Origin: Haloferax marisrubri
Lineage (GTDB): Archaea; Halobacteriota; Halobacteria; Halobacteriales; Haloferacaceae
Assembly: GCF_001469875.2 (NCBI RefSeq)
Contig: NZ_LOPW02000017.1
Coordinates: forward strand, 124,001 to 188,000
Direction: 5' to 3'
DNA length: 64,000 nt
Position numbers and translations under genes: made by a program
Notes under the pieces: model-generated
What the model was told of the DNA's origin: nothing
What the model saw: only the letters and a program-made list of their open reading frames with translations
Databases searched by the model: none
In this document: positions 1 through 64,000 of the stretch, piece by piece
Numbering within the stretch: position 1 is the first letter of the stretch
Layout: every line of letters begins with the position of its first letter

Positions 1-1113
1 CTTGATGCGCGAAAAGAGGCTGAACTCGCCGACGTAGCTCTCGACGAGTCCCATGTGGACGAGCCCCTCGCGCTGTTGGCCCTGCAGGCGGTCGCTCTCG
101 TTTTCCGGGCTGAGGAAGCCGTCGCCGATTTCGTCCTGTTTGACCGTCGAGACGAGGACGAGAAAGCCGACGCCGGTCAGCGGGATGAGTCCGTAGACGG
201 TCGCGTACAACAGGCTCGACTGGGCCTCGCCGAGCATGCTCATGATGACGAGGATGATGATGAGCAGTAGCGGGAACAGCGACAGCGTCATGTACATCTC
301 GCCGAACAGCTCCATCGTCTCCAGCGTCTGTTCCTGCTGTTGTTTCGCGGTCCGGAGGTGTTTGTCCTTCTTGTCGTCGAGGAAGCCCTGCATGTCGCCG
401 CCGGAGTTGACGATAGAGAGCATGTCCGTCAGGAACTGCGAGAGGTCGTCCGAGGGGGTCAAAATCGCCTGCTGGCGGATGGCGTTGCGGTAGTCGGTGC
501 CGAAGTACTCCGTCTCCTGGACGATGCTCTGGAACTCCCGAGAGACCTCGCCGTAGGTGTCTTCGGCGCGCGCCATCGCCTCCAGAATCTCCAGTTGGTT
601 CAGCCCGCCCACAGACAGGGCGTACATGAACGAGATGGAGTCCGACAGGAGCATGTTTATCTCGCGCTTGCGTGCCGAGGCCGTCGAGTACGGAATCGCG
701 ACGAGCGTCCCGAACCCGCCGGCGAAGCCGAGCGACCCGAAAAAGAGCCCCGAGAGAACGACGGCCGCGGGCATCGCGAGCGACCGGAGCGTGGCCGCCG
801 TGGCCTCGCTCCCGACCGGAATCCCGAGGCTCACCGAGTCAGCCGAGACGAGGCCGAGCGCGAAGACGCCGTAGCCGACGACCATCCCGACGAGCCACAG
901 CGCGAGGCCGACGAGCACGCCGACCGCGAGCGCCCGCGAGAGGTAGAGTTCGACGGTGTCGGGCATCCGCGCCTGCTGTAGCTTCGCTTCGATGTCGCTG
1001 ACGAACTCGCCGTCCTCGTCGAAGATGAGCTGAAACAGCGGGTAGAAGGCGTCGCCGAGGGTGTCGGTACTGCGGTCGAGGCCGCCCGAGGTCTTCGAAT
1101 CGAGGTTGCTCAT
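1..1113 (-). CDS. pilC3: PilC-type (TadC family) type IV pilus membrane platform protein, partial at the window edge
   Basis: The 371 visible codons start at ATG 1113, directly after the pilB3 stop codon with no gap, and continue past base 1, so the C-terminus is missing. Hydrophobic segments are visible, among them LALWLVGMVVGYGVFAL near residue 80 and SLFPLLLLIILVIM near residue 280. Between the first and last pairs lies a helical cytoplasmic stretch (SVGGLNQLEILEAMARAEDTYGEV) like that of T2SF/TadC proteins. The family forms the inner-membrane platform on which the PilB ATPase acts to assemble type IV pilins. Pairing with a PilB-type ATPase in one transcript supports this role. The numbering 3 is by analogy with Haloferax pilB3-pilC3 and is inferred. 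Confidence 0.9.
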   Translation of the reverse strand, partial: MSNLDSKTSGGLDRSTDTLGDAFYPLFQLIFDEDGEFVSDIEAKLQQARMPDTVELYLSRALAVGVLVGLALWLVGMVVGYGVFALGLVSADSVSLGIPVGSEATAATLRSLAMPAAVVLSGLFFGSLGFAGGFGTLVAIPYSTASARKREINMLLSDSISFMYALSVGGLNQLEILEAMARAEDTYGEVSREFQSIVQETEYFGTDYRNAIRQQAILTPSDDLSQFLTDMLSIVNSGGDMQGFLDDKKDKHLRTAKQQQEQTLETMELFGEMYMTLSLFPLLLIIILVIMSMLGEAQSSLLYATVYGLIPLTGVGFLVLVSTVKQDEIGDGFLSPENESDRLQGQQREGLVHMGLVESYVGEFSLFSRIK

Positions 1114-4100
1114 CTACTCGCCCTCTCCGGAGTCCGCCCCCTGCGCGTCGTCGGTCTCGGCGTCGGTTTCGTTCGGGTCGTCCGCCTTGGCGGCCTCGAA
1201 CCCGCCCCACGTCTCGTCGGTCGCATCGTCGGCCTCGGCGTCGTCGGTTCCGGCCGCGTTAGTTTCGCCTCCGTCGGCTCCGGTCTCGGCGCGTCCGTCT
1301 CGCCCCGCCCTGCCGTCCGACTCTGCCTCCGCTTCGTCGTCGATACCGAACGCGCCGAAGAAGTCGTCGAGGTCGACGTCGTCGTCGTTGGGGTCGGGGA
1401 ACGAGGGCTCGCCGCCGCGGAAACCGAACGGTCCGTCCGGGTCGTCGTCGCCCGACTCGCGGTCCGCGTCGGTCTCGTCGCGCCCGGCCTCCAGCGCCGG
1501 CGTCTCGTCCTCGCCGTCGAGCGACGACGGCCCGTCGTCGCCCTCGATTTCGGGGGTCTCGTCGCCCGCGTCCAGTTCGTCGCGGTCCGTTCCCTCGTCG
1601 AGTTCGGGGTCTCGGGTCGACGCTTCGAGCGAGTCGAGTTCGCCCCGCTCGCCGGGCGTCGCCTCCACGTCCGGTTCGTCGCGCATGTGGTTGAGCGCCT
1701 CCGCGACCTCGCCCACGTCGCGGCCGCGGTAGTCGGGGAACAGCTCTTCTTCGGCCCGGCGGAGGATTTCCTTCGCCAGTTTTCGGACGTGTTCCGGCGG
1801 GTCGGGCCGCGGGACCATCGCCTCGCTTTCGGGGTCGATGTTGATGTGGACCGACTCCATCTCCCGGAGGTCTTCGAGACTGCGTTCGAGGTCGTCGGTC
1901 GCCATCAGCCCGAGGATGGTGTCCTGGTCGTTGATGAACGCCTGGAACGTCGCGGCGACTTGCGTGTAGGTGTTGAGCCCGCGGTCGATGAGGTACGCGA
2001 GGATGACCTGTCGCTTGAAAATCTCCAGTTCGAGCGTCTCCTGATTCCAGCCGCGGTCGAACTTGATCTCTTCGAGCGTGTTCGACGAGCCCATCTGGAG
2101 GAACTCGTCGGTCTCGGCCTGCCACTGGTAGACGTCCTGAACGTTTATCTCGTCGTTCTCGGGGTCGTAGTGGTTGATTTCGGTGAGCGACTTGTTCCGG
2201 CGCACCTTGTTGCCGCCGACCCGCGTCGAGGTCTGGATGGACACGAGGTCGAGGGCGGTGAACATCGTCTTCGAGACGTTGATGGGCGCGGTCGTAAACC
2301 GCTTGAGCACCTCGCCGACCGAGTCGGCGTGGAACGTCGTGTACGTGGTGTGGCCCGTGGACATGACCTGGAACAGCGTCCGGCCCTCCTCGCCGCGAAT
2401 CTCGCCCATGACGATGTAGTCGGGGCGCTGGCGGAGCGCGGCTTCGAGCAGGTCGAACTCGTCCACGTCGCCCTTGTCGTCGTCAGCGAACGACGGCCGG
2501 GTGACGGAGGCAATCCAGTTTCGCTGGGGCAGTTCGACCTCGCGGGTGTCCTCGATGGAGACGATTTTCGTGTTCGACGGGATGAAAAGCGAGACGGCGT
2601 TGAGCGAGGTGGTCTTCCCCGAAGCGGTGCCGCCCGCGAAGATGAGGCTCTTGTCGTTCTCGATGCAGAGCCAGAGGAACGCCATCTCCTCGAGCGAGAA
2701 CGTCGACCAGTTGATGAGGTCGATGGGCGTGAAGGGGACGTCCTTGAACTGGCGGATGGTGTAGTTCGTCCCGTGGTCCGACACCTCGCGGCCGAGCGTG
2801 AGTTGCGCGCGCGAGCCGTCGGGGAGCGTCGCGTCCACCTGCGGGCGTCGCTTCGAGATGCCCTTCCCGGAGCGCTGGGCGAGTTTCACGACGAAGTCGT
2901 CGAGTTCGCCCTCGCCGTGGTAGATGTTCGAGATGATCTGCTCGTAGTCGGAGTGGTAGACGAACACCGGCGAGTTGTAGCCGTCGCAGGAGATGTCCTC
3001 CACGTTGATGTCGTGTTTGATGCCGTCGATGCGCTCGTAGCCGATGAAGTCGCGGCGGAGGTAGTACTGGAGCTTTCGCACCTGGTAGTCGTTCAGGTCG
3101 TCGGCGTCGTCGGCGAGGACCGCCGGTTCGGGCCGGGCGGCGATGCCGTCGATACCGCCGAGCGGTTCGTCATCGTCGGCGTCGCGTGAGCGACCGCCGA
3201 AGACCGAGCCCAACCCGAGTCGGGAGCCGACGCCGCCGAGTCCACCGAAGCGACTGGCGGTCGAAGTGGCCGTCGAAGCGTCGGCCGACGAGCCGTTTCC
3301 GCCGCCGAAAAGGCCGCCCAGTCCGAGTCGAGACGCGAGGCCCGAAGACTCCGTCGCCGCCGCGTCGGCGGTCGTGCCGTCGTCGCTTCCGTCCGCCGCG
3401 GACGCCGATTTCGGGGGGTCGTAGAGGTCGTACCGCGAGAGCAGTTCGTACGTCTCGGCCTCGATGACTCGCCCGCGGTTGTCGCGGCCGCCCTCGACGA
3501 CGCTCTCGTCGCCGTACTTGATGGCGGTCCGAAGCTTGTTGGTGAGAAACTCCGTCAGGTCGTCTTCGATGCGGTTCAGGTGCGGTTCGACCACGTAGTA
3601 CTTCTTCTCGTTTTCCTTGACGGAGTGGAAGATGATGACGAACGCGTAGGGTTTGTTCACCCAGTACCGTTCGACCTCGCGGAAGTGCGTCTTCTTCTCC
3701 ATCGGGACGGCCTTTTCGAGGTCGTAGCGGTTCGCCAGCGTGGTCGTGCCGTCGACGCTGGAGAAGAACGCGTCCTCGTCGAACTCGGGGTCCACGTCGA
3801 CCGTGCGCTCCTCGACGACCGCGTCGAGTTCCTCGGCGCGCTGGCCCGCCCGCGCGAGCGCGTTCTCGATGTAGTCGGGGTCGAACCCGAGCGCCTCCTC
3901 GGCGTCGAACCGGACGATTTCGTCCTCCGAATCTCGCGGCCGGGAGCCGTCGTCCTCGTAGTAGTACTCGCGTTTGTAGTGTTCCCACAGCCAGACGTCC
4001 TTGACGACGGGCGTCGTCTCGGGGTCGCAGAACGCCTCGAACTGCTCGTTGATGTCTCTCGCGTGCGCGCCGCGCTTGCCGATGAACGTCGCGACGTCGA

Positions 4101-4416
4101 CCGGGTGACAGTCGAGGTACTCCTCGGGGTCGAGGTCGACGCGTTCCCAGTCGGTCCGGGTCGGCGTCGGGGTCGCCTGTTCGTCGTCTTCCTCCCATCG
4201 GGACGTCCCGGGCGCGTCGCGTTGCGTCCGCGGGTCGGTCCCGTAGAGTGCTTCTACGTCGCCGTCGCTTCCGTACTCGTCGAGAAAGTCTGCCCACGTG
4301 TACGACCCGACGCGCGCGTTCGACGCCTGCTCCGGAGCGGTTTCGCTCTCCACCGGTGACGTTACATCACCCGTTAACGCCTTTTGGTCCCCTCCGTCGG
4401 CGTCGTCGGTTGCCAT
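1114..4416 (-). CDS. pilB3: PilB-type type IV pilus assembly ATPase with long acidic C-terminal tail
   Basis: 1100 residues from ATG 4416; a GTG at 4422 is also in frame but the ATG is preferred. This is a hexameric secretion ATPase of the T2SE/VirB11 family that powers pilin assembly. The Walker A motif GGTASGKTT is near residues 592-600 and the Walker B region DYIVMGEIRGEEG near 663-675. The catalytic core is followed by about 200 residues very rich in Asp/Glu with Gly, Pro and Ser. A low-complexity G/S/A insert (about residues 340-410) interrupts the N-terminal half. ArlI in this same window has 554 residues, so this protein is about twice the size of its archaellum paralogue. It is cotranscribed with pilC3. 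A TATA box and direct repeats lie upstream. Confidence 0.93.
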   Translation of the reverse strand: MATDDADGGDQKALTGDVTSPVESETAPEQASNARVGSYTWADFLDEYGSDGDVEALYGTDPRTQRDAPGTSRWEEDDEQATPTPTRTDWERVDLDPEEYLDCHPVDVATFIGKRGAHARDINEQFEAFCDPETTPVVKDVWLWEHYKREYYYEDDGSRPRDSEDEIVRFDAEEALGFDPDYIENALARAGQRAEELDAVVEERTVDVDPEFDEDAFFSSVDGTTTLANRYDLEKAVPMEKKTHFREVERYWVNKPYAFVIIFHSVKENEKKYYVVEPHLNRIEDDLTEFLTNKLRTAIKYGDESVVEGGRDNRGRVIEAETYELLSRYDLYDPPKSASAADGSDDGTTADAAATESSGLASRLGLGGLFGGGNGSSADASTATSTASRFGGLGGVGSRLGLGSVFGGRSRDADDDEPLGGIDGIAARPEPAVLADDADDLNDYQVRKLQYYLRRDFIGYERIDGIKHDINVEDISCDGYNSPVFVYHSDYEQIISNIYHGEGELDDFVVKLAQRSGKGISKRRPQVDATLPDGSRAQLTLGREVSDHGTNYTIRQFKDVPFTPIDLINWSTFSLEEMAFLWLCIENDKSLIFAGGTASGKTTSLNAVSLFIPSNTKIVSIEDTREVELPQRNWIASVTRPSFADDDKGDVDEFDLLEAALRQRPDYIVMGEIRGEEGRTLFQVMSTGHTTYTTFHADSVGEVLKRFTTAPINVSKTMFTALDLVSIQTSTRVGGNKVRRNKSLTEINHYDPENDEINVQDVYQWQAETDEFLQMGSSNTLEEIKFDRGWNQETLELEIFKRQVILAYLIDRGLNTYTQVAATFQAFINDQDTILGLMATDDLERSLEDLREMESVHINIDPESEAMVPRPDPPEHVRKLAKEILRRAEEELFPDYRGRDVGEVAEALNHMRDEPDVEATPGERGELDSLEASTRDPELDEGTDRDELDAGDETPEIEGDDGPSSLDGEDETPALEAGRDETDADRESGDDDPDGPFGFRGGEPSFPDPNDDDVDLDDFFGAFGIDDEAEAESDGRAGRDGRAETGADGGETNAAGTDDAEADDATDETWGGFEAAKADDPNETDAETDDAQGADSGEGE

Positions 4417-4455
4417 TGTCACCGGGTATTCGGGCCGATGGAAAAGTCTTTTTCT

Positions 4456-4501
4456 CAGTTAACTCACAGTTTAAGTCCTGTTTAAGTTCTATTTTTATAC
4501 C
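4456..4501 (-). promoter_or_regulatory. pilB3 promoter with direct repeats
   Basis: On the minus strand a TATA-box-like TATAAAAAT lies at 4500-4492. Between it and the start codon are two TTTAAGT repeats (plus-strand copies at 4470-4476 and 4481-4487), 11 bases apart, and a palindrome AGTTAACT around 4457-4464. The repeats sit about where transcription would start, as expected for a repressor operator. The rest of the 4423-4774 gap holds only the AT-rich upstream region of the next plus-strand gene; no further gene was seen there. Confidence 0.5.
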
Positions 4502-4774
4502 GTTTTATTAGCAAACGTCGGCGGCCGCCGCGCGGTCGCCCCGCTAAACCGGGTGTTTATCGCCGTCCGACGCCGCTTGAATCGGGGGACGACCGCGGAA
4601 TCATCATCTAATTGGTGTTTTCGGCGGCTAGTGGTGGTGGCTCCGTCTCAGTCGCGGCGGCCGTCGGCTCAGTTATGTAAATCAGAAAGGGATATGTGAC
4701 GAAAAACGAGTCATAGCGTACGTACTCAGAGATGGTGGGTAGAGTTTCGCGGGACCTGTTCGACGGGGGACGCA

Positions 4775-5716
4775 ATGAGTGACCGAACGCCGGGCGGTGA
4801 CGCCCCAGAACCGCGGCCTCGGTCGTACGAATCGGGCGCGACCCGTCGGGCAGTATTATCATCCATCGGGGGCGCGGGGTTGGTCGGTCTGAGGGCGGCC
4901 GATACCGTGTCGGCGCGCTCTACCAGCGGTGGGTCCTATCAGAGCACGGACGTCGTGGACTTCTATCTCGTCGCGGGTCAGAGCAACGCGGTCGGCAAAG
5001 GGACCGCGGCGGAGAGCCCCACGCCGAACCCGGGGACGGCTTTCGAGTTCAACGGCTCCTCGCTGGTCGCGGTCGAAGACCCGGTGGGCGGCCACTTCGA
5101 CGGGACGGTCACCGCCGACACCGGGAGCATGTGGCCCGCGTTCTGCCGCGAATACGTCCGGCTGACCGGTCGCCACGTCGCGTTCGTTCAGTTCGCCGCC
5201 GGCGGGACGGCGCAGGCCGCCGAAGCCGGTTCGGGAAGCGGGAACTGGGACGTCGACGGTGACCTCCGCGAGGGCGCGGCCGACGCCGCCGAGCGGGCGC
5301 TCGCACACCTCGCGATGGAAGATTACGTCGTCAACGTCGGCGGCGTCCTCTGGTCGCAGGGCACCCGCGACGCGAAGGCAATCGACAACGGTCGGCTCAC
5401 GGCGGAGACGTATCGCGGTGCCCTCGAAACCCTCCTCACGTACTTCCGGGCGAGACTCGGGGTCGACCTCCCGTTTCACATCATCCAAACCGGGACCCCG
5501 AACGACGGCGACACCGAGGGCTTCCGGGCCGTGCGAGAGGCACAGCGCGCCGTCGTCGCGGACAACGCCCACACCTATCTCGCGTCGTCGCTGGCGGAGA
5601 CGTTCGCGTCGACCGGGCGGATGCAAGACCGCGTCCACTACACGCAGGAGGGGTACAACGACCTCGGGCGCGACGTCGCCAGCACCGTGACCGAAACCTT
5701 GCTCGCGAGCCGATGA
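4775..5716 (+). CDS. Secreted SASA-type (SGNH) carbohydrate acetylesterase
   Basis: 313 residues. The N-terminus carries a twin-arginine motif (ATRRAVLSS, residues 22-30) followed by a short hydrophobic stretch, so Tat export is likely. The mature protein has the family's nucleophile block FYLVAGQSNA (Ser in GQSNA at 68-72) and the C-terminal DRVH block (D285, H288), giving a complete Ser-Asp-His set. The SASA/DUF303 family includes sialate O-acetylesterases and carbohydrate esterase family 6, which remove O-acetyl groups from glycans. The stop overlaps the next gene in an ATGA, so the two are probably translated together. The substrate is not known. A role on cell-surface or environmental polysaccharide is inferred. 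Confidence 0.8.
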   Translation: MSDRTPGGDAPEPRPRSYESGATRRAVLSSIGGAGLVGLRAADTVSARSTSGGSYQSTDVVDFYLVAGQSNAVGKGTAAESPTPNPGTAFEFNGSSLVAVEDPVGGHFDGTVTADTGSMWPAFCREYVRLTGRHVAFVQFAAGGTAQAAEAGSGSGNWDVDGDLREGAADAAERALAHLAMEDYVVNVGGVLWSQGTRDAKAIDNGRLTAETYRGALETLLTYFRARLGVDLPFHIIQTGTPNDGDTEGFRAVREAQRAVVADNAHTYLASSLAETFASTGRMQDRVHYTQEGYNDLGRDVASTVTETLLASR

Positions 5717-6207
5717 GTCGCGCGAGACGCCTCGCCGCGGTCGGGTTGATTCTCTGTGGGCTGATTCTCGGCGGCGCTGTCGGCTACGCGGAGTTCGCCC
5801 CCAGTAACGAGCCCGCACCAGCACTCTCGGTCGCGTCGCCCGCCGCGAACAGCACCCACGTCGTCAACGCGACCGTCGCGTTCAACGCGACGCTCGCCGA
5901 CCGAGAGACCGGTATCGAGCGGGTGACGTGGGACTTCAACGAGGACGGCTTCGTGGACGCGACCGGGACGAACGTCACGCACCGTTACGCGACGCCCGGC
6001 ACGTACACGGCCGAGGTGGTCGCCACCAACGCCACGGGCGAGACGCTCTCTGCGAGTGTCCCGGTGGTCGTGGTCGAGTCCGAGGCGGCGGTGCCCGAAG
6101 AGGACACCGGCGTTGACCCGCCGACTTCGCTCCTCGGCGCGCTCGCCGCGGTGGCGCTCGTGGTCGCCGGCGTCTACCTCTGGCGCGTGTCGAGTGAGAC
6201 GGAGTGA
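5713..6207 (+). CDS. Membrane-anchored PKD-domain surface protein
   Basis: 164 residues. An N-terminal hydrophobic segment (about residues 8-26) is followed by one PKD-type Ig-like domain (about 38-120) containing the hallmark VTWDFNEDG and YATPGTYTAEVVA motifs. The C-terminal transmembrane helix is LLGALAAVALVVAGVYLW (about 138-156) with a short cytoplasmic tail. Several N-x-S/T sequons (NST, NAT, NVT) suggest N-glycosylation outside the cell. The gene overlaps the esterase gene upstream by four bases, so the pair likely works together at the cell surface, for instance as an anchor or binding module for the esterase; that link is inference from gene order. Confidence 0.75.
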   Translation: MSRARRLAAVGLILCGLILGGAVGYAEFAPSNEPAPALSVASPAANSTHVVNATVAFNATLADRETGIERVTWDFNEDGFVDATGTNVTHRYATPGTYTAEVVATNATGETLSASVPVVVVESEAAVPEEDTGVDPPTSLLGALAAVALVVAGVYLWRVSSETE

Positions 6208-6588
6208 GCGAAGCGGATGCGGTGGAATTCGAACCTCGGTCGCAACTCTGCGAGTCGCTCCCTGATTCGAACCCCGAATGGTGCGTTATCGGATTCGCAC
6301 CCTCTCACGATAGCGGGCGTGACGGGAGTCCCGCGAGCGGAGCGAGTGGGACTCAGGAACAGCCGCTGGGCGAACGAAATGAGCGAAGCGGGCGTGACGG
6401 GATTCGAACCGTGCCGAGACTCGCTTCGCTCGTCTCGTCGGGTTGCGAATCCCGCACGGTGCGTTATCGGACTCACTCCGCTCATCACGATAGGGCGTGA
6501 CGGGAGTCCCGCGAGCAGAGCAAGTGGGACTCAGGAACGGCCGCTGAGCGAACGAAGTGAGCGAAGCGGGCGTGACGGGATTCGAACC
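6204..6588. repeat. Three decayed ~177-bp direct repeats ending in tRNA-Arg 3' sequence
   Basis: The string GGGATTCGAACC, or a decayed form of it, ends at 6235, 6410 and 6588, giving spacings of 175 and 178 bases. The second and third copies align over about 131 bases (6280-6410 against 6458-6588), sharing GGTGCGTTATCGGA, CACGATAG, GTGACGGGAGTCCCGCGAG and GTGGGACTCAGGAAC. Each copy ends in the TΨC arm and acceptor sequence of the tRNA-Arg gene, and only the last continues into a full tRNA. Such patterns arise when integrating elements repeatedly use a tRNA 3' end as attachment site, or from local duplication. No integrase is nearby. Confidence 0.75.
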
Positions 6589-6639
6589 CGCGATCGAGAG
6601 GTTAGGAACCTCTCGCCCTGTCCACTAGGCCACACGCCC
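6567..6639 (-). tRNA. tRNA-Arg (anticodon CCU)
   Basis: On the minus strand the 7-bp acceptor stem GGGCGTG/CACGCCC closes the molecule, with G as the discriminator base. The anticodon arm is AGAGG-TTCCTAA-CCTCT, so the anticodon is CCU, which reads AGG (arginine). The T arm is GCGGG-TTCGAAT-CCCGT. CCA is not encoded. Length is 73 nt, with no intron seen. Partial copies of its 3' half lie just downstream. Confidence 0.95.
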
Positions 6640-6719
6640 TACGGCACTATCGTTCAGGACTGGCCAAAAATCGCGTGGTTCGCCCTCGGCGGGCAGAAGA
6701 GAGAGAAAGTGAGCTGCGG

Positions 6720-6998
6720 TTAGTTCGACGATTCGGTCGAAGCGGACTCGGTCGAAACCGAGTCGGCCGAACTCTCGACGGTCGCGTCGTCTTCGTCTTC
6801 GTCGTCGCCCTTCATATCCTCCAGTTCGTCCTCGATTTCCTCGCGGCCGCGCTGGAACTCGCCGATGGCCTGCCCGGAGGACCGAGCGAGCTTCGGAATC
6901 TTGTTCGCGCCGAACAGCAGGACGACAATGAGCAGGACGACGAGCAGCTCGGGCCCGCCCGGGAGTCCCGGGAACAGTGGAGTGATGGTCTCGAACAT
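6720..6998 (-). CDS. tatA: Twin-arginine translocase subunit TatA
   Basis: 92 residues from ATG 6998. That start places the single membrane helix (LLVVLLIVVLLFGANKIPKL, about residues 17-36) close to the N-terminus, as in TatA. The FGANKIPKLARSSG hinge and a following amphipathic helix ending near DELEDMKGD are typical. The acidic Ser/Thr-rich tail (about 65-92) is a haloarchaeal feature. TatA forms the pore of the Tat pathway, which haloarchaea use for most secreted proteins, including several encoded in this window. An AT-rich box (TATAATT on the minus strand near 7031) fits a promoter with a short leader. An upstream in-frame ATG at 7025 would give a longer, less likely N-terminus. Confidence 0.93.
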   Translation of the reverse strand: MFETITPLFPGLPGGPELLVVLLIVVLLFGANKIPKLARSSGQAIGEFQRGREEIEDELEDMKGDDEDEDDATVESSADSVSTESASTESSN

Positions 6999-7259
6999 CG
7001 CTATTTCTGCGTTACCTAGTGGCAATTATAGGCTTTTTGCCTTCTGCGGGTTCTGGAAAGACGGAATATCGACGCGTCGGGGGTCCCGTATCGGCCGAAT
7101 CGAGGCGTTTCGGCGCGTAACTCCTACGAAAAGCTTGTGGCCGCCTCGTCGGACACGGTCGGCCGCCCGAGGCGTCAACGGCGGGTACGGCTCGTCGTCG
7201 TCGACCCCTGAATTTCCGCCGACGGTGAAATAATGTGTGCGGAGTCGAATGGCACCCGT

Positions 7260-7760
7260 ATGGTATCAGTCGGCGACGCCGCCCCGGACTTCACCGCACC
7301 ACTTACCGACATCGACGGCGACATCGAGTCGTTCACCCTCTCGGAGAACCTCGACGACGCGCCGATCGTCCTCGCGTTCTTCCCCGCGGCCTTCACCGGC
7401 ACGTGCACCACCGAGATGTGCACCTTCCGCGACCAGATGGCCAACTTCGAGGACGTCGGCGCGACGGTGTACGGCATCAGCATCGACACGCCGTTCACGC
7501 TGACGGAGTTCGCCGAGCAGAACGGCCTCAACTTCGGGCTCATCAGCGACACGAACCGCGAACTCGTCGATGCCTACGACGTGGTGATGGACTTCGCGAG
7601 CCTCGGCGTCAACCGCGTGGCGAAGCGCGCGGTGTTCGTCGTGGACGGCGACGGCGAGGTCACCTACGCGTGGGTCAGCGACGACCCCGGCGTCGAACCC
7701 GACTACGAGGCCGTCGAGGCCGCCGCCGCGAAGCTCGAAGAGCCGAGCGAGGCCGTATAG
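7260..7760 (+). CDS. Peroxiredoxin (AhpC/TSA, Bcp-like)
   Basis: 166 residues with a thioredoxin fold. The motif FFPAAFTGTCTTEMC (about residues 40-54) contains the peroxidatic cysteine in the FTGTC position and a second cysteine five residues later. The C-terminal half has RAVFVVDGDGEVTYAW, typical of the family. The enzyme reduces peroxides in the cytoplasm using thiol donors. ATG 7260 was chosen because the AATAAT box at about 7228-7233 would then be a TATA box at about -27, giving a leaderless mRNA. The alternative ATG at 7233 would lie inside that box. Confidence 0.9.
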   Translation: MVSVGDAAPDFTAPLTDIDGDIESFTLSENLDDAPIVLAFFPAAFTGTCTTEMCTFRDQMANFEDVGATVYGISIDTPFTLTEFAEQNGLNFGLISDTNRELVDAYDVVMDFASLGVNRVAKRAVFVVDGDGEVTYAWVSDDPGVEPDYEAVEAAAAKLEEPSEAV

Positions 7761-7841
7761 CCCCGAGGTACCGCGTGACGCTGTATCGAACCTGATTCGG
7801 AGCCCAAGTTCTTTTCTCTCCGTGCGACCACCTTGCGGGTC

Positions 7842-8654
7842 ATGAGCGATACCGAAGACACCCTGAACGGCGGCCGCGTCTACGACCCCGAGGCGGACCA
7901 CGCCTTCCCCGACGAGAAGCTCAACGAGGTGCTCCCCGCGCTCCTCGAAGACGAGGAAGTGACCACGCTCCTCGAAGCCCAGAACGTGAACGCGGTGACG
8001 CGCAAGGGCTACAACGACCACGGCCCGAAGCACATCGAAATCGTCCGCAACCGCGCGCTCCGGCTGTACGACCTGCTCAAGGCCGGCGGCTGTGAGTTCA
8101 ACGGCGCGGCCGAACAGGGCCTCGACGAGGCCGACGAGGCGGTCATCATCGCCCTCGCGGCGCAACTGCACGACATCGGTCACATCGTCCACCGCGACAA
8201 CCACGCCTACTACTCGATTCCGCTCGCGTCGGACGTGCTCGACCGCTTCCTCCCCGAGTTCTACGACCTCGCCGACGCGGTCCGCATCAAGGCCGAAGTC
8301 CTCCACGCCATCCTCTGTCACCACCGCGAGGAGGACCCCCTTACGCTCGAAGCCGGTGTCATCCGCGTCGCCGACGCGCTCGACATGGAGCGCGGCCGGT
8401 CGCGCATCCCCTACGAGAAGGGCGGCCGCGGCATCAACACGCTCTCCAGCCGCGCCATCAACAACGTCGTCCTGAAGCCCGGCGAAGACTCGCCCGTCCT
8501 CGTCGAAATCGAGATGGTGAACGCCGCGGGCGTCTACCAGGTCGACAACCTCCTGAAGGCGAAACTCGACGGCTCCGGCCTCGAAGACCACGTCCGCATC
8601 GTCGCGGTCAACACGAAGTCCGACGACAGGCTCGTCGAGCGTATCGAACTCTAA
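7842..8654 (+). CDS. HD-domain phosphohydrolase
   Basis: 270 residues. Metal-binding HD signature: LHDIGHIVHRDNHA (about residues 108-121), preceded by NDHGPKHIEIVRNRA and followed by LCHHREED. These fit the HD superfamily, whose members hydrolyse phosphate esters of nucleotides or cyclic nucleotides. The C-terminal ~70 residues (VVLKPGEDSPVLVEIEMVNAAG) form a separate beta-rich region of unknown role. ATG 7842 (MSDTED) is preferred over the TTG codon at 7833. The substrate cannot be told from the sequence. The gene stands alone between a peroxiredoxin and a convergent mscS operon. Confidence 0.8.
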   Translation: MSDTEDTLNGGRVYDPEADHAFPDEKLNEVLPALLEDEEVTTLLEAQNVNAVTRKGYNDHGPKHIEIVRNRALRLYDLLKAGGCEFNGAAEQGLDEADEAVIIALAAQLHDIGHIVHRDNHAYYSIPLASDVLDRFLPEFYDLADAVRIKAEVLHAILCHHREEDPLTLEAGVIRVADALDMERGRSRIPYEKGGRGINTLSSRAINNVVLKPGEDSPVLVEIEMVNAAGVYQVDNLLKAKLDGSGLEDHVRIVAVNTKSDDRLVERIEL

Positions 8655-8738
8655 GCGGCGCGTCGGGAGTCGAAAAAGTTCGGGTCGTCAGCGCGGGCGG
8701 CCGGCGCAGGCGGGCCCTGCGGTCGGCGCTGTTCGTTC

Positions 8739-9647
8739 TCAGTCGTTGGACTGCACGAGGCGGTCCATCCCGCCGACCGAGAGTTCGCCGCTGAGGGTGC
8801 GGTTCGGGTAGGGGATGTCGATGCCCTCCTCGTCGAACCGCTGTTTGACGGCGGTGACGTACTCGCCGCGGGTCTTCACGAAGTCGGCGCGGCTGGGCTG
8901 GGAAATCCAGATGCGCGACTTGAGCGTGACCGACGAGTCGCCGAGTTCGGTCAGTCTGACCGACGGCTCGGGCGTCGTCATGATGCCGTCGTGCTTTTCG
9001 GCCTCGTCGAGGATGATGTCGGTCGCCTGCTGGATGTCGTCGTCGTAGCCGATGCCGAACGGCACCTGCAGGCGGAGTTTGTCCTTCGCGACGGGGTTTT
9101 TGATGACGCCGTCTGTGAGCTGCGAGTTCGGCACGGTGAGCAGTTCGTTGTCGAAGGTGCGAACGCGCGTCACGCGGAAGGAGATGTCCTCGACGATACC
9201 GGAGTTGCCGTCCCATTCAATCCAGTCGTTGATGCGGAACGGCTTGTCGGTGAAGATGAAGATGCCGGCGACGAAGTTGGCGATGACGTCCTGCATCGCG
9301 AAGCCGATAGCGAGCGTCGCGGCCGCGCCGATGGTGGCGAGCGACTGCAGGATGTTGCCGAGGCCGGCGAACGCGAACCCAGCGCCGAGGGCGACGAACG
9401 CCACGACGAGGGTCGCGATTTTCATCAGGGGCTTTTTCGCGTGTTCGTCCGCGCCGCGTCGGTCGAGGACGCGGTTGAGCGCGGACGAGACGACGGCCTT
9501 GCCGACGATGTAGACGACGGCGAAGCCGAGAACGAGGCCCAAGAGCGTCCCGAGCGTCTCGGCGTACGGGACGTTCTGCTCGGTGAGAATCCGGCCGATT
9601 GCGCCGCCATCACCCTGCAGTTGGAGCGGGACTGCGAGCGCGTTCAT
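8739..9647 (-). CDS. MscS-family mechanosensitive ion channel
   Basis: 302 residues. Three N-terminal membrane helices (about residues 28-50, 70-90 and 92-125) are followed by the MscS pore and beta-domain signature, with VANFVAGIFIF and DWIEWDGNSGIVEDISFRVT. The family opens under membrane tension and releases solutes during hypo-osmotic shock, a pressing risk for a salt-in halophile. The start overlaps the yhbY stop by four bases, so the channel is the last gene of an rnp4-yhbY-mscS transcript. The C-terminal domain (about 190-295) is the usual cytoplasmic cage portion. Confidence 0.9.
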   Translation of the reverse strand: MNALAVPLQLQGDGGAIGRILTEQNVPYAETLGTLLGLVLGFAVVYIVGKAVVSSALNRVLDRRGADEHAKKPLMKIATLVVAFVALGAGFAFAGLGNILQSLATIGAAATLAIGFAMQDVIANFVAGIFIFTDKPFRINDWIEWDGNSGIVEDISFRVTRVRTFDNELLTVPNSQLTDGVIKNPVAKDKLRLQVPFGIGYDDDIQQATDIILDEAEKHDGIMTTPEPSVRLTELGDSSVTLKSRIWISQPSRADFVKTRGEYVTAVKQRFDEEGIDIPYPNRTLSGELSVGGMDRLVQSND

Positions 9648-9892
9648 CGGTGGTAGACCGCGGTCTTCCCCCTCGTCTCTATCAGCTCTGCGTTCACGCG
9701 CTCGGCGAGGTCGGCGGCGGCCTCGTCAACCGTCGTGCCACCGAGCGCCGCCCGGAGGAACTTCGCTTTCACGAGGTTCCGGTCGGCCAGCTGGTCGTTG
9801 AGTTCGCCGACCACCGCTTCGATTCCGCTCTTACCCACCCAGACGGTCACGTCGACGTCGTGGGCCTCCTTTCGCAGCTCCTGCGTGTTCAT
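9644..9892 (-). CDS. YhbY/CRM-domain RNA-binding protein
   Basis: 82 residues, the length of a single CRM domain. It contains VWVGKSGIEAVVGELN, which matches the GK-G loop of the family, and ends with a strand around GKTAVYHR. Bacterial YhbY and plant CRM proteins bind pre-ribosomal or intron RNA. Its position between rnp4 and mscS suggests an RNA-processing role. An AT-rich box around 9925-9935 on the minus strand could be its own promoter. Confidence 0.88.
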   Translation of the reverse strand: MNTQELRKEAHDVDVTVWVGKSGIEAVVGELNDQLADRNLVKAKFLRAALGGTTVDEAAADLAERVNAELIETRGKTAVYHR

Positions 9893-10003
9893 GTGTGGCC
9901 TCCACTATGTGCCGGAGGGCTTCAATAGTAAGGCTTTGGCGGCCGTTTGGTTGTCGTACACACGCGAGAAGGGGCCGATTCTGCCGAAATCGCCGTCGGG
10001 CGG

Positions 10004-10279
10004 TCAGTAAGGGTAGCGCTTTGTCGCCCCGCAGTCGCACCTGACGACGACGTGGCCGCCGGCGCGGGTCCGGACACGGGCGTTGACGCCCGGGAGGAGG
10101 TAGGCGTCGCAGTCGTCGCAGGTGAACCGGCGAAACGCCTTCGGGAGGCCACAGCGGTTCCGCTCCGCGACGCGCCGGGCGAGGCGGACGTACTCCCGGG
10201 CGCGCTCGTGGTCGCGGTCGCTCGCCGCCTCGCGGGCGAGGGCGTGGAGTCGGTCGATGCGCTCCTCCGCGATGTTCAT
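10004..10279 (-). CDS. rnp4: Ribonuclease P protein component 4 (Rpp21/Rpr2)
   Basis: 91 residues from ATG 10279. The N-terminal half is a helical pair (EERIDRLHALAREAASDRDHERAREYVRLARRVAERN). The C-terminal half is a zinc ribbon with Cys pairs CDDC and CDCG, as in archaeal Rnp4/Rpp21. The protein binds the RNase P RNA specificity domain together with Rnp1 and takes part in tRNA 5' maturation. Longer upstream extensions lack homology, which supports the chosen start. It heads the minus-strand cluster with yhbY and is divergent from a glycosyltransferase gene. Confidence 0.93.
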   Translation of the reverse strand: MNIAEERIDRLHALAREAASDRDHERAREYVRLARRVAERNRCGLPKAFRRFTCDDCDAYLLPGVNARVRTRAGGHVVVRCDCGATKRYPY

Positions 10280-10374
10280 ACACGTTCGGGCGAGCGGCCC
10301 GGACAAAGACGTTCCGAACCGCGACGCGGAGCCGAAGCCGGTACTGTGATACCCCACCCGGAAAAACGGCGACT

Positions 10375-11436
10375 GTGCGCGTCCTGAACTACCTCGAGTT
10401 CGCCTCGCAACTCGAACGCAGCGGTATCGGCACCGCCACCGACCAGCAGCGGGCGGCCCTCGCCACGACCGACGTGGAGGTCGTCACCTCCCCGTGGCCC
10501 GAGTCGGTCGCCGCGGGTGCCGCGAGCCTCCTGCGGGGCGACGGGGTCGTCCGCGACTACGACGTGGCCCACTGCAACCTCATCGGCCCCGGCTCGCTCG
10601 CCGTGGCCAGGCACGCCAAACGGAACGGCATCCCGCTCGTGCTCCACTCGCACGTCACCCGCGAGGACTTCGCCGAGAGCTTCCGCGGGTCGACCGCGGT
10701 CGCCCCCGCCCTCGGGAAGTACCTCAAGTGGTTCTACTCGCAGGCCGACGTGGTGCTCTGTCCCTCCGAGTACACGAAGCGAACCCTCGAATCCTACCCG
10801 GTCGACGCGCCGATTCGCGCCGTCTCGAACGGCGTCGACACCGAGGCGTTCGACGGGTTCGAAGCCCTCCGCGACGAGTACCGAACCGAGTACGACCTCG
10901 ACGGCATGACCGTCTTCACCGTCGGCAACGTCTTCGAGCGTAAGGGGCTCACGACCTTCTGCACGCTCGCACAGGAGACCGACTACGACTTCGCGTGGTT
11001 CGGCCCCTACGACACCGGTCCGCACGCCTCGAAGAAGGTGCGGTACTGGGTCGAAAACGCCCCGGAGAACGTCACGTTCACCGGCTGGATAGACGACATC
11101 CGCGGCGCGTTCGGCGCGGGCGACGTCTACCTCTTCGCGACGAAAAACGAGAATCAGGGCATCGCCGTCCTCGAAGCGATGGCCTGCGGGAAGGCGGTCG
11201 TCCTCCGCGACATCCCGGTGTTCGAGGAGTTCTACACCCACGGCCACGACTGCCTGAAGTGTTCGACCGACGCGGAGTTCCGCCGGGCGCTCGACCTCCT
11301 CGCCCGCGACCCCGACCTCCGGCGACGGCTCGGCGAGAACGCCCGCGAGACGGCCGCCGAACACAGCCTCGACCGCGTCGGCGACCGGCTCGTCGAGACG
11401 TACGAGGACGCGCTTTCCGGGCGGCTCGAAGGCTGA
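10375..11436 (+). CDS. Glycosyltransferase family 4 protein
   Basis: 353 residues from GTG 10375 (MRVLNYLEF). The fold is GT-B: an N-terminal acceptor domain, then a C-terminal donor-binding half with VFTVGNVFERKGLTTF and the E-x7-E motif region ENQGIAVLEAMACGKAVV. The family moves sugars from nucleotide-sugar donors with retention of configuration. No membrane helix is present, so it acts in the cytoplasm or at the inner membrane face. A second GT4 gene lies 126 bases downstream and an epimerase further on, suggesting involvement in surface glycan or glycolipid synthesis. Donor and acceptor are unknown. Confidence 0.87.
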   Translation: MRVLNYLEFASQLERSGIGTATDQQRAALATTDVEVVTSPWPESVAAGAASLLRGDGVVRDYDVAHCNLIGPGSLAVARHAKRNGIPLVLHSHVTREDFAESFRGSTAVAPALGKYLKWFYSQADVVLCPSEYTKRTLESYPVDAPIRAVSNGVDTEAFDGFEALRDEYRTEYDLDGMTVFTVGNVFERKGLTTFCTLAQETDYDFAWFGPYDTGPHASKKVRYWVENAPENVTFTGWIDDIRGAFGAGDVYLFATKNENQGIAVLEAMACGKAVVLRDIPVFEEFYTHGHDCLKCSTDAEFRRALDLLARDPDLRRRLGENARETAAEHSLDRVGDRLVETYEDALSGRLEG

Positions 11437-11562
11437 GTGACCGACACCCGGCTGATGACTCTTGACGGCCGACCTCTAGGAGACGGCCGATAGGTTCGGT
11501 AACACACGACAGTCCAGCGGGAAGTCACAACGGTTTATCCCGTCGGGGTCGCACGAACGGCC

Positions 11563-12669
11563 ATGCAGTCGGTCGCCGCGTTCACCGACACGTACCTACC
11601 GACCGTCAACGGCGTCACCTACACGATTCAGACGTGGCGCGAGCGGTGGCACCGCCGCGGCGGTCGCATGGACGTGGTGTTCCCGGCGGACGACGACTAC
11701 GACCCCGAGCCGGGCGAGTACGGCGTCCGAAGCCTTCCCTTCCCGTTCTACGAGGGGATTCGAATCGGCGCGCCGCGGATTCCGGGGGCCGTCGGCGACG
11801 TCGACGTCGTCCACGCCCACACCCCGTTCGGCCTCGGACTGGCCGGCCTCCGACTCGCCCGCCGGCGCGACCTCCCGCTCGTGGCGACCTACCACACTCC
11901 GACCGGCGAGTACGCCGAGTACCTCAGTTCCGTCGGCGCTATCGAGCGCGGCGTCGAGCGCACCGCCGAGCGGTACGAGCGGTGGTTCTTCGACCGCGCC
12001 GACGCGGTCATCGTCCCGAGCGAGGACGCCGAGCGCCGCCTGGTTGACGAGGTCGGCGTCGAGACCGAAATCGTCGTCCTCTCGAACGGAATCGACGTGG
12101 AGCGGTTCGAACCCGTCGAGGGCGACGACTTCCGCCGCCGCTACGACCTCGGCGACGGGGACCTCATCGGCTACACGGGCCGGCACGGCTACGAGAAACA
12201 CCTCGACGAACTCGTCCGGGCCGCGGCCGACCTCGACGCGACGCTCGTCTTCGGCGGCGACGGCCCCGCCCGCGACGAGTTGTCCGCCCTCGCCGACGAC
12301 CTCGGCGTGGACGCTCGCTTCCTCGGCTTCCTCGACCGCGAGGAACTGCCGGCGTTCTACTCCGCGCTCGACGTGTTCTGTTTCCCGAGCCCCGTCGAGA
12401 CGCAGGGGCTCGTCGCCCTGGAGGCCAACGCCTGCGGGACGCCCGTCGTCGGCGTCAACGAGGGCGCGCTGGAGGACACCGTCCTCGACGGCGTGACCGG
12501 TTACCACTACGAGTCAGGCGACTTAGACGGCTTCCGCCACGGGATTCGGCGGGCGCTGGCGGAGCAGGAGGCACTCAGCGCGCGCTGTCTCGACCGGCGC
12601 GACGAGGTGAGCGTCGACCGCTCCGTCGACCGCCTCGCGGCGCTCTACGACCGCTTAGCGTCGAAATAA
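11563..12669 (+). CDS. Glycosyltransferase family 4 protein
   Basis: 368 residues. The N-terminus FTDTYLPTVNGVTYTIQTW is the signature of the GT4 subgroup containing GDP-mannose-dependent and diacylglycerol glycosyltransferases. HAHTPFGLGLAGLRLA and ATYHTPTGEYAEYL follow. The donor half has IGYTGRHGYEKHL and FPSPVETQGLVALEANACGTPVV. The relation to lipid glycosyltransferases makes a glycolipid product plausible but unproven. It is preceded by its own promoter region (AT-rich TTTATCC at about 11533). It is not closely similar in sequence to the GT4 gene upstream. Confidence 0.88.
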   Translation: MQSVAAFTDTYLPTVNGVTYTIQTWRERWHRRGGRMDVVFPADDDYDPEPGEYGVRSLPFPFYEGIRIGAPRIPGAVGDVDVVHAHTPFGLGLAGLRLARRRDLPLVATYHTPTGEYAEYLSSVGAIERGVERTAERYERWFFDRADAVIVPSEDAERRLVDEVGVETEIVVLSNGIDVERFEPVEGDDFRRRYDLGDGDLIGYTGRHGYEKHLDELVRAAADLDATLVFGGDGPARDELSALADDLGVDARFLGFLDREELPAFYSALDVFCFPSPVETQGLVALEANACGTPVVGVNEGALEDTVLDGVTGYHYESGDLDGFRHGIRRALAEQEALSARCLDRRDEVSVDRSVDRLAALYDRLASK

Positions 12670-12697
12670 GAGGAACGAGACCGACTGCGAAACCGCG

Positions 12698-13126
12698 TTA
12701 GTCGCGGTTTTCGAGCGCGTCGGCGATGCGGCGCAGTTCGCGGTTCACGTCGCGGACCTCGTCGCGGAGCTGTCGGACCTCGCGGACGAGTTGTTCGTCG
12801 CTGCCGCTTCCCTGCTCGGGGTCGCGCGGGCCGCCGCCCATGGCGCTGGGACCGCCACCCATGCCGCCGCCACCGCCCATGCCGCCGGGGCCGCCGCCGC
12901 CCATCATGCCGCTCATCATCTGCGCGAAGGGGTTGCCGCCGCCGCCACCCATGCCGCCGGGGCCGCCGCCCATCATCTCTTCGGGGTCGGGGCGCTCGCC
13001 TTCCTCGCGCTCTTTCTCGCGGCGCTGTCGAATCTCTTCGACCCGCTCGCGGAACGACTTCTCTTCTTCGCCGTCGTCGCCCTCGTCGGGCGTCTGCGTC
13101 TCGTCTGCGGGTTCGTCGTCAGCCAT
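12698..13126 (-). CDS. Acidic protein with Gly-Met-rich repeats and C-terminal coiled coil
   Basis: 142 residues. An acidic N-terminus (1-25) leads into a charged helix (FRERVEEIRQRREKEREEG) and a low-complexity block (about 50-98) of GGGPGGMGGG repeats with MM pairs. It ends in a coiled-coil-like helix (LVREVRQLRDEVRDVNRELRRIADALE). The Gly-Met block resembles the flexible tails of chaperonins, but nothing else in the protein does. No function is recognised. The terminal helix suggests oligomerisation. Confidence 0.7.
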   Translation of the reverse strand: MADDEPADETQTPDEGDDGEEEKSFRERVEEIRQRREKEREEGERPDPEEMMGGGPGGMGGGGGNPFAQMMSGMMGGGGPGGMGGGGGMGGGPSAMGGGPRDPEQGSGSDEQLVREVRQLRDEVRDVNRELRRIADALENRD

Positions 13127-13183
13127 GGGTGCGAGTTGGCCGTCCTCCCGGAAAGTGCTGACGGTCTCTGAGAATCGTGACTC

Positions 13184-13930
13184 TCACCCGAACGCGCCGA
13201 GGCTCGACTGGAGGTCGCGGTCCGTCCCGCCGTCTTCGAGTTCGTGGCCGACGAGGTCGCGCATGTCCACCGCGTAGGTCGTCCCGCGGTGGTCGAGGAC
13301 GAGCACGCGGCCCTTCACGCCGCGGACGGTCCCCGTGGCGACGGTCTCGGCGACCGGCGAGCCGTCGAGGTCGAGGCCGTAGTCGAACGCGAACGTCTCG
13401 ATGGGGTCGAACTCGGAGACGAGGGCGTCCCACGCCGCGGCGTCGACCGACCGGCCGAACCCCTCGATTTTGGTCGGGACGCGGATGCGGTCGGGAATCT
13501 CGGTCGCCAGTTCGGCCTCGTACTCGCGGGCGACGCGGCCGTCGGAGAACGTCCGGACGTGGGCCGCGCGGTCCGCGCCCTGCTCTCGCAGACGGGTGTC
13601 GAGCCGCCACTCGCGGGTGACGCCGACTTTGAACGTGTCGGGGGCGAACGCGGCGAGGTAGACCGCGTGGTCCTCGTAGCAGTCCATCTCGTCTTTCAGA
13701 CACGTCCCGGTGCACTTCGCGCAGACCCACGTGTGGCGGTGGTCAGCGCAGTACGGCGCGCGGTCGTTGTCGCAGGCGACGTGGCGGTCGTCGTGGATGG
13801 TGCCCGCGCAGTGGCGCTCGCCGAGGCGGTAGTCGAGTTCGGTTCCGGGGTCGAGCGCGACCGAGTCGATGCCGCCGCTCGCGCTCACGAACAGCGCGGG
13901 GGTTCCGGTATCGTAGCCGACGACCTGCAC
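13184..13930 (-). CDS. DUF2797 family protein, Cys-rich
   Basis: 248 residues. The central region holds a Cys/His cluster (HCAGTIHDDRHVAC, YCADHRHTW, CAKCTGTC), likely one or two zinc sites, followed by YLAAFAPDTFKVGVTREWRLDTRLREQGA. The latter resembles the KVGVT-R segment of GIY-YIG-like folds reported for DUF2797. Biochemical function is unknown to me. It is a single gene, convergent with nothing and next to the GGM protein on the same strand. Confidence 0.75.
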   Translation of the reverse strand: MQVVGYDTGTPALFVSASGGIDSVALDPGTELDYRLGERHCAGTIHDDRHVACDNDRAPYCADHRHTWVCAKCTGTCLKDEMDCYEDHAVYLAAFAPDTFKVGVTREWRLDTRLREQGADRAAHVRTFSDGRVAREYEAELATEIPDRIRVPTKIEGFGRSVDAAAWDALVSEFDPIETFAFDYGLDLDGSPVAETVATGTVRGVKGRVLVLDHRGTTYAVDMRDLVGHELEDGGTDRDLQSSLGAFG

Positions 13931-14073
13931 GCTCCGTGGTAGGGAGTCGCGGTAGAAAGGTGGCTCGCTCCGGGGTCGGACTGCGGGGTCTGTCGGGCGT
14001 CGCCCCGCGGTGTCGGTGTTGGTCGCGGCCGTGGTTGTCGGGCGCGGTTACCGGCCGCGGTTATCGGCCGCCG

Positions 14074-15021
14074 CTATTCGTACTCGGCGCGAAGCTCCTC
14101 GGCGAGTTCCTCGGCGGCGCGGCGGACGGCCTCGTCGCTCGACCCGTCGGGCTCCCAGCCGAGCGCGGAGAGCTTCTCGATGGAGAGGCGCATCTTCGGC
14201 ACGTCGCCGGTCCAGCCGCGGTCGCCGCCGGTGTACTCGAACTCGGGGTCGAGGTCCAGCACGTCGGCGACGATGTTGGCGATGGTCGTCACGGAGGTCG
14301 TCGTCCGCGTGCCGAGGTTGTAGACGTTGTAGTCGCGCTCGGCGTTCTCGACGATGTGGCACATCGCGTCGATGCAGTCCTCGACGTGGAGGTAGGACTT
14401 CTCCTGGCGGCCGTCGCCGAGGATTTCGAGCGTCTCGGGGTCTTCGAGGAGCTTCTCGATGAAGTCCGGGATGACGTTGCCGCGCTGGTTCGGGCCGACG
14501 ATGTTGGCGAAGCGGTACATGTAGACCGTGACGTCGTAGGAGTGGGCGAACGTCGAAAGCAGGCCCTCGTCGGCGAGTTTGGAGGAGCCGTAGATGCTGA
14601 TGGGTTCGAGCGGCGCGTAGTCCTCGGGCGTCGGCCGCGGGGCCTCGCCGTAAATCGTCGACGAGGAGGTAAAGGAGATGTTCGACACGCCGACCTCCTG
14701 CATCCGTTCGAGGACGTTGTACGTCATCTCGGTGTTCTCCTCGAACAGCTGACGGGGGTTGCCGTAGTTCGTGTCCGTGTAGGCCGCGAAGTGGAAGACG
14801 ATGTCGAGGTCCTCGGTGACGGCCTCGGCGACGTCGTCGGGGTCGGTCATGTCGGCCTGTACGAACTCGACGCCGTCGGGGACCTGCTCGCGGTCCCCCT
14901 TCGAGAGGTCGTCGGCGACGACGACGTGGTTGTCCTCGGAGAGGCGCGCGGCGAGGTGAGAGCCGACGAGTCCAGCGCCCCCGGTCACGAGGACGCGCTT
15001 GTCGGAGAGTTCCAGCGACAT
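14074..15021 (-). CDS. NAD-dependent epimerase/dehydratase (extended SDR, UDP-glucose 4-epimerase-like)
   Basis: 315 residues. The NAD-binding motif VTGGAGLVGSHLA is at residues 11-23, the catalytic Ser region is FTSSSTIYGE, and the Tyr-Lys pair is IYGSSK. YRFANIVGPNQR and the C-terminal RGWTGDVPKMRLSIEKL match the UDP-glucose epimerase/dehydratase group. The enzyme interconverts nucleotide sugars in the cytoplasm. With two glycosyltransferases nearby it likely supplies donors for surface glycans; exact substrate unknown. ATG 15021 has an AT-rich stretch (AATTATCTGATT on the minus strand) just upstream that fits a leaderless promoter. Confidence 0.88.
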   Translation of the reverse strand: MSLELSDKRVLVTGGAGLVGSHLAARLSEDNHVVVADDLSKGDREQVPDGVEFVQADMTDPDDVAEAVTEDLDIVFHFAAYTDTNYGNPRQLFEENTEMTYNVLERMQEVGVSNISFTSSSTIYGEAPRPTPEDYAPLEPISIYGSSKLADEGLLSTFAHSYDVTVYMYRFANIVGPNQRGNVIPDFIEKLLEDPETLEILGDGRQEKSYLHVEDCIDAMCHIVENAERDYNVYNLGTRTTTSVTTIANIVADVLDLDPEFEYTGGDRGWTGDVPKMRLSIEKLSALGWEPDGSSDEAVRRAAEELAEELRAEYE

Positions 15022-15162
15022 GAATCAGATAATTCGACCGAATGATAAGTCCGTTTCCCCTCCGGGCCGCGAGCGGGCGTCGGTGACGGCCGTCACCCCG
15101 TCCCCGGCGACCGCCGCCCGCGTTCCGAAAGCACCACTTCCCCCCGCCGTCTTCGGAGAGAC

Positions 15163-15705
15163 ATGCACAACGAACCCGAGGTCGCCGTCCTCCGGTACGG
15201 GCACCGGCCGGGACGCGACGACCGGATGACGACGCACGTCGGCCTGACGGCCCGCGCGCTCGGCGCTGACCGGGTCATCCTCCCGGACAACGCCGGCCAC
15301 TCGATGGAGACGGTCGAGGACATCACGGGCCGGTTCGGCGGCCCCTTCGAGGTCGAACTCACCGAGGCGCTCAACGGCGTCATCCGCAACTGGGAGGGCA
15401 AGGTCGTCCACCTCACGATGTACGGCGAGCGCGTCCAAGACGTAGAGGCCGACATCCGCGAGGCGCACGCCGAAGAACCGCTTCTCGTCGTCGTCGGCGG
15501 GGAGAAGGTCCCCTTCGAGGTGTACGAGGGGGCGGACTGGAACGTCGGCGTCACGAACCAGCCGCACTCGGAGGTCGCGGGGCTCGCGGTGTTCCTCGAC
15601 CGCCTGTTCGACGGGCGCGAACTCGACCGCGAGTGGGAGGACGCCGAAAACCGGGTCGTCCCGATGGCGACGGGCAAGAAAGTCGTACCGGCCGACGAGG
15701 AGTAG
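15163..15705 (+). CDS. trm56: tRNA (cytidine-56 2'-O)-methyltransferase
   Basis: 180 residues, the usual length for aTrm56. The N-terminal signature LRYGHRPGRDDRMTTHVGL is diagnostic. The SPOUT knot region contains LLVVVGGEKVPFEVYEGADWNVGVTNQPHSEVAGLAVFLDRL. The enzyme methylates ribose of C56 in the tRNA T loop using S-adenosylmethionine, an archaeal task otherwise done by a guide RNA. It lies just upstream of tfe on the same strand with an AT-rich gap of about 85 bases. Confidence 0.96.
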   Translation: MHNEPEVAVLRYGHRPGRDDRMTTHVGLTARALGADRVILPDNAGHSMETVEDITGRFGGPFEVELTEALNGVIRNWEGKVVHLTMYGERVQDVEADIREAHAEEPLLVVVGGEKVPFEVYEGADWNVGVTNQPHSEVAGLAVFLDRLFDGRELDREWEDAENRVVPMATGKKVVPADEE

Positions 15706-15790
15706 TCGGACGCGTCGGCGCGCCCGCCGGCGGTTCTCCGCTGCCCCGGAGTAATAAGACTTAATGGCGTTCCTGACGCCATTTCGCACA

Positions 15791-16321
15791 ATGGCTTTTG
15801 AGGAGTTACTGAACGACCCTGTTATCCAGAAGTACCTCCACGAGTTGGTTGGGCCCACTGGGATGCCGGTCGCGGCGGCACCCCCGGACGGCGAGGTCAC
15901 CGACGAGGAACTCGCCGAGGAACTGCGGCTCGAACTCAACGACGTGCGCCGCGCGCTCTTTATCCTCTACGAGAACGACCTCGCGTCGTACCGTCGCGTC
16001 CGCGACGAGGACTCCGGCTGGCTCACCTACCTCTGGACCTTCCACTACGAGAACATCCCCGAGAACCTCGAAGAGGAGATGTACCGCCTCCTCGACGCGC
16101 TCGAAGAGCGACTCGACTACGAGCGCGACCACGAGTTCTACCTCTCGGAACCCGCCGGCATCCGCTTCGAGTTCTCCGAGGCGATGGAACACGGCTTCCA
16201 GTGCCCCGAGACCGGCGCGCCGCTGGAACCGATGGACAACGACGACCTCGTCGACGCGATGGAACGACGCATCGAAGAGCTTCGAGACGAGCTCAACGTC
16301 GAAGTGACGGGGACGAACTGA
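15791..16321 (+). CDS. tfe: Transcription initiation factor TFE alpha subunit with degenerate zinc ribbon
   Basis: 176 residues from ATG 15791. The N-terminal winged helix (about 1-90) contains LLNDPVIQKYLHELVG and ALFILYENDLASYRRVRD. A helix and zinc-ribbon region follow (about 110-160). TFE helps RNA polymerase melt promoters together with TBP and TFB. In other archaeal TFEs the ribbon carries CxxC pairs; here the first pair reads FYLSEPAGIRF with both cysteines absent, and the second reads QCPETG with one left. The start at 15764 would add nine residues without homology. The stop abuts the next gene (DUF2110) with no gap. Confidence 0.93.
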   Translation: MAFEELLNDPVIQKYLHELVGPTGMPVAAAPPDGEVTDEELAEELRLELNDVRRALFILYENDLASYRRVRDEDSGWLTYLWTFHYENIPENLEEEMYRLLDALEERLDYERDHEFYLSEPAGIRFEFSEAMEHGFQCPETGAPLEPMDNDDLVDAMERRIEELRDELNVEVTGTN

Positions 16322-16999
16322 ATGGTCGTTCTCGCAACGAAGTGCTACATCGACGGTGACGCCCGCGAGCGAGCGCTCGACAGCCTCACCTCGCTCGTCG
16401 CCAACGACATCGGCGACCTCGACGTCGAGTACGACATCGGCGTCCGCGACGACGACTTCATCTCCGTGACGGTCTCCGGCGACGACGAGACGGTCGCGCG
16501 GAACGTCCTCCGCGAGGAGTGGGGCGAGGTCACGCCGCACCTCTCGGCCGGCGAGACGTACGTCGGCACCCTCGAACACTGGGACGACGACGGCTTCGTC
16601 CTCGACGCCGGCATCGAGGTCCGCATTCCGACCGAGGAACTCGGCCTCGGCCGCGGTTCCGCGACCCAGATTCGCGACCGCTTCGGCCTCGTCCAGCACA
16701 TGCCGCTGACGTTCGTCTACGGCGGCGAGGACGAACCCTCGCGGCTGGCCGACGAGCAGATAGACCGCCTCTACGACTGGACCCGCGGAAGCGGTCGCGT
16801 CAACGTCAACAGCGCGACCCGCGGCGAGGTCCGCGCGACGGTCAACCGCGCCGGCCACGCGAAGGACATCGTGACGGTCGAGCGCCTCGGCCTCCTCGAA
16901 CAGAGCATCGTCTGCCGGGACGAGACCGACCCGCCGGGCCTCCTCGCGAGTATCGGCTCGTACCTGCCGGCCGAACTGAAGTGCGTCATCGGCCAGTAA
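16322..16999 (+). CDS. DUF2110 family protein
   Basis: 225 residues starting directly after the tfe stop codon. It has an N-terminal alpha-beta domain (about 1-70) and a central beta region (SAGETYVGTLEHWDDDGFVLDAGIEVRIPTEEL) that resembles an S1/OB-like barrel. A C-terminal domain contains VNVNSATRGEVRATVNRAGHAKDIV. The tight linkage to tfe suggests a role in transcription or RNA handling, but that is only context. No catalytic motif recognised. Confidence 0.78.
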   Translation: MVVLATKCYIDGDARERALDSLTSLVANDIGDLDVEYDIGVRDDDFISVTVSGDDETVARNVLREEWGEVTPHLSAGETYVGTLEHWDDDGFVLDAGIEVRIPTEELGLGRGSATQIRDRFGLVQHMPLTFVYGGEDEPSRLADEQIDRLYDWTRGSGRVNVNSATRGEVRATVNRAGHAKDIVTVERLGLLEQSIVCRDETDPPGLLASIGSYLPAELKCVIGQ

Positions 17000-17003
17000 G
17001 ACG

Positions 17004-17759
17004 ATGAACAGGCGACTCCTCGTCGGTATCGCCGCGCTCGCCCTCCTCCTCGTGACCGCCGGCTGTCTCGGCGGCACCTCCAGCGTGTCGAACGACCGGC
17101 TCGACGCCGCGCCCGACGGCGAGTACGCGTGGACCGCCGAGACCGACGCGCACATCACCGTTCAGGACAACGGCCGGTTCCGCGCGGTCTACGAGATGAA
17201 CGGCTCGTTCGTCGAACTCTACCGGTTCGACGGCTTCGGCAGTCGGACGCCGCTTCCGGTCGAGGCGGTCCGCTACCGCTACGAGAACGGGACCGTCATC
17301 AACGGGACCGAACTGAAGGCCCGCGGCGGCGACGTGACCCAGAACGACCGCATCACGAACGTCACGCTCCCCGCGGACGCCGGGAGCGACGGGAAAATCG
17401 CCTTCAGTTCGTCCTCGACGCCGAAGCGGTTCTCGCTTCCCGTCTTCGTCGAGGGGAGCTACGAGGTCGTCCTACCTGCGGACCGCCGCGTCGACTTCCC
17501 GATATTCGGGTCCGTCCGGCCGTCGGGCTACGAAACCGAAGTCGTCGATGACCAGCTCCACATCCAGTGGACCGAGGTGACCGACGGGAACGTCGTCGTG
17601 CAGTTCTACCTCCAGCGCGACCTCGGCATCTTCGCGGCCGTCGCGGCCGTCTCGGTGCTGGTCGGGAGCGCGGGGATACTCTACTACCGCCGGCAGATTC
17701 AGGCGCTCCGCGACCGCCGACAGGAACTCGGCTTGGACGTGGAAGACGACGACCGCTGA
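17004..17759 (+). CDS. Membrane-anchored lipoprotein (DUF5803-like)
   Basis: 251 residues. A signal peptide with lipobox VTAGC (Cys near residue 20) predicts a lipid-anchored extracellular N-terminus. A beta-rich extracellular domain (about 30-195) has several sequons (NGS, NGT, NVT). One transmembrane helix (LGIFAAVAAVSVLVGSAGILYY, about 207-228) precedes a charged cytoplasmic tail (RRQIQALRDRRQELGLDVEDDD). Start lies four bases after the DUF2110 stop, so tfe, DUF2110 and this gene probably form one transcript. The DUF assignment is from memory and tentative. Confidence 0.75.
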   Translation: MNRRLLVGIAALALLLVTAGCLGGTSSVSNDRLDAAPDGEYAWTAETDAHITVQDNGRFRAVYEMNGSFVELYRFDGFGSRTPLPVEAVRYRYENGTVINGTELKARGGDVTQNDRITNVTLPADAGSDGKIAFSSSSTPKRFSLPVFVEGSYEVVLPADRRVDFPIFGSVRPSGYETEVVDDQLHIQWTEVTDGNVVVQFYLQRDLGIFAAVAAVSVLVGSAGILYYRRQIQALRDRRQELGLDVEDDDR

Positions 17760-17846
17760 CGGACGCCCGACAGACGCGGCGTCGGTCGGCCGACTCGGTT
17801 CGCCGGTGTGAACGCTTTTTTGCCTCGCAGCCCGCTATCTCGGGGT

Positions 17847-18542
17847 ATGCAAGTCGCCGTGGTCACCGTCGGGGACGAACTCCTCGCCGGCGACACCGTC
17901 AACACGAACGCCGCGTGGTTGTGCACGGAACTGACAGAGCGGGGCGTCTCCGTCGAGCGCGTGACGACGGTCCCCGACCGCATCGCCGACATCGCCCGCG
18001 TTGTCAACGAGTACCACGCCGAGTACGACGCCGTCGTCGTCACCGGCGGGCTGGGGCCGACCCACGACGACCTGACGATGGAGGCCGTCGCGGCCGCGTT
18101 CGGGCGCTCGCTGGAGCGGAACGCCGACGCCGAGGAGTGGCTGGAGGCCAACGGCGGCTACTCCGCGGCGGACCTCGTGGAGGGGACGACCGACCTCCCC
18201 GCCGGGTCGCGGATGCTCCCGAACGACGAGGGCGTCGCGCCCGGCGCGGTCATCGGTTCGGTGTACGTGCTCCCCGGCGTCCCCGGCGAGATGAAAACCA
18301 TGTTCGCCCGCGTCGCCGACGAGTTCGCCGGCGAGCGGACCCACGTCCGGTTCGTCCACACGTCGGAGCCCGAGAGTTCGCTCATCGAGCGGTTCGAGGC
18401 AGTCCAGTCGGAGTTCGACGTGACCGTCGGGAGCTACCCCGGCGACCACGTCAGAATCAAACTCGCCGGCGCCGACGAGGAGACGGTCGAATCGGCGACC
18501 GCGTGGCTCGAAGCGCGAGTCGAACTGTACGAAGAAGCGTAG
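17847..18542 (+). CDS. CinA-type molybdopterin-binding (MoaB/Mog) domain protein
   Basis: 231 residues from ATG 17847 (MQVAVVTVGDELLAGDTVNTN). The opening motif VGDELL-GDTVNTN and VVVTGGLGPTHDDLTMEAVA are hallmarks of the CinA N-terminal/MoCF domain. The protein has only this domain and lacks the C-terminal nicotinamide-nucleotide deamidase part of bacterial CinA. In bacteria the N-terminal domain has been assigned ADP-ribose pyrophosphatase activity; whether this holds here is unknown. Confidence 0.88.
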   Translation: MQVAVVTVGDELLAGDTVNTNAAWLCTELTERGVSVERVTTVPDRIADIARVVNEYHAEYDAVVVTGGLGPTHDDLTMEAVAAAFGRSLERNADAEEWLEANGGYSAADLVEGTTDLPAGSRMLPNDEGVAPGAVIGSVYVLPGVPGEMKTMFARVADEFAGERTHVRFVHTSEPESSLIERFEAVQSEFDVTVGSYPGDHVRIKLAGADEETVESATAWLEARVELYEEA

Positions 18543-18552
18543 GCCCGACGGG

Positions 18553-18666
18553 TCAGCGCTGGAGGTACCAGAGCCACCCGGCGGTCATGAGGATACCCAC
18601 GAGAAGCACGGTCGCGGCCGTTTCCGAGGTCGGCAGCACCTGTCCGGCGGATTCTAACGGAATCAT
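18553..18666 (-). CDS. Small single-helix membrane protein, 37 residues
   Basis: An open frame of 37 codons from ATG 18666 to TGA 18553-18555. It encodes MIPLESAGQVLPTSETAA followed by a membrane helix VLLVGILMTAGWLWYL (about residues 20-35) and a terminal QR. The hydrophobic segment flanked by a short polar N-terminus makes a real small membrane protein likely. It is antisense to nothing: the cinA-like gene ends at 18542, and an AT-rich stretch (TTAACAAGG, minus strand, about 18694-18686) lies 20 to 30 bases before the ATG, fitting a leaderless promoter. Function unknown. Confidence 0.65.
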   Translation of the reverse strand: MIPLESAGQVLPTSETAATVLLVGILMTAGWLWYLQR

Positions 18667-18828
18667 AGGTGACAATTGCTCGGTCCCCTTGTTAAACGGT
18701 GAGGTTCCGGCGACGGTCGGCGCGGGCTGAACGTCGCCATCGGTGACGCGTCCGTGACACCGGTCGCGACCGCCACCCGACCGCCGGCTACCGCGTCGCT
18801 TTTCCCCGGGGCGCGGGTTCGTTCAGTC

Positions 18829-19893
18829 ATGCGAATCGGTGTCGTCGTCAACCCCGTCGCGGGGATGGGCGGCCGGGTCGGCCTGAAGGGAACCGACGGG
18901 AAAGTCGAGGAGGCCAGAGCGCGCGGCGCGGAGCCGCGGTCACCCGAGCGGGCGCGACGGGCGCTCTCCCGGCTCTTCGAGGCCGCCCCCGAGGTGGAAC
19001 TGCTCGCGTGGGGCGGCGAGATGGGCGCGTCGGCCGCCCGAGACGCCGGCTTCGACCCCGAGGTGCTCGGCGAGCCGTCCGGCGACGAGACGAGCGCGGT
19101 CGACACCATCGCCGCCGTCGAGGCGTTCGTCGACGCCGACGCGGACCTCGTGTTGTTCGTCGGCGGCGACGGCACCGCGGCCGACGTGGCCGAGGCGCTC
19201 GACGGGACCGACGTGCCGATGCTCGGCGTCCCCGCGGGCGTGAAAGTCTACTCCTCCGTCTTCGCCGTCTCCCCCGAGGACGCCGCCCACGTCGTCACGT
19301 CGTTCGAGCGGACCGAGGCCCGCGAGGTCATGGACATCGACGAGGACGACTACCGCGAGGGCGAGGTCAGGCCGGAACTTCGGGCGGTCGCACACGTCCC
19401 CGTCGCGGAGGACCTCCAGTCGTCGAAACAGACCGGCGGCGGAACCGTCGAGGCGCTCGCCGCGGGCGTCGCCGACGACATCCGCGCGACCGAGGGCGTC
19501 ACTTACGTCCTCGGCCCCGGGAGCACCGTCGGCGCGGTGAAAGCCGAGTTGGGAATCGACGGGTCGCCGCTCGGTGTCGACGTCTACCGCGACGGGGAGG
19601 TGCTCGCCCGCGACGCGACCGAGGCCGAGATTCTCGACCACCTCGGCGAGGAGAACGTCATCGTCGTCACCCCAATCGGCGGACAGGGGTTCGTCTTCGG
19701 CCGCGGCAACCCCCAACTCTCGCCGGACGTGATTCGCCGCTGTGACGTGTCGGTCGTCGCCTCCCGGTCGAAACTCGACGCGATTCCGGTCCTCCGGGTC
19801 GATACCGACGACCCCGACCTCGACGCGGACCTCCGCGGGTGGACGAAAGTCCGCGTGGGTCGCGTCGAGCGCCGGATGATGAAAATCGAGTGA
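18829..19893 (+). CDS. ATP-NAD kinase family protein
   Basis: 354 residues from ATG 18829 (MRIGVVVNPVAGMGG). It has the NAD/diacylglycerol-kinase-like fold signature NPVAGMGG, the GGDGT motif (LVLFVGGDGTAADVAEAL, about 108-125) and the C-terminal VVTPIGGQGFVFGRGNPQLSP. It belongs to the longer AcoX-related branch of the NAD kinase superfamily rather than classic NadK. It likely phosphorylates a nucleotide or similar small molecule; exact substrate uncertain. Single gene. Confidence 0.85.
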   Translation: MRIGVVVNPVAGMGGRVGLKGTDGKVEEARARGAEPRSPERARRALSRLFEAAPEVELLAWGGEMGASAARDAGFDPEVLGEPSGDETSAVDTIAAVEAFVDADADLVLFVGGDGTAADVAEALDGTDVPMLGVPAGVKVYSSVFAVSPEDAAHVVTSFERTEAREVMDIDEDDYREGEVRPELRAVAHVPVAEDLQSSKQTGGGTVEALAAGVADDIRATEGVTYVLGPGSTVGAVKAELGIDGSPLGVDVYRDGEVLARDATEAEILDHLGEENVIVVTPIGGQGFVFGRGNPQLSPDVIRRCDVSVVASRSKLDAIPVLRVDTDDPDLDADLRGWTKVRVGRVERRMMKIE

Positions 19894-19970
19894 GCGGCGC
19901 ACGTCGGTCGCGGCCGACTCGGCGCGCCAACAGAAAAATCGAGCGAGAGACCGTCCCGTCGGCCGTCTCG

Positions 19971-20372
19971 TCAGTCGTCCGCCGGTGCCTGCTGTTTCGT
20001 GATGTACTCGACGATTTCGTCCGTTTCGGCCTTGAACTCGTCGAGGTCGGTCTCGTTCCCGTGGAGAACCGTCGAGAAGTACTTCGTGTCGGCGGCGAGG
20101 TTGACTGCCTCTCTGAGTTCCTCGTCCGTGACGCCGCCCAACCGCGCTTCCTCGGTGTGGAAGTAGATACAGTAGGGACAGCTAGTCGCGGCCGCAACGC
20201 CGACGCCGATGAGCGCTTTCTCTCTCCCGGACAGTTCGGTGTCTTCCCCTAGATTGAGGTCGCGGAAGAGCCCCCAACTGTGTTCGCTCGCCGGTTCTGC
20301 CAAGTCCTCCATCCAACTCGGGACTTGACCGAGCATTCCCTCCATCTCCTGCCGTGTGTCTTTCGATAGCAT
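19971..20372 (-). CDS. AhpD/carboxymuconolactone decarboxylase-like protein
   Basis: 133 residues, all helical. The motif SCPYCIYFHTEEARLGGVTDEEL carries the CxxC and the downstream His of AhpD-like disulfide reductases. Such proteins act as peroxidase reductants or in related redox steps; true decarboxylases lack the CxxC. It is divergent from the PhoU-like gene across a 291-base AT-rich gap. Confidence 0.85.
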   Translation of the reverse strand: MLSKDTRQEMEGMLGQVPSWMEDLAEPASEHSWGLFRDLNLGEDTELSGREKALIGVGVAAATSCPYCIYFHTEEARLGGVTDEELREAVNLAADTKYFSTVLHGNETDLDEFKAETDEIVEYITKQQAPADD

Positions 20373-20663
20373 TTCTCTCCCCGTTACCTCCGCAGTCCCG
20401 TCGCTATGGAGGTGCTTATTACGAGGTTGCGGAGCAGTAAAGTTATGAACTGTCTGGATAATTATAATCTGTCCGTATCGACGACGTTCCGGGGAAATTC
20501 AGGGTTAATACGCCGGTCTACGGGACGGTTCTCTCTCCCCGTCTCGCCCGCTCGACATGGATGATTTAATATTTGGAATCGTGTGCAATGGGAACCACTA
20601 CCCATTATTCACAGAGGGTGTAATATAGTGAGATTTAAGGTCATTGGATGGGTTCTGACTGGC
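20373..20663. promoter_or_regulatory. Divergent AT-rich promoter region with inverted repeat before phoU-like gene
   Basis: This gap is much richer in A/T than its surroundings. A TATA-like TTTAATATTT lies at about 20567-20576. Just downstream is an imperfect inverted repeat, GTGCAATGGG at 20583-20592 and CCCATTATTCAC at 20601-20612, with an 8-base loop. A further AT-rich TAATATAG at about 20621-20628 could also serve as TATA box for the start at 20664. Position and symmetry suggest an operator, possibly for phosphate or autoregulation. Confidence 0.45.
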
Positions 20664-21695
20664 ATGGAAACCCGGAAAGTCCAGCGTCTCGGTCCCTCCA
20701 CGCTGGCGATGACGCTTCCAGCGGAGTGGGCCAAGGAACACAACGTCGAGAAGGGCGACGAAGTGACCATTCGGACGAGCGGGAAGGGAACGCTGACCGT
20801 TCTCCCCGAATCGGTCAACACCGAAGATTCGAAGGCGACGATTCGCGCTGACAGTCTGAACGCGGAGGCGCTCGAACGCGCCATCGTGGCGCAGTACGTC
20901 CTCGGGCGGCGCGTCATCCACATCGAGAAAAGCGAGGGCGCGCTCGACTCGGACCACATCAACGCCGTCTACAAGGCCGAGACCCAGCTCATGGGCCTCG
21001 GCGTCATCGAGGAGACGCCCGAGCGAATCGCGATTCGCTGTTCGGTCGACGCGGAGGACTTCACCCTCGACAACCTGCTCGAACGCCTCGAAAACACGGG
21101 GAGCACGATGCGCGGCGAGGCCGTCAAGGCGCTCGCCCACGGCAACCCCGACCTCGCCCAGCGGGCGCTCAATCGCGAGCGACAGGCGAACAAGATTTTC
21201 GTCCTCCTGCTTCGGCTCATCTTCACGTCCTACCAGAACCCCAACCTCGCGCGGGCCGTCGGCCTCGACTCCGGCTTCCCGCTCATCGGCTACCGGTCGG
21301 TGGCGAAGAACCTCGAACTGACCGCAGACAACGCCGAGGACATCGCCAACATCGTCATGGACGCCGAGGGCCACACCATCGACGTCGACCAGTCGACGAT
21401 GCGGCGCATCCGCGAGTTCACGGACCACGTCGACGAGATCACGACGACCGCGGTGCGGGCCGTCGTCGAGCGCGACTACGACCTCACCATCGAGTGCCGA
21501 GAGCTGTTCCGCGAGATAAGCGACCGCGAGCGCGACATCCTCAACGACCTCCCGGAGATGGAAAACCAGAAGCTCCTCCAGATTCGCGAGGTGCTGGTGA
21601 GCCTCCAGCAGACCGCGCAGTACGCGATGCGGAACGCCGAAATCGCGTCGAACCTCGCGCTCAACGAGGAATCGGACCACGTCACGATAGACTGA
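20664..21695 (+). CDS. PhoU-domain phosphate uptake regulator with AbrB-type N-terminus
   Basis: 343 residues from ATG 20664. Residues 1-45 form a SpoVT/AbrB-like DNA-binding domain (METRKVQRLGPSTLAMTLPAEWAKEHNVEKGDEVTI). The remainder holds two PhoU three-helix domains, with a linker near SGFPLIGYRS. Haloarchaeal proteins of this layout control phosphate transport genes or other stress responses by binding DNA directly. No pst genes are adjacent here, so the targets are unknown. In-frame upstream codons to 20583 are not needed for either domain. Confidence 0.88.
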   Translation: METRKVQRLGPSTLAMTLPAEWAKEHNVEKGDEVTIRTSGKGTLTVLPESVNTEDSKATIRADSLNAEALERAIVAQYVLGRRVIHIEKSEGALDSDHINAVYKAETQLMGLGVIEETPERIAIRCSVDAEDFTLDNLLERLENTGSTMRGEAVKALAHGNPDLAQRALNRERQANKIFVLLLRLIFTSYQNPNLARAVGLDSGFPLIGYRSVAKNLELTADNAEDIANIVMDAEGHTIDVDQSTMRRIREFTDHVDEITTTAVRAVVERDYDLTIECRELFREISDRERDILNDLPEMENQKLLQIREVLVSLQQTAQYAMRNAEIASNLALNEESDHVTID

Positions 21696-21752
21696 GGAAC
21701 CGACGCGAAACCGCGGGGGACGGGGCGGCGGCACGCCGTCGTACCGTCGCGC

Positions 21753-22196
21753 TCAGTCGGCGATGACTTCCATCGCCTCGCTGTTCTCGGTCTCGGACGA
21801 CTCTTTTTCGCCCGTCAGCGGGTTCCGACTGGCGATACGGCAGTCGAACCCGGGGTGCTCGCCGAAGTGTCGCAGTACCATGTGGCGGCGCGACCCGGTG
21901 ATGCCGGTGCGACCGATGTCCTCGGCGGTAAAGCGCTCGGGCAGGCGGTCGTACAGGCGGCGCAGTTCGTCGAAACTGGTGAACACCTTCGCGTTGCCGG
22001 TCGAGTCCGCGCCGCGGCGGGAGACGACGTAGCTGCCGTCCCGGCGGTACTCGCCGGCCGTGCGGAAGAACTCTCGTTTCTCGGTCAGCGCCGAGCCGAT
22101 GGCCTCCTGCAGGTCGGCGGCGGCATCTCGGGACAGTTCACAGGACTGGTCGCCAAAGGAGACGACGATGGTTTCGTCGTCGCTCTCGACGGACAC
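21753..22196 (-). CDS. Conserved haloarchaeal protein of unknown function
   Basis: 147 residues from GTG 22196 (MSVESDDETIVVSFGDQ). The N-terminal half has a short beta region and helix (SCELSRDAAADLQEAIGSALTEKREFFRT). The C-terminal half contains FTAEDIGRTGITGSRRHMVLRHFGEHPGFDCRI, which could be a helix-turn-helix like unit. No family name is recognised with confidence (possibly DUF7528). The upstream gap 22197-22382 has AT-rich segments on the minus strand (GATAATCGATGATATGAC) that may be its promoter. Confidence 0.65.
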   Translation of the reverse strand: MSVESDDETIVVSFGDQSCELSRDAAADLQEAIGSALTEKREFFRTAGEYRRDGSYVVSRRGADSTGNAKVFTSFDELRRLYDRLPERFTAEDIGRTGITGSRRHMVLRHFGEHPGFDCRIASRNPLTGEKESSETENSEAMEVIAD

Positions 22197-22382
22197 AGGG
22201 TTCTCATTACGGGAGAAGAACTCGATCAGGAGCGTGGGTACTCCGTGTCATATCATCGATTATCGCGGCCGACGGTAAAGGGTTATCGGCTGAGTCAGGA
22301 ATCTCCGAGGATTTTTCGGCGAATCGGGGCGGTCGAACGGCGGTTCGACGAATGTCGCGCGGGTCGATGCGGGGTCCGACCG

Positions 22383-23573
22383 CTACAGGAGGCCGTCGTC
22401 GGTCGTCGTGGTCCCGCCGTCTGACGACGTCGTCGTTGTGGCGGTCGCCGTGGTCGTCGCGGTCGTCTCGCTCGACGTCGTCTCCGTCGTTGCGGTGTCT
22501 GTCGCAGTCTCGGTTGCGGTCGCGGTCGAGGTGGTGGTCGCAGTTTCCGCGGCCGTCTCGGTCGCCGTGGTCGTCTCGGTCGCCGTCGCCGTTTCGTCCG
22601 CCGTCTCGTTTCCGCCGGACGCCGCCTTGTTCCCGAAGATGTCCGTCTCGAACGTCTTCTCGTAGGTCAGCGGGTCGAGCGGGACGCGGAGGGTCGTGCC
22701 GCCGGCGTCGAGGTTCGCGTAGAAGTCGATGCGGAGGTCAGTCGTCTGGTCGCGTTCGAGGTGCGAGACCCACCACTCGTCGAGTTTGTCGTTTTGGATG
22801 TAGGTCGTCGCCTCGATGGTCTCCGTCGACTGCGGGGGAATGACGTACTCGGAGTTCGTCGTCCCCTCGCCCACGTCCACGTCGTTCATGGAGATGTCGT
22901 AGCCGAGTTCGGAGACCGCGACCGGGTACGGCTTGGGGTTGTGGACGACGAACGTGAGTTCGAGCGCCGTGCGCTCGCTCGTGGACTCGCCCCACTCGGC
23001 GCTCGTCTCGTTGACGTACAACACGGGGTCGGACACGAGCGGCGAGTTCGCGTTTATCTCCCGAGTCTCGGTGGAGTTGAACGCCGACAGCAGGTCGGTG
23101 TCGATGCTCCGGGTTATCTCGGGGGCCTGGAACGTCCGGCCGAGCGTCTCGGAGGAGACGTTGGCGTCCACGACGAGGTCGGTGTGCTCGCCGTTCTGGA
23201 TGTGCGAGACCCACCACTCGGGGATGCGCTCGTTTTCGAGCGTCGTCCGGAGCGGAACCGCCGAGGTCCCCTGCCCGATAGCGACGCCCTCCTTCTCGCC
23301 GGTCGCCATCAGAAGCCCGTTCATCTCGACGCCGTAATCGACTTCGAGGCCCGAGAGGTTCGCGGACAGCGGGTTGGGGTTCGAGACGTACAGGTCGGTC
23401 TCGATGACTGTCGCCGTCTCGTTGACCCCGGCGAACCGGTTGTCGACCCGGTCGACGCTCGGCGCGCCGATGACGCCGGTCGCGTACGCACCGCCGACGC
23501 CGGCCGCGACGAGCACCAGCGCGACGAGTGCGATGCGGAGTTTTCCGCCGAACAGCGCGGATGTCAGTCCCAT
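22383..23573 (-). CDS. Exported protein with two LEA14-like (WHy) domains and Thr-rich tail
   Basis: 396 residues from ATG 23573. An N-terminal membrane helix (IALVALVLVAAGVGGAYATGVIG, about 13-35) is followed by two water-stress/hypersensitive-response (LEA_2) domains at about 40-170 and 175-320. Each contains a parallel motif: VSNPNPLSANLSGLEVDYGVEMNG in the first, VHNPKPYPVAVSELGYDISMND in the second. Both also repeat E-WWVSHI/L. The last 75 residues are almost only Thr, Ala, Glu and Ser, likely an O-glycosylated or wall-spanning stalk. It sits at the membrane with its domains outside; function unknown. Confidence 0.75.
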   Translation of the reverse strand: MGLTSALFGGKLRIALVALVLVAAGVGGAYATGVIGAPSVDRVDNRFAGVNETATVIETDLYVSNPNPLSANLSGLEVDYGVEMNGLLMATGEKEGVAIGQGTSAVPLRTTLENERIPEWWVSHIQNGEHTDLVVDANVSSETLGRTFQAPEITRSIDTDLLSAFNSTETREINANSPLVSDPVLYVNETSAEWGESTSERTALELTFVVHNPKPYPVAVSELGYDISMNDVDVGEGTTNSEYVIPPQSTETIEATTYIQNDKLDEWWVSHLERDQTTDLRIDFYANLDAGGTTLRVPLDPLTYEKTFETDIFGNKAASGGNETADETATATETTTATETAAETATTTSTATATETATDTATTETTSSETTATTTATATTTTSSDGGTTTTDDGLL

Positions 23574-23726
23574 CGTTGTGGACACACGAGACTGGTGGTA
23601 CATATGTCGAACGGCCGAGTGCGAGGGTGGGTCGTGGGACCGAACCGCACGTATCACCCCCCGTCACGTCGCCCCACGACAGGCGGTGTCGAATGAACTA
23701 AGTGCGCACCCGCGAAGGTCGGAAAC

Positions 23727-23909
23727 ATGGAAACCAAGACGGTGCAATCCGACAAGTCCATCGGCTTTGCGGCGTTGTTCGGCGTGCTCACGCTCGTCGG
23801 GGCAGGGCTGATGGTCGCCGGACCGGACCAGTTGACGAAGGCGCTCGGGTTCATGGTCGCGATTATCGCGGCCTCGCTGGCAGTCTGCGGCGCGCATCTG
23901 TTCCAGTAA
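23727..23909 (+). CDS. Small two-helix membrane protein
   Basis: 60 residues. A short charged N-terminus (METKTVQSDKS) precedes two predicted helices, IGFAALFGVLTLVGAGLMVAG (about 12-32) and ALGFMVAIIAASLAVCGAHLF (about 39-59). The layout is typical of small haloarchaeal membrane proteins (possibly DUF7470). Function unknown. The gene stands alone between the LEA14-like gene and a small wHTH gene. Confidence 0.7.
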   Translation: METKTVQSDKSIGFAALFGVLTLVGAGLMVAGPDQLTKALGFMVAIIAASLAVCGAHLFQ

Positions 23910-23975
23910 CTTGAGTATCAACGTTGAGGAACACGAGTAACCGTTAATAACGCCCATTCCCTAGACGGTCCGAGG

Positions 23976-24200
23976 ATGACTGAGTACACCGACGAGGAAC
24001 AACGCATTCTCGCCTATCTCCGCGACAGCGTTAGCCGCGGGGAGGGCTACTTCCGGGCGAAGAACATCGCCGAAGCCATCGGTCTCACCGCGAAGCAGGT
24101 CGGGTCCCGCCTGCCGCGGCTGGCCGAGAAGTCCGAGGACGTCGAAATCGAGAAGTGGGGACGCGCCCGCTCGACGACGTGGCGCGTCACCCGAAGCTGA
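23976..24200 (+). CDS. Small winged-helix DNA-binding protein (DUF7123-like)
   Basis: 74 residues. EEQRILAYLRDSVSRGEGYFRAKNIAEAIGLTAKQVGSRLPRLAE forms a classic helix-turn-helix, and SEDVEIEKWGRARSTTWRVTR is the wing with a basic end. Likely a transcription regulator or chromatin-associated protein. A TTAATAAC box at about 23943-23950 lies about 27 bases before the ATG, consistent with a leaderless transcript. Confidence 0.78.
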   Translation: MTEYTDEEQRILAYLRDSVSRGEGYFRAKNIAEAIGLTAKQVGSRLPRLAEKSEDVEIEKWGRARSTTWRVTRS

Positions 24201-24243
24201 GGCGATTCCACGGCTTTTTACTGTGGAGGCGTGATGGTATCCC

Positions 24244-24675
24244 ATGACCGTCCGCGTGAAACGAACGTTCGAGTTCGACGCTCCTGGCGAGCGCGTCTGG
24301 GAGTTCATCGCCGACCCGGCCAAGCGAGCGGGGGCTATCAGCGTCGTCGACCGCTTCGACGTGGCCGACGACGGCCGCCGCGCGACGTGGTATCTCGAAC
24401 TGCCGATTCCACTCGTCCGCTCGACGGTGACCGTCGAGACCGAGGACATCGAAGTCGACGAGCCGACGCACGTCAAATTCGTCGGCAAGTCGCGAGTGAT
24501 GCGGGTGACGGGCGAGCACACCATCGAGGAACACGACGGCGGCAGCCGACTCATCAACGAGTTCACCGTCGACGGGCGACTGCCCGGCGTCGAGACGTTC
24601 TTCGAGCGCAATCTCGACCGCGAACTCGACAACCTCGAAGCGGCGCTCCGACGCGAGTTCGAAGCGACCGCCTGA
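24244..24675 (+). CDS. SRPBCC (START-like, CoxG-type) domain protein
   Basis: 143 residues. The opening VKRTFEFDAPGERVWEFIADP is the signature of polyketide-cyclase/CoxG-like SRPBCC folds, and the end PGVETFFERNLDRELDNLEAALRREFE is the long C-terminal helix. The fold binds hydrophobic ligands in a deep pocket; the ligand is unknown. TTTTTACT at 24215-24222 sits 25 to 30 bases before the start codon and may be the TATA box. Confidence 0.82.
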   Translation: MTVRVKRTFEFDAPGERVWEFIADPAKRAGAISVVDRFDVADDGRRATWYLELPIPLVRSTVTVETEDIEVDEPTHVKFVGKSRVMRVTGEHTIEEHDGGSRLINEFTVDGRLPGVETFFERNLDRELDNLEAALRREFEATA

Positions 24676-25130
24676 GGCGTCGACGAGCGTCACCACCCGG
24701 CGAGCCCGGGGCAACGACTCGGACCGGCGACCCGCGGGAACCGTGCGCTCACGGCGCGTGGGAACGGGTGTTGCGGTGGGTTTATACATCGCGGCTCCTT
24801 AGCGAAAGTCGCCGACGCAATAGGCGCTTTTCTCGCCAGTCGTCGGCGACTCCACATCCGCCGCACCCGCCGCAACGTTTCGGGGTCCGTTGCGGCATCC
24901 GAAACGACGTGGCCACGTCGTTTCCCGCCCCCAAGCCCGGTGGGGGCACACTCCCCTCGTCTCACTTCGCCAACTGGTGACACGAGATTCGGCGGGAGGC
25001 GAATTCGCCTCCGCCTTTTGACGACTATTTCGCACAGAGCGACAGCCCCGTCGCGCCTCGGCGGCGATCGCCCGACCACACGACAGTCCGAGAGCGTACG
25101 CTTCTTTCCGCCGGGGCGCGTGGTGACACC
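24676..25130. other. Gene-free stretch with five consecutive inverted repeats
   Basis: No convincing gene is seen. From 24808 to 25015 the DNA is a chain of inverted repeats. They are GTCGCCGACG 24808-24817 with CGTCGGCGAC 24841-24850, enclosing GGCG/CGCC; GCCGCAACG 24869-24877 with CGTTGCGGC 24888-24896; a perfect 24-bp palindrome at 24901-24924 centred on GGCC; GCCCCC 24927-24932 with GGGGGC 24942-24947; and an 18-bp palindrome at 24995-25012 (half-site GGAGGCGAA), followed by TTTT. A TATA-like TTTATAC at 24781-24787 lies about 25 bases before the first hairpin. It could be a structured RNA gene, a mobile-element remnant or a terminator cluster. The last ~35 bases before 25131 hold the next gene's promoter. 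Confidence 0.5.
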
Positions 25131-25448
25131 ATGACCGAGACGATTCGCGGCGACGTACTGCACGCCATTCCCCCGGACGAACTCGACGAAGAGGACCTGT
25201 CGCCCGAACTCCGGGAGTTGGCCGACTCGCGGCACGTGCTCGTCGTCCGGAAGGGCGGTCATCCCTCGATTCTCGACCTCATCTGGGCGTTCGTCCGCCG
25301 CGACCCCATCGAGGCGGTGACCGTCGTCGCCGACCGCCCGGCCGAGGAGGACGAGGAAGTGACGCTGACCGTCGAGGAGACCGCCATGCCCGGCGTCTAC
25401 GTCGTGGCCGGGGCTCACGAGAACGCGGAGTCGGCGGACGAATACTGA
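25131..25448 (+). CDS. Conserved haloarchaeal protein of unknown function
   Basis: 105 residues, very acidic. It starts MTETIRGDVLHAIPPDELDEED and has a central hydrophobic beta-alpha unit (HVLVVRKGGHPSILDLIWAFVRRDPIEAVTVVAD) and a final beta segment (AMPGVYVVAGAHENAES). No domain is recognised. No membrane helix is evident. It precedes the P5C dehydrogenase gene in convergent orientation, with 49 bases between the stops. Confidence 0.65.
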   Translation: MTETIRGDVLHAIPPDELDEEDLSPELRELADSRHVLVVRKGGHPSILDLIWAFVRRDPIEAVTVVADRPAEEDEEVTLTVEETAMPGVYVVAGAHENAESADEY

Positions 25449-25497
25449 AACGACGGACGGAAAAAGTGGACGGGGCGTGGCCGTACGGTGTCTGACC

Positions 25498-27024
25498 TTA
25501 CTCGTCTTCTTTGGTCTTGATGTCCGCGGAGAGGCCCTGTGCCATCCGAATCTCCTTGGAGTTGTTGAGCGTCCACGCGGTGCGCTCGGTGACGGCCTCG
25601 ATGATTTCGCGGGCCGAGGGGTAGCCGTTGCCGGACTTCTTCACGCCGCCGAACGGGAGGTGGACCTCCGCGCCGATACACGGGAGGTTGCCGTAGGCGA
25701 GGCCGACCTCGGCGTGGTCGCGGAAGTAGTTTATCTGGCGGTAGTCCTCGGAGATGACGGCACCGGCCAGTCCGTAGTCGGTGTCGTTCTGAATCTCGAC
25801 GGCGTCCTCGATGTCGCCGGAGTACTTCAGCAGGGCGACGTGGGGACCGAAGACCTCCTCGTGGGTACAGCGGAGGTCGTCGTGGGGGTCAGCCTCGTAG
25901 ACGAACGGCCCGACCCAGTGCCCCGCCTCGTGGCCCTCGGGAATCTCGTCGTCGTCGAGTTCGGTGCGGTCGACGAGGACGTTCACGCCCTCCTTCTCCG
26001 CGAGTTCGTTGTACTTCGTGACCTTCTCCTTGTGGCCCTCCTCGATGAGGGGACCCATGAAGGTGTCCTCGCGGAGCGGGTCGCCCACGGAGACGCTCTT
26101 CGCGTTCTCGACGAAGCGTTCCTTGAACTCGTCGTACACGTCCTCGTGGACGACGATGCGCTCGGAGGAGACACAGCGCTGGCCGGTGGTCTTGAACGAC
26201 GACATCGTCGCGGAGTGGACCGCGATGTCGAGGTCCGCCTTCTCGGTGATGACGATGTTGTTCTTGCCGCCCATCTCACACGCGGCGAGCTTGCCGGGCT
26301 GTTGGGCCACCTTGCTCGCGACCTCGTGGCCGACCTCGGCGGACCCCGTGAACAGCACGGAGTCGACGCGGTCGTCGTCGACGATGCTCGCGCCGGCGTC
26401 GCCGAAGCCCTGTACCATGTTGAACACGCCGTCCGGAATGCCGGCGTCCTCGAACATCTCGGCGATAATCTGGCCGCACCACGGCGTCTGCTCGGCGGGC
26501 TTCCAAACGACGGTGTTGCCCTCGACGAGCGCGACGGCCATGTGCCAGAAGGGGATGGCGACCGGGAAGTTCCACGGGGTGATACAGCCGACGACGCCGC
26601 GGGGCTTGCGGCGCATGTAGGCGTCCTTGGCGGGAATCTCGGAGGGAATCACGTCGCCTTTGGGGTGGCGGGCGTCGCCCGCGGCCCACTCGACCATGTG
26701 GTACGCCTCGATGACGTCGGCGCGGCCCTCGGAAATCTCCTTGCCGCACTCCTTGGTGACGACCTCCGCGAGTTCCTCGGTGCGGTCGCGCAGTTCGTGG
26801 TAGATGTCCCAGAGGTACTCCGCGCGGTCGATGTGCGAGAGTTCGCGCCACTCCTCGTACGCCTCGTCGGCCGCGGCGGCCGCGGCGTCGATGTCCTCGG
26901 GCGTGCCGCGTCGGAACGTCCCCAGCGACTCGCCCGTGGCGGGGTTCGTGCTCTCGAACGTCTCGTCGCCGGTTCCGTCCGTCCACTCGCCGTCGATATA
27001 GTGCCGATATTCGTCCTGCGCCAT
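25498..27024 (-). CDS. Aldehyde dehydrogenase, probable 1-pyrroline-5-carboxylate dehydrogenase
   Basis: 508 residues with the full ALDH fold. Conserved elements are the oxyanion Asn in TPWNFPV, the NAD loop FTGSAEVGHEVA, general-base Glu in CEMGGKNN and the catalytic Cys in GQRCVSSERI. ALDHs oxidise aldehydes with NAD(P). Because a proline dehydrogenase gene lies about 900 bases away on the same strand with a regulator between them, oxidation of glutamate semialdehyde (P5C) to glutamate is the likely reaction. That assignment rests on context more than on specific residues. The start is leaderless-like, with a palindrome just upstream. Confidence 0.85.
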   Translation of the reverse strand: MAQDEYRHYIDGEWTDGTGDETFESTNPATGESLGTFRRGTPEDIDAAAAAADEAYEEWRELSHIDRAEYLWDIYHELRDRTEELAEVVTKECGKEISEGRADVIEAYHMVEWAAGDARHPKGDVIPSEIPAKDAYMRRKPRGVVGCITPWNFPVAIPFWHMAVALVEGNTVVWKPAEQTPWCGQIIAEMFEDAGIPDGVFNMVQGFGDAGASIVDDDRVDSVLFTGSAEVGHEVASKVAQQPGKLAACEMGGKNNIVITEKADLDIAVHSATMSSFKTTGQRCVSSERIVVHEDVYDEFKERFVENAKSVSVGDPLREDTFMGPLIEEGHKEKVTKYNELAEKEGVNVLVDRTELDDDEIPEGHEAGHWVGPFVYEADPHDDLRCTHEEVFGPHVALLKYSGDIEDAVEIQNDTDYGLAGAVISEDYRQINYFRDHAEVGLAYGNLPCIGAEVHLPFGGVKKSGNGYPSAREIIEAVTERTAWTLNNSKEIRMAQGLSADIKTKEDE

Positions 27025-27025
27025 A

Positions 27026-27056
27026 TGACTCTAGAGTCACAACTAGGATTAATAAC
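27026..27056 (-). promoter_or_regulatory. P5C dehydrogenase promoter with palindromic operator
   Basis: A perfect 14-bp palindrome TGACTCTAGAGTCA lies at 27026-27039, two bases before the start codon at 27024. On the minus strand a TATA-like TTATTAAT is at about 27055-27048, so transcription should start at about the palindrome. A site there would block initiation when bound, as in repression released by substrate. Confidence 0.5.
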
Positions 27057-27156
27057 CCCGGACCCTCCCATGGAAGGGCCGCGTCCGAACCGGCGCGTCA
27101 CCGCGACCCCGCGTGACCACAGACAACATCTTACGTAATGACGTGTTACCCGGTGT

Positions 27157-27876
27157 ATGAGCGAGCGCACGTCAGGTGAAGGTACGCGCCTCACGCTCGA
27201 CCTATGGCATCCGAACTGCTGGGCGATCGAATCGACGAGCGAGTACGACGGCGGCATCCTCGCACACGCCATCTACGACGCCCCCACCGCGGGCGTCGAG
27301 CGGTCCAACGGACTGTTCACCGCCTACGGTGAGTCGCTCGACGAGGTCGAGACGCTCCTCGACGTCATCGCCGACTCGAATCTCACGGGCGAGGTGTTGG
27401 AACTGCAAGAGCGGTTCGACTCCCGCGGGAAGCACGTCGCGCCCGGCCCGGTCGCCCGCGAGTTCTTCTTGGAGTACGACCCGAGCGACATGATGTGTCC
27501 GGAGCTACTCAAGGAGGGCTTCGTCCACAGCGCCCCGACACAGATAGAAAACGGCCGAGAGCGGTGGGAAGTCTGGTTCGCCGGCGCGCGCGAAGAGATA
27601 CAGCCCCGCATCGAGACCGTCATGGACGAGACCGGGGCCGAGATTCGCGTCGCCTCCATCTCCACGTCCGAGGGCGCGGAACCGGAGCGCAGTCGACGAC
27701 TCGACACGCTCACCCGGAGCCAGCGGCAAGCGTTCGAACTCGCCCGCGAAGAAGGATACTACCGCTGGCCCCGTGAGGTGTCGACCCGCGAACTCGCCGC
27801 CGAGATGGACATCTCGAAGACGACGCTGCTCGAACACCTTCGCAAAGCGGAATCGAAACTGCTCGACCCGCAGTAG
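27157..27876 (+). CDS. Bat-type HTH-10 transcriptional regulator
   Basis: 239 residues. The N-terminal ~150 residues form the sensor-like region of the haloarchaeal Bat/HTH-10 family (LTLDLWHPNCWAIE, GILAHAIYDAPTAGVERSNGLF). The C-terminal HTH_10 domain contains LTRSQRQAFELAREEGYYRWPREVSTRELAAEMDISKTTLLEHLRKAE (about 187-235). Placed between proline dehydrogenase and P5C dehydrogenase genes, it is the obvious candidate to control proline breakdown, by analogy with other substrate-linked regulators. TTACGTAATGACGT at about 27131-27144 before its start may hold promoter or operator elements. Confidence 0.87.
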   Translation: MSERTSGEGTRLTLDLWHPNCWAIESTSEYDGGILAHAIYDAPTAGVERSNGLFTAYGESLDEVETLLDVIADSNLTGEVLELQERFDSRGKHVAPGPVAREFFLEYDPSDMMCPELLKEGFVHSAPTQIENGRERWEVWFAGAREEIQPRIETVMDETGAEIRVASISTSEGAEPERSRRLDTLTRSQRQAFELAREEGYYRWPREVSTRELAAEMDISKTTLLEHLRKAESKLLDPQ

Positions 27877-27901
27877 CGCGGGACGAGTAGGTATCCCCGG
27901 C

Positions 27902-28741
27902 TCAGATGCCGGCGACGGCGCGGAGCGCGAACAGCGCGTTCGACTTCTGCTCGCGGACGCGCCGGTAGAAGTAAGAGAACCACTTGTCGCCGTAGGGAAC
28001 GTACTGCCACATCTCGATGTCGGCGTCCGCGAGGTCGCGCTGGCCGTCCTCGCGCACGCCCATGAGCATCTGTACCTCGTAGGGCGTCCCGTACTGCTCG
28101 TGGAGGTGGCGGGCGTGCGCAATCATGTGCGGGTCGTGGCTGCCGACCGCGACGCCGTCGTCGAACTCGGTGAACATGTATTCGAGGAGGTCCTCGTACA
28201 CCTCGTCGACCTTCGATTTCTCCTTGTACGCGATGGACGCCGGCTCGTTGTACGCGCCCTTGACGAGGCGGACCTTCCCGGGCACCTCGGCGAGGCGTTC
28301 GAGGTCCTCGCGCGTGCGTTTCAAGTTCGCCTGCACGCAGACGCCGACGTTCCCGCCCGTCCGGTGACCCAAGTCGTCGACGGCGTCGAGGGTCACGTCG
28401 GTCGTCTCGTGGTCTTCCATGTCGACCCAGACGAACACGTCCTCGGCGTCCGCGGCGTCGACGATGCGGTCGAGGTTCTCCCGGAACGCGTGGTCGCCGA
28501 TGTCGAGGCCGATCTGCGAGGGCTTCACCGAGACGCACCCGTCGAGGTTCGTCGCGCCCAGTTGGCGGACGAGGTCGACGTACGCGTCGGCGTCGGCGTC
28601 GGCGTCCGCCCGGTCGGAGTAGTGCTCGCCGAGGAGGTTCAGTATCCCCGCGATACCGTCGCGGTTCAGCGACTCGACGTGCGAGACCGCCCCGTCGGCC
28701 GTCTCACCCGCCACGAAGTTGTTCGCGATGGGGGGTATCAT
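27902..28741 (-). CDS. putA: Proline dehydrogenase
   Basis: 279 residues, single domain. This flavin enzyme with a TIM-barrel fold oxidises proline to 1-pyrroline-5-carboxylate. Family motifs visible: VSVKPSQIGLDIG, FVWVDMEDHETT, CVQANLKRT, VRLVKGAYNEP, VAVGSHDPHMI, and the C-terminal YVPYGDKWFSYFYRRVREQKSN, whose paired arginines bind the proline carboxylate. An ADADADA stretch at about 45-52 comes from a 6-bp repeat (gcgtcg, four units, 28584-28607). With the aldehyde dehydrogenase upstream on this strand it forms the proline-to-glutamate pathway. Confidence 0.92.
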   Translation of the reverse strand: MIPPIANNFVAGETADGAVSHVESLNRDGIAGILNLLGEHYSDRADADADADAYVDLVRQLGATNLDGCVSVKPSQIGLDIGDHAFRENLDRIVDAADAEDVFVWVDMEDHETTDVTLDAVDDLGHRTGGNVGVCVQANLKRTREDLERLAEVPGKVRLVKGAYNEPASIAYKEKSKVDEVYEDLLEYMFTEFDDGVAVGSHDPHMIAHARHLHEQYGTPYEVQMLMGVREDGQRDLADADIEMWQYVPYGDKWFSYFYRRVREQKSNALFALRAVAGI

Positions 28742-28906
28742 GTCCCGCTATTGTGAGACACGTACCCTAAAGAGAGACCCTACCAAATCATTCTGAAAAA
28801 TATTGGTGAAATAATCCGTGGATGCTCGTTTCGTCCGCCGGATTTCGGGGTCCCGACCATGGACGGTTACAGGTATATTTAGGATAATTGGAGAGCATTG
28901 CTTGTT

Positions 28907-30232
28907 ATGTCACCGCACGACATGGACCGCAGAACGCTACTGAAACTGTCGGGACTCTCGCTCGTGGGAGCGACCGCCGGCTGTCTCGAGGGCGAAGAGG
29001 AAACTACGACAACGACCACCGAAGAAAGCGGCGGTGGCGGTGGCGGCGGCGAAGAGACCACCACGACTACCGAGGAAAGCGGTGGCGGCGACTCGTCGTA
29101 CACCATCGGCATGGTCGACTCTCTCACCGGGTCGCTCGCCCCGTACGGCGAGCGCAACACCCGCGGCCGCGAACTCGCGCTCGCCGCCATCAACGAGGCA
29201 GGCATCGGCTCCGAGGGCGCGTCCCTGAACATCTCCGTCGAGGACGACGAGAGTACGAACCAGGGCGGGGTCAACGGCGCGCAGAAGCTCGTCAACCAAG
29301 ACGGCGTCCCGCTTCTCATCGGCTCCGTCGGCTCGGGCGTCTCCATCGCCATCCACGACAGCGTCACCAACGACGCCGGCGTCGTCCAAATCAGCCAGAA
29401 CAGCACGAGCCCCGAACTCACGTCGCGGCCGGACCTGCTCCGCATGAGTCCCTCCGGGGCCGCAAAGGGGCAGGCGCTCGCCAGCCTCGTCAGCGACGAC
29501 GGCCACGACACCGTCGCCGTCACGTGGATTAACAACGACTACGGGACTGGCCTCTCCGACGTGTTCGCCGAGACGTTCGAGTCCGAACTCGGGGGCACCG
29601 TCGCCTACAACGAGCCCCACGACCAGGGGCAGTCGTCGTACAGCGGCATCCTCACGGAGATGGCCTCGACGGACGCCTCCGCGTGGGTGTTCATCACGTA
29701 CGCCAACGAGTACACCGTCATGGTCAACGAGGGGTTCGACCAAGGCTACAACACGGCCGTCGACTACTACGGCGCGGAGTCCACCGTCGCCGACTCCATC
29801 ATCGAGAACACCCCCGCGGGCAGCATGGACGGCATGAAGGGCATCACCGAGAGCGCCCCGCAGGACCAGGAGAACTACCAGAACTTCGTCTCCGCGTTCG
29901 AGGAGAACTACGACGCGACGCCGACAGTCTGGTCGGCGTACGCCTACGACGCCGTGACCGTCGCGGCGCTCGCCATCGAAGCGGCCGACGAGTTCTCCGG
30001 CGAGGCGCTCGCGTCCGTCGTCCGCGACGTGACCCGCCCCGAGGGCGAGGAGGTCTTCAACTTCGAGGAGGCCGCGGCCGTCCTCCGCGACGGCGGCTCG
30101 CCGAGCGACATCAACTATCAGGGCGTCAGCGGGCCTGTCGACCTCGACGAGAACGGCGACCCGCCGGGCTACTACCAGATTTACAGCGTCGAGGACCACG
30201 AATACGTCTTCGGCGACTACATCACGAGCTAA
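28907..30232 (+). CDS. ABC transporter substrate-binding lipoprotein (branched-chain amino acid type)
   Basis: 441 residues from ATG 28907, supported by a TATA-like GGTATATTTAGG about 27 to 36 bases upstream. The Tat-type signal DRRTLLKLSGLSLVGA ends in the lipobox ATAGC, so the protein is lipid-anchored on the outer face. A Thr/Glu/Gly linker with two copies of TTTTTEESGGG is followed by the Leu/Ile/Val-binding periplasmic fold (from about residue 65: YTIGMVDSLTGSLAPYGERNTRG). It feeds the two permeases and two ATPases encoded directly downstream. Real substrate unknown: amino acids, amides and urea all use this class. ATG 28922 is an alternative start. Confidence 0.9.
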   Translation: MSPHDMDRRTLLKLSGLSLVGATAGCLEGEEETTTTTTEESGGGGGGGEETTTTTEESGGGDSSYTIGMVDSLTGSLAPYGERNTRGRELALAAINEAGIGSEGASLNISVEDDESTNQGGVNGAQKLVNQDGVPLLIGSVGSGVSIAIHDSVTNDAGVVQISQNSTSPELTSRPDLLRMSPSGAAKGQALASLVSDDGHDTVAVTWINNDYGTGLSDVFAETFESELGGTVAYNEPHDQGQSSYSGILTEMASTDASAWVFITYANEYTVMVNEGFDQGYNTAVDYYGAESTVADSIIENTPAGSMDGMKGITESAPQDQENYQNFVSAFEENYDATPTVWSAYAYDAVTVAALAIEAADEFSGEALASVVRDVTRPEGEEVFNFEEAAAVLRDGGSPSDINYQGVSGPVDLDENGDPPGYYQIYSVEDHEYVFGDYITS

Positions 30233-30284
30233 CCATGCACGTACGGAACGGACGCCGAACGACCCTCGGGAGGGCCCCGGAGCC

Positions 30285-31226
30285 GTGATACCGCTCCAAA
30301 TCAGCCCCTTCCAGTACGTCGCGAACGGCGTGGTGTTTTCGAGCATCATCGTCCTCGCGGCCATCGGGCTGTCGCTCGTCTACAGCATCGCGGACTTCGC
30401 GAACTTCGCCCACGGCGACCTCATGACCGTGGGGGCGTTCTCCGCGCTGTTCTCGGTCGGCTTCCTCCGACCGATGCTGGGCGACGCGGGCGTGTTCGGC
30501 CTGCCGCTTTGGTTCTTCCTCGCCCTCGCGTTCGGCATGGGGGCGGCGGCGGTCATCTCCGTCATCACCGACCGCGTCATCTACCAACCGGTGAAGGGGT
30601 CCGACTCCATCGGCCTGCTCATCTCCAGTATCGGGGTCGCGCTGGTCTATCGCGCGCTCGTCTTCCTGTCGTTCGGGACCGAGGCCGAGCGCTACGGCGT
30701 CCCCAGGCAGGGGCCGATTCCGTGGGTCCGCGAGACGCTCGGTATTGCGGTCACCCCGCGCAACCTCGTCGTCGTGACGCTCACCATCGTGCTCGTGACC
30801 GCGCTGCACCTGACGCTGACGCGGACGACGCTCGGCCGCAAGATGCGCGCGACCGCCGACAACGCGGACCTCGCGCGGGTCAGCGGGATTCGGACCAGCG
30901 AGGTCATCCTCGCCATGTGGCTCATCGGCGGCGCGCTCGCCGCGGCCGGCGGCGTCTTCCTCGGACTGGAGGAACTCGTCCGCCCGCGCATGGGCTTCGA
31001 CATCCTGCTCATCGTCTTCGCCGCGGTCATCCTCGGCGGCATCGGCTCCGTCTACGGCGCGATGCTCGGCGGCTTCGTCATCGGGATGGTCCACGAACTG
31101 GTTCCGCTGTTCTATCAGTGGGGCATCAGCCCGGTCGGCTCGCGGTACGCCGCGGCCGTCGCGTTCGTCATCATGGTCGCCATCCTGCTCGTTCGCCCGA
31201 GCGGAATCGCGGGTGATAGCGGATGA
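30285..31226 (+). CDS. Branched-chain amino acid ABC transporter permease (LivH type)
   Basis: 313 residues from GTG 30285. Eight or so hydrophobic helices are seen, with the LivH hallmark GLSLVYSIADFANFAHGDLMTVGAF near the N-terminus and the EAA-like loop IRTSEVILAMWLIGGALAAAGGVFLG. LivH and LivM form the membrane channel of the transporter. It overlaps livM by four bases (ATGA). The start codon choice is the least certain in this operon because no ATG precedes the first helix. Confidence 0.9.
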   Translation: MIPLQISPFQYVANGVVFSSIIVLAAIGLSLVYSIADFANFAHGDLMTVGAFSALFSVGFLRPMLGDAGVFGLPLWFFLALAFGMGAAAVISVITDRVIYQPVKGSDSIGLLISSIGVALVYRALVFLSFGTEAERYGVPRQGPIPWVRETLGIAVTPRNLVVVTLTIVLVTALHLTLTRTTLGRKMRATADNADLARVSGIRTSEVILAMWLIGGALAAAGGVFLGLEELVRPRMGFDILLIVFAAVILGGIGSVYGAMLGGFVIGMVHELVPLFYQWGISPVGSRYAAAVAFVIMVAILLVRPSGIAGDSG

Positions 31227-32347
31227 GCGCCGTGTCCTCGTGGGTGAGCGAGACGCTCGTCCGCGACGCGACCGAGCGGCGCATCTTCGCGGTGCTCGGA
31301 CTCATCACCGTGTTGCTCGTCGTCGGCGTCCTCACCGGCGTCATCGGACCGCGGTTCCTCCTGTTCCAAATCGCGCTCGTCGGGATGTACGCCCTGCTCT
31401 CGCTCGGACTCAACGTCCAGTGGGGCTACGCCGGGCTCATCAACTTCTCCGTCGCCGCGTTCTGGGGCATCGGCGCCTACTGCGCCGCGCTGTTGACCGC
31501 ACCGAACTCCCCGCTCGGACTCGGACTCCACCCGGTGTTCGGGTTCCTCGCGGCAATCGTCGTGAGCGCGTTCATCGCGGTGCTCATCGGTATCCCGACG
31601 CTCCGCCTGCGCGAGGACTACCTCGCCATCGCCAGCCTCGGACTGGCCGAAGTCATCCGCGCCATCATCCTCAACGAGCGGCGGTGGACCGCCGGGTCGA
31701 GCGGTATCAGCGGCATCCCGAACCTCATGTCGTGGCTCCCGCTGACAGACGCCGCGACGACGGCCGCAATCGTGGTCTTCCTCATCGCGGTCGTCTACCT
31801 GTTCCTCCGGCGCGTCCACCGGTCGCCGTGGGGGCGCGTCCTCCGGACCATCCGGTCCGACGAGGACCTCGCGAAAGCGCTCGGTAAAAACACCTACCTG
31901 TTCAAGATGCAGGCGTTCGTCATCGGCTCGGTCATCATGGCCATCGCCGGGGCGTTCTACGCGCACTTGAACCTCTACATCGACCCCTCCGACCTCGTCC
32001 CCCTGACGACGTTCTACATCTGGATCGCCGTCATCCTCGGCGGGACCGGGTCGAACCGCGGGGCGGTCGTCGGCGCGGCCGTCGTCATCGCCATCCGCGA
32101 GGGGACTCGCTTCCTCAACGACATCGGGTTCATCCAGACGCTCGGCATCGACTTGGCCCCGCTCCGACTGCTGTTCGTCGGCGGGCTCATCATCCTCATC
32201 ATGCGCTTCCGGCAGGACGGACTCCTTCCGCCGAAGGACGAACTCATCTGGCCGGCGGCGCGCGACGAGAGCAGTACCGGCGGCGCGTCACCGTCGGGTG
32301 CCGTCCCGGACGGCGGTACCTCCTCGAACGGGGGTGACGACCGATGA
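31223..32347 (+). CDS. Branched-chain amino acid ABC transporter permease (LivM type)
   Basis: 374 residues. Motifs include YALLSLGLNVQWGYAGLINFSVAAFWGIGAY and GIPTLRLREDYLAIASLGLAEVIR, typical of LivM, plus the ATPase-contact loop KALGKNTYLFKMQAFVIGSVIMAIAGAFYAHL. The last 40 residues are a Ser/Gly-rich hydrophilic tail. Four-base overlaps with both neighbours indicate tight translational coupling. Confidence 0.91.
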   Translation: MSAVSSWVSETLVRDATERRIFAVLGLITVLLVVGVLTGVIGPRFLLFQIALVGMYALLSLGLNVQWGYAGLINFSVAAFWGIGAYCAALLTAPNSPLGLGLHPVFGFLAAIVVSAFIAVLIGIPTLRLREDYLAIASLGLAEVIRAIILNERRWTAGSSGISGIPNLMSWLPLTDAATTAAIVVFLIAVVYLFLRRVHRSPWGRVLRTIRSDEDLAKALGKNTYLFKMQAFVIGSVIMAIAGAFYAHLNLYIDPSDLVPLTTFYIWIAVILGGTGSNRGAVVGAAVVIAIREGTRFLNDIGFIQTLGIDLAPLRLLFVGGLIILIMRFRQDGLLPPKDELIWPAARDESSTGGASPSGAVPDGGTSSNGGDDR

Positions 32348-33150
32348 ACGACGACGCGTACGAGGGTGCGCGCCTCGACAAAAACGACGTCGTCCTGAAG
32401 ACGACCGACTTGGAGAAGGCGTTCGGCGGCCTCGTCGCCACCGACGGCGTCTCCATCGAGGTCGACCGCGGGACCATCACCGGAATGATCGGGCCGAACG
32501 GCGCGGGGAAGTCCACGCTGTTCAACCTCATCTCCGGCTTCTACGAGAACGACGCCGGCCACGTCACCGTCAACGGGGAGGAAGTGACCGACCTCGAACC
32601 GCACGAGCGCGCCCGAAAGGGACTCGTTCGGACCTTCCAGACGCCCCGTCGGCTGGAGGGGATGTCCGTCCGCGAGGCGATGCTCGTCGGTCCCGGCCCG
32701 CAGAAAGGCGAGTCCATCTTCTCGCTTTTCTTCTCCGGCTCCGACGTGACCGAAGAGGAGCGGGCGAACATCGAACAGACGCGCGAGTTGCTCGAACGGT
32801 TCGAAATCGGGCACCTCATCGACCAGCCATCGACCGACCTCTCCGGCGGGCAGATGAAGCTCGTCGAGCTTGCGCGGGCGTTCACGACGGACCCCGACAT
32901 CCTGCTTTTGGACGAGCCGGTCGCCGGCGTCAACCCGACGCTCGCAAACGACATCAAGCGGTTCATCCGCGAACTCAACGAGGAGGGCCAGACCTTCCTC
33001 ATCATCGAACACGACATGCCGTTTATCATGGACCTCGCAGACCCCATCATCGTTCTCGACCAAGGGAAGGTGCTCATGGAGGGCTCGCCGGACGAAGTCC
33101 GCTCTGACGACCGCGTCATCGAGGCGTACCTCGGGGGGGCCGGCCCATGA
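32344..33150 (+). CDS. Branched-chain amino acid ABC transporter ATPase (LivG type)
   Basis: 268 residues. Walker A GPNGAGKST (about 48-56), signature DLSGGQMKLVELARA, Walker B DILLLDEPVAGVNP and switch His in IIEHDM. The insert FQTPRRLEGMSVREAML marks the LivG group. It hydrolyses ATP to drive uptake through the LivH/LivM channel. Four-base overlaps on both sides. Confidence 0.93.
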   Translation: MNDDAYEGARLDKNDVVLKTTDLEKAFGGLVATDGVSIEVDRGTITGMIGPNGAGKSTLFNLISGFYENDAGHVTVNGEEVTDLEPHERARKGLVRTFQTPRRLEGMSVREAMLVGPGPQKGESIFSLFFSGSDVTEEERANIEQTRELLERFEIGHLIDQPSTDLSGGQMKLVELARAFTTDPDILLLDEPVAGVNPTLANDIKRFIRELNEEGQTFLIIEHDMPFIMDLADPIIVLDQGKVLMEGSPDEVRSDDRVIEAYLGGAGP

Positions 33151-33884
33151 GCAACCGCGCACTCGACGTCTCGGGCGTCGACAGCGGCTACGGCGAGGTG
33201 CAGGTCCTCAGCGACCTGACGCTCCACCTCAAATCGGACGAAATCGTCTGCATCATCGGCCCGAACGGCGCGGGGAAGTCGACCGTCCTCAAGACGGTGT
33301 TCGGCCTCCTCAAGCCGTGGACCGGCTCGGTCGAACTGGGCGGGCGAGACATCACCGGCGAGGAGCCGGAGGACCTCGTCCGCGTCGGGATGGGCTACGT
33401 CCCGCAGGTGGACAACGTCTTTTCCTCTCTCACCATCGACGAGAACCTCAAGATGGGCGGCGTCGCCCGCTCGGATGGCCTGCAGGCCCGAATCGACGAG
33501 CTGTACGACCAGTTCTCGATTCTCGACGAGAAGCGCTCGGCGAAGGCGCGGACGCTCTCGGGCGGCCAGCGGCAGGTGCTCGCGTTCGCCCGCGCGCTCG
33601 TGATGGAGCCCGAAGTGCTCCTCATCGACGAGCCCTCGGCGGGCCTCGCGCCCAACATCGTCAAGTCGGTGTTCGAGGACGTGAAGAAGGTGAACGAACT
33701 CGGAACGGCGGTCCTGATGGTCGAACAGAACGCCCGCGAGGGGCTCGGCATCTCCGACCGCGGCTACGTCCTCGACCAGGGGACCGTCGCCTACGAGGGC
33801 CACGCCGACGGCCTCCTCGACGACCCCGAAGTCTCGCGGCTCTACATGGGCGGCGCGGACTACGAGGGCGTCGAGGGCGAGTAA
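33147..33884 (+). CDS. Branched-chain amino acid ABC transporter ATPase (LivF type)
   Basis: 245 residues. Walker A GPNGAGKST (about 39-47), signature TLSGGQRQVLAFARALV, Walker B EVLLIDEPSAGLAP, and VEQNAREGLGISDRGYVLDQG as in LivF. The Y-G-E-VQVL opening SGYGEVQVLSDLTL is also LivF-like. Last gene of the operon. The following ~140 bases contain the upstream region of the halocyanin gene. Confidence 0.93.
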   Translation: MSNRALDVSGVDSGYGEVQVLSDLTLHLKSDEIVCIIGPNGAGKSTVLKTVFGLLKPWTGSVELGGRDITGEEPEDLVRVGMGYVPQVDNVFSSLTIDENLKMGGVARSDGLQARIDELYDQFSILDEKRSAKARTLSGGQRQVLAFARALVMEPEVLLIDEPSAGLAPNIVKSVFEDVKKVNELGTAVLMVEQNAREGLGISDRGYVLDQGTVAYEGHADGLLDDPEVSRLYMGGADYEGVEGE

Positions 33885-34027
33885 CTCGCGAGCCGCGGGC
33901 GCGACCCGCGGCCGACGCTCCCTGAACTGCGGTCCGCCCGCGACCCCCCGCCGTTCTCGGCGAGAGAGGGCTCCAATCGGGCGGAATTTGGGACATCGCT
34001 TATTCTTCGGGTGGCCCGACCACCGGT

Positions 34028-34591
34028 ATGCGACTCACGAGACGACGAGCCCTCGCCGCTGTGACCGCCGGACTCGGACTGCTCGCCGGCTGTACGGGTG
34101 GCGACCAGACGGAGATGCCGAGCGAGGAGACGGAGTCGGCTCCAACCGAGACGACGGCGTCGTCTCCGAGTTCAACGGCAACCTCTACACCAACACCGAC
34201 ACCGACACCGACACCGACAGCGTCGCCGACGCCGACGAGCGAACCACCGGATTCGACGACCGAACCGGCGTCGGGCGATGCGTCCGGCTCGCTCGTCGTC
34301 ATGGAGGGCGTCGCCTTCTCACCGATGCGGCTCTCGGTCGAGTCGGGGACGACGGTCACGTGGGAAAACGGGGAAGCGCTTCAACACAACGTCCGCGCGG
34401 CGACCTTCGACGACGCGGCGACCGACTGGTCGTTTCAGTCCGAGACGGTCGGCCGCGACGGGCGGGTCACCTACCGCTTCGACGACCCCGGCGTCTACCA
34501 GTACGACTGCGGCATCCACGGCTCGACGGCGATGTGCGGAGTGGTCGTGGTCGGCGACGCGAGCTACGACGGGACGCTCCCCTGCGAGTGA
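34028..34591 (+). CDS. Halocyanin-type type 1 copper lipoprotein
   Basis: 187 residues. A Tat signal (LTRRRALAAVTAG) ends in the lipobox LLAGC. A long Thr/Ser/Pro linker (about 25-82) includes a (TP)n run from an ACCGAC DNA repeat. The cupredoxin domain (about 88-187) shows the copper ligands His in LQHNV, Cys and His in YDCGIHG, and Met in TAMCG. Halocyanins carry electrons at the outer membrane face. No redox partner is adjacent. TTATTCTTC at about 34000-34006 may be the TATA box for a leaderless transcript. Confidence 0.87.
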   Translation: MRLTRRRALAAVTAGLGLLAGCTGGDQTEMPSEETESAPTETTASSPSSTATSTPTPTPTPTPTASPTPTSEPPDSTTEPASGDASGSLVVMEGVAFSPMRLSVESGTTVTWENGEALQHNVRAATFDDAATDWSFQSETVGRDGRVTYRFDDPGVYQYDCGIHGSTAMCGVVVVGDASYDGTLPCE

Positions 34592-34627
34592 GTCGGCGGT
34601 CGTAGAGACACAGAAAACCGGAGACGG

Positions 34628-35425
34628 CTACGCCGCGTGCTTTTCTATCTCGCCTTTGAGCGACGCGGCGTCGAAGTCGTGGTCGGGTCGGATGTTGACG
34701 AAGTCGAGGAAGTCGACGGCGTCCAAGAGCGCCTCGACCTCGTAGGAGTCGAGCGCCGCGGCGACGGCCTGCTTGGGGCCGACGAGCGGTTCGAGCGCGG
34801 CCAGTCCGCAGGCGAGGTCGTACGCGCGGGCGTCGCGCATCCCCTCGTCGTTGACGTTCGTCGCGTCGATGAAGTAGATGCCGTCCTCCCGGACGAGGAC
34901 GTTCTCGGCCCTGAGGTCGCCGTGGGCGAGGTGGTTGTCGTGCATCTCCGCGAGCGCCGCGAACAACTCGGGCGCGAGCCGTTCGACTTCCTCCCGCGGG
35001 GCGGTGTCGAGCGTGTGGAAGTTCGGCAGGTATTCGAGGACGAGCACGCCGAGGCCGTCCACCTCGAACGCCTCGACCGGCGCGGGCGCTTGCAGGCCGA
35101 TGTCGCGGAGTCGTTTCGTCGCTTCGAGTTCGTGTTCGGCCATCTCCAGCGGCGTCCCGAAATGTCCGAAAAAGCCCTCCGTCCCGCTGGAGAACGCGCC
35201 GAGGTTCCGCCCGGTCGTGAACACGGCGTGGACGAGCGAGTTCTGTTTGGAGATGACTTTCACGAACCACTCGTCGTCGACGACCATCGGGGTCGAAAGC
35301 CAGTTGTCCGCCTCGAGAAATCGGATGTGGAGGGTGTCGCGGTCGTATCGCCGGGCGAGTTCGCGGGCGACCGTCTCCAGACGCGGCCACCCGAGGCGGC
35401 CGCGGACGAGCCGACGGAGGTCCAT
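34628..35425 (-). CDS. RIO/ABC1-like serine/threonine protein kinase
   Basis: 265 residues. The catalytic loop HGDLRAENVLV and the metal-binding FIDATNV replace the HRD and DFG motifs of ordinary kinases, as in RIO and APH-type small kinases. The ATP-lysine is probably in WFVKVISKQ. The N-terminal ~60 residues are an extra helical region (LVRGRLGWPRLETVARELAR). It could phosphorylate a protein or a small molecule; no partner is obvious. ORF ends with a UspA gene on the same strand upstream. Confidence 0.8.
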   Translation of the reverse strand: MDLRRLVRGRLGWPRLETVARELARRYDRDTLHIRFLEADNWLSTPMVVDDEWFVKVISKQNSLVHAVFTTGRNLGAFSSGTEGFFGHFGTPLEMAEHELEATKRLRDIGLQAPAPVEAFEVDGLGVLVLEYLPNFHTLDTAPREEVERLAPELFAALAEMHDNHLAHGDLRAENVLVREDGIYFIDATNVNDEGMRDARAYDLACGLAALEPLVGPKQAVAAALDSYEVEALLDAVDFLDFVNIRPDHDFDAASLKGEIEKHAA

Positions 35426-35464
35426 GCACCCCCGTAAGACGAGGGGCGGCTTAACCTCGTGGGC

Positions 35465-35902
35465 CTACGACGATTCCTGTCGGACGGTCAACACGGGCGC
35501 GTCGGAGCCGCGGACGACGCGCTCGGCGACGCTGCCGATGAGATAGCGGTCGATGCCACTTCGACCGTGAGTTCCCATCACGACGAGGTCGATGTCCCGC
35601 TCGTCGGCGTGGCGGATAATCTCGCTCGCGGGGGTTCCCTCTGTGACCGCGGTCTCGACTTCGACGCCGGCCTCGCGGGCCCTCTCGGCGACGCGGCCTA
35701 ACACCTGCTCGCCGCTTTCGAGGAGCGCCTCGCGGACCCGTTCGAGCGAGAGCGCGGGCGCGGCGTAGCCGACCTCGCGCACGTCCGCGACGTAGAGCCC
35801 CACGAGCGTCGCGTCGTAGGTGCGGGCGTGTTCGATGGCGTGGTCCAAGGCGGCGTCCGCACAGTCGCTGCCGTCGGTCGGAAAGAGGATGCGAGAGTAC
35901 AT
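35465..35902 (-). CDS. Universal stress protein (UspA family)
   Basis: 145 residues, one Usp domain. Starts with ILFPTDGSDCADAALDHAIEHA and ends with the ATP-binding motif VVMGTHGRSGIDRYLIGSVAERVVRGSDAPVLTV (G-2x-G-9x-G-S/T pattern intact), so it is probably an ATP-binding Usp. Usps accumulate under stress; no specific role can be inferred. Forty bases separate its stop from the kinase start at 35425. Confidence 0.9.
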   Translation of the reverse strand: MYSRILFPTDGSDCADAALDHAIEHARTYDATLVGLYVADVREVGYAAPALSLERVREALLESGEQVLGRVAERAREAGVEVETAVTEGTPASEIIRHADERDIDLVVMGTHGRSGIDRYLIGSVAERVVRGSDAPVLTVRQESS

Positions 35903-36071
35903 ACGAGAACGTCGGACCGCGGCGCAAAAAGACCCGGACGCCTATTCCCACGCGATGGGAGCGGACGGCCGGGGCAGTCGGCCCGAAAGCGGTCGGCCGC
36001 GCCGCCAACGGTAGTTCGATTCTTCATGGTCGTTCGATTAGTTTATGTCCGACACGGCGATAGTTGGTCGC

Positions 36072-37214
36072 ATGGACTTCGACATCCCGGCCGAACACCG
36101 GATGATTCGCGACACCGTCCGCGAGTTCTGCGAGGAAGAAATCGCGCCCATCGCGCAGGACATCGAGGACGAACACCGGTTCCCCGCGGAGATATTCGAC
36201 CAGTTGGCCGAACTGGACGTGATGGGCGTCCCCATCGACGAGGCGTACGGCGGCCTCGGCGGCGACCAGTTGATGTACGCCCTCGTCGTGGAGGAGCTCG
36301 GTCGCGTCTCGGGCGGTATCGGCCTGTCGTACGCCGCCCACGTCAGCCTCGCGTCGAAGCCCATCGAGCTGTTCGGCACCGACGAGCAGAAGGAGCGCTG
36401 GCTCACGCCGCTGGCGACCGGCGAGTACCTCGGCGGCTGGGCGCTGACCGAGCCCGGTTCCGGGAGCGACGCCAGCGACATGGACACGGTCGCAGAGCGG
36501 GACGGCGACGGCTACGTCATCAACGGAACGAAGCAGTTCATCACGAACGCGAGCGTCGCCGGCTCGGTCCTCGTGAAGGCCGTCACGGACCCCGGCGCGG
36601 GCTACGACGGCATCTCGACGTTCATCGTCGACCCCGAGAACGACGACGGCTTCGAGGTGACGACCGAGTGGGACAAGATGGGCCTCAACTGCTCGCCGAC
36701 CTGCGAGCTCTCCTTCGACGACTGCTGGGTCCCGGAGGACCGACTCCTCGGCGAGGAGGGCGAGGGCTGGAAGCAGACCATGAAGACGCTCGACGGCGGC
36801 CGCATCTCCATCGCGGCGCTCTCGGTCGGGCTCGCCGAGGGCGCGTACGGCCACGCGAAATCGTACGCCCAAGAGCGCGAGCAGTTCGACCGGCCGATTT
36901 CGAAGTTCGACGCCATCCGCGACAAGCTCGTCTCGATGCACCGCAAGACCGAGCGCGCGCGACTACTCACCCACAAGGCGGCGACGCGGTACGACGCCGG
37001 CGAGCGAGTCAGCCGGGAGTCCGCGCTGGCGAAACTCGACGCCTCGGAGGCCGCCCGCGAGGTCGCCGAGGACGCGGTGCAGGTGCTCGGCGGCTACGGG
37101 TACACGACCGATTTCGCCCCCCAGCGGTTCTACCGCGACGCGAAGCTCATGGAAATCGGCGAGGGGACGAGCGAGATTCAACACCTCATCATCGGCCGCG
37201 AACTCGGCCTCTGA
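36072..37214 (+). CDS. Acyl-CoA dehydrogenase
   Basis: 380 residues from ATG 36072, the usual length for the family; ATG 36045 would add nine residues. The fold is three-part: helical N-terminus (FDIPAEHRMIRDTVREFCEEEIAP), middle beta domain (GGWALTEPGSGSDASDMDTVAERDG) and C-terminal helices with DAVQVLGGYGYTTDF and EIGEGTSEIQHLIIGREL. The Glu in EIGEGT fits the catalytic base position. It oxidises acyl-CoA to enoyl-CoA using FAD and passes electrons to ETF. Single gene; chain-length preference unknown. Confidence 0.9.
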   Translation: MDFDIPAEHRMIRDTVREFCEEEIAPIAQDIEDEHRFPAEIFDQLAELDVMGVPIDEAYGGLGGDQLMYALVVEELGRVSGGIGLSYAAHVSLASKPIELFGTDEQKERWLTPLATGEYLGGWALTEPGSGSDASDMDTVAERDGDGYVINGTKQFITNASVAGSVLVKAVTDPGAGYDGISTFIVDPENDDGFEVTTEWDKMGLNCSPTCELSFDDCWVPEDRLLGEEGEGWKQTMKTLDGGRISIAALSVGLAEGAYGHAKSYAQEREQFDRPISKFDAIRDKLVSMHRKTERARLLTHKAATRYDAGERVSRESALAKLDASEAAREVAEDAVQVLGGYGYTTDFAPQRFYRDAKLMEIGEGTSEIQHLIIGRELGL

Positions 37215-37238
37215 GCGGCCGTCGAGTTCGGCGACGAC

Positions 37239-37694
37239 TCACTCCGACTCGGCCATCGCCGACAGTCGGGCGACGTAGGAGAAACTGCGGACGTGGTCTT
37301 CTTCTGTCGGCGCGTCCTCGAAGTCCGAGGGGACGGTAAAGGAGACGACGCGCTCGCGAATCGTGTCGTGCGGCTCGTCGCCTATCCAGCCGATATCGCG
37401 GTAGTACGACGCCATCTCCAGCGCGCCGCGACCGCCGAGCCGTTCGACGAGGTGGACACACCAGTCGAGGAGCACGCGCTCGGCCCGCGGGGTCCGGGGA
37501 ATCTCGTCGAGGAACGGCTCGCCGTCCGACGTGACCACGGCGGTCGTCGCGAGGAGGCGCTCGTGAGCCACGTCGCTCCACGTCCGATTTGTCGGCGCGT
37601 CGACCCAGTCGAACGACCGGTCGCCGGCCTCCCGTCTGAGTCCGGGGCCGGTCTGGTCGTCGGCGACGTTGGGATGACGTGACTCGCGCGGCAT
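37239..37694 (-). CDS. Stand-alone ArlD/E-domain protein
   Basis: 151 residues. The C-terminal half (about 70-150) matches the archaellum ArlD/E domain. It has LLDWCVHLVERLGGRGAL, a Y-R-D-I-GWI segment, then the acidic linker and FSYVARLSAMAE, all aligning with the ends of ArlCE and of the protein at 41423-41983 in this window. The N-terminal 60 residues are not recognised. ArlD/E domains form the cytoplasmic ring linking CheF and the motor, so this may be a paralogue acting in switching or signalling. It begins the motility island and is divergent from a histidine kinase. Confidence 0.65.
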   Translation of the reverse strand: MPRESRHPNVADDQTGPGLRREAGDRSFDWVDAPTNRTWSDVAHERLLATTAVVTSDGEPFLDEIPRTPRAERVLLDWCVHLVERLGGRGALEMASYYRDIGWIGDEPHDTIRERVVSFTVPSDFEDAPTEEDHVRSFSYVARLSAMAESE

Positions 37695-37891
37695 CTATCC
37701 CTGCGTGTGCGTCCGTCCGAATTAAGCGTTCGGGCGGCAGTCCGCGAGTTGACATGTCTTCGGATCGCGCGGGCCACGATGCGGGTTTGTAGTGTTATAA
37801 CTGATAACTCGAAGTACTACGTGAGTAGAGAACGGTCGGTTCGGGTTCGTCGCTCAATCGTGTGGGGTATTTATGTCTCTGGCAAGTTCGA

Positions 37892-37926
37892 TATCAGACT
37901 TGATAGATAGGACGAACTGCTTAAGT
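37892..37926 (+). promoter_or_regulatory. Motility-type dyad TATCA-N4-TGATA and TATA box before the histidine kinase
   Basis: The dyad TATCAGACTTGATA occupies 37892-37905. Fourteen bases after its edge comes CTTAAG (37920-37925), a TATA-like hexamer. The same arrangement is found at five other motility or chemotaxis promoters here. Transcription would start near 37950, and the kinase ATG is at 38021 (an in-frame GTG is at 37961). The remaining part of the 37695-38020 gap holds an AT-rich stretch near 37790-37810 on the ArlD/E-like gene's side. Confidence 0.65.
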
Positions 37927-38020
37927 TCCGAACCGCCTACACGTTTGATATCGCTCCGATGTGACACTCATCGGAAAGAACAGTTCCAAGAGAGTCACAG
38001 ATGCGAATCACGACCACTAC

Positions 38021-40147
38021 ATGACCGGCGTTGGGCAGTTCCCGTACGCGTACGCGCTGTTCGCCGCGGGTATCCTCGCTGGAGTCGTGACGCTCGTCGT
38101 TCTCGGTCGGTTTCGGCTCTACTCGCGGCGCGTCCGCCTCCCGTTCGCGATTTTGACGCTCTCCGGCAGTATCTGGGCCACCGCGTACGGGTTCGTCTTC
38201 CTCGCGACGACGCCGGGCGCCGAACTGTTCTACGCACATCTCTCGTGGGCCGGCGCGGCCATCCTCCCCACCATCTGGCTCGTCTTCGCGCTCGTCTACG
38301 CCGGCGAAGACCAACTTCTCACCACACAGATGCTCGGCTTCCTCTCTATCGAGCCGGGCGTCGCAATCGCCCTCGCCCTGACGAACCACTCTCACGGCCT
38401 GCTTGGGTCGCCGCTCAACCTCTGGACGGCCGCGCAGACGGACCGACTCGGTATCCCTGGCCCGGGTCTCCTCGGCCCACTCGGCCCCGAACTCCTCCTC
38501 CTCGCCCACGTTGTTTACGGGGCCGGCGTCGCCCTCGTCGGCGTGACCGTCGTCGGGAAGACGTATCTCAAGAGTTCGAACATCCACCGGCGACAGGCCG
38601 GATTCCTCGTCGTCGCCGGACTGATTCCCATCGGCGCGCTCGTCGGCGAGTTCTTCTTCCCAATCCGCGTCAACCCGGTTCCCGTCTCCCTCGGGGTCAG
38701 TTCGGTCGTCGTGCTCTGGGCGCTGTTCAGACACCAACTGTTCGATATCACGCCCATCGCCCGCGACGCGATTCTCTCCGAGATGCGTGACGCCGTCGTC
38801 GTCCTCGACGGGCAGGACCGAATCGTCGAGTCGAACGGTGCCGCCTCGGAGCTGTTGGAGCGCCCTGTTTCCGAGTGCATCGGCGAGTCCGTCCTCGAAA
38901 GCGTCCGCGTTCCGTCCGAGGTTCGGTCGGTGCTGGACGGTCGAGACAGAGCCGAAGCCGTCGTCGAAGACGGCGGCACGTGTCGCTACTTCGAGGTCCG
39001 GTCCGAATCGCTCGGCGACCGGACTCGCGACCGCGCGCGCCTGCTCGTGTTCTACGACGTGACCGAGCGCCGCCGCACCGAAGAGGAGTTCCGCGCGCTC
39101 ATCGAGAACTCGCGGGACGTCATCACCGTCCTCGACGAGGACGGCGAGCGGACCTACACCAGCCCCTCGATGACCGAGGTGCTCGGCTATCAGACCGACG
39201 CGCTCGTCGGGGAGTCGGTGCTCGACCTCGTCCACCCCGAGGACAGAGACCGGGTCGCCGACTCCCTCAACGCGGTCATCACCGGCGACTCGCCCGTGCG
39301 CGAGGAGTTCAGAATCCGCCACAAGAACGGTACGTGGCGGCGGTTCGAGACGGTCGGCGTCGACCTCCTCGACGACCCCGCCGTCGACGGCGTCGTGTTG
39401 AACTCCCGGGACGTGACGAGCCGCCATCGCTACGAACAGCGTCTCCGGGTGTTGAACCGCGTCCTCCGGCACGACCTCAGAAACGACATGAACGTCATCC
39501 TCGGCCACGCCGACCTCCTCCTCGACGAACGCATCCCCGCCGAGTCGAAGGACCACGCCCGGACGATAAAGCGGAAGGCGTCGTCGCTCGTCGAACTCGG
39601 CGAGCAGACCCGGCACATCGACACGACGCTCACCCGCGGGTCGTCCGGGCTCGAACCCGTCGAGGTGGTCGAGCGCATCGAGGCGCAGTTAGACGACATC
39701 GAGTCCGACTACCCCGAAGTCATCATCCACCGGAACTTCCCCGACGAGATGTGGGTCTCGGCGGACGACCTCATCGAGTCGGCCATCAAGCACCTCATCG
39801 ACAACGCGCTCGAACACAACGACCGCGTCATTCCGGAGGTCGGCGTCACGGTCGAGCGGAGCGCGATGTCGGCCGACTACGTGGAGATTCGAATCGCCGA
39901 CAACGGGCCGGGCGTCCCCGACGCCGAGCTCTCCGTCCTCGAATCCGGGACGGAGACGCCGCTCCAGCACATCAGCGGCCTCGGACTCTGGTTGGTTCAG
40001 TGGATAATCGACCGCTCGAACGGTCGGCTCCGGTTCACGGAGAACGAGCCCAGAGGGACCGTCGCAATCGTCGGACTCCGGAGCGCCGACCGAGCGGCGT
40101 CCATCAGCGACGGCGGAACGGTGACGAGCGAGTCGGAGACGGACTAA
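38021..40147 (+). CDS. Sensor histidine kinase with 7TM sensor and two PAS domains
   Basis: 708 residues from ATG 38021; a GTG at 37961 would extend it by 20. An N-terminal seven-helix 7TM domain (about 1-215) is followed by a PAS domain (about 225-335), a second PAS with PAC (ALIENSRDVITVLDEDGERTYTSPS, about 340-460) and the kinase core. The phospho-accepting His is in VLRHDLRNDMNVIL (about 485), the N box is HLIDNALEHND, and the G boxes are ADNGPGVPD and GLGLWLVQW. No response regulator is adjacent. The shared motility dyad upstream suggests it belongs to the motility regulon or feeds it. Confidence 0.88.
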   Translation: MTGVGQFPYAYALFAAGILAGVVTLVVLGRFRLYSRRVRLPFAILTLSGSIWATAYGFVFLATTPGAELFYAHLSWAGAAILPTIWLVFALVYAGEDQLLTTQMLGFLSIEPGVAIALALTNHSHGLLGSPLNLWTAAQTDRLGIPGPGLLGPLGPELLLLAHVVYGAGVALVGVTVVGKTYLKSSNIHRRQAGFLVVAGLIPIGALVGEFFFPIRVNPVPVSLGVSSVVVLWALFRHQLFDITPIARDAILSEMRDAVVVLDGQDRIVESNGAASELLERPVSECIGESVLESVRVPSEVRSVLDGRDRAEAVVEDGGTCRYFEVRSESLGDRTRDRARLLVFYDVTERRRTEEEFRALIENSRDVITVLDEDGERTYTSPSMTEVLGYQTDALVGESVLDLVHPEDRDRVADSLNAVITGDSPVREEFRIRHKNGTWRRFETVGVDLLDDPAVDGVVLNSRDVTSRHRYEQRLRVLNRVLRHDLRNDMNVILGHADLLLDERIPAESKDHARTIKRKASSLVELGEQTRHIDTTLTRGSSGLEPVEVVERIEAQLDDIESDYPEVIIHRNFPDEMWVSADDLIESAIKHLIDNALEHNDRVIPEVGVTVERSAMSADYVEIRIADNGPGVPDAELSVLESGTETPLQHISGLGLWLVQWIIDRSNGRLRFTENEPRGTVAIVGLRSADRAASISDGGTVTSESETD

Positions 40148-40225
40148 TTGCTGGGAGAATAACTCGGTACCGACCGAACCGCGTCCGAACGCAGGAAAAC
40201 GAGACGACCCGAGAGCCGAGCGTGT

Positions 40226-41317
40226 TCAGGCCGCGTCCCGGAGGCGTACCGCGAGCCTGTGTGCGCCCTCGGCCGGGGCGACAACCGGGTCGTCGGGGAC
40301 GACCACGTTCACCGGGCGGTCGAGTTCCGCGGCGAGACGCGCTTCGAACTCCTCGACTAGACCGGGGATGCACGCCATCCCGCCGGTGACGACGAGCGGG
40401 CGGGCGCGAGCGAGCTGGTAAGTCTTCATGTGCGAGTTCGCCAGCCGCGAGAAGAAGTCGCCGAGTTCGGCGACCGCGCTGTCGAGGTAGTCGTCCAGCG
40501 GCTCCATCACGCCCCGCTCGACGGTGAACTCGTGTGCGCCCTCGGCCTCGCGTTCGACCGCGTCGGTAAAGGGCTCGAAGCCGTCGAAGTCGGCGCGGGT
40601 CTCCTTGTACTCGCGGGCGGTGGCGGGGTCGATAGCCACTCGCCCGTCGGTCTCGGCTTCGACCGCCTCGGCGATGCGCCGGTCGACGCGGTCGCCGGAC
40701 GCCTCCGCGGAGACGAACGGGAGCAACCGCTCTCCGCGTCGGTACGCGCACGCTTCGAGGTTCGTCGCGCCGAGGTTGACAGCGACGAACACCTCGTCGA
40801 GCGCCTCCATGCCGTCGCCGAGCGCCGGAATCGACGCGCACAGCGATTCGGGGACGCCCCGCGCGAGCGCCTCGCCGATGCCGCACTCGCCGACCGCGGT
40901 GCCGAAGTTGGCGAGACCGACCTCGTCGTCGACGGTCGGCATCGCGTAGACGACGGCGCTCTCCGCGGGGAGGTCGTGTCGCTCGCAGAGTTCGCGGACG
41001 AACCGCTCGAAGCGCTCGGCGTCGCGGGCGGTCGCGGGGACGCCCGAGCGGAGCATGAACTCCCCTCGTTCGGAGGGCTGTCGGAGCGCCTCCCCGCCGT
41101 GGCGGCCGCTCCCGTCGCCGGCGAGCGCGCCCTCGTCTTCGTCGTCATCGCCGACGAGGCACGAAGGGAGCCGAACCGTCGTCGCGGCGTCGCCGTCGTC
41201 GAAGACGAGCGCGGTCCGGGCGCTCCCGAACTTGACGCCGACGGCCGTCGGCGCGCCGCTCTCGCCGGCTTCGTTCGTCGCGTCGGCGCCGTTAGCGGCG
41301 GCTCTGTCGTTCGTCAT
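40226..41317 (-). CDS. Actin/Hsp70-superfamily ATPase-like protein
   Basis: 363 residues. The sequence shows the three ASKHA elements in order: a phosphate-1-like strand-turn VGVKFGSARTALVF (about 26-39), a phosphate-2-like VAVNLGATNLEACAYR (about 180-195) and the adenosine motif PLVVTGGMACIPGLVEEF (about 310-327). It resembles MreB/FtsA/Hsp70 ATPase domains without a substrate-binding domain. The canonical Asp of phosphate 1 is replaced by Lys (VKFG), and phosphate 2 lacks the usual Asp (VNLG), so activity is open to question. It follows an ArlD/E-like gene on the same strand by 105 bases, so a role in cell shape or positioning of the motility machinery is possible. Confidence 0.65.
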   Translation of the reverse strand: MTNDRAAANGADATNEAGESGAPTAVGVKFGSARTALVFDDGDAATTVRLPSCLVGDDDEDEGALAGDGSGRHGGEALRQPSERGEFMLRSGVPATARDAERFERFVRELCERHDLPAESAVVYAMPTVDDEVGLANFGTAVGECGIGEALARGVPESLCASIPALGDGMEALDEVFVAVNLGATNLEACAYRRGERLLPFVSAEASGDRVDRRIAEAVEAETDGRVAIDPATAREYKETRADFDGFEPFTDAVEREAEGAHEFTVERGVMEPLDDYLDSAVAELGDFFSRLANSHMKTYQLARARPLVVTGGMACIPGLVEEFEARLAAELDRPVNVVVPDDPVVAPAEGAHRLAVRLRDAA

Positions 41318-41422
41318 GCGGTATCAACTCGATTCGGACTCGGCGGGCGGGTGATGCGCGCAGTCATGGTATACACTCGGTTGTCGGAAGGAGAGACCGT
41401 GTTCGAGACCCGGCGGTCGGCG

Positions 41423-41983
41423 TCACACCATCGAGGAGAGACGGGCGACGTAGACCAGGCTCAGCAGGTGGTCGTCGACGTCGAGGTCGGTCGGTTCGTC
41501 GACGTCGGCGGAGAAGCCGAGGAGGTAGTCCCGGAGCGTCTCCTCGACGTCGGGCGTGACCCAGTCGACCGTCTGGTAGTACCGGAGGGCGTCCATCGCC
41601 CGCTTGAACCCGCCTTTGAGGACGAGAAACTCGAGCCAGTCGAAGACGACGCGCTCCGCGCCGTACTTGTCCGGAAGCGAGCGGAGGTACGGCTTTTCGA
41701 CGCCGTCTTCCTCGCCGCGAGACTGGTGGACGAGCAGGTGTTCGAGCTGGCTCGACCGGAGCGCCTCGGACGCCTCCTGTCGGCTCCGGTCGAAAAGCGG
41801 GTTGTCGAACCGGAAGGGGCTCCGGTCGTCGAACCGGCCGTCGTCGAAGCGGCTGTCATCGAATCTACCGTCATCGAATCTACCGTCATCGAATCGGCCG
41901 TCGCCGTTCCGTCTGGGTCGTGGGGCGTCACGCGCGATACGTCGAAGTTCGTCTGGGTCGTATTCGTCCGGGTCCAAGTACAT
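41423..41983 (-). CDS. ArlD/E-domain protein with GRFDD repeats
   Basis: 186 residues. The N-terminus (1-25) is DPDEYDPDELRR. Residues ~30-58 consist of GRFDD-type pentapeptides, coded by near-identical 15-bp units (about 41825-41905). The C-terminal ArlD/E domain (about 95-186) has VVFDWLEFLVLKGGFKRA, a YYQTVDWV segment and VDDHLLSLVYVARLSSMV. It is preceded by the motility dyad at 42135-42148, so it is probably regulated with cheY and arlA. Likely a component or regulator of the archaellum cytoplasmic ring. Confidence 0.75.
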   Translation of the reverse strand: MYLDPDEYDPDELRRIARDAPRPRRNGDGRFDDGRFDDGRFDDSRFDDGRFDDRSPFRFDNPLFDRSRQEASEALRSSQLEHLLVHQSRGEEDGVEKPYLRSLPDKYGAERVVFDWLEFLVLKGGFKRAMDALRYYQTVDWVTPDVEETLRDYLLGFSADVDEPTDLDVDDHLLSLVYVARLSSMV

Positions 41984-42114
41984 GGGTCACCTCGTTCAGG
42001 ACGGCACGATTCCCCCCAAGTCCCCCGACTCAGGGCGGCGGAGAGCGCAGAGCGCTGTCCGTGGTGTCACACGCGATATCGCACCGTGTCGGTGAAAGCA
42101 TTCGAAGGGGGCGA

Positions 42115-42148
42115 CATAAATCTATTCGAGGCGCTATCAGAACTGATA
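42115..42148 (-). promoter_or_regulatory. Motility-type dyad and TATA box before the ArlD/E-like gene
   Basis: The dyad TATCAGAACTGATA (plus-strand reading) spans 42135-42148 with arms TATCAG and CTGATA. Reading the minus strand, TTTATG begins 14 bases beyond the dyad at 42120. The start codon of the ArlD/E-like gene at 41983 is about 135 bases further. No plus-strand gene faces this site. The rest of the 41984-42272 gap shows nothing else. Confidence 0.7.
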
Positions 42149-42272
42149 TCTCCGGTCGAACACCGAGACGTCGAGGGCAGTATCGTTGGCGGCTCGGCTC
42201 GGCGGACTCGGTCGGCGCTCGACGTGTTCACTCCGGGCGAGAGTCTCGTCGAAATTCGGCGGAAAAACAGCG

Positions 42273-42782
42273 CTAGAGGACGTGATTGCCGCTTTTTGCG
42301 CTCCGAACGCGGAGGTCGCCGGTCTCGCTGTCGAGCTCCAACGAGCGGCCGTGGGAACCGCCGACGTCCTCGGCGACGACGTCGATACCGAACCCGTCCA
42401 GCGTCGTTCGCGTCGCGGCGACGTTTCTGTCGCCGATACTGCCGTCGCCGTCGGCCGAAGTGAAGTCGAACATCGTGCTTCCCCCGGCGATTTTCGCGAC
42501 GACGCGGTCGATGTCCGCCCCGGCGGCTCGCATCTCCGAGAGCAGGAGCTCGATGCCGGTGTCGACGAACTTCGCCGGCTCGCCGCCGTCGTCCGCCTCC
42601 GGGAGCATCGCGTGTGCGAGACCGGAGACGCCGGTCTCGGGGTCGTACAACGCGACGCCGATACAGGAGCCGAGACCGCTCGTCGTCAGCGTGCTCTCGT
42701 CGCCGGAGACGGCGTAGTCGGCGATTCCGACCTTGATTCGACCGGAGCGGGCCGCGGGCGTGTCCGTGGTGTATACTTGCAT
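42273..42782 (-). CDS. cheD: Chemoreceptor glutamine deamidase CheD
   Basis: 169 residues. Catalytic set: Cys40 in GLGSCIGVALYD, His57 in GLAHAMLP and the Thr of AGGSTMFDF. CheD deamidates glutamines of chemoreceptors in the cytoplasm, and its activity is tuned by CheC. It follows cheC by 24 bases on the same strand, forming a cheY-cheC-cheD operon. Confidence 0.95.
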   Translation of the reverse strand: MQVYTTDTPAARSGRIKVGIADYAVSGDESTLTTSGLGSCIGVALYDPETGVSGLAHAMLPEADDGGEPAKFVDTGIELLLSEMRAAGADIDRVVAKIAGGSTMFDFTSADGDGSIGDRNVAATRTTLDGFGIDVVAEDVGGSHGRSLELDSETGDLRVRSAKSGNHVL

Positions 42783-42806
42783 TGCTGAGGTGCCTCTACG
42801 GAGGGT

Positions 42807-43994
42807 TCACGCGGCGGGCGAGAGTTGCTTGAGCGCCTTGCGCAGCTCCGTCTCGTCGGGCAGCGCGTAGATATCGCAGGTGAACTCGTCGTCGTCCGTC
42901 CGAATGGTCGAGTCGATGAGGAACGCGTACTCCTGAGACTGCGCGAGATCGGTCGCGAGCGGGTCGATGATGGCCGACCCGATATCGTGGACGTGCTTCG
43001 GCGGCGAGATGTCGATGGTCGTTTCGAGCGCGTTGGCCCAGCCGTCGAGGAAGCCGGAGGTCGTGATGTTCCCGATTTCCTGAATCGCGCTCTGGCGCAT
43101 CGCTTCGTCGCCCTCCATACCCGGGAGGAGGCTACTCGCGATGTTCTCGGCCGACGGCTCGTCGAAGAGGATGGCGATGTAGCCGCTCGGCGTCCCGCTG
43201 AACTCCAAGACGACGCCGCGGCGAACCGCGTCGGTCAGCGACATCGGCACCCCCTCGATGGGGACGAAGCTCAGCCGACTCACCTCGACGGTCGTGTCGA
43301 TACCCGTCATCGCCGTGATGTCCTCCGAGGCCTGATTCGCGCCGTCGTTTATCATCTCGGAGAAGGCGGCGAACGACTCGACAGGGAGCGCGCCGTCCTC
43401 GCCGCTCGCCTCGACGATGGTCTCGATGGACGAGGCGGTCGGCACCATGTACAGGTCGAACTCGATGGCGTTGTCCGCGGCCTCCAACTGGTTGCGGAAG
43501 ACGAGCACGTGCTCGTCGTCGCCGCCGTTCTCGAAGCCCTCGGCGTCGACGTGGTCGAGCGGGCCGTCGTTCTCGTCGTCGACGTAGGTCGGCGTCGTGA
43601 TATCGACGGTGGTGTCGAGGTAGTCGGCCCAACCGTCGATGAAGCCGCCGAGCATGATGTTCGCGACCTCCTTCAGGCTACTCTCGGCGAGTTCTCCCTC
43701 GGCGTCGGTGGCGTCGATGCCCGGCATCAGCGCGTCGACCAACCGCTCTGCGGACTCGGGTGAGAACGCCAACACGGTGTGGCCGTCCAGCCCGCCCGAA
43801 AAGCCGATGTGGACGCTCACGAGGTCGCGCTCGGCGAACTCGTTTTCGACGTCTGACTTCGTTCCGAGTTCCACCTTGGTGACGTTGACGTACGTGTCGA
43901 TACCGGCGAGCGTGGTCAGAGAGCCCGCGGCTTTCTCCGCGCCCGAGTGGGCGAGCCGACTGAACGTGCGAAGCGACCGGACGTCGAGATTCAT
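42807..43994 (-). CDS. cheC: CheC-type CheY-P phosphatase, tandem two-domain form
   Basis: 395 residues, double the size of a single CheC. Two CheC domains follow one another. The first (about 30-190) has the active helix SSLKEVANIMLGGFIDGWADYL, the second (about 225-385) has SAIQEIGNITTSGFLDGWANAL. Each keeps the (S/D)-x3-E-x2-N signature of CheC phosphatases. CheC dephosphorylates CheY-P and interacts with CheD. The start overlaps the cheY stop by four bases (ATGA), so translation is coupled. Confidence 0.93.
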   Translation of the reverse strand: MNLDVRSLRTFSRLAHSGAEKAAGSLTTLAGIDTYVNVTKVELGTKSDVENEFAERDLVSVHIGFSGGLDGHTVLAFSPESAERLVDALMPGIDATDAEGELAESSLKEVANIMLGGFIDGWADYLDTTVDITTPTYVDDENDGPLDHVDAEGFENGGDDEHVLVFRNQLEAADNAIEFDLYMVPTASSIETIVEASGEDGALPVESFAAFSEMINDGANQASEDITAMTGIDTTVEVSRLSFVPIEGVPMSLTDAVRRGVVLEFSGTPSGYIAILFDEPSAENIASSLLPGMEGDEAMRQSAIQEIGNITTSGFLDGWANALETTIDISPPKHVHDIGSAIIDPLATDLAQSQEYAFLIDSTIRTDDDEFTCDIYALPDETELRKALKQLSPAA

Positions 43995-44359
43995 GCCTCA
44001 GCCTGAATCACGTCGGCGATTGCCTGGAGCACGTTCGGCTTCTGGAACGGCTTCGTGATGTAGCCGTCCGCCCCCGCCTCGACCGCCTCGCGCATCTTTT
44101 CTTCCTGTCCGACCGACGTGCACATGATGACCGATGCGCCGGCGTCGAGTGACTTGATTTCGGACGTCGCTTCGATGCCGTTTCGAATCGGCATCACGAC
44201 GTCCATCGTGACGACATCGGGTTCGAGTTCGCGGTAGAGTTCCACCGCTTCGACCCCGTTTTCGGCCTCGCCGACGACTTCGTGTTCACCCTCGAGGAGC
44301 TGTTTGAGGAGGTTCCGCATGAACGCAGAGTCGTCCACGACCAGTACCTTGCTTGCCAT
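43991..44359 (-). CDS. cheY: Chemotaxis response regulator CheY
   Basis: 122 residues, a single receiver domain. The acidic pocket is D9-D10, the phospho-acceptor is Asp53 (VVTMDVVMP), and T81/S82 and Lys103 (YITKPF) complete the switch. Phospho-CheY contacts the archaellum through CheF and the ArlCE/D ring to reverse rotation. ATG 44359 is preferred; the 30 extra in-frame codons upstream have no receiver homology and would cover the promoter. First gene of cheY-cheC-cheD. Confidence 0.96.
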   Translation of the reverse strand: MASKVLVVDDSAFMRNLLKQLLEGEHEVVGEAENGVEAVELYRELEPDVVTMDVVMPIRNGIEATSEIKSLDAGASVIMCTSVGQEEKMREAVEAGADGYITKPFQKPNVLQAIADVIQAEA

Positions 44360-44384
44360 ACCTCCAGATTTCCGAAAATCACAC

Positions 44385-44418
44385 CATAAACCCTTCCTCC
44401 CCATTATCAAGGCTGATA
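44385..44418 (-). promoter_or_regulatory. Motility-type dyad and TATA box of the cheY operon
   Basis: The dyad lies at 44405-44418 (plus reading TATCAAGGCTGATA). On the minus strand the hexamer TTTATG begins 14 bases downstream, at 44390, and cheY starts at 44359, which fits a TATA box at about -27 with a very short leader. Confidence 0.72.
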
Positions 44419-44521
44419 CGGCATCGAGAGCGCGGTTCGCCCGCGTCACACCGTATCGGCTGAGGATTCGAGCGTTCCGCCGCTCGAACCGGAACCCGTC
44501 ACCGGCGCGTCATCGGCCGCA

Positions 44522-45181
44522 TCAGCGTCGGCGCGGCGGGAACGAAGCGCCGGTGTCTTCGACGGCGTCGAGAAGGTCGCCGATGCTGTCGTCGCGTCCG
44601 AGTCCGTGTGCAGTCGCGAGCGCCTCGACGGCTCGGGCGGGATAGGTGACCTGCACCTCCGAAGCTAAAAGCAGGATACCGAGCACCTCGTCGCGCGGCG
44701 TGTCGGCGCTGCCGACGGCGTCGGCGTACCACGAGAGAAACGAGTTGACGACCTCGGTCACGTCGTCGGAAACGGTCTCGTGGCGGGTGACCTCGCCGTC
44801 GACGAGCGCGGTGGTGACGAGCGCGTGGTCCGCGCGGACCGCCCCGACGCGTTCGGCGAGCAGGCGGCGGGCGAGGACGGCCCGCTTTTTCGGGTCTTTC
44901 GGGAGGACGAGTTCGGGAGTCGGCGCGTCTTCGCCGCGCTCGCCGTCCTCGGTTTCGTCCTCGGAACCGGGCGGTGTGGCGGCCGCCGCGTCGGACGCTT
45001 GACGCTCGTCGTCGGCGGCGTCATCGACCGGCGTTGGCGGCCTGTTGTCTCCCGTCGAGATGACGTACCGGCCCGTGTCGAGCGCCGCGACGTGCTCGTC
45101 GCGGCTGATATCCAGGTCCTCCGCCCCGACGACACCCTGTTCCCGCGGGTGATTGGGAGGACGTTCGTCCTCGTCGTCCAT
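44522..45181 (-). CDS. Haloarchaeal protein of unknown function in the chemotaxis cluster
   Basis: 219 residues from ATG 45181. The N-terminal ~100 residues are acidic and low in structure (DEDERPPNHPREQG, DDAADDERQASDAAAATPPGSEDE). The C-terminal domain (about 115-210) is mostly helical: PELVLPKDPKKRAVLARRLLAERVGAVRADHALVTTALVDG and LGILLLASEVQVTYPARAVEAL. No domain is recognised (possibly DUF7500). It lies upstream of cheY on the same strand and is divergent from the wHTH gene. A CheY-operon promoter separates it from cheY. Confidence 0.65.
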   Translation of the reverse strand: MDDEDERPPNHPREQGVVGAEDLDISRDEHVAALDTGRYVISTGDNRPPTPVDDAADDERQASDAAAATPPGSEDETEDGERGEDAPTPELVLPKDPKKRAVLARRLLAERVGAVRADHALVTTALVDGEVTRHETVSDDVTEVVNSFLSWYADAVGSADTPRDEVLGILLLASEVQVTYPARAVEALATAHGLGRDDSIGDLLDAVEDTGASFPPRRR

Positions 45182-45313
45182 CGGCGGATGCTCGGTGCCG
45201 TGGCATATAATCCCATCGTCACCGTGCGTGGGGGACTCACTACTATGACTGAGAACGTGGCAGATGGACAACCAACACATTGACAAGCCGCGCGTCCTGA
45301 TAAATCTCCATCT

Positions 45314-45652
45314 ATGGAGTCTGACAGGACCCTCTCGGCACTGGGGAACGAATACAACCCAGACATCCTCCGTGCCGCGGACGAACCCCACTCGGCACAG
45401 GAGTTCAGCGAGATGTTGGATATTCCCATCGCGACCTGTTATCGCCGAATCGAGGAACTGACGGCCGCGGGCCTCCTCGAACTGCACGACCGGGTTCTCT
45501 CCGACGAGCACCGACGAACGAACGTCTACCGCCGCGAAGTCGACGAAATCGTCGTCCGGTTCGAAGGCGACGACTACACGGTCAGCGTGACCGAGCGCCC
45601 GGAGGTGAAGAACAAACTCGACGACGTGTGGCGGAAGATTACGCAGGACTGA
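45314..45652 (+). CDS. Small winged-helix transcriptional regulator, candidate archaellum regulator
   Basis: 112 residues. An ArsR-like wHTH: LSALGNEYNPDILRAADEPHSAQEFSEMLDIPIATCYRRIEELTAAGLLEL (about 7-57), then a wing (DEHRRTNVYRREVDEIVVRFEG). It is followed by the archaellin genes on the same strand. Its position directly before arlA1 and its DNA-binding fold make it the first candidate for binding the dyad shared by motility promoters. Only a half-site (TGATA at 45298-45302) is seen before this gene itself. It shares the small wHTH layout of the methanogen archaellum regulator EarA, though orthology is not established. Confidence 0.78.
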   Translation: MESDRTLSALGNEYNPDILRAADEPHSAQEFSEMLDIPIATCYRRIEELTAAGLLELHDRVLSDEHRRTNVYRREVDEIVVRFEGDDYTVSVTERPEVKNKLDDVWRKITQD

Positions 45653-45758
45653 ACCGCTCCGGCTCCGGACTCTTTTCTTACGTTTTCTGAGGTAAGTACC
45701 ACTAGCGTCTCGCGTGAGCGTGCGAAGTATTTTACTTATCGACGCATCGGCCGTGCGA

Positions 45759-45794
45759 TATCAGTCTTGATAGTGAGGGCCGTAGCGTTATGTA
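45759..45794 (+). promoter_or_regulatory. Motility-type dyad and TATA box of arlA1
   Basis: The dyad TATCAGTCTTGATA is at 45759-45772. Fourteen bases after it comes GTTATG (45787-45792), the likely TATA box. Transcription would start near 45815, giving a leader of about 50 bases before ATG 45866. A second AT-rich stretch, TATTTTACTTATCG at about 45728-45741, lies just upstream of the dyad and could be an alternative promoter. Confidence 0.68.
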
Positions 45795-45865
45795 GCACCT
45801 GTCCCAGTTGACGAGTGACGGTTCCCCGCTCCCCGCTGAGTGTGGGACCAAACCCACGACAACCC

Positions 45866-46507
45866 ATGTTCGAAAACATCAAAGAAGACCGGGGTCAGGT
45901 CGGTATCGGGACCCTCATCGTCTTCATTGCGATGGTTCTGGTCGCCGCAATCGCGGCGGGCGTCCTCGTGAATACGGCTGGCTTCTTACAGGCCACTGCC
46001 GAGGACGCCGGACAGCAATCCGTGAACAAGGTCACTAACCGTGTCGACGTCGTCAACGCCCACGGACTGGTCAACCAGTCCGGTGAGGAGCGTACCGTCG
46101 ACCAGATCTTCCTGACCGTTCGTCTCGCGGCCGGCTCCGGAAGTGTCTCTCTCGAAGATACGACGGTCAAGTACCTGAGTGAGACCACCGCGCGGACGCT
46201 CACCTACAACGACACCAACGCCGCCAACGATCAGGCGGACCCCGCTAACCTGACGACTGGCAACAACTTCACCGCGGGCGTCCTCGAGGACAGCGACGGT
46301 TCGTTCGAGGTCCTCAACGAGCAGTCCGACCGCGCTGAGATCGTCATCAACACCTCGACGGTCGAAGGCTCCTCCGCCAACGGTACGGCGACGGGCCAGA
46401 CGGTCAAGCTCGACATCACCAGCCGCAACGGTGGTACGACGCAGGTCATCCTGACGATGCCCCAGCAGCTCGCGGGCAAAGATAACAACGACCCCATCGC
46501 GCTCTAA
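45866..46507 (+). CDS. arlA1: Archaellin A1 (filament subunit)
   Basis: 213 residues from ATG 45866. A class III signal peptide with preceding charged residues ([10 protein letters not shown]) is cleaved by the prepilin peptidase after Gly10 (RG|QVGIG). The hydrophobic assembly helix [27 protein letters not shown] follows. The mature beta domain has six sequons (NQS, NDT, NLT, NFT, NTS, NGT), matching N-glycosylated haloarchaeal archaellins. It polymerises into the rotating filament. The first ~55 and last ~17 residues are almost identical to ArlA2. Base composition is lower in GC than the flanking genes. Confidence 0.96.
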
Positions 46508-46513
46508 GGAGGT
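46506..46513 (+). promoter_or_regulatory. Strong Shine-Dalgarno site of arlA2
   Basis: AAGGAGGT, a near-perfect match to the 16S rRNA 3' end, sits four bases before ATG 46518 and overlaps the arlA1 stop codon TAA. Most genes in this window are leaderless or lack such a site, so it indicates that arlA2 is translated from the shared arlA1-arlA2 mRNA by internal initiation. Confidence 0.85.
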
Positions 46514-46517
46514 TCAT

Positions 46518-47114
46518 ATGTTCAACAACATTACTGACGACGACCGCGGTCAGGTCGGTATCGGCACGCTCATCGTCTTCATCGCGATGGTTCTGGTCGC
46601 CGCAATCGCGGCGGGCGTCCTCGTGAACACGGCCGGCTTCCTGCAGGCGACTGCCGAGGACGCCGGTGAGCAGTCCGTGAACAAGGTCACCAACCGCGTC
46701 GAAGTCCTCAACACCCACGGGACGGTCGGCGACGGTGACCACATCGACAACATGACGCTTACTGTCCGTCTTGCGGCTGGATCGGACGCTGTGGACATGA
46801 ACGAAACGTCGATTAAGTACCTCAGCAGCGACAACGTCGTCACGCTTACGAACAGTACGTCTGCAACGGCGACTGCAACGGAGTTCAACCTCTCGAAGGT
46901 AACCGATGACGATGGTTCCTTCGGCGTGCTTAACAGCATGAACGACCGCTACGAGGTCGAAGTCAACACGGATGCGATCGAAGGTTCTGGCCTCGAAACG
47001 GGCGAGCAGGTCACCCTCGAAATCACCTCCCGCACGGGCGGGACGACGCAGGTCATCCTGACGATGCCCCAGCAGCTCGCGGGCAAGACGCAGGGCGAAC
47101 CGGTCGAACTGTAA
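46518..47114 (+). CDS. arlA2: Archaellin A2 (filament subunit)
   Basis: 198 residues. Signal peptide [11 protein letters not shown] with cleavage after Gly11 (RG|QVGIG), then the same assembly helix as ArlA1. The central variable part has sequons NMT, NET, NST and NLS and is 15 residues shorter overall than ArlA1. The C-terminus [17 protein letters not shown] is shared. The gene follows arlA1 by ten bases with its own strong ribosome-binding site. In related Haloferax the second archaellin modulates filament properties; that role is assumed here. Confidence 0.95.
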
Positions 47115-47478
47115 CCCGACTTCGCAGCTTTCCTTTCATTTTAGCGACCTCGACCGCCGAGCGGCGGCGCTGTCATGTGCTCGTGATACACAACTCAGAG
47201 AGACAACTAACTGGACCGGAACGACGCGCTCGCTCGCTGGGAGTCTCGGACAACACGTTCGCTCGGCGGTGACCACCGCGAGTCGCGTCGAGACGGCCGG
47301 GAGGTGAAACGAACCGAACTGGACCGTCCGACAGCGACACGACCCGGAGCGAACACAACCGAACTGACTTGACGAGCACGGCGCGCGCTCCGCGTTCGGG
47401 AACGTCGGAACAGTCGATTCGGTGAAGACAGAAAAAGAGCCGCCGAGACCGGGGCCGCTCGCCGACGAATCCGGCGCG
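47115..47478. other. Intergenic region after arlA2, T-rich terminator
   Basis: The 364 bases between the convergent arlA2 and cirA genes hold no convincing gene. A T-rich run (CTTTCCTTTCATTTTAG, about 47128-47144) about 15 bases after the arlA2 stop is a likely transcription terminator. A small inverted repeat GCCGCCGCT/AGCGGCGGC-like around 47155-47170 follows. The rest shows only short frames with atypical composition. Confidence 0.5.
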
Positions 47479-48219
47479 TTACTCGGTCTCTTCGCCGAAC
47501 CACGGCGGGGATTCGCCGACCATGGAGAACCCGGCCGCCTGCTCGTATATCTTGATGCCGCCCTGTGCGATCTCCAGCGGGAACATCGAGTTCTTGATGC
47601 TCTGCTTGCGCATCTTCGCTACCCAGATGTAGCGGTTGCTCGTCGCGCCCGCGGGGCTCTGGATGAGGTAGATGTTCCCGTCGGTCAGGAAGTTCTCGAG
47701 GCCGATGTCGGTCTCGGGGAAGATGGCCGACTGCTCGGTGGTCAGAAGCGAGGTGAGGCCGCTGTCCTTCAGGATGTCGATGAACTTCAGCAGGTACTGG
47801 CGCTGTTCTTTCTCGTCGTCGAAAAACAGCTGGAACATCGTCAGCGAGTCGAGGACGAGTCGGTCGTAGTTGGTGTCCTGCAGGTCGCCGAGGATGCGGT
47901 CGAGCGTCGTCGAGAAGTCACCGTCGCGGAGGAGCGTCCGCTTGTCGTAGACCTTGATGTCACCGGACTCGACGTACTCGTGCCAGCGGTCGAAGCCGAT
48001 GGACTCGGCCGCCTCGCGGATGTCGTCTTCGGTCTCTTCGAAGGTGAGATACAGGCCGCCTTCGTCGAACTGGTCGACGCCGTTGTAGAGGTACTGGAGT
48101 CCGAGGATACTCTTCCCTGTCCCCGGGTTGCCGCTGATGAGCACCGCGGCGTTCTTGACGATACCGCCGTTCAGGATGGAATCGAGCCCTTCGACACCGG
48201 TCTTGACTAGTTCTGTCAT
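47479..48219 (-). CDS. cirA: KaiC/RecA-family ATPase CirA, motility modulator
   Basis: 246 residues, a single KaiC domain. Walker A GNPGTGKS is at residues 30-37, with GLYLTFEETEDDIREAAE and Walker B region DRLVLDSLTMFQLFF. It lacks the second KaiC domain and autophosphorylation loop of cyanobacterial KaiC. It is related to ArlH, the KaiC-like archaellum protein. Haloferax CirA, encoded between archaellin and arlCE genes, has been reported to influence archaellum expression and cell shape; the name is by that synteny. It is divergent from arlCE across a promoter carrying the motility dyad. Confidence 0.8.
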   Translation of the reverse strand: MTELVKTGVEGLDSILNGGIVKNAAVLISGNPGTGKSILGLQYLYNGVDQFDEGGLYLTFEETEDDIREAAESIGFDRWHEYVESGDIKVYDKRTLLRDGDFSTTLDRILGDLQDTNYDRLVLDSLTMFQLFFDDEKEQRQYLLKFIDILKDSGLTSLLTTEQSAIFPETDIGLENFLTDGNIYLIQSPAGATSNRYIWVAKMRKQSIKNSMFPLEIAQGGIKIYEQAAGFSMVGESPPWFGEETE

Positions 48220-48330
48220 GGTTGTGTTGAAACGTGTGTTGGCTGTCGGGCGAACATCCGTGCCGACGCCGGATAATTCTTCTTACCGCCGCTACGGCGT
48301 CGTCTGACTTTTATTACACGTCCACCGAGC

Positions 48331-48385
48331 GGAAATACCGGGGCGCACAAATATCGGGTCTGATAACGGGACGGGAACTTTCTTG
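48331..48385. promoter_or_regulatory. Motility-type dyad between cirA and arlCE, with TATA-like boxes on both sides
   Basis: The dyad is TATCGGGTCTGATA at 48352-48365 (one mismatch in the left arm). Towards arlCE, TTCTTG starts 14 bases away at 48380; towards cirA on the minus strand, TATTTC starts 14 bases away at 48337. The symmetric placement suggests one bound regulator controls both genes. The 48386-48528 stretch holds a short in-frame-compatible open frame (48410-48532) discussed under findings; the cirA side (48220-48330) shows nothing else. Confidence 0.6.
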
Positions 48386-48528
48386 TACCGACTTACGTAC
48401 CTTGCACCAATGTTACCTGCTCCCCCGAGTCCGTCGGACCGCCCCGGCCGGTCCGCCGCTCGGACGGGTGACAGGCCGTCGCTCGAACGAATCGCCTCGC
48501 AGACGGTGCGGAGGTGCTCGCCGCGAGC

Positions 48529-49971
48529 ATGATGGAGTGGCAGAACGACGAAGACACGGCCGACGCCGGGGACGAAACGGACACGGAAGGACAACACATG
48601 TCATCAGACGATGGACTTGGATTCGAGGAGGGGATAGACGACCTCTCCGACGAGTTTGGTGACTTCGGCGACGACCTCGACGACGGATTCGGCGACGACG
48701 ACGAATTCGGCGGATTCGGCGACGACAACAGCGAGGAACTCGCAGAGCTCGAAGATCGCATCGGCGAACTCGAGAACGAAGTAAGCGCCATCTCGTCGGG
48801 GATGAACACCGTCCGCGAAGAGAACAAACAGATCGGTGAGACCGTCGAAGAGCTCGACGACACGATTCGCAAACTGCTCGACATCTACGAGATGGTCACC
48901 CGCGGCATCAACCCGTTCGTCGACGACGCCCGCGAGATGGGTGGCCTCGACGGCGGTGGCGGGTCGTTCGGTCTCTTCGAGGCGGAAGCCGAAGACGAAG
49001 AGCACCTCGACCCGGAGGTGGCGAACGCCGACGCGGAGTCGTTCTTCGACGACGACTTCGGCGAACTTGACGCCGAGGAGGGCGCGAAGGAAGCGGAACT
49101 CGCCGCGGAGGACGAACTCGTTGAAGCGGAACGCGAGAGCCCCGCGGACGTGCTCGATGACGACGACGAGACCGACGAGGCCGACGACTCGGGCGGCGCG
49201 GGCGGCGCGAGCTTCGACGACCTCAAAGAACAGTACGAGGAGGGCGGCGGCTGGGACGAAGAAGCGGAAGAGGAGGCCGACGAGGCCGACGACCTCGCCG
49301 CCGCTGCCGACCTGGAAGACGAAGAAGAAGCGACGTTCGACGACGCGGAGTCGGTCGAACCCGAGGTCGAGGCCGACGAGGACGAAGACGACTTCCCGGT
49401 CGAGGAGGCGCTCGACGCCGACCCGGCCGACGAAGCGTCCGAACCCGAACCCGAGCCCGAACCGGAGCCAGCGGTCGAAGACGCCGACGGCGACGTTCGC
49501 AAGACGCTCGACGAACTGGAGGCCGAGTACGCCACCGCGGCGATGGCCAAAGACGAGTTGTCCGACGACGCGGCCGACGAGGACGATTCGGCCGCCGAAC
49601 CCGACCCGTCCCCGGCGGTCGAGGAGTCAGACGCCTATCTGACGGGTCTCCCGTCGAACTACGTCTCCGAGGTGCTCGTCCTCGAATGGGCCGAACACCT
49701 CGTCACGGTCGGCGGCGCGCTCGGCGCGTCGCGCGCGCTTCGCCAGTATCGGGAGCAGGACTGGATATCGCGCGCCGTCGAGAGCGAACTGAACGCCCAC
49801 GTCGGGCAGATAGCGCCGTCGGTCGAAGACGCCGACGACCACGAACTCCGCATCGACGACCACCAGACGAGTCTCGCGTACGTCTGCCGCCTCGCGGAGG
49901 ACGTTCCGCGGGGACAACTGTACGACGAGTTGGTCGCCTACGGGGGGAGATTCGATGGGATTCGGTGTTAG
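48529..49971 (+). CDS. arlCE: Fused ArlC-ArlE archaellum ring protein
   Basis: 480 residues. Starts at ATG 48529, though ATG 48532, ATG 48598 or GTG 48514 are possible. The ArlC-like part (about 45-150) is a coiled coil (EELAELEDRIGELENEVSAISSGMNTVREENKQIGETVEELDDTIRKLLDIYEMVTRG). A very acidic linker of about 210 residues (DDLAAAADLEDEEEATFDDAE and EPEPEPEPA runs) leads to the C-terminal ArlE domain (about 375-480: VLEWAEHLVTVGGALGA, IDDHQTSLAYVCRLAEDV). It forms the cytoplasmic ring under the motor that receives the CheF signal. First gene of the arl operon. Confidence 0.92.
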   Translation: MMEWQNDEDTADAGDETDTEGQHMSSDDGLGFEEGIDDLSDEFGDFGDDLDDGFGDDDEFGGFGDDNSEELAELEDRIGELENEVSAISSGMNTVREENKQIGETVEELDDTIRKLLDIYEMVTRGINPFVDDAREMGGLDGGGGSFGLFEAEAEDEEHLDPEVANADAESFFDDDFGELDAEEGAKEAELAAEDELVEAERESPADVLDDDDETDEADDSGGAGGASFDDLKEQYEEGGGWDEEAEEEADEADDLAAAADLEDEEEATFDDAESVEPEVEADEDEDDFPVEEALDADPADEASEPEPEPEPEPAVEDADGDVRKTLDELEAEYATAAMAKDELSDDAADEDDSAAEPDPSPAVEESDAYLTGLPSNYVSEVLVLEWAEHLVTVGGALGASRALRQYREQDWISRAVESELNAHVGQIAPSVEDADDHELRIDDHQTSLAYVCRLAEDVPRGQLYDELVAYGGRFDGIRC

Positions 49972-50392
49972 CGGCTCGACCGCGATTATCTTCCTCGGCG
50001 TCCTCGTCGCCACGGGGACGCTGTACACAGCGACGTCCAACGCGTCGGAGAACGTCCTCGAAGCGCAGGACGCCGACGCGGAGCGGGCGCTCGAACGGAC
50101 GAACACGGACATCGCCGTCACGAACGCGACCTACGACGCGGGCAACGAGAGCCTCACCGTGAACCTGACGAACGCCGGCTCGGAGACGCTCTCGGTGAGC
50201 GAGACGACCTTGCTCGTCGATAACGTCTACGTCGACGTACCGGCGGCCAACGCGAGTGTCGACGGCGACACCGGGACGGACCTCTGGTACGCCGGCGAGA
50301 ACCTCTCGCTCGTCGTCGATGCCGACCCCACGCCCGAGCGCGTGAAGGTCGTCACCGGGAGCGGCGTCGCCGCCACGGGGGCGGTGAGCTAG
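49955..50392 (+). CDS. arlF: Archaellum stator-like protein ArlF
   Basis: 145 residues. One N-terminal membrane helix in archaellin-like position (GVSGSTAIIFLGVLVATGTLYTATS) and an extracellular beta domain with several sequons (NAS, NAT, NES, NLT, NLS). ArlF and ArlG form a complex in the pseudoperiplasm that anchors the motor to the S-layer. It overlaps the end of arlCE by 17 bases, indicating translational coupling. Confidence 0.92.
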   Translation: MGFGVSGSTAIIFLGVLVATGTLYTATSNASENVLEAQDADAERALERTNTDIAVTNATYDAGNESLTVNLTNAGSETLSVSETTLLVDNVYVDVPAANASVDGDTGTDLWYAGENLSLVVDADPTPERVKVVTGSGVAATGAVS

Positions 50393-50842
50393 ATGGCCGA
50401 CATCTCCGTTCCGAGCCTCATCCTATTCATCGCCAGCATCGTCGTCGCCGCCGGCGTCTCGGGCGTCCTCATCGACACCGTGACCGGCATCAGCAGTTCG
50501 CTCGACGAGCGCGGCGGCGACGTGAGTACAGAGATCAGAACCGACATCGAAGTCATAAGCGACCCGCAGGCGGGCGTCTACGACGGCGCGAACGACAACC
50601 TCTCGGTGTACGTCAAGAACACCGGCCTCAGGACGCTCCCGGCGACCAGCGGCGGCTTCGATATCATCGTCGGCGGACAGTATCAGACCAACGTCACGGT
50701 GAACGTCGTCGACGGCACCGAGTGGCGGCCGAGCAACGTCATCGAACTCACGGTGACGGACATCGCGTTGAGCTCGGGCGACTACCGGATGACCGTCGTC
50801 GTCGACGGTGACGAAGAGGTGTTCGAATTCCGCGTATCATGA
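50393..50842 (+). CDS. arlG: Archaellum stator-like protein ArlG
   Basis: 149 residues, starting immediately after the arlF stop. N-terminal membrane helix [23 protein letters not shown] with no cleavable signal, then an archaellin-like beta domain (about 50-149). ArlG forms filaments with ArlF as cap. It overlaps arlH by four bases (ATGA). Confidence 0.92.
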
Positions 50843-51588
50843 GCAGTCAATTCTCTCTCGGGCTATCCGGGCACGACCGTCTCGAAAAGGAACTCGGCGG
50901 CGGCATCCCCAAGGGTGCAATCGTCCTCATCGAAGGGGACTACGGCGCCGGCAAAAGCGTGCTGTCGCAGCGATTCAGCTACGGCTTCTGCGACGAGGAA
51001 ACGGTGGTGACGCTCGTCTCGACCGAGTTGGGCGTCCGCGGCTTCCTCGACCAGATGCACTCGCTTTCGTACGACATCGTCAAGCATCTGCTCGACGAGC
51101 GAATCCTGTTCTTACAGGCCGAAATCGACAGCAGCGGCGCGCTCTCCGGCGGCAGCAGTCAGAAGGAGCGCAAACAGCTCCTCCGGCGGCTGATGGACGC
51201 CGAGACGCTCTGGGACGCCGACGTCATCATCATCGACACGTTCGACGCCATCCTGCGCAACGACCCGCAGTTCGAGGCGCTGGTCCGGCAGAACGACGAG
51301 CGGCAGGCCGCCCTCGAAATTATCTCGTTTTTCCGCGAGCTGACGACGAAGGGCAAGACCATCATCATCACCGTCGACCCGTCGTCGGTCGACGAGGGCT
51401 CCATCGGTCCGTTCCGCTCTATCGCCGACGTCTACTTCGAACTGGAGATGGTGGAGGTCGGAAACGACGTTCGCCGGAACATCTTCGTGAAGCGTTTCGC
51501 GGGGATGGGCCAGCAGGTCGGCGACCGCGTCGGCTTCTCCGTCCGGTCGGGTATCGGACTCGTCATCGAGTCGAGGAGCGTGGCGTAG
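50839..51588 (+). CDS. arlH: KaiC-like archaellum motor protein ArlH
   Basis: 249 residues. Walker A GDYGAGKS at residues 33-40 and Walker [15 protein letters not shown] with neighbouring ITVDPSS. It binds ATP but has little hydrolysis by itself and regulates the ArlI ATPase at the base of the archaellum. Adjacent to arlI with no gap. Similar in fold to CirA but lacking close sequence identity. Confidence 0.95.
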
Positions 51589-53253
51589 ATGGCGACCGAA
51601 CACGGCTCCGCCAGACTGTCGGACGACCTCAAGCGCCTCGCGATGCAGTGGCCGCACCTGCGGGACCACCTCAAGCGGTTCCGTCAGATCACCGGCGAGT
51701 TCCCGATGCTCGTCGACGAGCCGGGCGACTACGAGTCCCGGCGTCCGAACATCATCTACCCGCTGGGCGGCCCCGTGTTCTGCCAGATATACGGCAACTT
51801 CGGCGAGACGACGAAGTACTACACCATCGAACCCGAGATGGACGACGACGAACTCGAGGTGTTCGGCCGGGTCAAGGACAAACTCCTCGAACGCAGCGTC
51901 TCGAAGCCGGCGCCCGAAGAAAGCGCCGACTACGAAGAGCGCATCGAGGAGTTGCTCTCCGAAATCGTCCACATCGAGGGCGACGACCGTGGGCCGCTCG
52001 GCTCCGTGGCCAAGCGACTCGACGTGGCCGGCATCGAGGTCTCGCAGACGACCTACGACAAGATACAGTACCGGCTCGTCCGCGACATCGTCGGCCTCGG
52101 GCCGCTCGAACCCATCATGCGCGACCCGGAGAACGAGGACATTCACGTCATCGGTCCCAGTCAGGTCGACGTCGACCACGGCACGTTCGGCCTGCTGGAG
52201 ACGAGCGTCGAGTTCGACAGCAAAGAGCAGTTCGACAACTGGCTCCGCAACATGGGTGAGCGCATCGGCGACCCCGTCTCCGACGCCCACCCCATCGTGG
52301 ACTCAACGCTCCCCGACGGCTCGCGTATCAACATCATCTACTCCGACGACGTGTCGCTGAAGGGGTCGTCGCTCACCATCCGTCAGGGCGACGACGTGCC
52401 GCTTTCGGTGTTCCAAATCGCAAAGTGGGGGACGCTCTCGCCCGAGTTGGCCGCGTACCTCTGGATTGCGCTGGAGAACGAACGCACCATCTTCGTGGTC
52501 GGCGAGACGGCGTCGGGCAAGACGACGACGCTCAACGCCATCCTCTCGTTCATCCCGCAGGACTCGAAGATTTACACGGCGGAGGACACCGCAGAGGTGC
52601 TCCCGCCGCACGACACGTGGCAGCAACTTCTCACCCGTGAGGGCCGCGGCTCCGACTCCGAAGTCGACATGTTCGACCTCGTCGCGGCCGCGCTCCGTTC
52701 CCGCCCCGACTACATCATCGTCGGGGAGGTCCGTGGTGAGGAGGGGCGCATGGCGTTCCAGGCGGCCCAGACCGGTCACCCGGTGATGCTCACGTTCCAC
52801 GCGTCCGACATCGTCTCGATGATTCAGCGTTTCACCGGCGACCCAATCAACGTCCCCGAGACGTTCATGGACAACTGCGACATCGCGCTGTTCCAGAACC
52901 GCGTCCGCCGGGGCAACGACATCCTCCGCCGGGTGACGAGCGTCCAGGAAATCGAGGGCTACTCGAAGGAGATGGGCGGCGTCGTCACCCGCGAGGCGTT
53001 CTACTGGGACCCCGTCCAAGACGAGATTATCTTCCAGGGGATGAACAACTCCTTCATCATGGAACAGAAGGTCGCGACGCTTCTCGGCTACGACGACACC
53101 CGGAAGATATACGACGACATCCAGTTCCGCGCCGAACTCGTCCGCCGGGCGATTCAGGAGAACGTCCTCGGCTACCACGAAGTGAACGAACTCATCGAGG
53201 ACTACCAGCGCGACGGCGTCGAGGGACTGCCGTTCGACATGGCGAGGGTGTAG
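51589..53253 (+). CDS. arlI: Archaellum assembly and rotation ATPase ArlI
   Basis: 554 residues. Walker A GETASGKTTTLN at about 305-316 and the Walker B region DYIIVGEVRGEEGRMAFQAAQTGH near 374-395. It is a hexameric secretion-type ATPase that drives both filament assembly and rotation. Related to PilB3 at the left end of this window but shorter and lacking the acidic tail. Confidence 0.97.
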   Translation: MATEHGSARLSDDLKRLAMQWPHLRDHLKRFRQITGEFPMLVDEPGDYESRRPNIIYPLGGPVFCQIYGNFGETTKYYTIEPEMDDDELEVFGRVKDKLLERSVSKPAPEESADYEERIEELLSEIVHIEGDDRGPLGSVAKRLDVAGIEVSQTTYDKIQYRLVRDIVGLGPLEPIMRDPENEDIHVIGPSQVDVDHGTFGLLETSVEFDSKEQFDNWLRNMGERIGDPVSDAHPIVDSTLPDGSRINIIYSDDVSLKGSSLTIRQGDDVPLSVFQIAKWGTLSPELAAYLWIALENERTIFVVGETASGKTTTLNAILSFIPQDSKIYTAEDTAEVLPPHDTWQQLLTREGRGSDSEVDMFDLVAAALRSRPDYIIVGEVRGEEGRMAFQAAQTGHPVMLTFHASDIVSMIQRFTGDPINVPETFMDNCDIALFQNRVRRGNDILRRVTSVQEIEGYSKEMGGVVTREAFYWDPVQDEIIFQGMNNSFIMEQKVATLLGYDDTRKIYDDIQFRAELVRRAIQENVLGYHEVNELIEDYQRDGVEGLPFDMARV

Positions 53254-53257
53254 CGAG

Positions 53258-55000
53258 ATGGCAGGGGAACAGAGCGCGTCGATGCAGGCGGTGCAGGTTC
53301 GGGACTTCATCAGCGACATCATCGAGTCGTACGAGAAGATGCCGATGGCGCTTCCGCGGTACCTGCTCGCGGTGCTCGGCCCCGCCGTCGTGTTCTTCAT
53401 CCTCTCTGTGGCCGGAGCCATCGCGCTCCCGCTTCCCCTCCTCGTCCGCATCCCCGTGTTCCTCCTCGGCGTGTTGCTGTTGGGCGGGGCCGTCCTCTAC
53501 CCCCGGCTCCTCGTCGAGCAGACGCGCCGCAGCCTGGAGAACCAACTCCACCTCCTCATCACGCACATGACCGTGCTCTCGACGACGAACATCGACCGCG
53601 TCGCCGTGTTCCGCACGCTCGCGCGCGAGGAGGAGTACGGCGAGTTGGCGACGGAGATGAACCGCATCGTCCAACTGGTCGACGCGTGGAACCAGTCGCT
53701 CGACGACGCCTGTCAGCGCCGGGCGCGGGAGGTCCCGTCGAAGCCGCTCGCCGACTTCCTCGACAGGCTCGCGTACTCCATCAACGCCGGCCAGAGCATC
53801 GACGACTTCCTCCTGGGCGAGCAGAACGCGATGATTCAGAAGTACATCACCGTCTACGAGAGCGCCCTCGGGAACCTGGAGGTCATGAAGGACCTCTACC
53901 TCTCGATGATTCTGTCGATGACCTTCGCCATCATCAACGCCATCGTGCTCCCCATCCTGACGGGGACCGACGCGACGATGACCATCGGCGCGGTCATCGT
54001 GCTCTTCGTCTTCGTGCAGTTGGGGTTCTACTTCGTCATCCGGACGATGTCGCCGTACGACCCGCTGTGGTTCCACCAGCGCGAGTACCGAACCAAGGCG
54101 AACCGGCAGATAGACATCACGCTGTACGGGGCGGTCGGCCTCTCTATCACGATGGTGCTCGTGCTCGCGTTGGGCACGTTCAACCTGACCGCCGTCGGCG
54201 AGGTGGTCCGTCCCATCATGATGGAACTCCCGATTCCGCTCCTCATCTCGACGCCGCTGACGCCGCTCGCGGTCCCCGGCATCGTCGCGCGCCGCCACGA
54301 GAAACGCATCGGCGAGCGCGACGAGGAGTACCCCGGCTTCATCCGCGCGCTCGGGGCCTCCGAGACGGCGAAACAGAGCACGACGACGGCCGTCTTGGAG
54401 ACGCTCAAGACGAAGGACTTCGGCGTCCTCTCGCGGGAGATATCGCGGCTGTACACGCGGCTTCGGATGCGGCTCGACCCCGACCGCTCGTGGTTCTTCT
54501 TCACCGCGGAGACGAACTCCTACCTCGTCCAGAAGTTCTCCGAGATGTACAACGTCGGGCGGTCGATGGGTGGCAAGCCGAAGCTCCTCGGCGAACTCAT
54601 CAGCCGCAACATGAACGAGATTATCAAGCTCCGCCGCCAGCGGAAGCAGTCGACCGTCACGCTCATCGGCGTCCTCTACGGCATCACGGCCTCCGCGTCG
54701 TTCGCGTTCTTCATCGGGCTGGAAGTCGTCGAGATTCTCGCGTCGTTCTCGACGCAGATGAACCTCGACAGCCTCCAGTTCGGGACGCTCATCTACGCCG
54801 GCGTCTACGACGTGCCCTTCATCGAGTACATGCTGACGCTCATCATCCTGTTTAACGCCCTCCTGTCGTCGCTCATGATTCGGATGGTCGACGGCGGGCA
54901 CAAGGCGAACGCGTACCTCCATTTCGTGATGCTCGTCTGGGTGGGCTCCCTGATGGCGGTCGCCACCTCGTCGCTCGCAGGAGCGCTGATTAGTATATGA
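53258..55000 (+). CDS. arlJ: Archaellum membrane platform protein ArlJ
   Basis: 580 residues, a polytopic membrane protein of the TadC type. Helices include PRYLLAVLGPAVVFFILSVAGAIALPLPLLVRIPVFLLGV (near 25-85) and a C-terminal group (YGITASASFAFFIGLEVVEILA, MLTLIILFNALLSSLMIRMV). Large cytoplasmic loops carry conserved positive charges that contact ArlI. It is the rotor platform in the membrane. The stop overlaps cheF1 by four bases. Confidence 0.95.
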   Translation: MAGEQSASMQAVQVRDFISDIIESYEKMPMALPRYLLAVLGPAVVFFILSVAGAIALPLPLLVRIPVFLLGVLLLGGAVLYPRLLVEQTRRSLENQLHLLITHMTVLSTTNIDRVAVFRTLAREEEYGELATEMNRIVQLVDAWNQSLDDACQRRAREVPSKPLADFLDRLAYSINAGQSIDDFLLGEQNAMIQKYITVYESALGNLEVMKDLYLSMILSMTFAIINAIVLPILTGTDATMTIGAVIVLFVFVQLGFYFVIRTMSPYDPLWFHQREYRTKANRQIDITLYGAVGLSITMVLVLALGTFNLTAVGEVVRPIMMELPIPLLISTPLTPLAVPGIVARRHEKRIGERDEEYPGFIRALGASETAKQSTTTAVLETLKTKDFGVLSREISRLYTRLRMRLDPDRSWFFFTAETNSYLVQKFSEMYNVGRSMGGKPKLLGELISRNMNEIIKLRRQRKQSTVTLIGVLYGITASASFAFFIGLEVVEILASFSTQMNLDSLQFGTLIYAGVYDVPFIEYMLTLIILFNALLSSLMIRMVDGGHKANAYLHFVMLVWVGSLMAVATSSLAGALISI

Positions 55001-56109
55001 CTGAAGACGGACCACAGACCCGAGATTCGATGCCAGACGCGGCAGGCGAACAGACCGCACAGGAGGCCCGCTCCCGCGCGCCCGAAGGGGGCGACGTGGC
55101 GAAAAGCGACCTCCTGCAGGCGTACCGCCGGAAGAAGTCCGAGCCGTCGGACGAACGCGAGGAACAAGAGCGGGCGCGCTCGAAGAAACAGACGGAAAAG
55201 CGGACCAGCGACGGCGAATCAATCGTCGTCGACTTCGTCGCCAACTTCGTCGCCGGCGGCAACGCCTCGTTCGAGCCCGTCAAGGGCCGCGTCCTGATGA
55301 GCCAGCGGCGGCTCATCCTCGCCACCTCGAAGGCCAAGACCGTCATCCCCATCACCTCCATCTTCGATATCGCCGTCGGGCAGGTCCCCCCGGAGGTCGA
55401 GGAGTTCTTCGACTACACGGTGATGGTCGGCTATATCATCGGCCGCCAGCGCCGGACGACCGTCATCGGCGGCGACCGCGAGACCATCGAGAAGTTCTCG
55501 CTGTTGCTGTTCCGCGCGGCGCTCAACGGCTCGCGCGCGCAGGTCACTCACCCGGCCCGCATCGGCGGGCGCGTCCTCGACACGGAGCGACAGCCGTCCG
55601 GCCTGCATCTCGACTACGAGGCCGTCACGTTCCCCGACGACGACGGCCCGCTCACGGAGAACGGCGACCCGTTCCACATCGACCTCGCGAGCGTCATCTT
55701 CTTCGAGGTGCTCGAACGGACCGTCGACGGCGAAAAGCGACTGGTGCTTTCGGTCCAGCACGTCAAGCAGGGCCAGACGGTCACCTCCGAGATAACGCTC
55801 GACTCGCGGCGGAAGATGAACATCCTCGGGCGCTACCTCAGACTCGTCTACCACTGGATAAAGTCCGGCGTCCGCAACGTCGAGGTCACGGAACAGGGTC
55901 TCGAAGTCCTCGTCGGACTGTACTCCGCCGGCGAGATGGCCGCCGAGGTCGACTTCAGCGAACTCCTCGGCGTCGAAGAGGAGGTCCTCGAAGCGGAACT
56001 GGAGAAACTCCACGAGGAGGAACTCATCGGCGACGACGAGCTTCCGACCTCGCTGACGCCGCAAGGGCGGTTCGTCGTCAACGAGGAAATCGAAGACGTG
56101 AACGTCTGA
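54997..56109 (+). CDS. cheF1: CheF family chemotaxis adapter (longer paralogue)
   Basis: 370 residues. The first 80 residues are charged and disordered. The CheF/DUF439 core begins at about 80 (VDFVANFVAGGNASFEPVKGRVLMSQRRLILATS) and ends in a winged-helix-like region (TEQGLEVLVGLYSAGEMAAEVDFSELLGVEEEVLEAELEKLHEEELI). CheF proteins link CheY, CheD and CheC2 to the archaellum ring. It shares the core with cheF2 at 56604-57470. Last gene of the arl operon. Confidence 0.9.
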   Translation: MTEDGPQTRDSMPDAAGEQTAQEARSRAPEGGDVAKSDLLQAYRRKKSEPSDEREEQERARSKKQTEKRTSDGESIVVDFVANFVAGGNASFEPVKGRVLMSQRRLILATSKAKTVIPITSIFDIAVGQVPPEVEEFFDYTVMVGYIIGRQRRTTVIGGDRETIEKFSLLLFRAALNGSRAQVTHPARIGGRVLDTERQPSGLHLDYEAVTFPDDDGPLTENGDPFHIDLASVIFFEVLERTVDGEKRLVLSVQHVKQGQTVTSEITLDSRRKMNILGRYLRLVYHWIKSGVRNVEVTEQGLEVLVGLYSAGEMAAEVDFSELLGVEEEVLEAELEKLHEEELIGDDELPTSLTPQGRFVVNEEIEDVNV

Positions 56110-56183
56110 AACTGTTTTTTTAGCGGGAGCGGTTCCGTCCGATGGTTGCGAAGAACTATCAACTGGGCAACTAATCGGCCACC

Positions 56184-56546
56184 ATGCGGACGCGGACCTC
56201 GGCGCTCGTCGGACTGGGAATCGGAAGCGCGGTCAGCTACTCCTTCGGCTTCCGACACGGCGACGCGTTGGTCGGCGTCGTCTTCCTTCTCACGTACACA
56301 ATTGCGGGCTTCGGATTCGTTGCCTTTCCCGCGTACCGCTGGCGGTGGTCCGGGCCGAACGACCACTTCTGGTACACTATAATCGGCGTCCTGAGCGCTC
56401 TGTTACCGATTCTTTCGATTCACGGTCTGGGCTTCGAACCCGGAGAGCGCGTGCGGGGCATCGTTCTCTTGGCCGGGCTCTGGTTGGGAGGCGTCTACGG
56501 CGGAATCGCGCTCGAACGGGCCTCTCGGCGCGCGACCGACGACTGA
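56184..56546 (+). CDS. Small membrane protein between the two CheF genes
   Basis: 120 residues with four hydrophobic stretches (about 7-22, 29-49, 62-80, 88-106), for example VGVVFLLTYTIAGFGFVAFPAY. The loop RWRWSGPNDHFW and the basic/acidic C-terminus ERASRRATDD are polar. No family recognised. It has its own start 75 bases after cheF1 and is convergent with cheF2; whether it has any role in chemotaxis is unknown. Confidence 0.65.
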   Translation: MRTRTSALVGLGIGSAVSYSFGFRHGDALVGVVFLLTYTIAGFGFVAFPAYRWRWSGPNDHFWYTIIGVLSALLPILSIHGLGFEPGERVRGIVLLAGLWLGGVYGGIALERASRRATDD

Positions 56547-56603
56547 CGAGCGCGACGCGTCGCTCTCCGTCCGGTGACTGCCCCGCAAAAATCCGAGTGC
56601 CGA

Positions 56604-57470
56604 CTACTGTTCGTTGATTGCGTCCGACGCGATACTGCGGCCGCGGGCGTTGAGTTGCACCTCGTGGCGCACGCGAATCTCCTCGACGACGTTGTGGTCG
56701 ATGAGTCGCTGAAAGAGTTCCTCGACCTCGTCCACGTCGAGGCCGAGGAAGTTCGGAATATCGAACGGTGAGACACCGGAGTACAGCGCCGTGAGGACCT
56801 GTTTGTCCGTCTCGCTCAGTTCGATAGAGGTCTCCGAAAGCTCCTCGCCCTCGCGGAGGAGCGTATAGAGGAAACTGACGGCGCGGTCGGAGCTGGAGAT
56901 GTACGTCTGGAGGCTCGTCCCCTCGTCATCGGAGTGTTCGACCTCGATGACGCTCCGGTGTTTGTCGACGATGGTCCGCTCGCCGGTCTTCACGTCGCCG
57001 ATGTCGTCGAGCCGTATCTCGACGAACTTGCCGCCGACGGTCGCCATGCTCACGGCCTCGTCTTCGACTTTGAGCCGGGACTTCTCCCACTCGGTGTTCT
57101 GGACGACGCCGCCGGCGACCGCGGGGTGTCGCGCGAGGAACTGCTCGGTGTTGAGGAGCGCCCCGAAGAAGTCCGTCTCGAACTCGTCGTAGTCGACGGG
57201 CGCGAGCAGGACGACGCCCGACGGGATGTGGACGCTGAAGTAGTCGGAGACGGTCGCGATGCGCTGGTTCACGTCGTACCGGCCGCCGAACTCCTGTATC
57301 TTCGAGAGCTGAATCGTCCGCTTGCCGCCCGTGCCCGCGAGGATGAGTCGCCTGTTCGAAAGCAGGATTCGACCGCTCGTCCAGTCCACGTCGTGTATCT
57401 CCCGGCCGTTCTTGACGACCTGGAGGAACCGACCGCGGGTGTCTCCGAGCTTTTGCTCACCGGGTTTCAT
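56604..57470 (-). CDS. cheF2: CheF family chemotaxis adapter (shorter paralogue)
   Basis: 288 residues. Core beta region (SGRILLSNRRLILAGTGGKRTIQLSKIQEFGGRYDV) and a C-terminal winged-helix-like segment (LSETDKQVLTALYSGVSPFDIPNFLGLDVDEVEELFQRLIDHN). Shares the R-LILA strand and C-terminal unit with CheF1. Lies at the end of the minus-strand cheB-cheA-cheR-cheF2 run; its start is three bases before the cheR stop, so the genes are cotranscribed. Confidence 0.88.
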   Translation of the reverse strand: MKPGEQKLGDTRGRFLQVVKNGREIHDVDWTSGRILLSNRRLILAGTGGKRTIQLSKIQEFGGRYDVNQRIATVSDYFSVHIPSGVVLLAPVDYDEFETDFFGALLNTEQFLARHPAVAGGVVQNTEWEKSRLKVEDEAVSMATVGGKFVEIRLDDIGDVKTGERTIVDKHRSVIEVEHSDDEGTSLQTYISSSDRAVSFLYTLLREGEELSETSIELSETDKQVLTALYSGVSPFDIPNFLGLDVDEVEELFQRLIDHNVVEEIRVRHEVQLNARGRSIASDAINEQ

Positions 57471-57473
57471 CGC

Positions 57474-58316
57474 TCACCTCCCGACCGCGGTGTCGCTCGC
57501 GCGGTAGATGCGGAGTCGTTTCTCGACGGGGTCGAACTGCTGTCTACACGTCGGCGGGATGGTCTCTGTCATGCCGATGGTGAGATAGCCGTCCGGCTTC
57601 AGCGCGGAGCCGAGCGTCTCGAAGACGGCGCGCTTCGACTCGGCGTTGATGTAGATGAACAGGTTCCGGCAGACGACGAGGTCGAACGTCCCCGGCGGCT
57701 CCTCGCGGATGAGGTCGCGCCGCTCGAAGCGGACCATGTCGGTGACGGCGTCTTTCACCTGGAAGGTGTCGTCGTCGCGGTCGACGAAGCGCTCCCAGCG
57801 GCCGATGGGGTCGAGCTGCTCGGCCACGTCGTTCGTCTCGGAGGCGCGGTACTCGCCCGCTCTGGCGGCGCGGAGAATCTCGCGTTTGATGTCCGTGCCG
57901 ACGATTTCGATGCGTCGCTCGTCGACGCGGTCGTCGTCGTGGGCGAGCATCGCCAGCGAGTAGGCCTCGCGGCCGTCCGAGCAGGCCGCGCTCCATATCT
58001 TGATGGGGTCGTGGCGGCTCCCCCGCGAACTCAGGTCGCGGAGCACCTCGCGGAGCGCCTCCCACACCTCGGGGTTCCGGAAGAAGCTCGTCACGTTGAC
58101 CGACAGCGCGTCGAGGAGCGCCTGCTGTTCTTCTTCGTCGTCGGTGAGGAGGTCGTGGTACGAGCCGTAGTCGTCGACGCGTCGCCGCCGCATCCGCGCG
58201 GAGACTCGGCGGTCGAGATAGGCGTCGTTGTACGAACTCGTCTGGAACTGCAGGGCGTCTTCGATGTAGTCCAAGAGCCGGCCGAACGCCGGGTCGTCGG
58301 TCGCGGACGAGGGCAT
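57474..58316 (-). CDS. cheR: Chemotaxis protein methyltransferase CheR
   Basis: 280 residues. An N-terminal helical domain (about 1-75) and SAM-binding domain with NVTSFFRNPEVWEAL, IKIWSAACSDGREAYSLAML and DLVVCRNLFIYI. It methylates glutamates of chemoreceptors for adaptation. The start codon shares its first base with the cheA stop codon (TGATG). Confidence 0.94.
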   Translation of the reverse strand: MPSSATDDPAFGRLLDYIEDALQFQTSSYNDAYLDRRVSARMRRRRVDDYGSYHDLLTDDEEEQQALLDALSVNVTSFFRNPEVWEALREVLRDLSSRGSRHDPIKIWSAACSDGREAYSLAMLAHDDDRVDERRIEIVGTDIKREILRAARAGEYRASETNDVAEQLDPIGRWERFVDRDDDTFQVKDAVTDMVRFERRDLIREEPPGTFDLVVCRNLFIYINAESKRAVFETLGSALKPDGYLTIGMTETIPPTCRQQFDPVEKRLRIYRASDTAVGR

Positions 58317-60553
58317 CAGTCGGCCGCCTCCTCGGCGGTGTCTGGGAGTTGGCTCGGGTCGAACTCGCGCATCGCTTGCTCGCCATCAGCCGGGAGTTCG
58401 AGCGTCGAGATGTCCAGAATCGGGATGACGTTCCCGTCGCCGATGACGGCCGTTCCCGACAGTCCGCCGACGCCCGACAGCGGCCCCTGCAGGGGAGTCA
58501 CGACGACTTCCTCCTGTTTCGTCACGCCGTCGCAGTGGAGCGCGACCTGCCTGTCGTCGGGGCGGATGCGGACCACCATGCCGTCGTCGGGTTCCGGCGA
58601 GTCGATTTCGAGCGCCTCGCGGAGCCGAATCAGCGGGAAGATGGTCTCCTCGTGGACGATGACCTCCGCGCCGTTGACCGTCTGGACGCGGTCGCGGCGG
58701 CTAATCTCGTCGATGTACTTGATGGGGACGCCGAACTCGCGGTCTTCGACCTGCACGAACAGCACCTTGATGATGGCGACCGACACCGGCAGGCGGATGT
58801 TGAACGTGCTTCCCTCGCCGGGTTCGCTCTCGACCGACACCGACCCGTCGAGCGATTCGACGGTCGTCTTCACCACGTCCATGCCGACGCCGCGGCCGGA
58901 CACGTCGGTGATTTCGTCGTTGGTCGAGAAGCCGGGGTGGAAGATGTAGTCGTACACCTCGCTGTCGGGCATCTGGTTCACCTCCTCGCGGGTCGCCACG
59001 CCCTTGTCGACGGCCTTCTCGCGGACGGCGTCGGCGTTGATACCGCCGCCGTCGTCCTCGACGGTCACGATGACGGTGTCGTGTTGACGGCGCGCGGAGA
59101 GTCTGATTGTCCCTGTTCGGGACTTGCCGTTCGCCTCGCGAACGTCGGGGTCTTCGATGCCGTGGTCGACGGCGTTCCGGAGGACGTGCATCAGCGGGTC
59201 GGAAATCTCGTCGAGGATGGTGCGGTCGAGTTCGATGTCCGCGCCCTCGACCTTGAACGAGACGCGCTTGTCCTGTTCGCGAGCGAGGTCGCGCACCAGT
59301 CGGGGGAACTTGTCGAACACCTTCTTCAGCGGGATGAGCCGCATGTCCATCACGGTGTTCTGGAGGTTCGACGAGATCTTGTCCAGTTCGTCGAGCGTGT
59401 CGAGCGCGGTCGTCTGGCCCACGTCGATGGCGTTTCTGAGCTTGATGCGACTCGTCACCAACTGCTCGACGAGTTCGTGGAGTTCGTCGAGTTGGTCGAC
59501 GTCCACGCGGACGGACTTGACCGCCGAGATGGAGCGCGCCTCCTTTTTCTTCTCCGCGCCGGAGTCCGACGACTGTTTGTCGTCGGCCGATTCGTCGTCG
59601 CCGTCGGTCGGTTCGGCTCCGTCGGCGTCGTCCTCGCTGCCGTCGTCGCCCCCTACCTCGTCGGCGGTTGCGTCCGCGCCGATGTCGTCGGGACCGTCAG
59701 CGTCGGCACTCGGGTCGGTCTCGTCCGACGCCGGGGTGTCTCCTTCGGCGTCCGCGTCGGAGTCGGAGGCCGGCTCATCGCCGGCGTCCGCGGTTTCGCC
59801 TTCGGCGGCGAGCGCGTCGGACACGTCGGTCGTCTCGACCGTCGAGACCTTCCAGAGGCCGTCGAGTTCGCTCTCGACGACGGCGGCGTCGAGCTCGGCG
59901 ACGAACAGGTCGAAGCCGTCGCCGAACTCGCCGTCTTCGATGGCGTCGCGGTTCGGGTTCGCCCCGACCACGTCGAGGTCCTCGGGGATGCTACTGAGGA
60001 AGATACCGGCGTCGACGCCCTTCATCTGTCCCGCGTCGAGTTCGACGTGGGCGTGAGTGAGCGTGGTCGCGTCGAGGGCGTCCGTGTCGACGCAGTCGGC
60101 GGCGAGAGAGTCGAGGTCGACCGACTCGCGGTCGGCCTCGTCAGGCGCCGCCGGGTTCGAGTTTCCCGTGTCACCTCCGTCCTCGACGGCGGCGCGAATC
60201 TCCTCGACCGTGTCGGTCGGGTCGATGGTGGACTCGCCGTTCTCCTCGATGTCGTGGAGGATTTCCACGATGAGGTCCATCCCGTCGAAGACGAGGTCCA
60301 TCCGTTCCGCCGTCACGTCGAGTCGCTCGTGGCGAATCTCGTCGAGGAGGTCCTCGACGGCGTGGGCGACGGTCGCGGCGTTGTCGAAGCCCATCGCGCC
60401 GAAGTTCCCCTTCAGCGTGTGGGCCTGCCGGAAGATGTCGTCGATGGCCTCGGTGTCGTCCGGGTTCGACTCCAGCGACAACAGCGAGTTGTTCAACTGC
60501 GTGATGCTCTCTTCGCTCTCGGTGATGAATGCTTGGTAGAGTTCTTCGTCCAT
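58316..60553 (-). CDS. cheA: Chemotaxis histidine kinase CheA
   Basis: 745 residues. P1 (HPt) domain with phospho-His45 (FRQAHTLKGN). A P2-like domain (about 155-245) precedes a very acidic linker (about 245-340). P3 dimerisation helices (DVDQLDELHELVEQLVTSRIKLRN), P4 ATPase core with N box (LMHVLRNAVDHGIE), G1 VEDDGGGIN and G2 GRGVGMDVV, and the C-terminal CheW-like P5 complete it. CheA phosphorylates CheY and CheB in receptor arrays. Domain order and length are normal for a haloarchaeon. Confidence 0.96.
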   Translation of the reverse strand: MDEELYQAFITESEESITQLNNSLLSLESNPDDTEAIDDIFRQAHTLKGNFGAMGFDNAATVAHAVEDLLDEIRHERLDVTAERMDLVFDGMDLIVEILHDIEENGESTIDPTDTVEEIRAAVEDGGDTGNSNPAAPDEADRESVDLDSLAADCVDTDALDATTLTHAHVELDAGQMKGVDAGIFLSSIPEDLDVVGANPNRDAIEDGEFGDGFDLFVAELDAAVVESELDGLWKVSTVETTDVSDALAAEGETADAGDEPASDSDADAEGDTPASDETDPSADADGPDDIGADATADEVGGDDGSEDDADGAEPTDGDDESADDKQSSDSGAEKKKEARSISAVKSVRVDVDQLDELHELVEQLVTSRIKLRNAIDVGQTTALDTLDELDKISSNLQNTVMDMRLIPLKKVFDKFPRLVRDLAREQDKRVSFKVEGADIELDRTILDEISDPLMHVLRNAVDHGIEDPDVREANGKSRTGTIRLSARRQHDTVIVTVEDDGGGINADAVREKAVDKGVATREEVNQMPDSEVYDYIFHPGFSTNDEITDVSGRGVGMDVVKTTVESLDGSVSVESEPGEGSTFNIRLPVSVAIIKVLFVQVEDREFGVPIKYIDEISRRDRVQTVNGAEVIVHEETIFPLIRLREALEIDSPEPDDGMVVRIRPDDRQVALHCDGVTKQEEVVVTPLQGPLSGVGGLSGTAVIGDGNVIPILDISTLELPADGEQAMREFDPSQLPDTAEEAAD

Positions 60554-60555
60554 GG

Positions 60556-61656
60556 TCAGGTAGTGAGCCCGCTGAGTGCTTCGTCTGCGATTCGCCCGTC
60601 GGCCGAGACGGTGTCGACACAGCCGGCCTCGATGGCCCGCTTCGGCATTCCGAAGATCGCGGAGGTCGCTTCGTCTTGTGCGACCGTGTGGCCGCCCGCC
60701 CGCTTGATTCGGGTCATCCCCTCGACGCCGTCGCGGCCCATGCCCGTGAGCAGGACGCCGGCCAGCGGCGCGTCGACCGTCTCCGCGGCCGACGCCATCG
60801 TGAGGTCGATAGCCGGTTTGACGCCGTGGAGCGGCTCGTCGTCGGAGAGTTCGAGCCGGAGGCGTCCGGCGCGGTCGCCGGTCACGAGGAGGTGCGAACC
60901 GCCGGGTGCGATGCGAATCTGCCCGGGGCCGATTCGCTCGCCGTCGGCCGCCTCTTTGACTTCGTAGTCACACCGACCGTCGAGCCGCGCCGCGAAGCGC
61001 TTCGTGAAGCCGGCCGGCATGTGCTGGACGACCAGCACGCGGAGACCGGCCTCCTCGGGGAGCGCAGCGAGCAACCGCTCGACGACGTTCGGCCCGCCCG
61101 TGGACGCGCCGATAATCAGCGTCGAGCCCTCGGTCGGGAGCGACCCGGTCGTCCCCGATGTCGACGGTGCCGACCCCGTGGTCGCCGCCGACTTCCGCTC
61201 CGTCTTCGGCGGGCGGGAGCCCCGGCGCGTCGCCGAGAGGTCGACCGCCGCGGCGGACTGAATCTTCTCGACCAGTTCCCGCTTGACGCGGGGCATCTCG
61301 GAGGTGACTTCGCCGCCCGGTTTCGTCACGAAGTCGACCGCCCCCCTGTCGAGCGCCTCGAACGTCACGTCGGCGTCCTCCTCGGCGTGCGCCGAGAGCA
61401 TGAGGACGGGCGTCGGACACTCCTCCATGATGGCCTCGACCGCGTCGAGCCCGTTCATCTCGGGCATCTCGATGTCCATCGTCACCACGTCGGGTCGGTT
61501 CGCCTCGACCACCGAAATCGCCTCGCGGCCGTCGGCCGCCTCGGCGACGACCTCGACGTCCGCGTCTTCGAGGAGCGTGCGAATCAGCGTCCGCATGAAC
61601 CGCGAGTCGTCGACGACGACCGCTCGCGTCGGTCCCGCGTCGGCGACCGAACTCAT
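60556..61656 (-). CDS. cheB: Chemoreceptor methylesterase CheB
   Basis: 366 residues from ATG 61656 (GTG 61665 is in frame). Receiver domain with phospho-acceptor Asp61 (VVTMDIEMPEMNG), a linker rich in Ser/Thr/Gly, and the methylesterase domain with catalytic Ser (GASTGGPNVVE), His (VVQHMPAGFT) and Asp (TGMGRDGVEG). It removes methyl groups from receptors and can deamidate. Two bases separate its stop from the cheA start. First gene of the minus-strand che operon. Confidence 0.95.
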   Translation of the reverse strand: MSSVADAGPTRAVVVDDSRFMRTLIRTLLEDADVEVVAEAADGREAISVVEANRPDVVTMDIEMPEMNGLDAVEAIMEECPTPVLMLSAHAEEDADVTFEALDRGAVDFVTKPGGEVTSEMPRVKRELVEKIQSAAAVDLSATRRGSRPPKTERKSAATTGSAPSTSGTTGSLPTEGSTLIIGASTGGPNVVERLLAALPEEAGLRVLVVQHMPAGFTKRFAARLDGRCDYEVKEAADGERIGPGQIRIAPGGSHLLVTGDRAGRLRLELSDDEPLHGVKPAIDLTMASAAETVDAPLAGVLLTGMGRDGVEGMTRIKRAGGHTVAQDEATSAIFGMPKRAIEAGCVDTVSADGRIADEALSGLTT

Positions 61657-61790
61657 CGCCCCCACCCGCCGGTGCCGGGACGACGGGCGCGCTGAGTCGC
61701 CGAGCGGGCCCCCCGCCGAGGGCTCGGTGGCTTCGTTAGTGTGCCGTTTCGTTGACCGCTCATCTACCTCCGTGGTTCGGAAATCGGGTA

Positions 61791-61844
61791 TATAAACACT
61801 CGGCGAGGATAATCACGGCTGATAATCGGGTACGTATCTTTATA
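61791..61844. promoter_or_regulatory. Divergent cheB-cheW promoter centred on the motility dyad
   Basis: The dyad is AATCACGGCTGATA at 61811-61824 (one mismatch). TTTATA starts 14 bases away on each side: plus strand 61839-61844 for cheW, minus strand 61796-61791 for cheB. The two TATA boxes are thus symmetric about the dyad. cheW ATG 61885 would have a leader of about 15 bases. Confidence 0.75.
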
Positions 61845-61884
61845 CGCTGAATCTCACCACTCTGAAGCAGACAGGTGGCGGCGG

Positions 61885-62379
61885 ATGTCGCCGCCGGGGA
61901 TGACCATGCGACAAGATGCAATCACGACCGAGATGAGCGCGGACGAGACCGACGCGGAGGACTCCGCCGAAGAAGTACAGGTGCTGGAATTCCAACTCGG
62001 CCCCGAGACGTACTGCGTCGACATCGAGTACGTGAGCGAAATCGTCGACAAGGGCCAACTCACGGCGGTGCCGAACGCGCCGGACTACGTCGAGGGCGTG
62101 ATGGACCTCCGCGGGCGGACCACGTCCATCATCAACCCGAAGTCGCTTCTCAGCATCGACGAGGAGGGCGAGTCGAAGCGCATCGTCATCTTCGACCCCA
62201 ACAAGTTCGAAGACGAGGCGGCGACCGGCTGGCTCGTCGACGAGGTGTACCAGGTCGTCCGCGTCTCGATGGACGACGTAGAGGACCCGCCGCTCGAAAA
62301 AGACGACTCCATCGAGGGCGTCATCAAACGCGACGGCGACCTCGTCGTCTGGATTTCGCCGGTGCACGCCATCGAGTAA
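61885..62379 (+). CDS. cheW: Chemotaxis coupling protein CheW
   Basis: 164 residues, one CheW domain (about 30-160). It shows VLEFQLGPETYCVDIEYVSEIVDKGQLTAVPNAPDYVEGVMDLRG and SGWLVDEVY-like strand pairing (GWLVDEVYQVVRVS). It couples receptors to CheA. The first ~28 residues are a flexible acidic lead. ATG 61885 is used; ATGs at 61900 and 61906 are alternatives. Confidence 0.94.
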   Translation: MSPPGMTMRQDAITTEMSADETDAEDSAEEVQVLEFQLGPETYCVDIEYVSEIVDKGQLTAVPNAPDYVEGVMDLRGRTTSIINPKSLLSIDEEGESKRIVIFDPNKFEDEAATGWLVDEVYQVVRVSMDDVEDPPLEKDDSIEGVIKRDGDLVVWISPVHAIE

Positions 62380-62419
62380 GGCAGTTCACACGACCGGCCC
62401 CGCTTTGGTTTTCGAGAAC

Positions 62420-63769
62420 CTAATCGGCGAGCGACTGCTTTCCCGCCGCGACGCCCCGCCCGCCGGTGAGCAACACGACGACGAGCGCACAGCCCACGAC
62501 GACGCCCGCGAGGCCGAACGCCGCGACGTAGCCGGCGGCGTCGGCGACGAGGCCGCCGAGCGCCGAACCGACCCCGCCGCCGAGGCTCGAAAGCGCCGTG
62601 TACGCCCCGAGCGCCTCCCCGCGAATCCGGTCGGGCGCGAGCCGCGTCACCAGCCCCGTCGCCGTCACCGCGATGACCGCCCACGTGACGCCGATGACGA
62701 GGAACGTCGCGCCGAGCGTGACGAGCGCGGCGAACGCGGCCAACTGCGTGCCGACGACGGCGACCGCCGGGAAGGCGAGGCCGCGGGTCGCCAGCGCGCC
62801 GGCCTGCAGGCGACGGGGGTCGTGTCGCGCCGCGAACGCGCCGACCTTCGCGTAGCTCACCGACGACCCGAGACTCGACAGGACGAACAGCGCGAACACC
62901 TCGTCGGCGGTCCGCCCGGAGTCGACGAGGTACGCGGGCAACGGCCCGAAGAAGACCGAAAAGCCGACGAAAAACAGCGTCGCGGCCGCGAGGTAGCGGA
63001 GGAGTTCGGGGTTCATCCGCGCCCGGAGGTCGTCGAGGTCGAGGCTCTGGAGCGCCCAGTAGAGCCGCGAGGGACCGTACGGAACGGCGCGGACCGAGCG
63101 GCCGACGAGGCCGCTCTGCCGGCGGATGCCGGCCGAGACGCGAGCGAACCGCCGCGCCGACACCGTCGAGCGCTCGGGGTACCAGACGCGGACGAGGACG
63201 GCCCCGAGCGCGGCGGCGACCGCGGCCGCGACGAGGAACCGTCGCTGGACCGCGAGCGCGTCGAGGCCGAACAGCCGCGGAGCCGCCGCCGACCAAATCG
63301 CGCCGACGACGAGGCCGCCGAGCCAGCCGTACCCCTGATAGTGGTTGAGGACGCCGAAGCGGCGGTCCCACTCCTTCGAGGGAACGCCCTCGACGACGAT
63401 GAGGTTCAACACCGGCGCGGCCGCCGCGACGACGAACCACAGCAGGGCGTTGGCGACGAGGACCGCCGCGGGCGACGACACGGCGGCCGTGAGAGAGAGC
63501 GCGCCCGCGGTCGCCACGAGCGCGACGAGGATGAAGGGTCGCCTGCGCTTCGCGCGGGCCGCCAGCCGGCCCCAGAGCACCGCGCCCGGCGCGCCGGCGA
63601 AGGCGGCGGTCGCGGCGATGAGGCCGACGAACAGCGCGCTCGCCCCCAGTTCGATGGCGTACAGCGGAACGACGAGCGACGACGCGCCCACCGCGGCGTA
63701 GCCCAGCGCCCAGCCGAACAGCCACCGGTCGCGGTTCCCCGCCTCCGAACGGTCGTGTCGGTCGGTCAC
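62420..63769 (-). CDS. Major facilitator superfamily transporter
   Basis: 449 residues from GTG 63769 with about 12 membrane helices. The MFS loop motif GRLAARAKRRRPFILVALV lies between helices 2 and 3, and a similar repeat (FAARHDPRRLQAGALATRG) follows in the second half. No substrate-specific motif recognised. It may export drugs or take up small solutes by ion coupling. It is convergent with cheW and divergent from the NCS2 permease. Confidence 0.88.
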   Translation of the reverse strand: MTDRHDRSEAGNRDRWLFGWALGYAAVGASSLVVPLYAIELGASALFVGLIAATAAFAGAPGAVLWGRLAARAKRRRPFILVALVATAGALSLTAAVSSPAAVLVANALLWFVVAAAAPVLNLIVVEGVPSKEWDRRFGVLNHYQGYGWLGGLVVGAIWSAAAPRLFGLDALAVQRRFLVAAAVAAALGAVLVRVWYPERSTVSARRFARVSAGIRRQSGLVGRSVRAVPYGPSRLYWALQSLDLDDLRARMNPELLRYLAAATLFFVGFSVFFGPLPAYLVDSGRTADEVFALFVLSSLGSSVSYAKVGAFAARHDPRRLQAGALATRGLAFPAVAVVGTQLAAFAALVTLGATFLVIGVTWAVIAVTATGLVTRLAPDRIRGEALGAYTALSSLGGGVGSALGGLVADAAGYVAAFGLAGVVVGCALVVVLLTGGRGVAAGKQSLAD

Positions 63770-63896
63770 ACGTCACGAATGAAACCGGTGAAACAAAGTC
63801 GTTGCTCCCCGAACGCGCGCGAAAAGCAGGACATATATAGTCTGAACAAAATCCTCGGACAACCATGCTCGGGAGCGAACCACCACATACGGGGGG

Positions 63897-64000
63897 ATGG
63901 TCGTGACGGACGACTCCTCTCCCTCCTCGTTCGTGCAGTACGGTATCGACGACAAACCACCTCTTTCGACCGCTCTCCTTCTCGGCGCCCAACACTACCT
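63897..64000 (+). CDS. NCS2 (xanthine/uracil permease family) transporter, N-terminal fragment
   Basis: Only the first 34 codons are visible before the window ends. They read MVVTDDSSPSSFVQYGIDDK followed by PPLSTALLLGAQHYL, which matches the N-terminus of nucleobase-cation symporters (P-LS-LLLG-QHYL before helix 1). These proteins carry xanthine, uric acid or uracil into the cell. A CATATATAG box at about 63831-63839 may be the TATA element. Confidence 0.75.
   Translation, partial: MVVTDDSSPSSFVQYGIDDKPPLSTALLLGAQHY

Follow-up and report, generated by a model that had tools for sequence, protein, structure and literature searches.

TATCA(N4)TGATA dyads at a fixed distance from TATA boxes as likely CsmR operators in the motility island of Haloferax marisrubri and other haloarchaea

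The motility and chemotaxis island of Haloferax marisrubri, which lies within the 64-kb stretch of DNA analysed here (the window), carries dyads of the form TATCA(N4)TGATA in front of its transcription units. Six such dyads had been predicted from the sequence, and all six were found in place, four of them exact and two with one mismatch. The exact dyads are TATCAGACTTGATA (37892..37905, +), a CsmR-type dyad facing the gene of a 7TM-PAS sensor histidine kinase (37961..40147, +; Pfam HisKA_7TM 3.6e-42, PAS and HATPase_c); TATCAGAACTGATA (42135..42148, -), in front of the unit of an arlD-like gene (41423..41983, -; Arch_fla_DE) and a salactin-family actin-like gene downstream of it (40226..41317, -; Pfam Salactin 4e-139); TATCAAGGCTGATA (44405..44418, -), belonging to the cheY-cheC-cheD unit, with the ATG start of cheY (43991..44359, -; Response_reg 1.6e-30) read at 44359; and TATCAGTCTTGATA (45759..45772, +), preceding the archaellin genes arlA1 (45867..46507, +) and arlA2 (46518-47114), whose Arch_flagellin E-values are 4.3e-32 and 7.2e-36, respectively. 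The one-mismatch dyads are TATCGGGTCTGATA (48352..48365, +), at the arl operon that starts with arlCE (48514..49971, +; FlaC_arch 2.3e-23, Arch_fla_DE 2.4e-20) and extends to the cheF gene at 54997-56109, and AATCACGGCTGATA (61811..61824), a bidirectional site between cheB (60556..61665, -; CheB_methylest 1.3e-59), which is followed by cheA (58316-60553; HATPase_c, CheW and Hpt), and cheW (61885..62379, +; CheW 2.2e-25). No further site with up to one mismatch occurs in the window, while at up to two mismatches 14 sites were counted versus 2.4 expected (maximum 7 in 100 shuffles). A two-mismatch dyad-like element, TGTTATAACTGATA, was seen at 37793-37806, upstream of the dyad at the kinase promoter and 99 bases away from it. 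The position of the salactin-family gene directly 3' of the arlD-like gene, within the dyad-controlled unit, connects the motility regulon with a homologue of actin.

In eight gene-facing directions a TATA-like hexamer was claimed to start 14 bases after the dyad. All eight hexamers, as written, do begin at exactly this offset, and seven of them stand as TATA-like boxes: CTTAAG at 37920..37925 (+), TTTATG at 42115..42120 (-) and again at 44385..44390 (-), GTTATG at 45787..45792 (+), the weak TTCTTG at 48380..48385 (+), and TTTATA at 61791..61796 (-) and 61839..61844 (+) in the cheB and cheW directions, respectively. The eighth, TATTTC, which faces the KaiC-like gene cirA (47479..48219, -; KaiC 4.2e-51) from the dyad at 48352, reads GGTTTC, AATTTT or ATTTCT in relatives; it had to be dropped because it is not conserved, and cirA was dropped with it as a target of that dyad. 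This hexamer is probably a chance match.

The island DNA is about 90% identical to that of several named Haloferax species. Footprinting on other Haloferax loci took in five of the island dyads, the 61811 dyad and its two TTTATA boxes lying outside the flanks compared. The half-sites of these five dyads are kept save for scattered single changes, the N4 centre varies freely, and the five gene-facing hexamers at offset 14 are fixed. The dyad at 37892 (up to one mismatch) with CTTAAG at +14 was present in all ten other Haloferax loci that reach it, and TTCTTG at arlCE, a poor TATA box, is kept in 11 of 11. The same TTCTTG was also observed at the arlCE promoter in those Halogeometricum and Halobellus loci that have the dyad, and TTCATG in Salinigranum (loci L086-L106). 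In Haloarcula-type loci an AATCA(N4)TGATA dyad with a TATA box on either side recurs, which may be the counterpart of the 61811 site. Beside the dyad, the BRE keeps its purines at positions -6 and -3, and the search for a weakened BRE at these promoters gave no sign of one, both purines being present rather than lost.

The 3.9-Mb draft genome of H. marisrubri contains nine exact dyads, as compared with two matches of the reversed control pattern; four of the nine are located in the island, and all nine precede motility, taxis or rod-shape genes. The five outside the island stand before rdfA (Pfam RdfA 8.7e-71), two protoglobin-MCP genes, one PAS-MCP gene and one receptor-type gene with HAMP and dCache_1 domains. 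Three of these four receptor-type genes have MCP signalling domains, and the MCP domain of the HAMP/dCache_1 gene is listed separately. Some one-mismatch dyads precede additional MCP genes; altogether, six of the 15 MCP genes possess a dyad (up to two mismatches) with a TATA-like hexamer at 14, no more than 125 bases from a plausible start, and two others fit more loosely, one having its TATA box at 16 and the other its dyad 325 bases from the start. The constant spacing proposed for the island was borne out genome-wide: scored with a simple hand-made TATA matrix, offset 14 holds a TATA-like hexamer in 18 of the 76 flanks of 38 sites (up to one mismatch), the runner-up offset reaching 5 of 76 and 2000 shuffles giving a maximum of 7 at any offset. 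The gene classes preceded by dyads (arl, che, receptor and rod-shape genes) are those expected of a CsmR regulon.

The original prediction knew of no described haloarchaeal archaellum operator of this sequence. Such a claim could be valid only before June 2026, because in that month TATCA(N4)TGATA was published as the motif that ChIP-seq yields for CsmR (HVO_1209) of Haloferax volcanii (PMC13286277). According to that report, the motif is found in 50 of 65 ChIP-seq peaks and constitutes an element of ~34 bp beside the TATA box of arl and che promoters (PMC13286277); the dyad, spacer and TATA box described above (14, 14 and 6 bp) add up to 34 bp. The units reported there as raised in the csmR deletion (ArlA1/A2, ArlC.., CheB/A.., CheY/C/D and ArlD/HVO_1202; PMC13286277) each carry one dyad in the window. 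Since the ChIP-seq motif, the units and the presence of csmR agree, we regard the dyad as the CsmR operator. The CsmR site, found by ChIP-seq, was thus reproduced independently from bare sequence.

The expected binder of the dyads, a 112-aa winged-helix regulator, is encoded in the arl cluster of the window, before arlA1/arlA2 (45314..45652, +). The gene was assigned as csmR, its synteny (csmR-arlA1-arlA2-cirA) being in agreement with that given in PMC13286277; seven named Haloferax species have a CsmR 100% identical to the protein encoded here. Between cheY and csmR lies a DUF7500 gene of unknown function (44522-45511, -), the listed ORF start of which, overlapping csmR, is probably placed too early. 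Autoregulation of csmR was considered and rejected, as no dyad with up to two mismatches occurs between the cheY promoter and csmR, leaving its own gene with none in front. PMC13286277 files CsmR under Lrp/AsnC. By Pfam, the protein matches HTH_20 (36.1 bits, cut-off 27) and lacks the AsnC/RAM C-terminal effector domain, so that Lrp/AsnC membership was not recovered in this search, and the 50 best Foldseek hits of its model (pLDDT 74.6, i.e., moderate) include no entry named Lrp/AsnC. Among the best hits are Phr (2p4w; E 1.8e-4, TMq 0.62), AbfR2 and PH1932, the last of which was also matched by sequence profile (E 0.007). The nearest solved folds thus appear to include Phr and other ArsR-like proteins; because the model is of moderate confidence, we take this as a caution about the Lrp/AsnC assignment and not as a reassignment.

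Beyond Haloferax, 75 of 86 csmR loci from across Halobacteria, each of at least 15 kb and some being near-duplicates from two collections, have a dyad (up to one mismatch) with a TATA box at 14, versus none of the 86 for five control patterns; dyads of related species are not independent observations. In a survey of 394 genomes, exact dyads averaged 9.1 per genome in Haloferax (control 0.73) and about 4-5.5 in several other csmR-bearing genera (the csmR-positive average, taken genus by genus, covering 173 of some 330 genomes), as compared with 0.62 (control 1.0) in the 63 genomes devoid of a close csmR homologue. The possibility that the motif tracks archaella and not csmR was rejected: 15 archaellated genomes without csmR, defined by the presence of FlaC and no csmR hit better than 1e-17, contain 12 exact dyads versus 15 for the control, i.e., no enrichment, and therefore the motif follows csmR. 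The existence of these 15 genomes (G036, G037, G048, G099, G221, G253, G301, G056, G087, G130, G132, G249, G273, G367 and G393) is in tension with the published claim that in Halobacteria csmR and archaellin genes always occur together. No excess of exact dyads was detected in the csmR-bearing genera g9 and g26, and therefore the site is either unused in these two genera or has drifted. The archaellum-less g3 genomes G014, G315 and G318 have 13-26 exact dyads each; this excess was rejected as a CsmR signal and judged compositional, because the sampled loci are of 47% GC and show no TATA peak at 14 (loci L197-L211). In loci L067, L070, L079 and L082 the csmR homologue is apparently situated outside an archaellum cluster, only a cirA-like hit being nearby among the eight island proteins searched, and a dyad with a TATA box at 14 is missing from three of the four. 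One-mismatch dyads with a TATA-like box at 14 were also seen in front of a DUF7332 gene and a MaoC-like gene (L010 1501 (+) and L049 2001 (+), respectively), which are possible non-motility targets of CsmR. The CsmR site is hereby extended from one species to many csmR-bearing genera, with its spacing fixed at 14 bp.

Taken together, these data make it highly probable (about 0.88) that the dyads are operators of the CsmR encoded in the island, a dimer of which, bound upstream of the BRE, would set the taxis units together. The sequence, position and conservation of the sites and their co-distribution with csmR are documented here; binding by CsmR was published for H. volcanii (PMC13286277). 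The original idea of a dimeric regulator that works from immediately upstream of the promoter, in constant helical phase, is well supported. The CsmR dimer would place one recognition helix in TATCA and the other in TGATA, the half-site centres being 9 bp, or about one turn, apart, and would sit just upstream of the BRE. With the dyad edge fixed 14 bp from the TATA box, it could touch TFB/TBP on one face of the DNA, and since the BRE purines are conserved beside the dyad, TFB should sit between CsmR and TBP. CsmR would thereby control the arl, che, chemoreceptor, 7TM-kinase and rdfA units jointly at the level of transcription, and a dyad flanked on either side by a TATA box would serve two divergent promoters.

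That the contact is an activating or a repressing one we infer. Archaeal activators typically bind upstream of the BRE at promoters with weak TATA/BRE elements (PMC5512572). Because the dyads lie upstream and the non-consensus TATA boxes (TTCTTG, GTTATG and CTTAAG) are conserved, we lean towards CsmR being an activator, perhaps one able to switch sign. Against this, PMC13286277 reports that target transcripts rise in the H. volcanii csmR deletion, although motility is lost, which its authors treat as a paradox and which suits repression or a mixed role. Repression by CsmR at the dyads, hindering TFB/TBP or polymerase loading with the ordered spacing ensuring efficient occlusion, is accordingly the most serious alternative, if a somewhat doubtful one. 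It draws on the same report, in which the strongest rise in the deletion was seen for motif-containing, strand-matched targets (PMC13286277), but a dyad edge 14 bp from the TATA box leaves the BRE free, TATA boxes that are conserved yet depart from the consensus are typical of activated promoters, and deletion of csmR abolishes motility while its overexpression increases it (PMC13286277). Returning to activation by CsmR, we tentatively suggest that dyad, 14 bp and (BRE) TATA box could define a dedicated class of taxis promoters, in use in much of the Halobacteria, which need contact of CsmR with TFB/TBP, the rise of transcripts in the H. volcanii deletion being indirect; as part of the same tentative proposal, this class might be likened in function to the bacterial sigma-28 regulon.

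It is very improbable that the dyads of this genome are in fact read by some other protein, such as an alternative TFB or a second winged-helix regulator, with csmR a mere bystander. Haloarchaea have multiple TFBs, and several CsmR-like hits occur per genome (10 in G000), which would leave room for such a partner, but archaellated genomes that lack csmR show no excess of the motif, and ChIP-seq in Haloferax places CsmR itself on the dyad motif (PMC13286277). Finally, the notion that the dyads are AT-rich words that stand in front of promoters by chance and are read by no regulator, for which the many exact matches without TATA spacing in the 47%-GC g3 genomes might speak, can be discarded in view of the shuffles, control patterns and footprinting, the excess in Haloferax genomes and the sharp peak at offset 14, and is contradicted by the conservation pattern of fixed half-sites around a variable N4.

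Among known systems, the Lrp-family protein Ptr2 of Methanocaldococcus jannaschii differs from CsmR in its multiple sites and different regulon. It resembles the proposed mode of action of CsmR in being an upstream-bound activator that recruits a general factor, TBP (PMC5512572). Another parallel is EarA of Methanococcus maripaludis, like CsmR a winged-helix archaellum regulator located immediately upstream of the BRE, where it is thought to recruit TFB; EarA uses four 6-bp sites and CsmR a single dyad (PMC5512572), and PMC13286277 reports no sequence similarity of CsmR to EarA. The closest likeness is to the CsmR regulon of H. volcanii (PMC13286277), with an identical consensus, the same genus and transcription units, an adjacent TATA box and csmR beside arlA1/arlA2; rdfA, co-regulated there, has an exact dyad here. 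In those parts of PMC13286277 that were consulted, neither the exact 14-bp spacing nor conservation of the site beyond Haloferax was found. The dyad system is already known in Haloferax, and its wider distribution among genera, its exact spacing and its co-distribution with csmR are what the present analysis adds.

Follow-up and report, generated by a model that had tools for sequence, protein, structure and literature searches.

A single CsmR operator with a TATA box on each side probably switches the divergent cheB-cheA-cheR-cheF and cheW units of Haloferax marisrubri together; we consider this the best explanation of the sequence between them and put its probability at roughly 0.8. CsmR and its motif have already been published, whereas the conserved bidirectional use of its operator and the coupled leader ORFs described below were not found reported in the literature searched, which is no proof that such reports are absent.

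Two divergent che promoters share one dyad at equal distances

The window analyzed here is the whole stretch of H. marisrubri DNA under study, 64 kb in length. The genes on either side of the shared promoter region are as follows:

56604-57470, minus strand: cheF (CheF1 as named in PMC13286277), Pfam CheF-arch
57474-58316, minus strand: cheR, Pfam CheR
58316-60553, minus strand: cheA, Pfam Hpt, P2, HATPase_c and CheW domains
60556-61656, minus strand: cheB, Pfam CheB_methylest and Response_reg, start set by conservation
61906-62379, plus strand: cheW, Pfam CheW, start set by conservation

The start of cheB at 61656 is the one conserved among relatives, and the ATG of cheW at 61906 is likewise kept in relatives, in contrast with an upstream ATG at 61885. 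Pfam confirms the gene families of the original prediction, which read the two units as cheB-cheA-cheR-cheF2 and cheW, although not its CheF2 label, for which the H. volcanii authors use CheF1. Between the two units lie the following elements:

61791-61796, minus strand: TATA box of the cheB-cheA-cheR-cheF promoter (TATAAA on the plus strand, TTTATA on the minus strand)
61797-61802, minus strand: BRE position of the cheB promoter, placed from the TATA box, non-consensus
61811-61824, no strand assigned: putative CsmR operator core AATCA-CGGC-TGATA, common to both promoters, assigned by its match to the published motif and by conservation
61833-61838, plus strand: BRE position of the cheW promoter, placed from the TATA box, non-consensus
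61839-61844, plus strand: TATA box of the cheW promoter, TTTATA

The dyad AATCACGGCTGATA at 61811-61824 is separated from the flanking TTTATA box by 14 bp on both strands, so that the coordinates bear out the spacing of exactly 14 bases that had been claimed. The description of the element as perfectly symmetric holds for this spacing and for the ATCA/TGAT arms but not for the outermost pair of the dyad, where A at 61811 faces A at 61824; the three pairs beyond this mismatch match again. From the edge of the operator core to each BRE position is 8 bp, and the core overlaps neither BRE nor TATA box. When the H. marisrubri genome was searched with the full two-sided pattern (TAAA-N15-ATCA-N4-TGAT-N15-NTTA), 1 match was found versus ~4e-5 expected per strand. 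The two-sided geometry is thus far beyond chance.

The two-sided element is conserved among haloarchaea

Across the class, 135 of the 394 genomes searched contained the same pattern, representing 18 of 86 genera and two of the families sampled, while a reversed control pattern gave 1 match in the 394 genomes. A separate set, chosen independently of the motif, comprised 29 haloarchaeal loci identified through the similarity of their CheW proteins. The dyad was kept in 28 of these 29 CheW-anchored loci, and among the 28 the best box stood at exactly 14 bp in all cases on the cheB side and in 25 on the cheW side. In a non-redundant set of 25 loci differing by >15% in the element (50 promoter sides), the operator arms and boxes mostly carried 1.5-2 bits of column information, with most flanking columns well under 1. 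A 4-bp inverted repeat is common by itself, which is the one point in favor of a chance arrangement of two ordinary promoters; given the genome expectation, the 135 matches against a single control match, and the column conservation, we rejected this explanation, whose probability we regard as negligible.

The canonical half-site TGATA was oriented toward cheW in 106 of 106 loci. Of the same 106 loci, 102 have A rather than the consensus T at position 61811, the outer operator base on the cheB side. The presence of this operator geometry in a second family suggests that CsmR control of chemotaxis may extend well beyond Haloferax, where binding would have to be assumed from the sequence.

The dyad matches the operator of CsmR

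In Haloferax volcanii, CsmR (HVO_1209) is a 13-kDa winged-helix protein that is encoded immediately upstream of arlA1/arlA2 and has been placed with Lrp/AsnC on structural grounds (PMC13286277). ChIP-seq of this protein gave 65 peaks, 50 of which contain the semi-palindrome TATCA(N4)TGATA within a ~34-bp unit that includes the adjoining TATA box (Nussbaum et al. 2026, PMC13286277). The che dyad agrees with this motif at 9 of 10 positions, with one outer base deviating. The gene for the predicted regulator is also found in the window:

45314-45652, plus strand: csmR, predicted regulator of the che site, assigned by synteny, size and HTH domain

This 112-aa ORF, which carries Pfam HTH_20 and stands upstream of two archaellin genes as described for HVO_1209, was matched to HVO_1209 by description; no AsnC-type ligand domain was listed for its product (Pfam, E 0.001). 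With the core motif, the fixed TATA distance and a csmR gene all present in this genome, the dyad probably represents an operator of CsmR, and CsmR would be expected to occupy the che site. A previously anonymous dyad is thereby tied to a named regulator. The H. volcanii regulon (PMC13286277) resembles the situation described here in its core motif, TATA adjacency and gene cluster, and its CheB/A/R/F1 genes respond to csmR deletion. It differs in that the published text orients the motif to one gene, while the che operator faces two promoters, and in that the cheB-side outer base of the che operator is A rather than T; cheW is not mentioned in the main text of that paper.

Around ten csmR-like genes are detected in this genome at E 0.001, so related proteins exist, and another regulator of the same or overlapping specificity could conceivably use the dyad in place of CsmR. 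We consider this quite improbable, given that the motif derives from ChIP-seq of CsmR itself and that its targets fall in the same gene cluster (PMC13286277).

The symmetry reflects a standard promoter architecture used in two directions

When up to two mismatches are allowed, the core is found 14 times in the window, compared with 2.4 expected. In addition to the che site, the archaellum/chemotaxis cluster has five predicted CsmR operators, of which four match the core exactly and one nearly so:

37892-37905, plus strand: operator before a histidine kinase gene, CTTAAG at 14 bp
42135-42148, minus strand: operator before an arlD-like gene, TTTATG at 14 bp
44405-44418, minus strand: operator before cheY, TTTATG at 14 bp
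45759-45772, plus strand: operator before arlA1, GTTATG at 14 bp
48352-48365, plus strand: operator before arlC/E, 1 mismatch, weak box TTCTTG at 14 bp

At four of these five operators the best TATA-like box stands exactly 14 bp from the 14-mer, the arlC/E box being weak, and in other haloarchaeal families the 14-bp spacing was seen again, by eye, at sites near cheW homologues. A 14-bp core, a 14-bp gap and a 6-bp box add up to the published ~34-bp unit. The symmetry of the che site therefore arises because a near-palindromic operator with a fixed TATA distance is used both ways; as far as the promoter sequences tell, it is a consequence of the standard architecture of CsmR promoters, with one operator serving two directions. 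All four one-sided operators that match exactly read TATCA-N4-TGATA, unlike the che site with its A at 61811. The start of cheY lies 31 nt beyond the box of its own CsmR promoter.

One CsmR dimer is predicted to act on both promoters

According to the model we favor, CsmR would bind its operator upstream of the BRE at the fixed distance of 14 bp from the TATA box and would act by recruiting TFB/TBP. The two BRE positions are 30 bp apart, which leaves room for one dimer that could act on both promoters. Transcription is predicted to start ~30 nt past the first T of either box and, on the cheB side, within a few nt of ATGAGCGGT. No transcription start sites for HVO_1224/HVO_1225 were found in the main texts of the literature searched. 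After this shared switch, the cheB transcript would be leaderless on a mini-ORF coupled to cheB, while the cheW transcript would have a short leader with a hairpin. On this view the site would synchronize the two units rather than set the ratio of their proteins.

Recruitment is suggested by the non-consensus BREs and by the placement of the operator core, which lies off both BRE and TATA box. Relative to the haloarchaeal BRE consensus used for comparison, CGAAA, neither CGAA nor GAAA occurred within 8 nt upstream of the TATA box on any of the 50 sides of the non-redundant set. The authors of the CsmR study drew a similar conclusion from the position of the operator (PMC13286277). Deletion of csmR raises target transcripts, however, so simple activation fits poorly. 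Archaellum and chemotaxis transcripts, including CheB/A/R/F1, go up in the csmR deletion, most strongly where the peak contains the motif (PMC13286277), as would be expected if CsmR instead repressed both promoters, its footprint reaching beyond the 14-bp core to block TFB at both BREs as a shared off-switch. A footprint of ~30 bp would indeed extend to both BREs. Nevertheless, the operator core covers neither BRE nor TATA box, being situated upstream of both; BREs that are non-consensus on 50 of 50 sides are what promoters needing help would have; and motility is lost in the csmR deletion and raised by overexpression (PMC13286277). Recruitment is therefore more likely, with repression, which we hold possible though doubtful, as its main rival. 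The che operator offers a clean case of the activator-or-repressor question left open by the CsmR paper (PMC13286277): since it stands upstream of two promoters at equal distance, a single mutation there ought to shift the two transcripts in the same direction.

The idea that a single bound dimer controls both transcripts equally survives in part. One site serving two promoters is supported by the ChIP-derived motif, the 14-bp spacing and the two-sided conservation; equal control is not. The two boxes differ in conservation: among the 25 non-redundant loci, the box starts TTTA in 22 cases on the cheB side and in only 14 on the cheW side, where it is more degenerate. This difference, together with the silence of the CsmR main text on cheW (PMC13286277), would suit a site at which CsmR is effective on one arm only, probably cheB, with cheW driven mainly by other means and its box a weak relic. 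We regard this as unlikely: the cheW-side box keeps its 14-bp position in 25 of 28 CheW-anchored loci, the canonical half-site points to cheW at every one of the 106 loci, and cheW1 and cheR drop to a similar extent (~1.9-fold and ~1.8-fold, respectively) in HFTV1-infected H. gibbonsii, in which both arms go down (PMC12542753). For the favored model as a whole, it also counts that both arms go down together upon deletion of HVO_2753 (PMC10716476). That the region matters is supported independently by H. volcanii mutants with transposon insertions in the cheB-cheW1 interval, which were non-motile and adhesion-defective (PMC5198076). The joint drop of both arms in these other datasets could have other causes.

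Among the closest known arrangements is that of the gvpA/gvpD divergent promoters activated by GvpE. In this haloarchaeal pair, too, the promoters stand back to back and enclose activator sequence between the two BREs, and it shares with the che model a dimeric activator and a critical distance to the BRE (PMC4390858). In gvp, however, two 20-nt UAS elements overlap by 7 nt and each adjoins its BRE (PMC4390858), whereas the che site has a single 14-bp core equidistant from both; a candidate activator sequence between the BREs of back-to-back promoters is thus found at che, and two overlapping 20-nt UAS elements are not. GvpE moreover resembles a leucine-zipper protein (PMC4390858), while CsmR is a winged-helix protein.

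The two arms differ in their predicted translation signals

The original prediction had also proposed that the shared site keeps CheW and CheA/CheB in fixed proportion. This is not supported: the boxes are unequal, the operator has an asymmetric base, and the predicted translation-initiation signals of the two arms differ. Judged from the sequence, a fixed ratio of CheW to CheA/CheB is probably not maintained. The signals concerned are the following:

61874-61895, plus strand: hairpin in the predicted cheW leader (leader fold -19.5 kcal/mol)
61653-61763, minus strand: predicted leaderless leader ORF of 36 aa with a conserved ending, its TGA overlapping the cheB ATG as ATGA

The arms of the cheW-leader hairpin differ on both sides within the Haloferacaceae, being of the GGCGGCG/CGCCGCC type in Haloferax and of the GTGGCGC/GCGTCAC type in L013 and L014; this is an observation from individual folds of nine sequences, the L013 and L014 leaders having been misaligned by MAFFT.

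On the cheB side, the leader ORF opens with an ATG 33 nt downstream of the first T of its TATA box, the place at which a leaderless transcript would begin; in most lineages an ATG is found 30-35 nt from that T. These distances, like that of cheY, agree with the original prediction's condition that transcription begin about 25 bases beyond the TTTATA boxes. Leaderless transcripts make up 72% of the protein-coding transcripts of H. volcanii. Of 48 leaders no more than 75% alike, 37 had an ATG at the leaderless-start position, and in 31 of these 37 the leader ORF, whose length ranged from 14 to 56 codons, ended at a candidate cheB start (-5 to +7 nt). Such an ending occurred in 4 of 62 cases in the other two frames (Fisher value 2e-15, which takes no account of kinship or of the selection made among candidate cheB starts, and is to be read as "not chance" only). 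When leaders of the Haloferacaceae were shuffled with distances kept, the overlap had P values of 0.30-0.67, the frame being fixed by the distance; because such shuffles fix the frame, we preferred the frame comparison across leaders of unequal length.

In two of the 37 leaders, the leader ATG was in frame with cheB itself. L152, L153, L169 and L170, which belong to one genus, have an ATG in frame with cheB 30 nt after the cheB-side box, and cheB itself may be leaderless in this genus.

The ATGA at the junction of leader ORF and cheB is a stop-start overlap of the kind found in termination-reinitiation pairs, for which short overlaps are a known condition in Haloferax (PMC10666635). A 4-nt ATGA overlap is the commonest, coupling-permitting class among the H. 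volcanii pairs (PMC10666635); there, however, the upstream partner is an annotated gene, whereas at cheB it is a short, poorly conserved ORF at the predicted transcription start. Translation of the leader ORF and its coupling to cheB are predictions. They amount to a testable proposal for how the proteins of an archaeal chemotaxis operon might be brought to their ratios when transcription is shared.

A second ORF of this kind is predicted before arlC/E:

48410-48532, plus strand: predicted arlC/E leader ORF of 40 aa, its stop overlapping the arlC/E start (ATGATG), assigned from the sequence and from relatives

It has 40 codons in Haloferax and 46-47 in L199, L201 and L202, and ends at the arlC/E start. 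We see even odds that this points to a generic device, whereby the CsmR-controlled polycistronic motility operons of haloarchaea (cheB-cheA-cheR-cheF and arlC/E onward) open with a mini-ORF, leaderless and so far unannotated, through which a leaderless transcript comes to be translated by termination-reinitiation on the first real gene. The sequence and length of the mini-ORF would be largely free; conserved would be that it begins where transcription begins and stops where the first gene starts. The che site would then determine when both arms are expressed, and translation in what ratio. The same kind of arlC/E leader ORF was listed for L194, L197, L199, L201, L202, L204 and L205.
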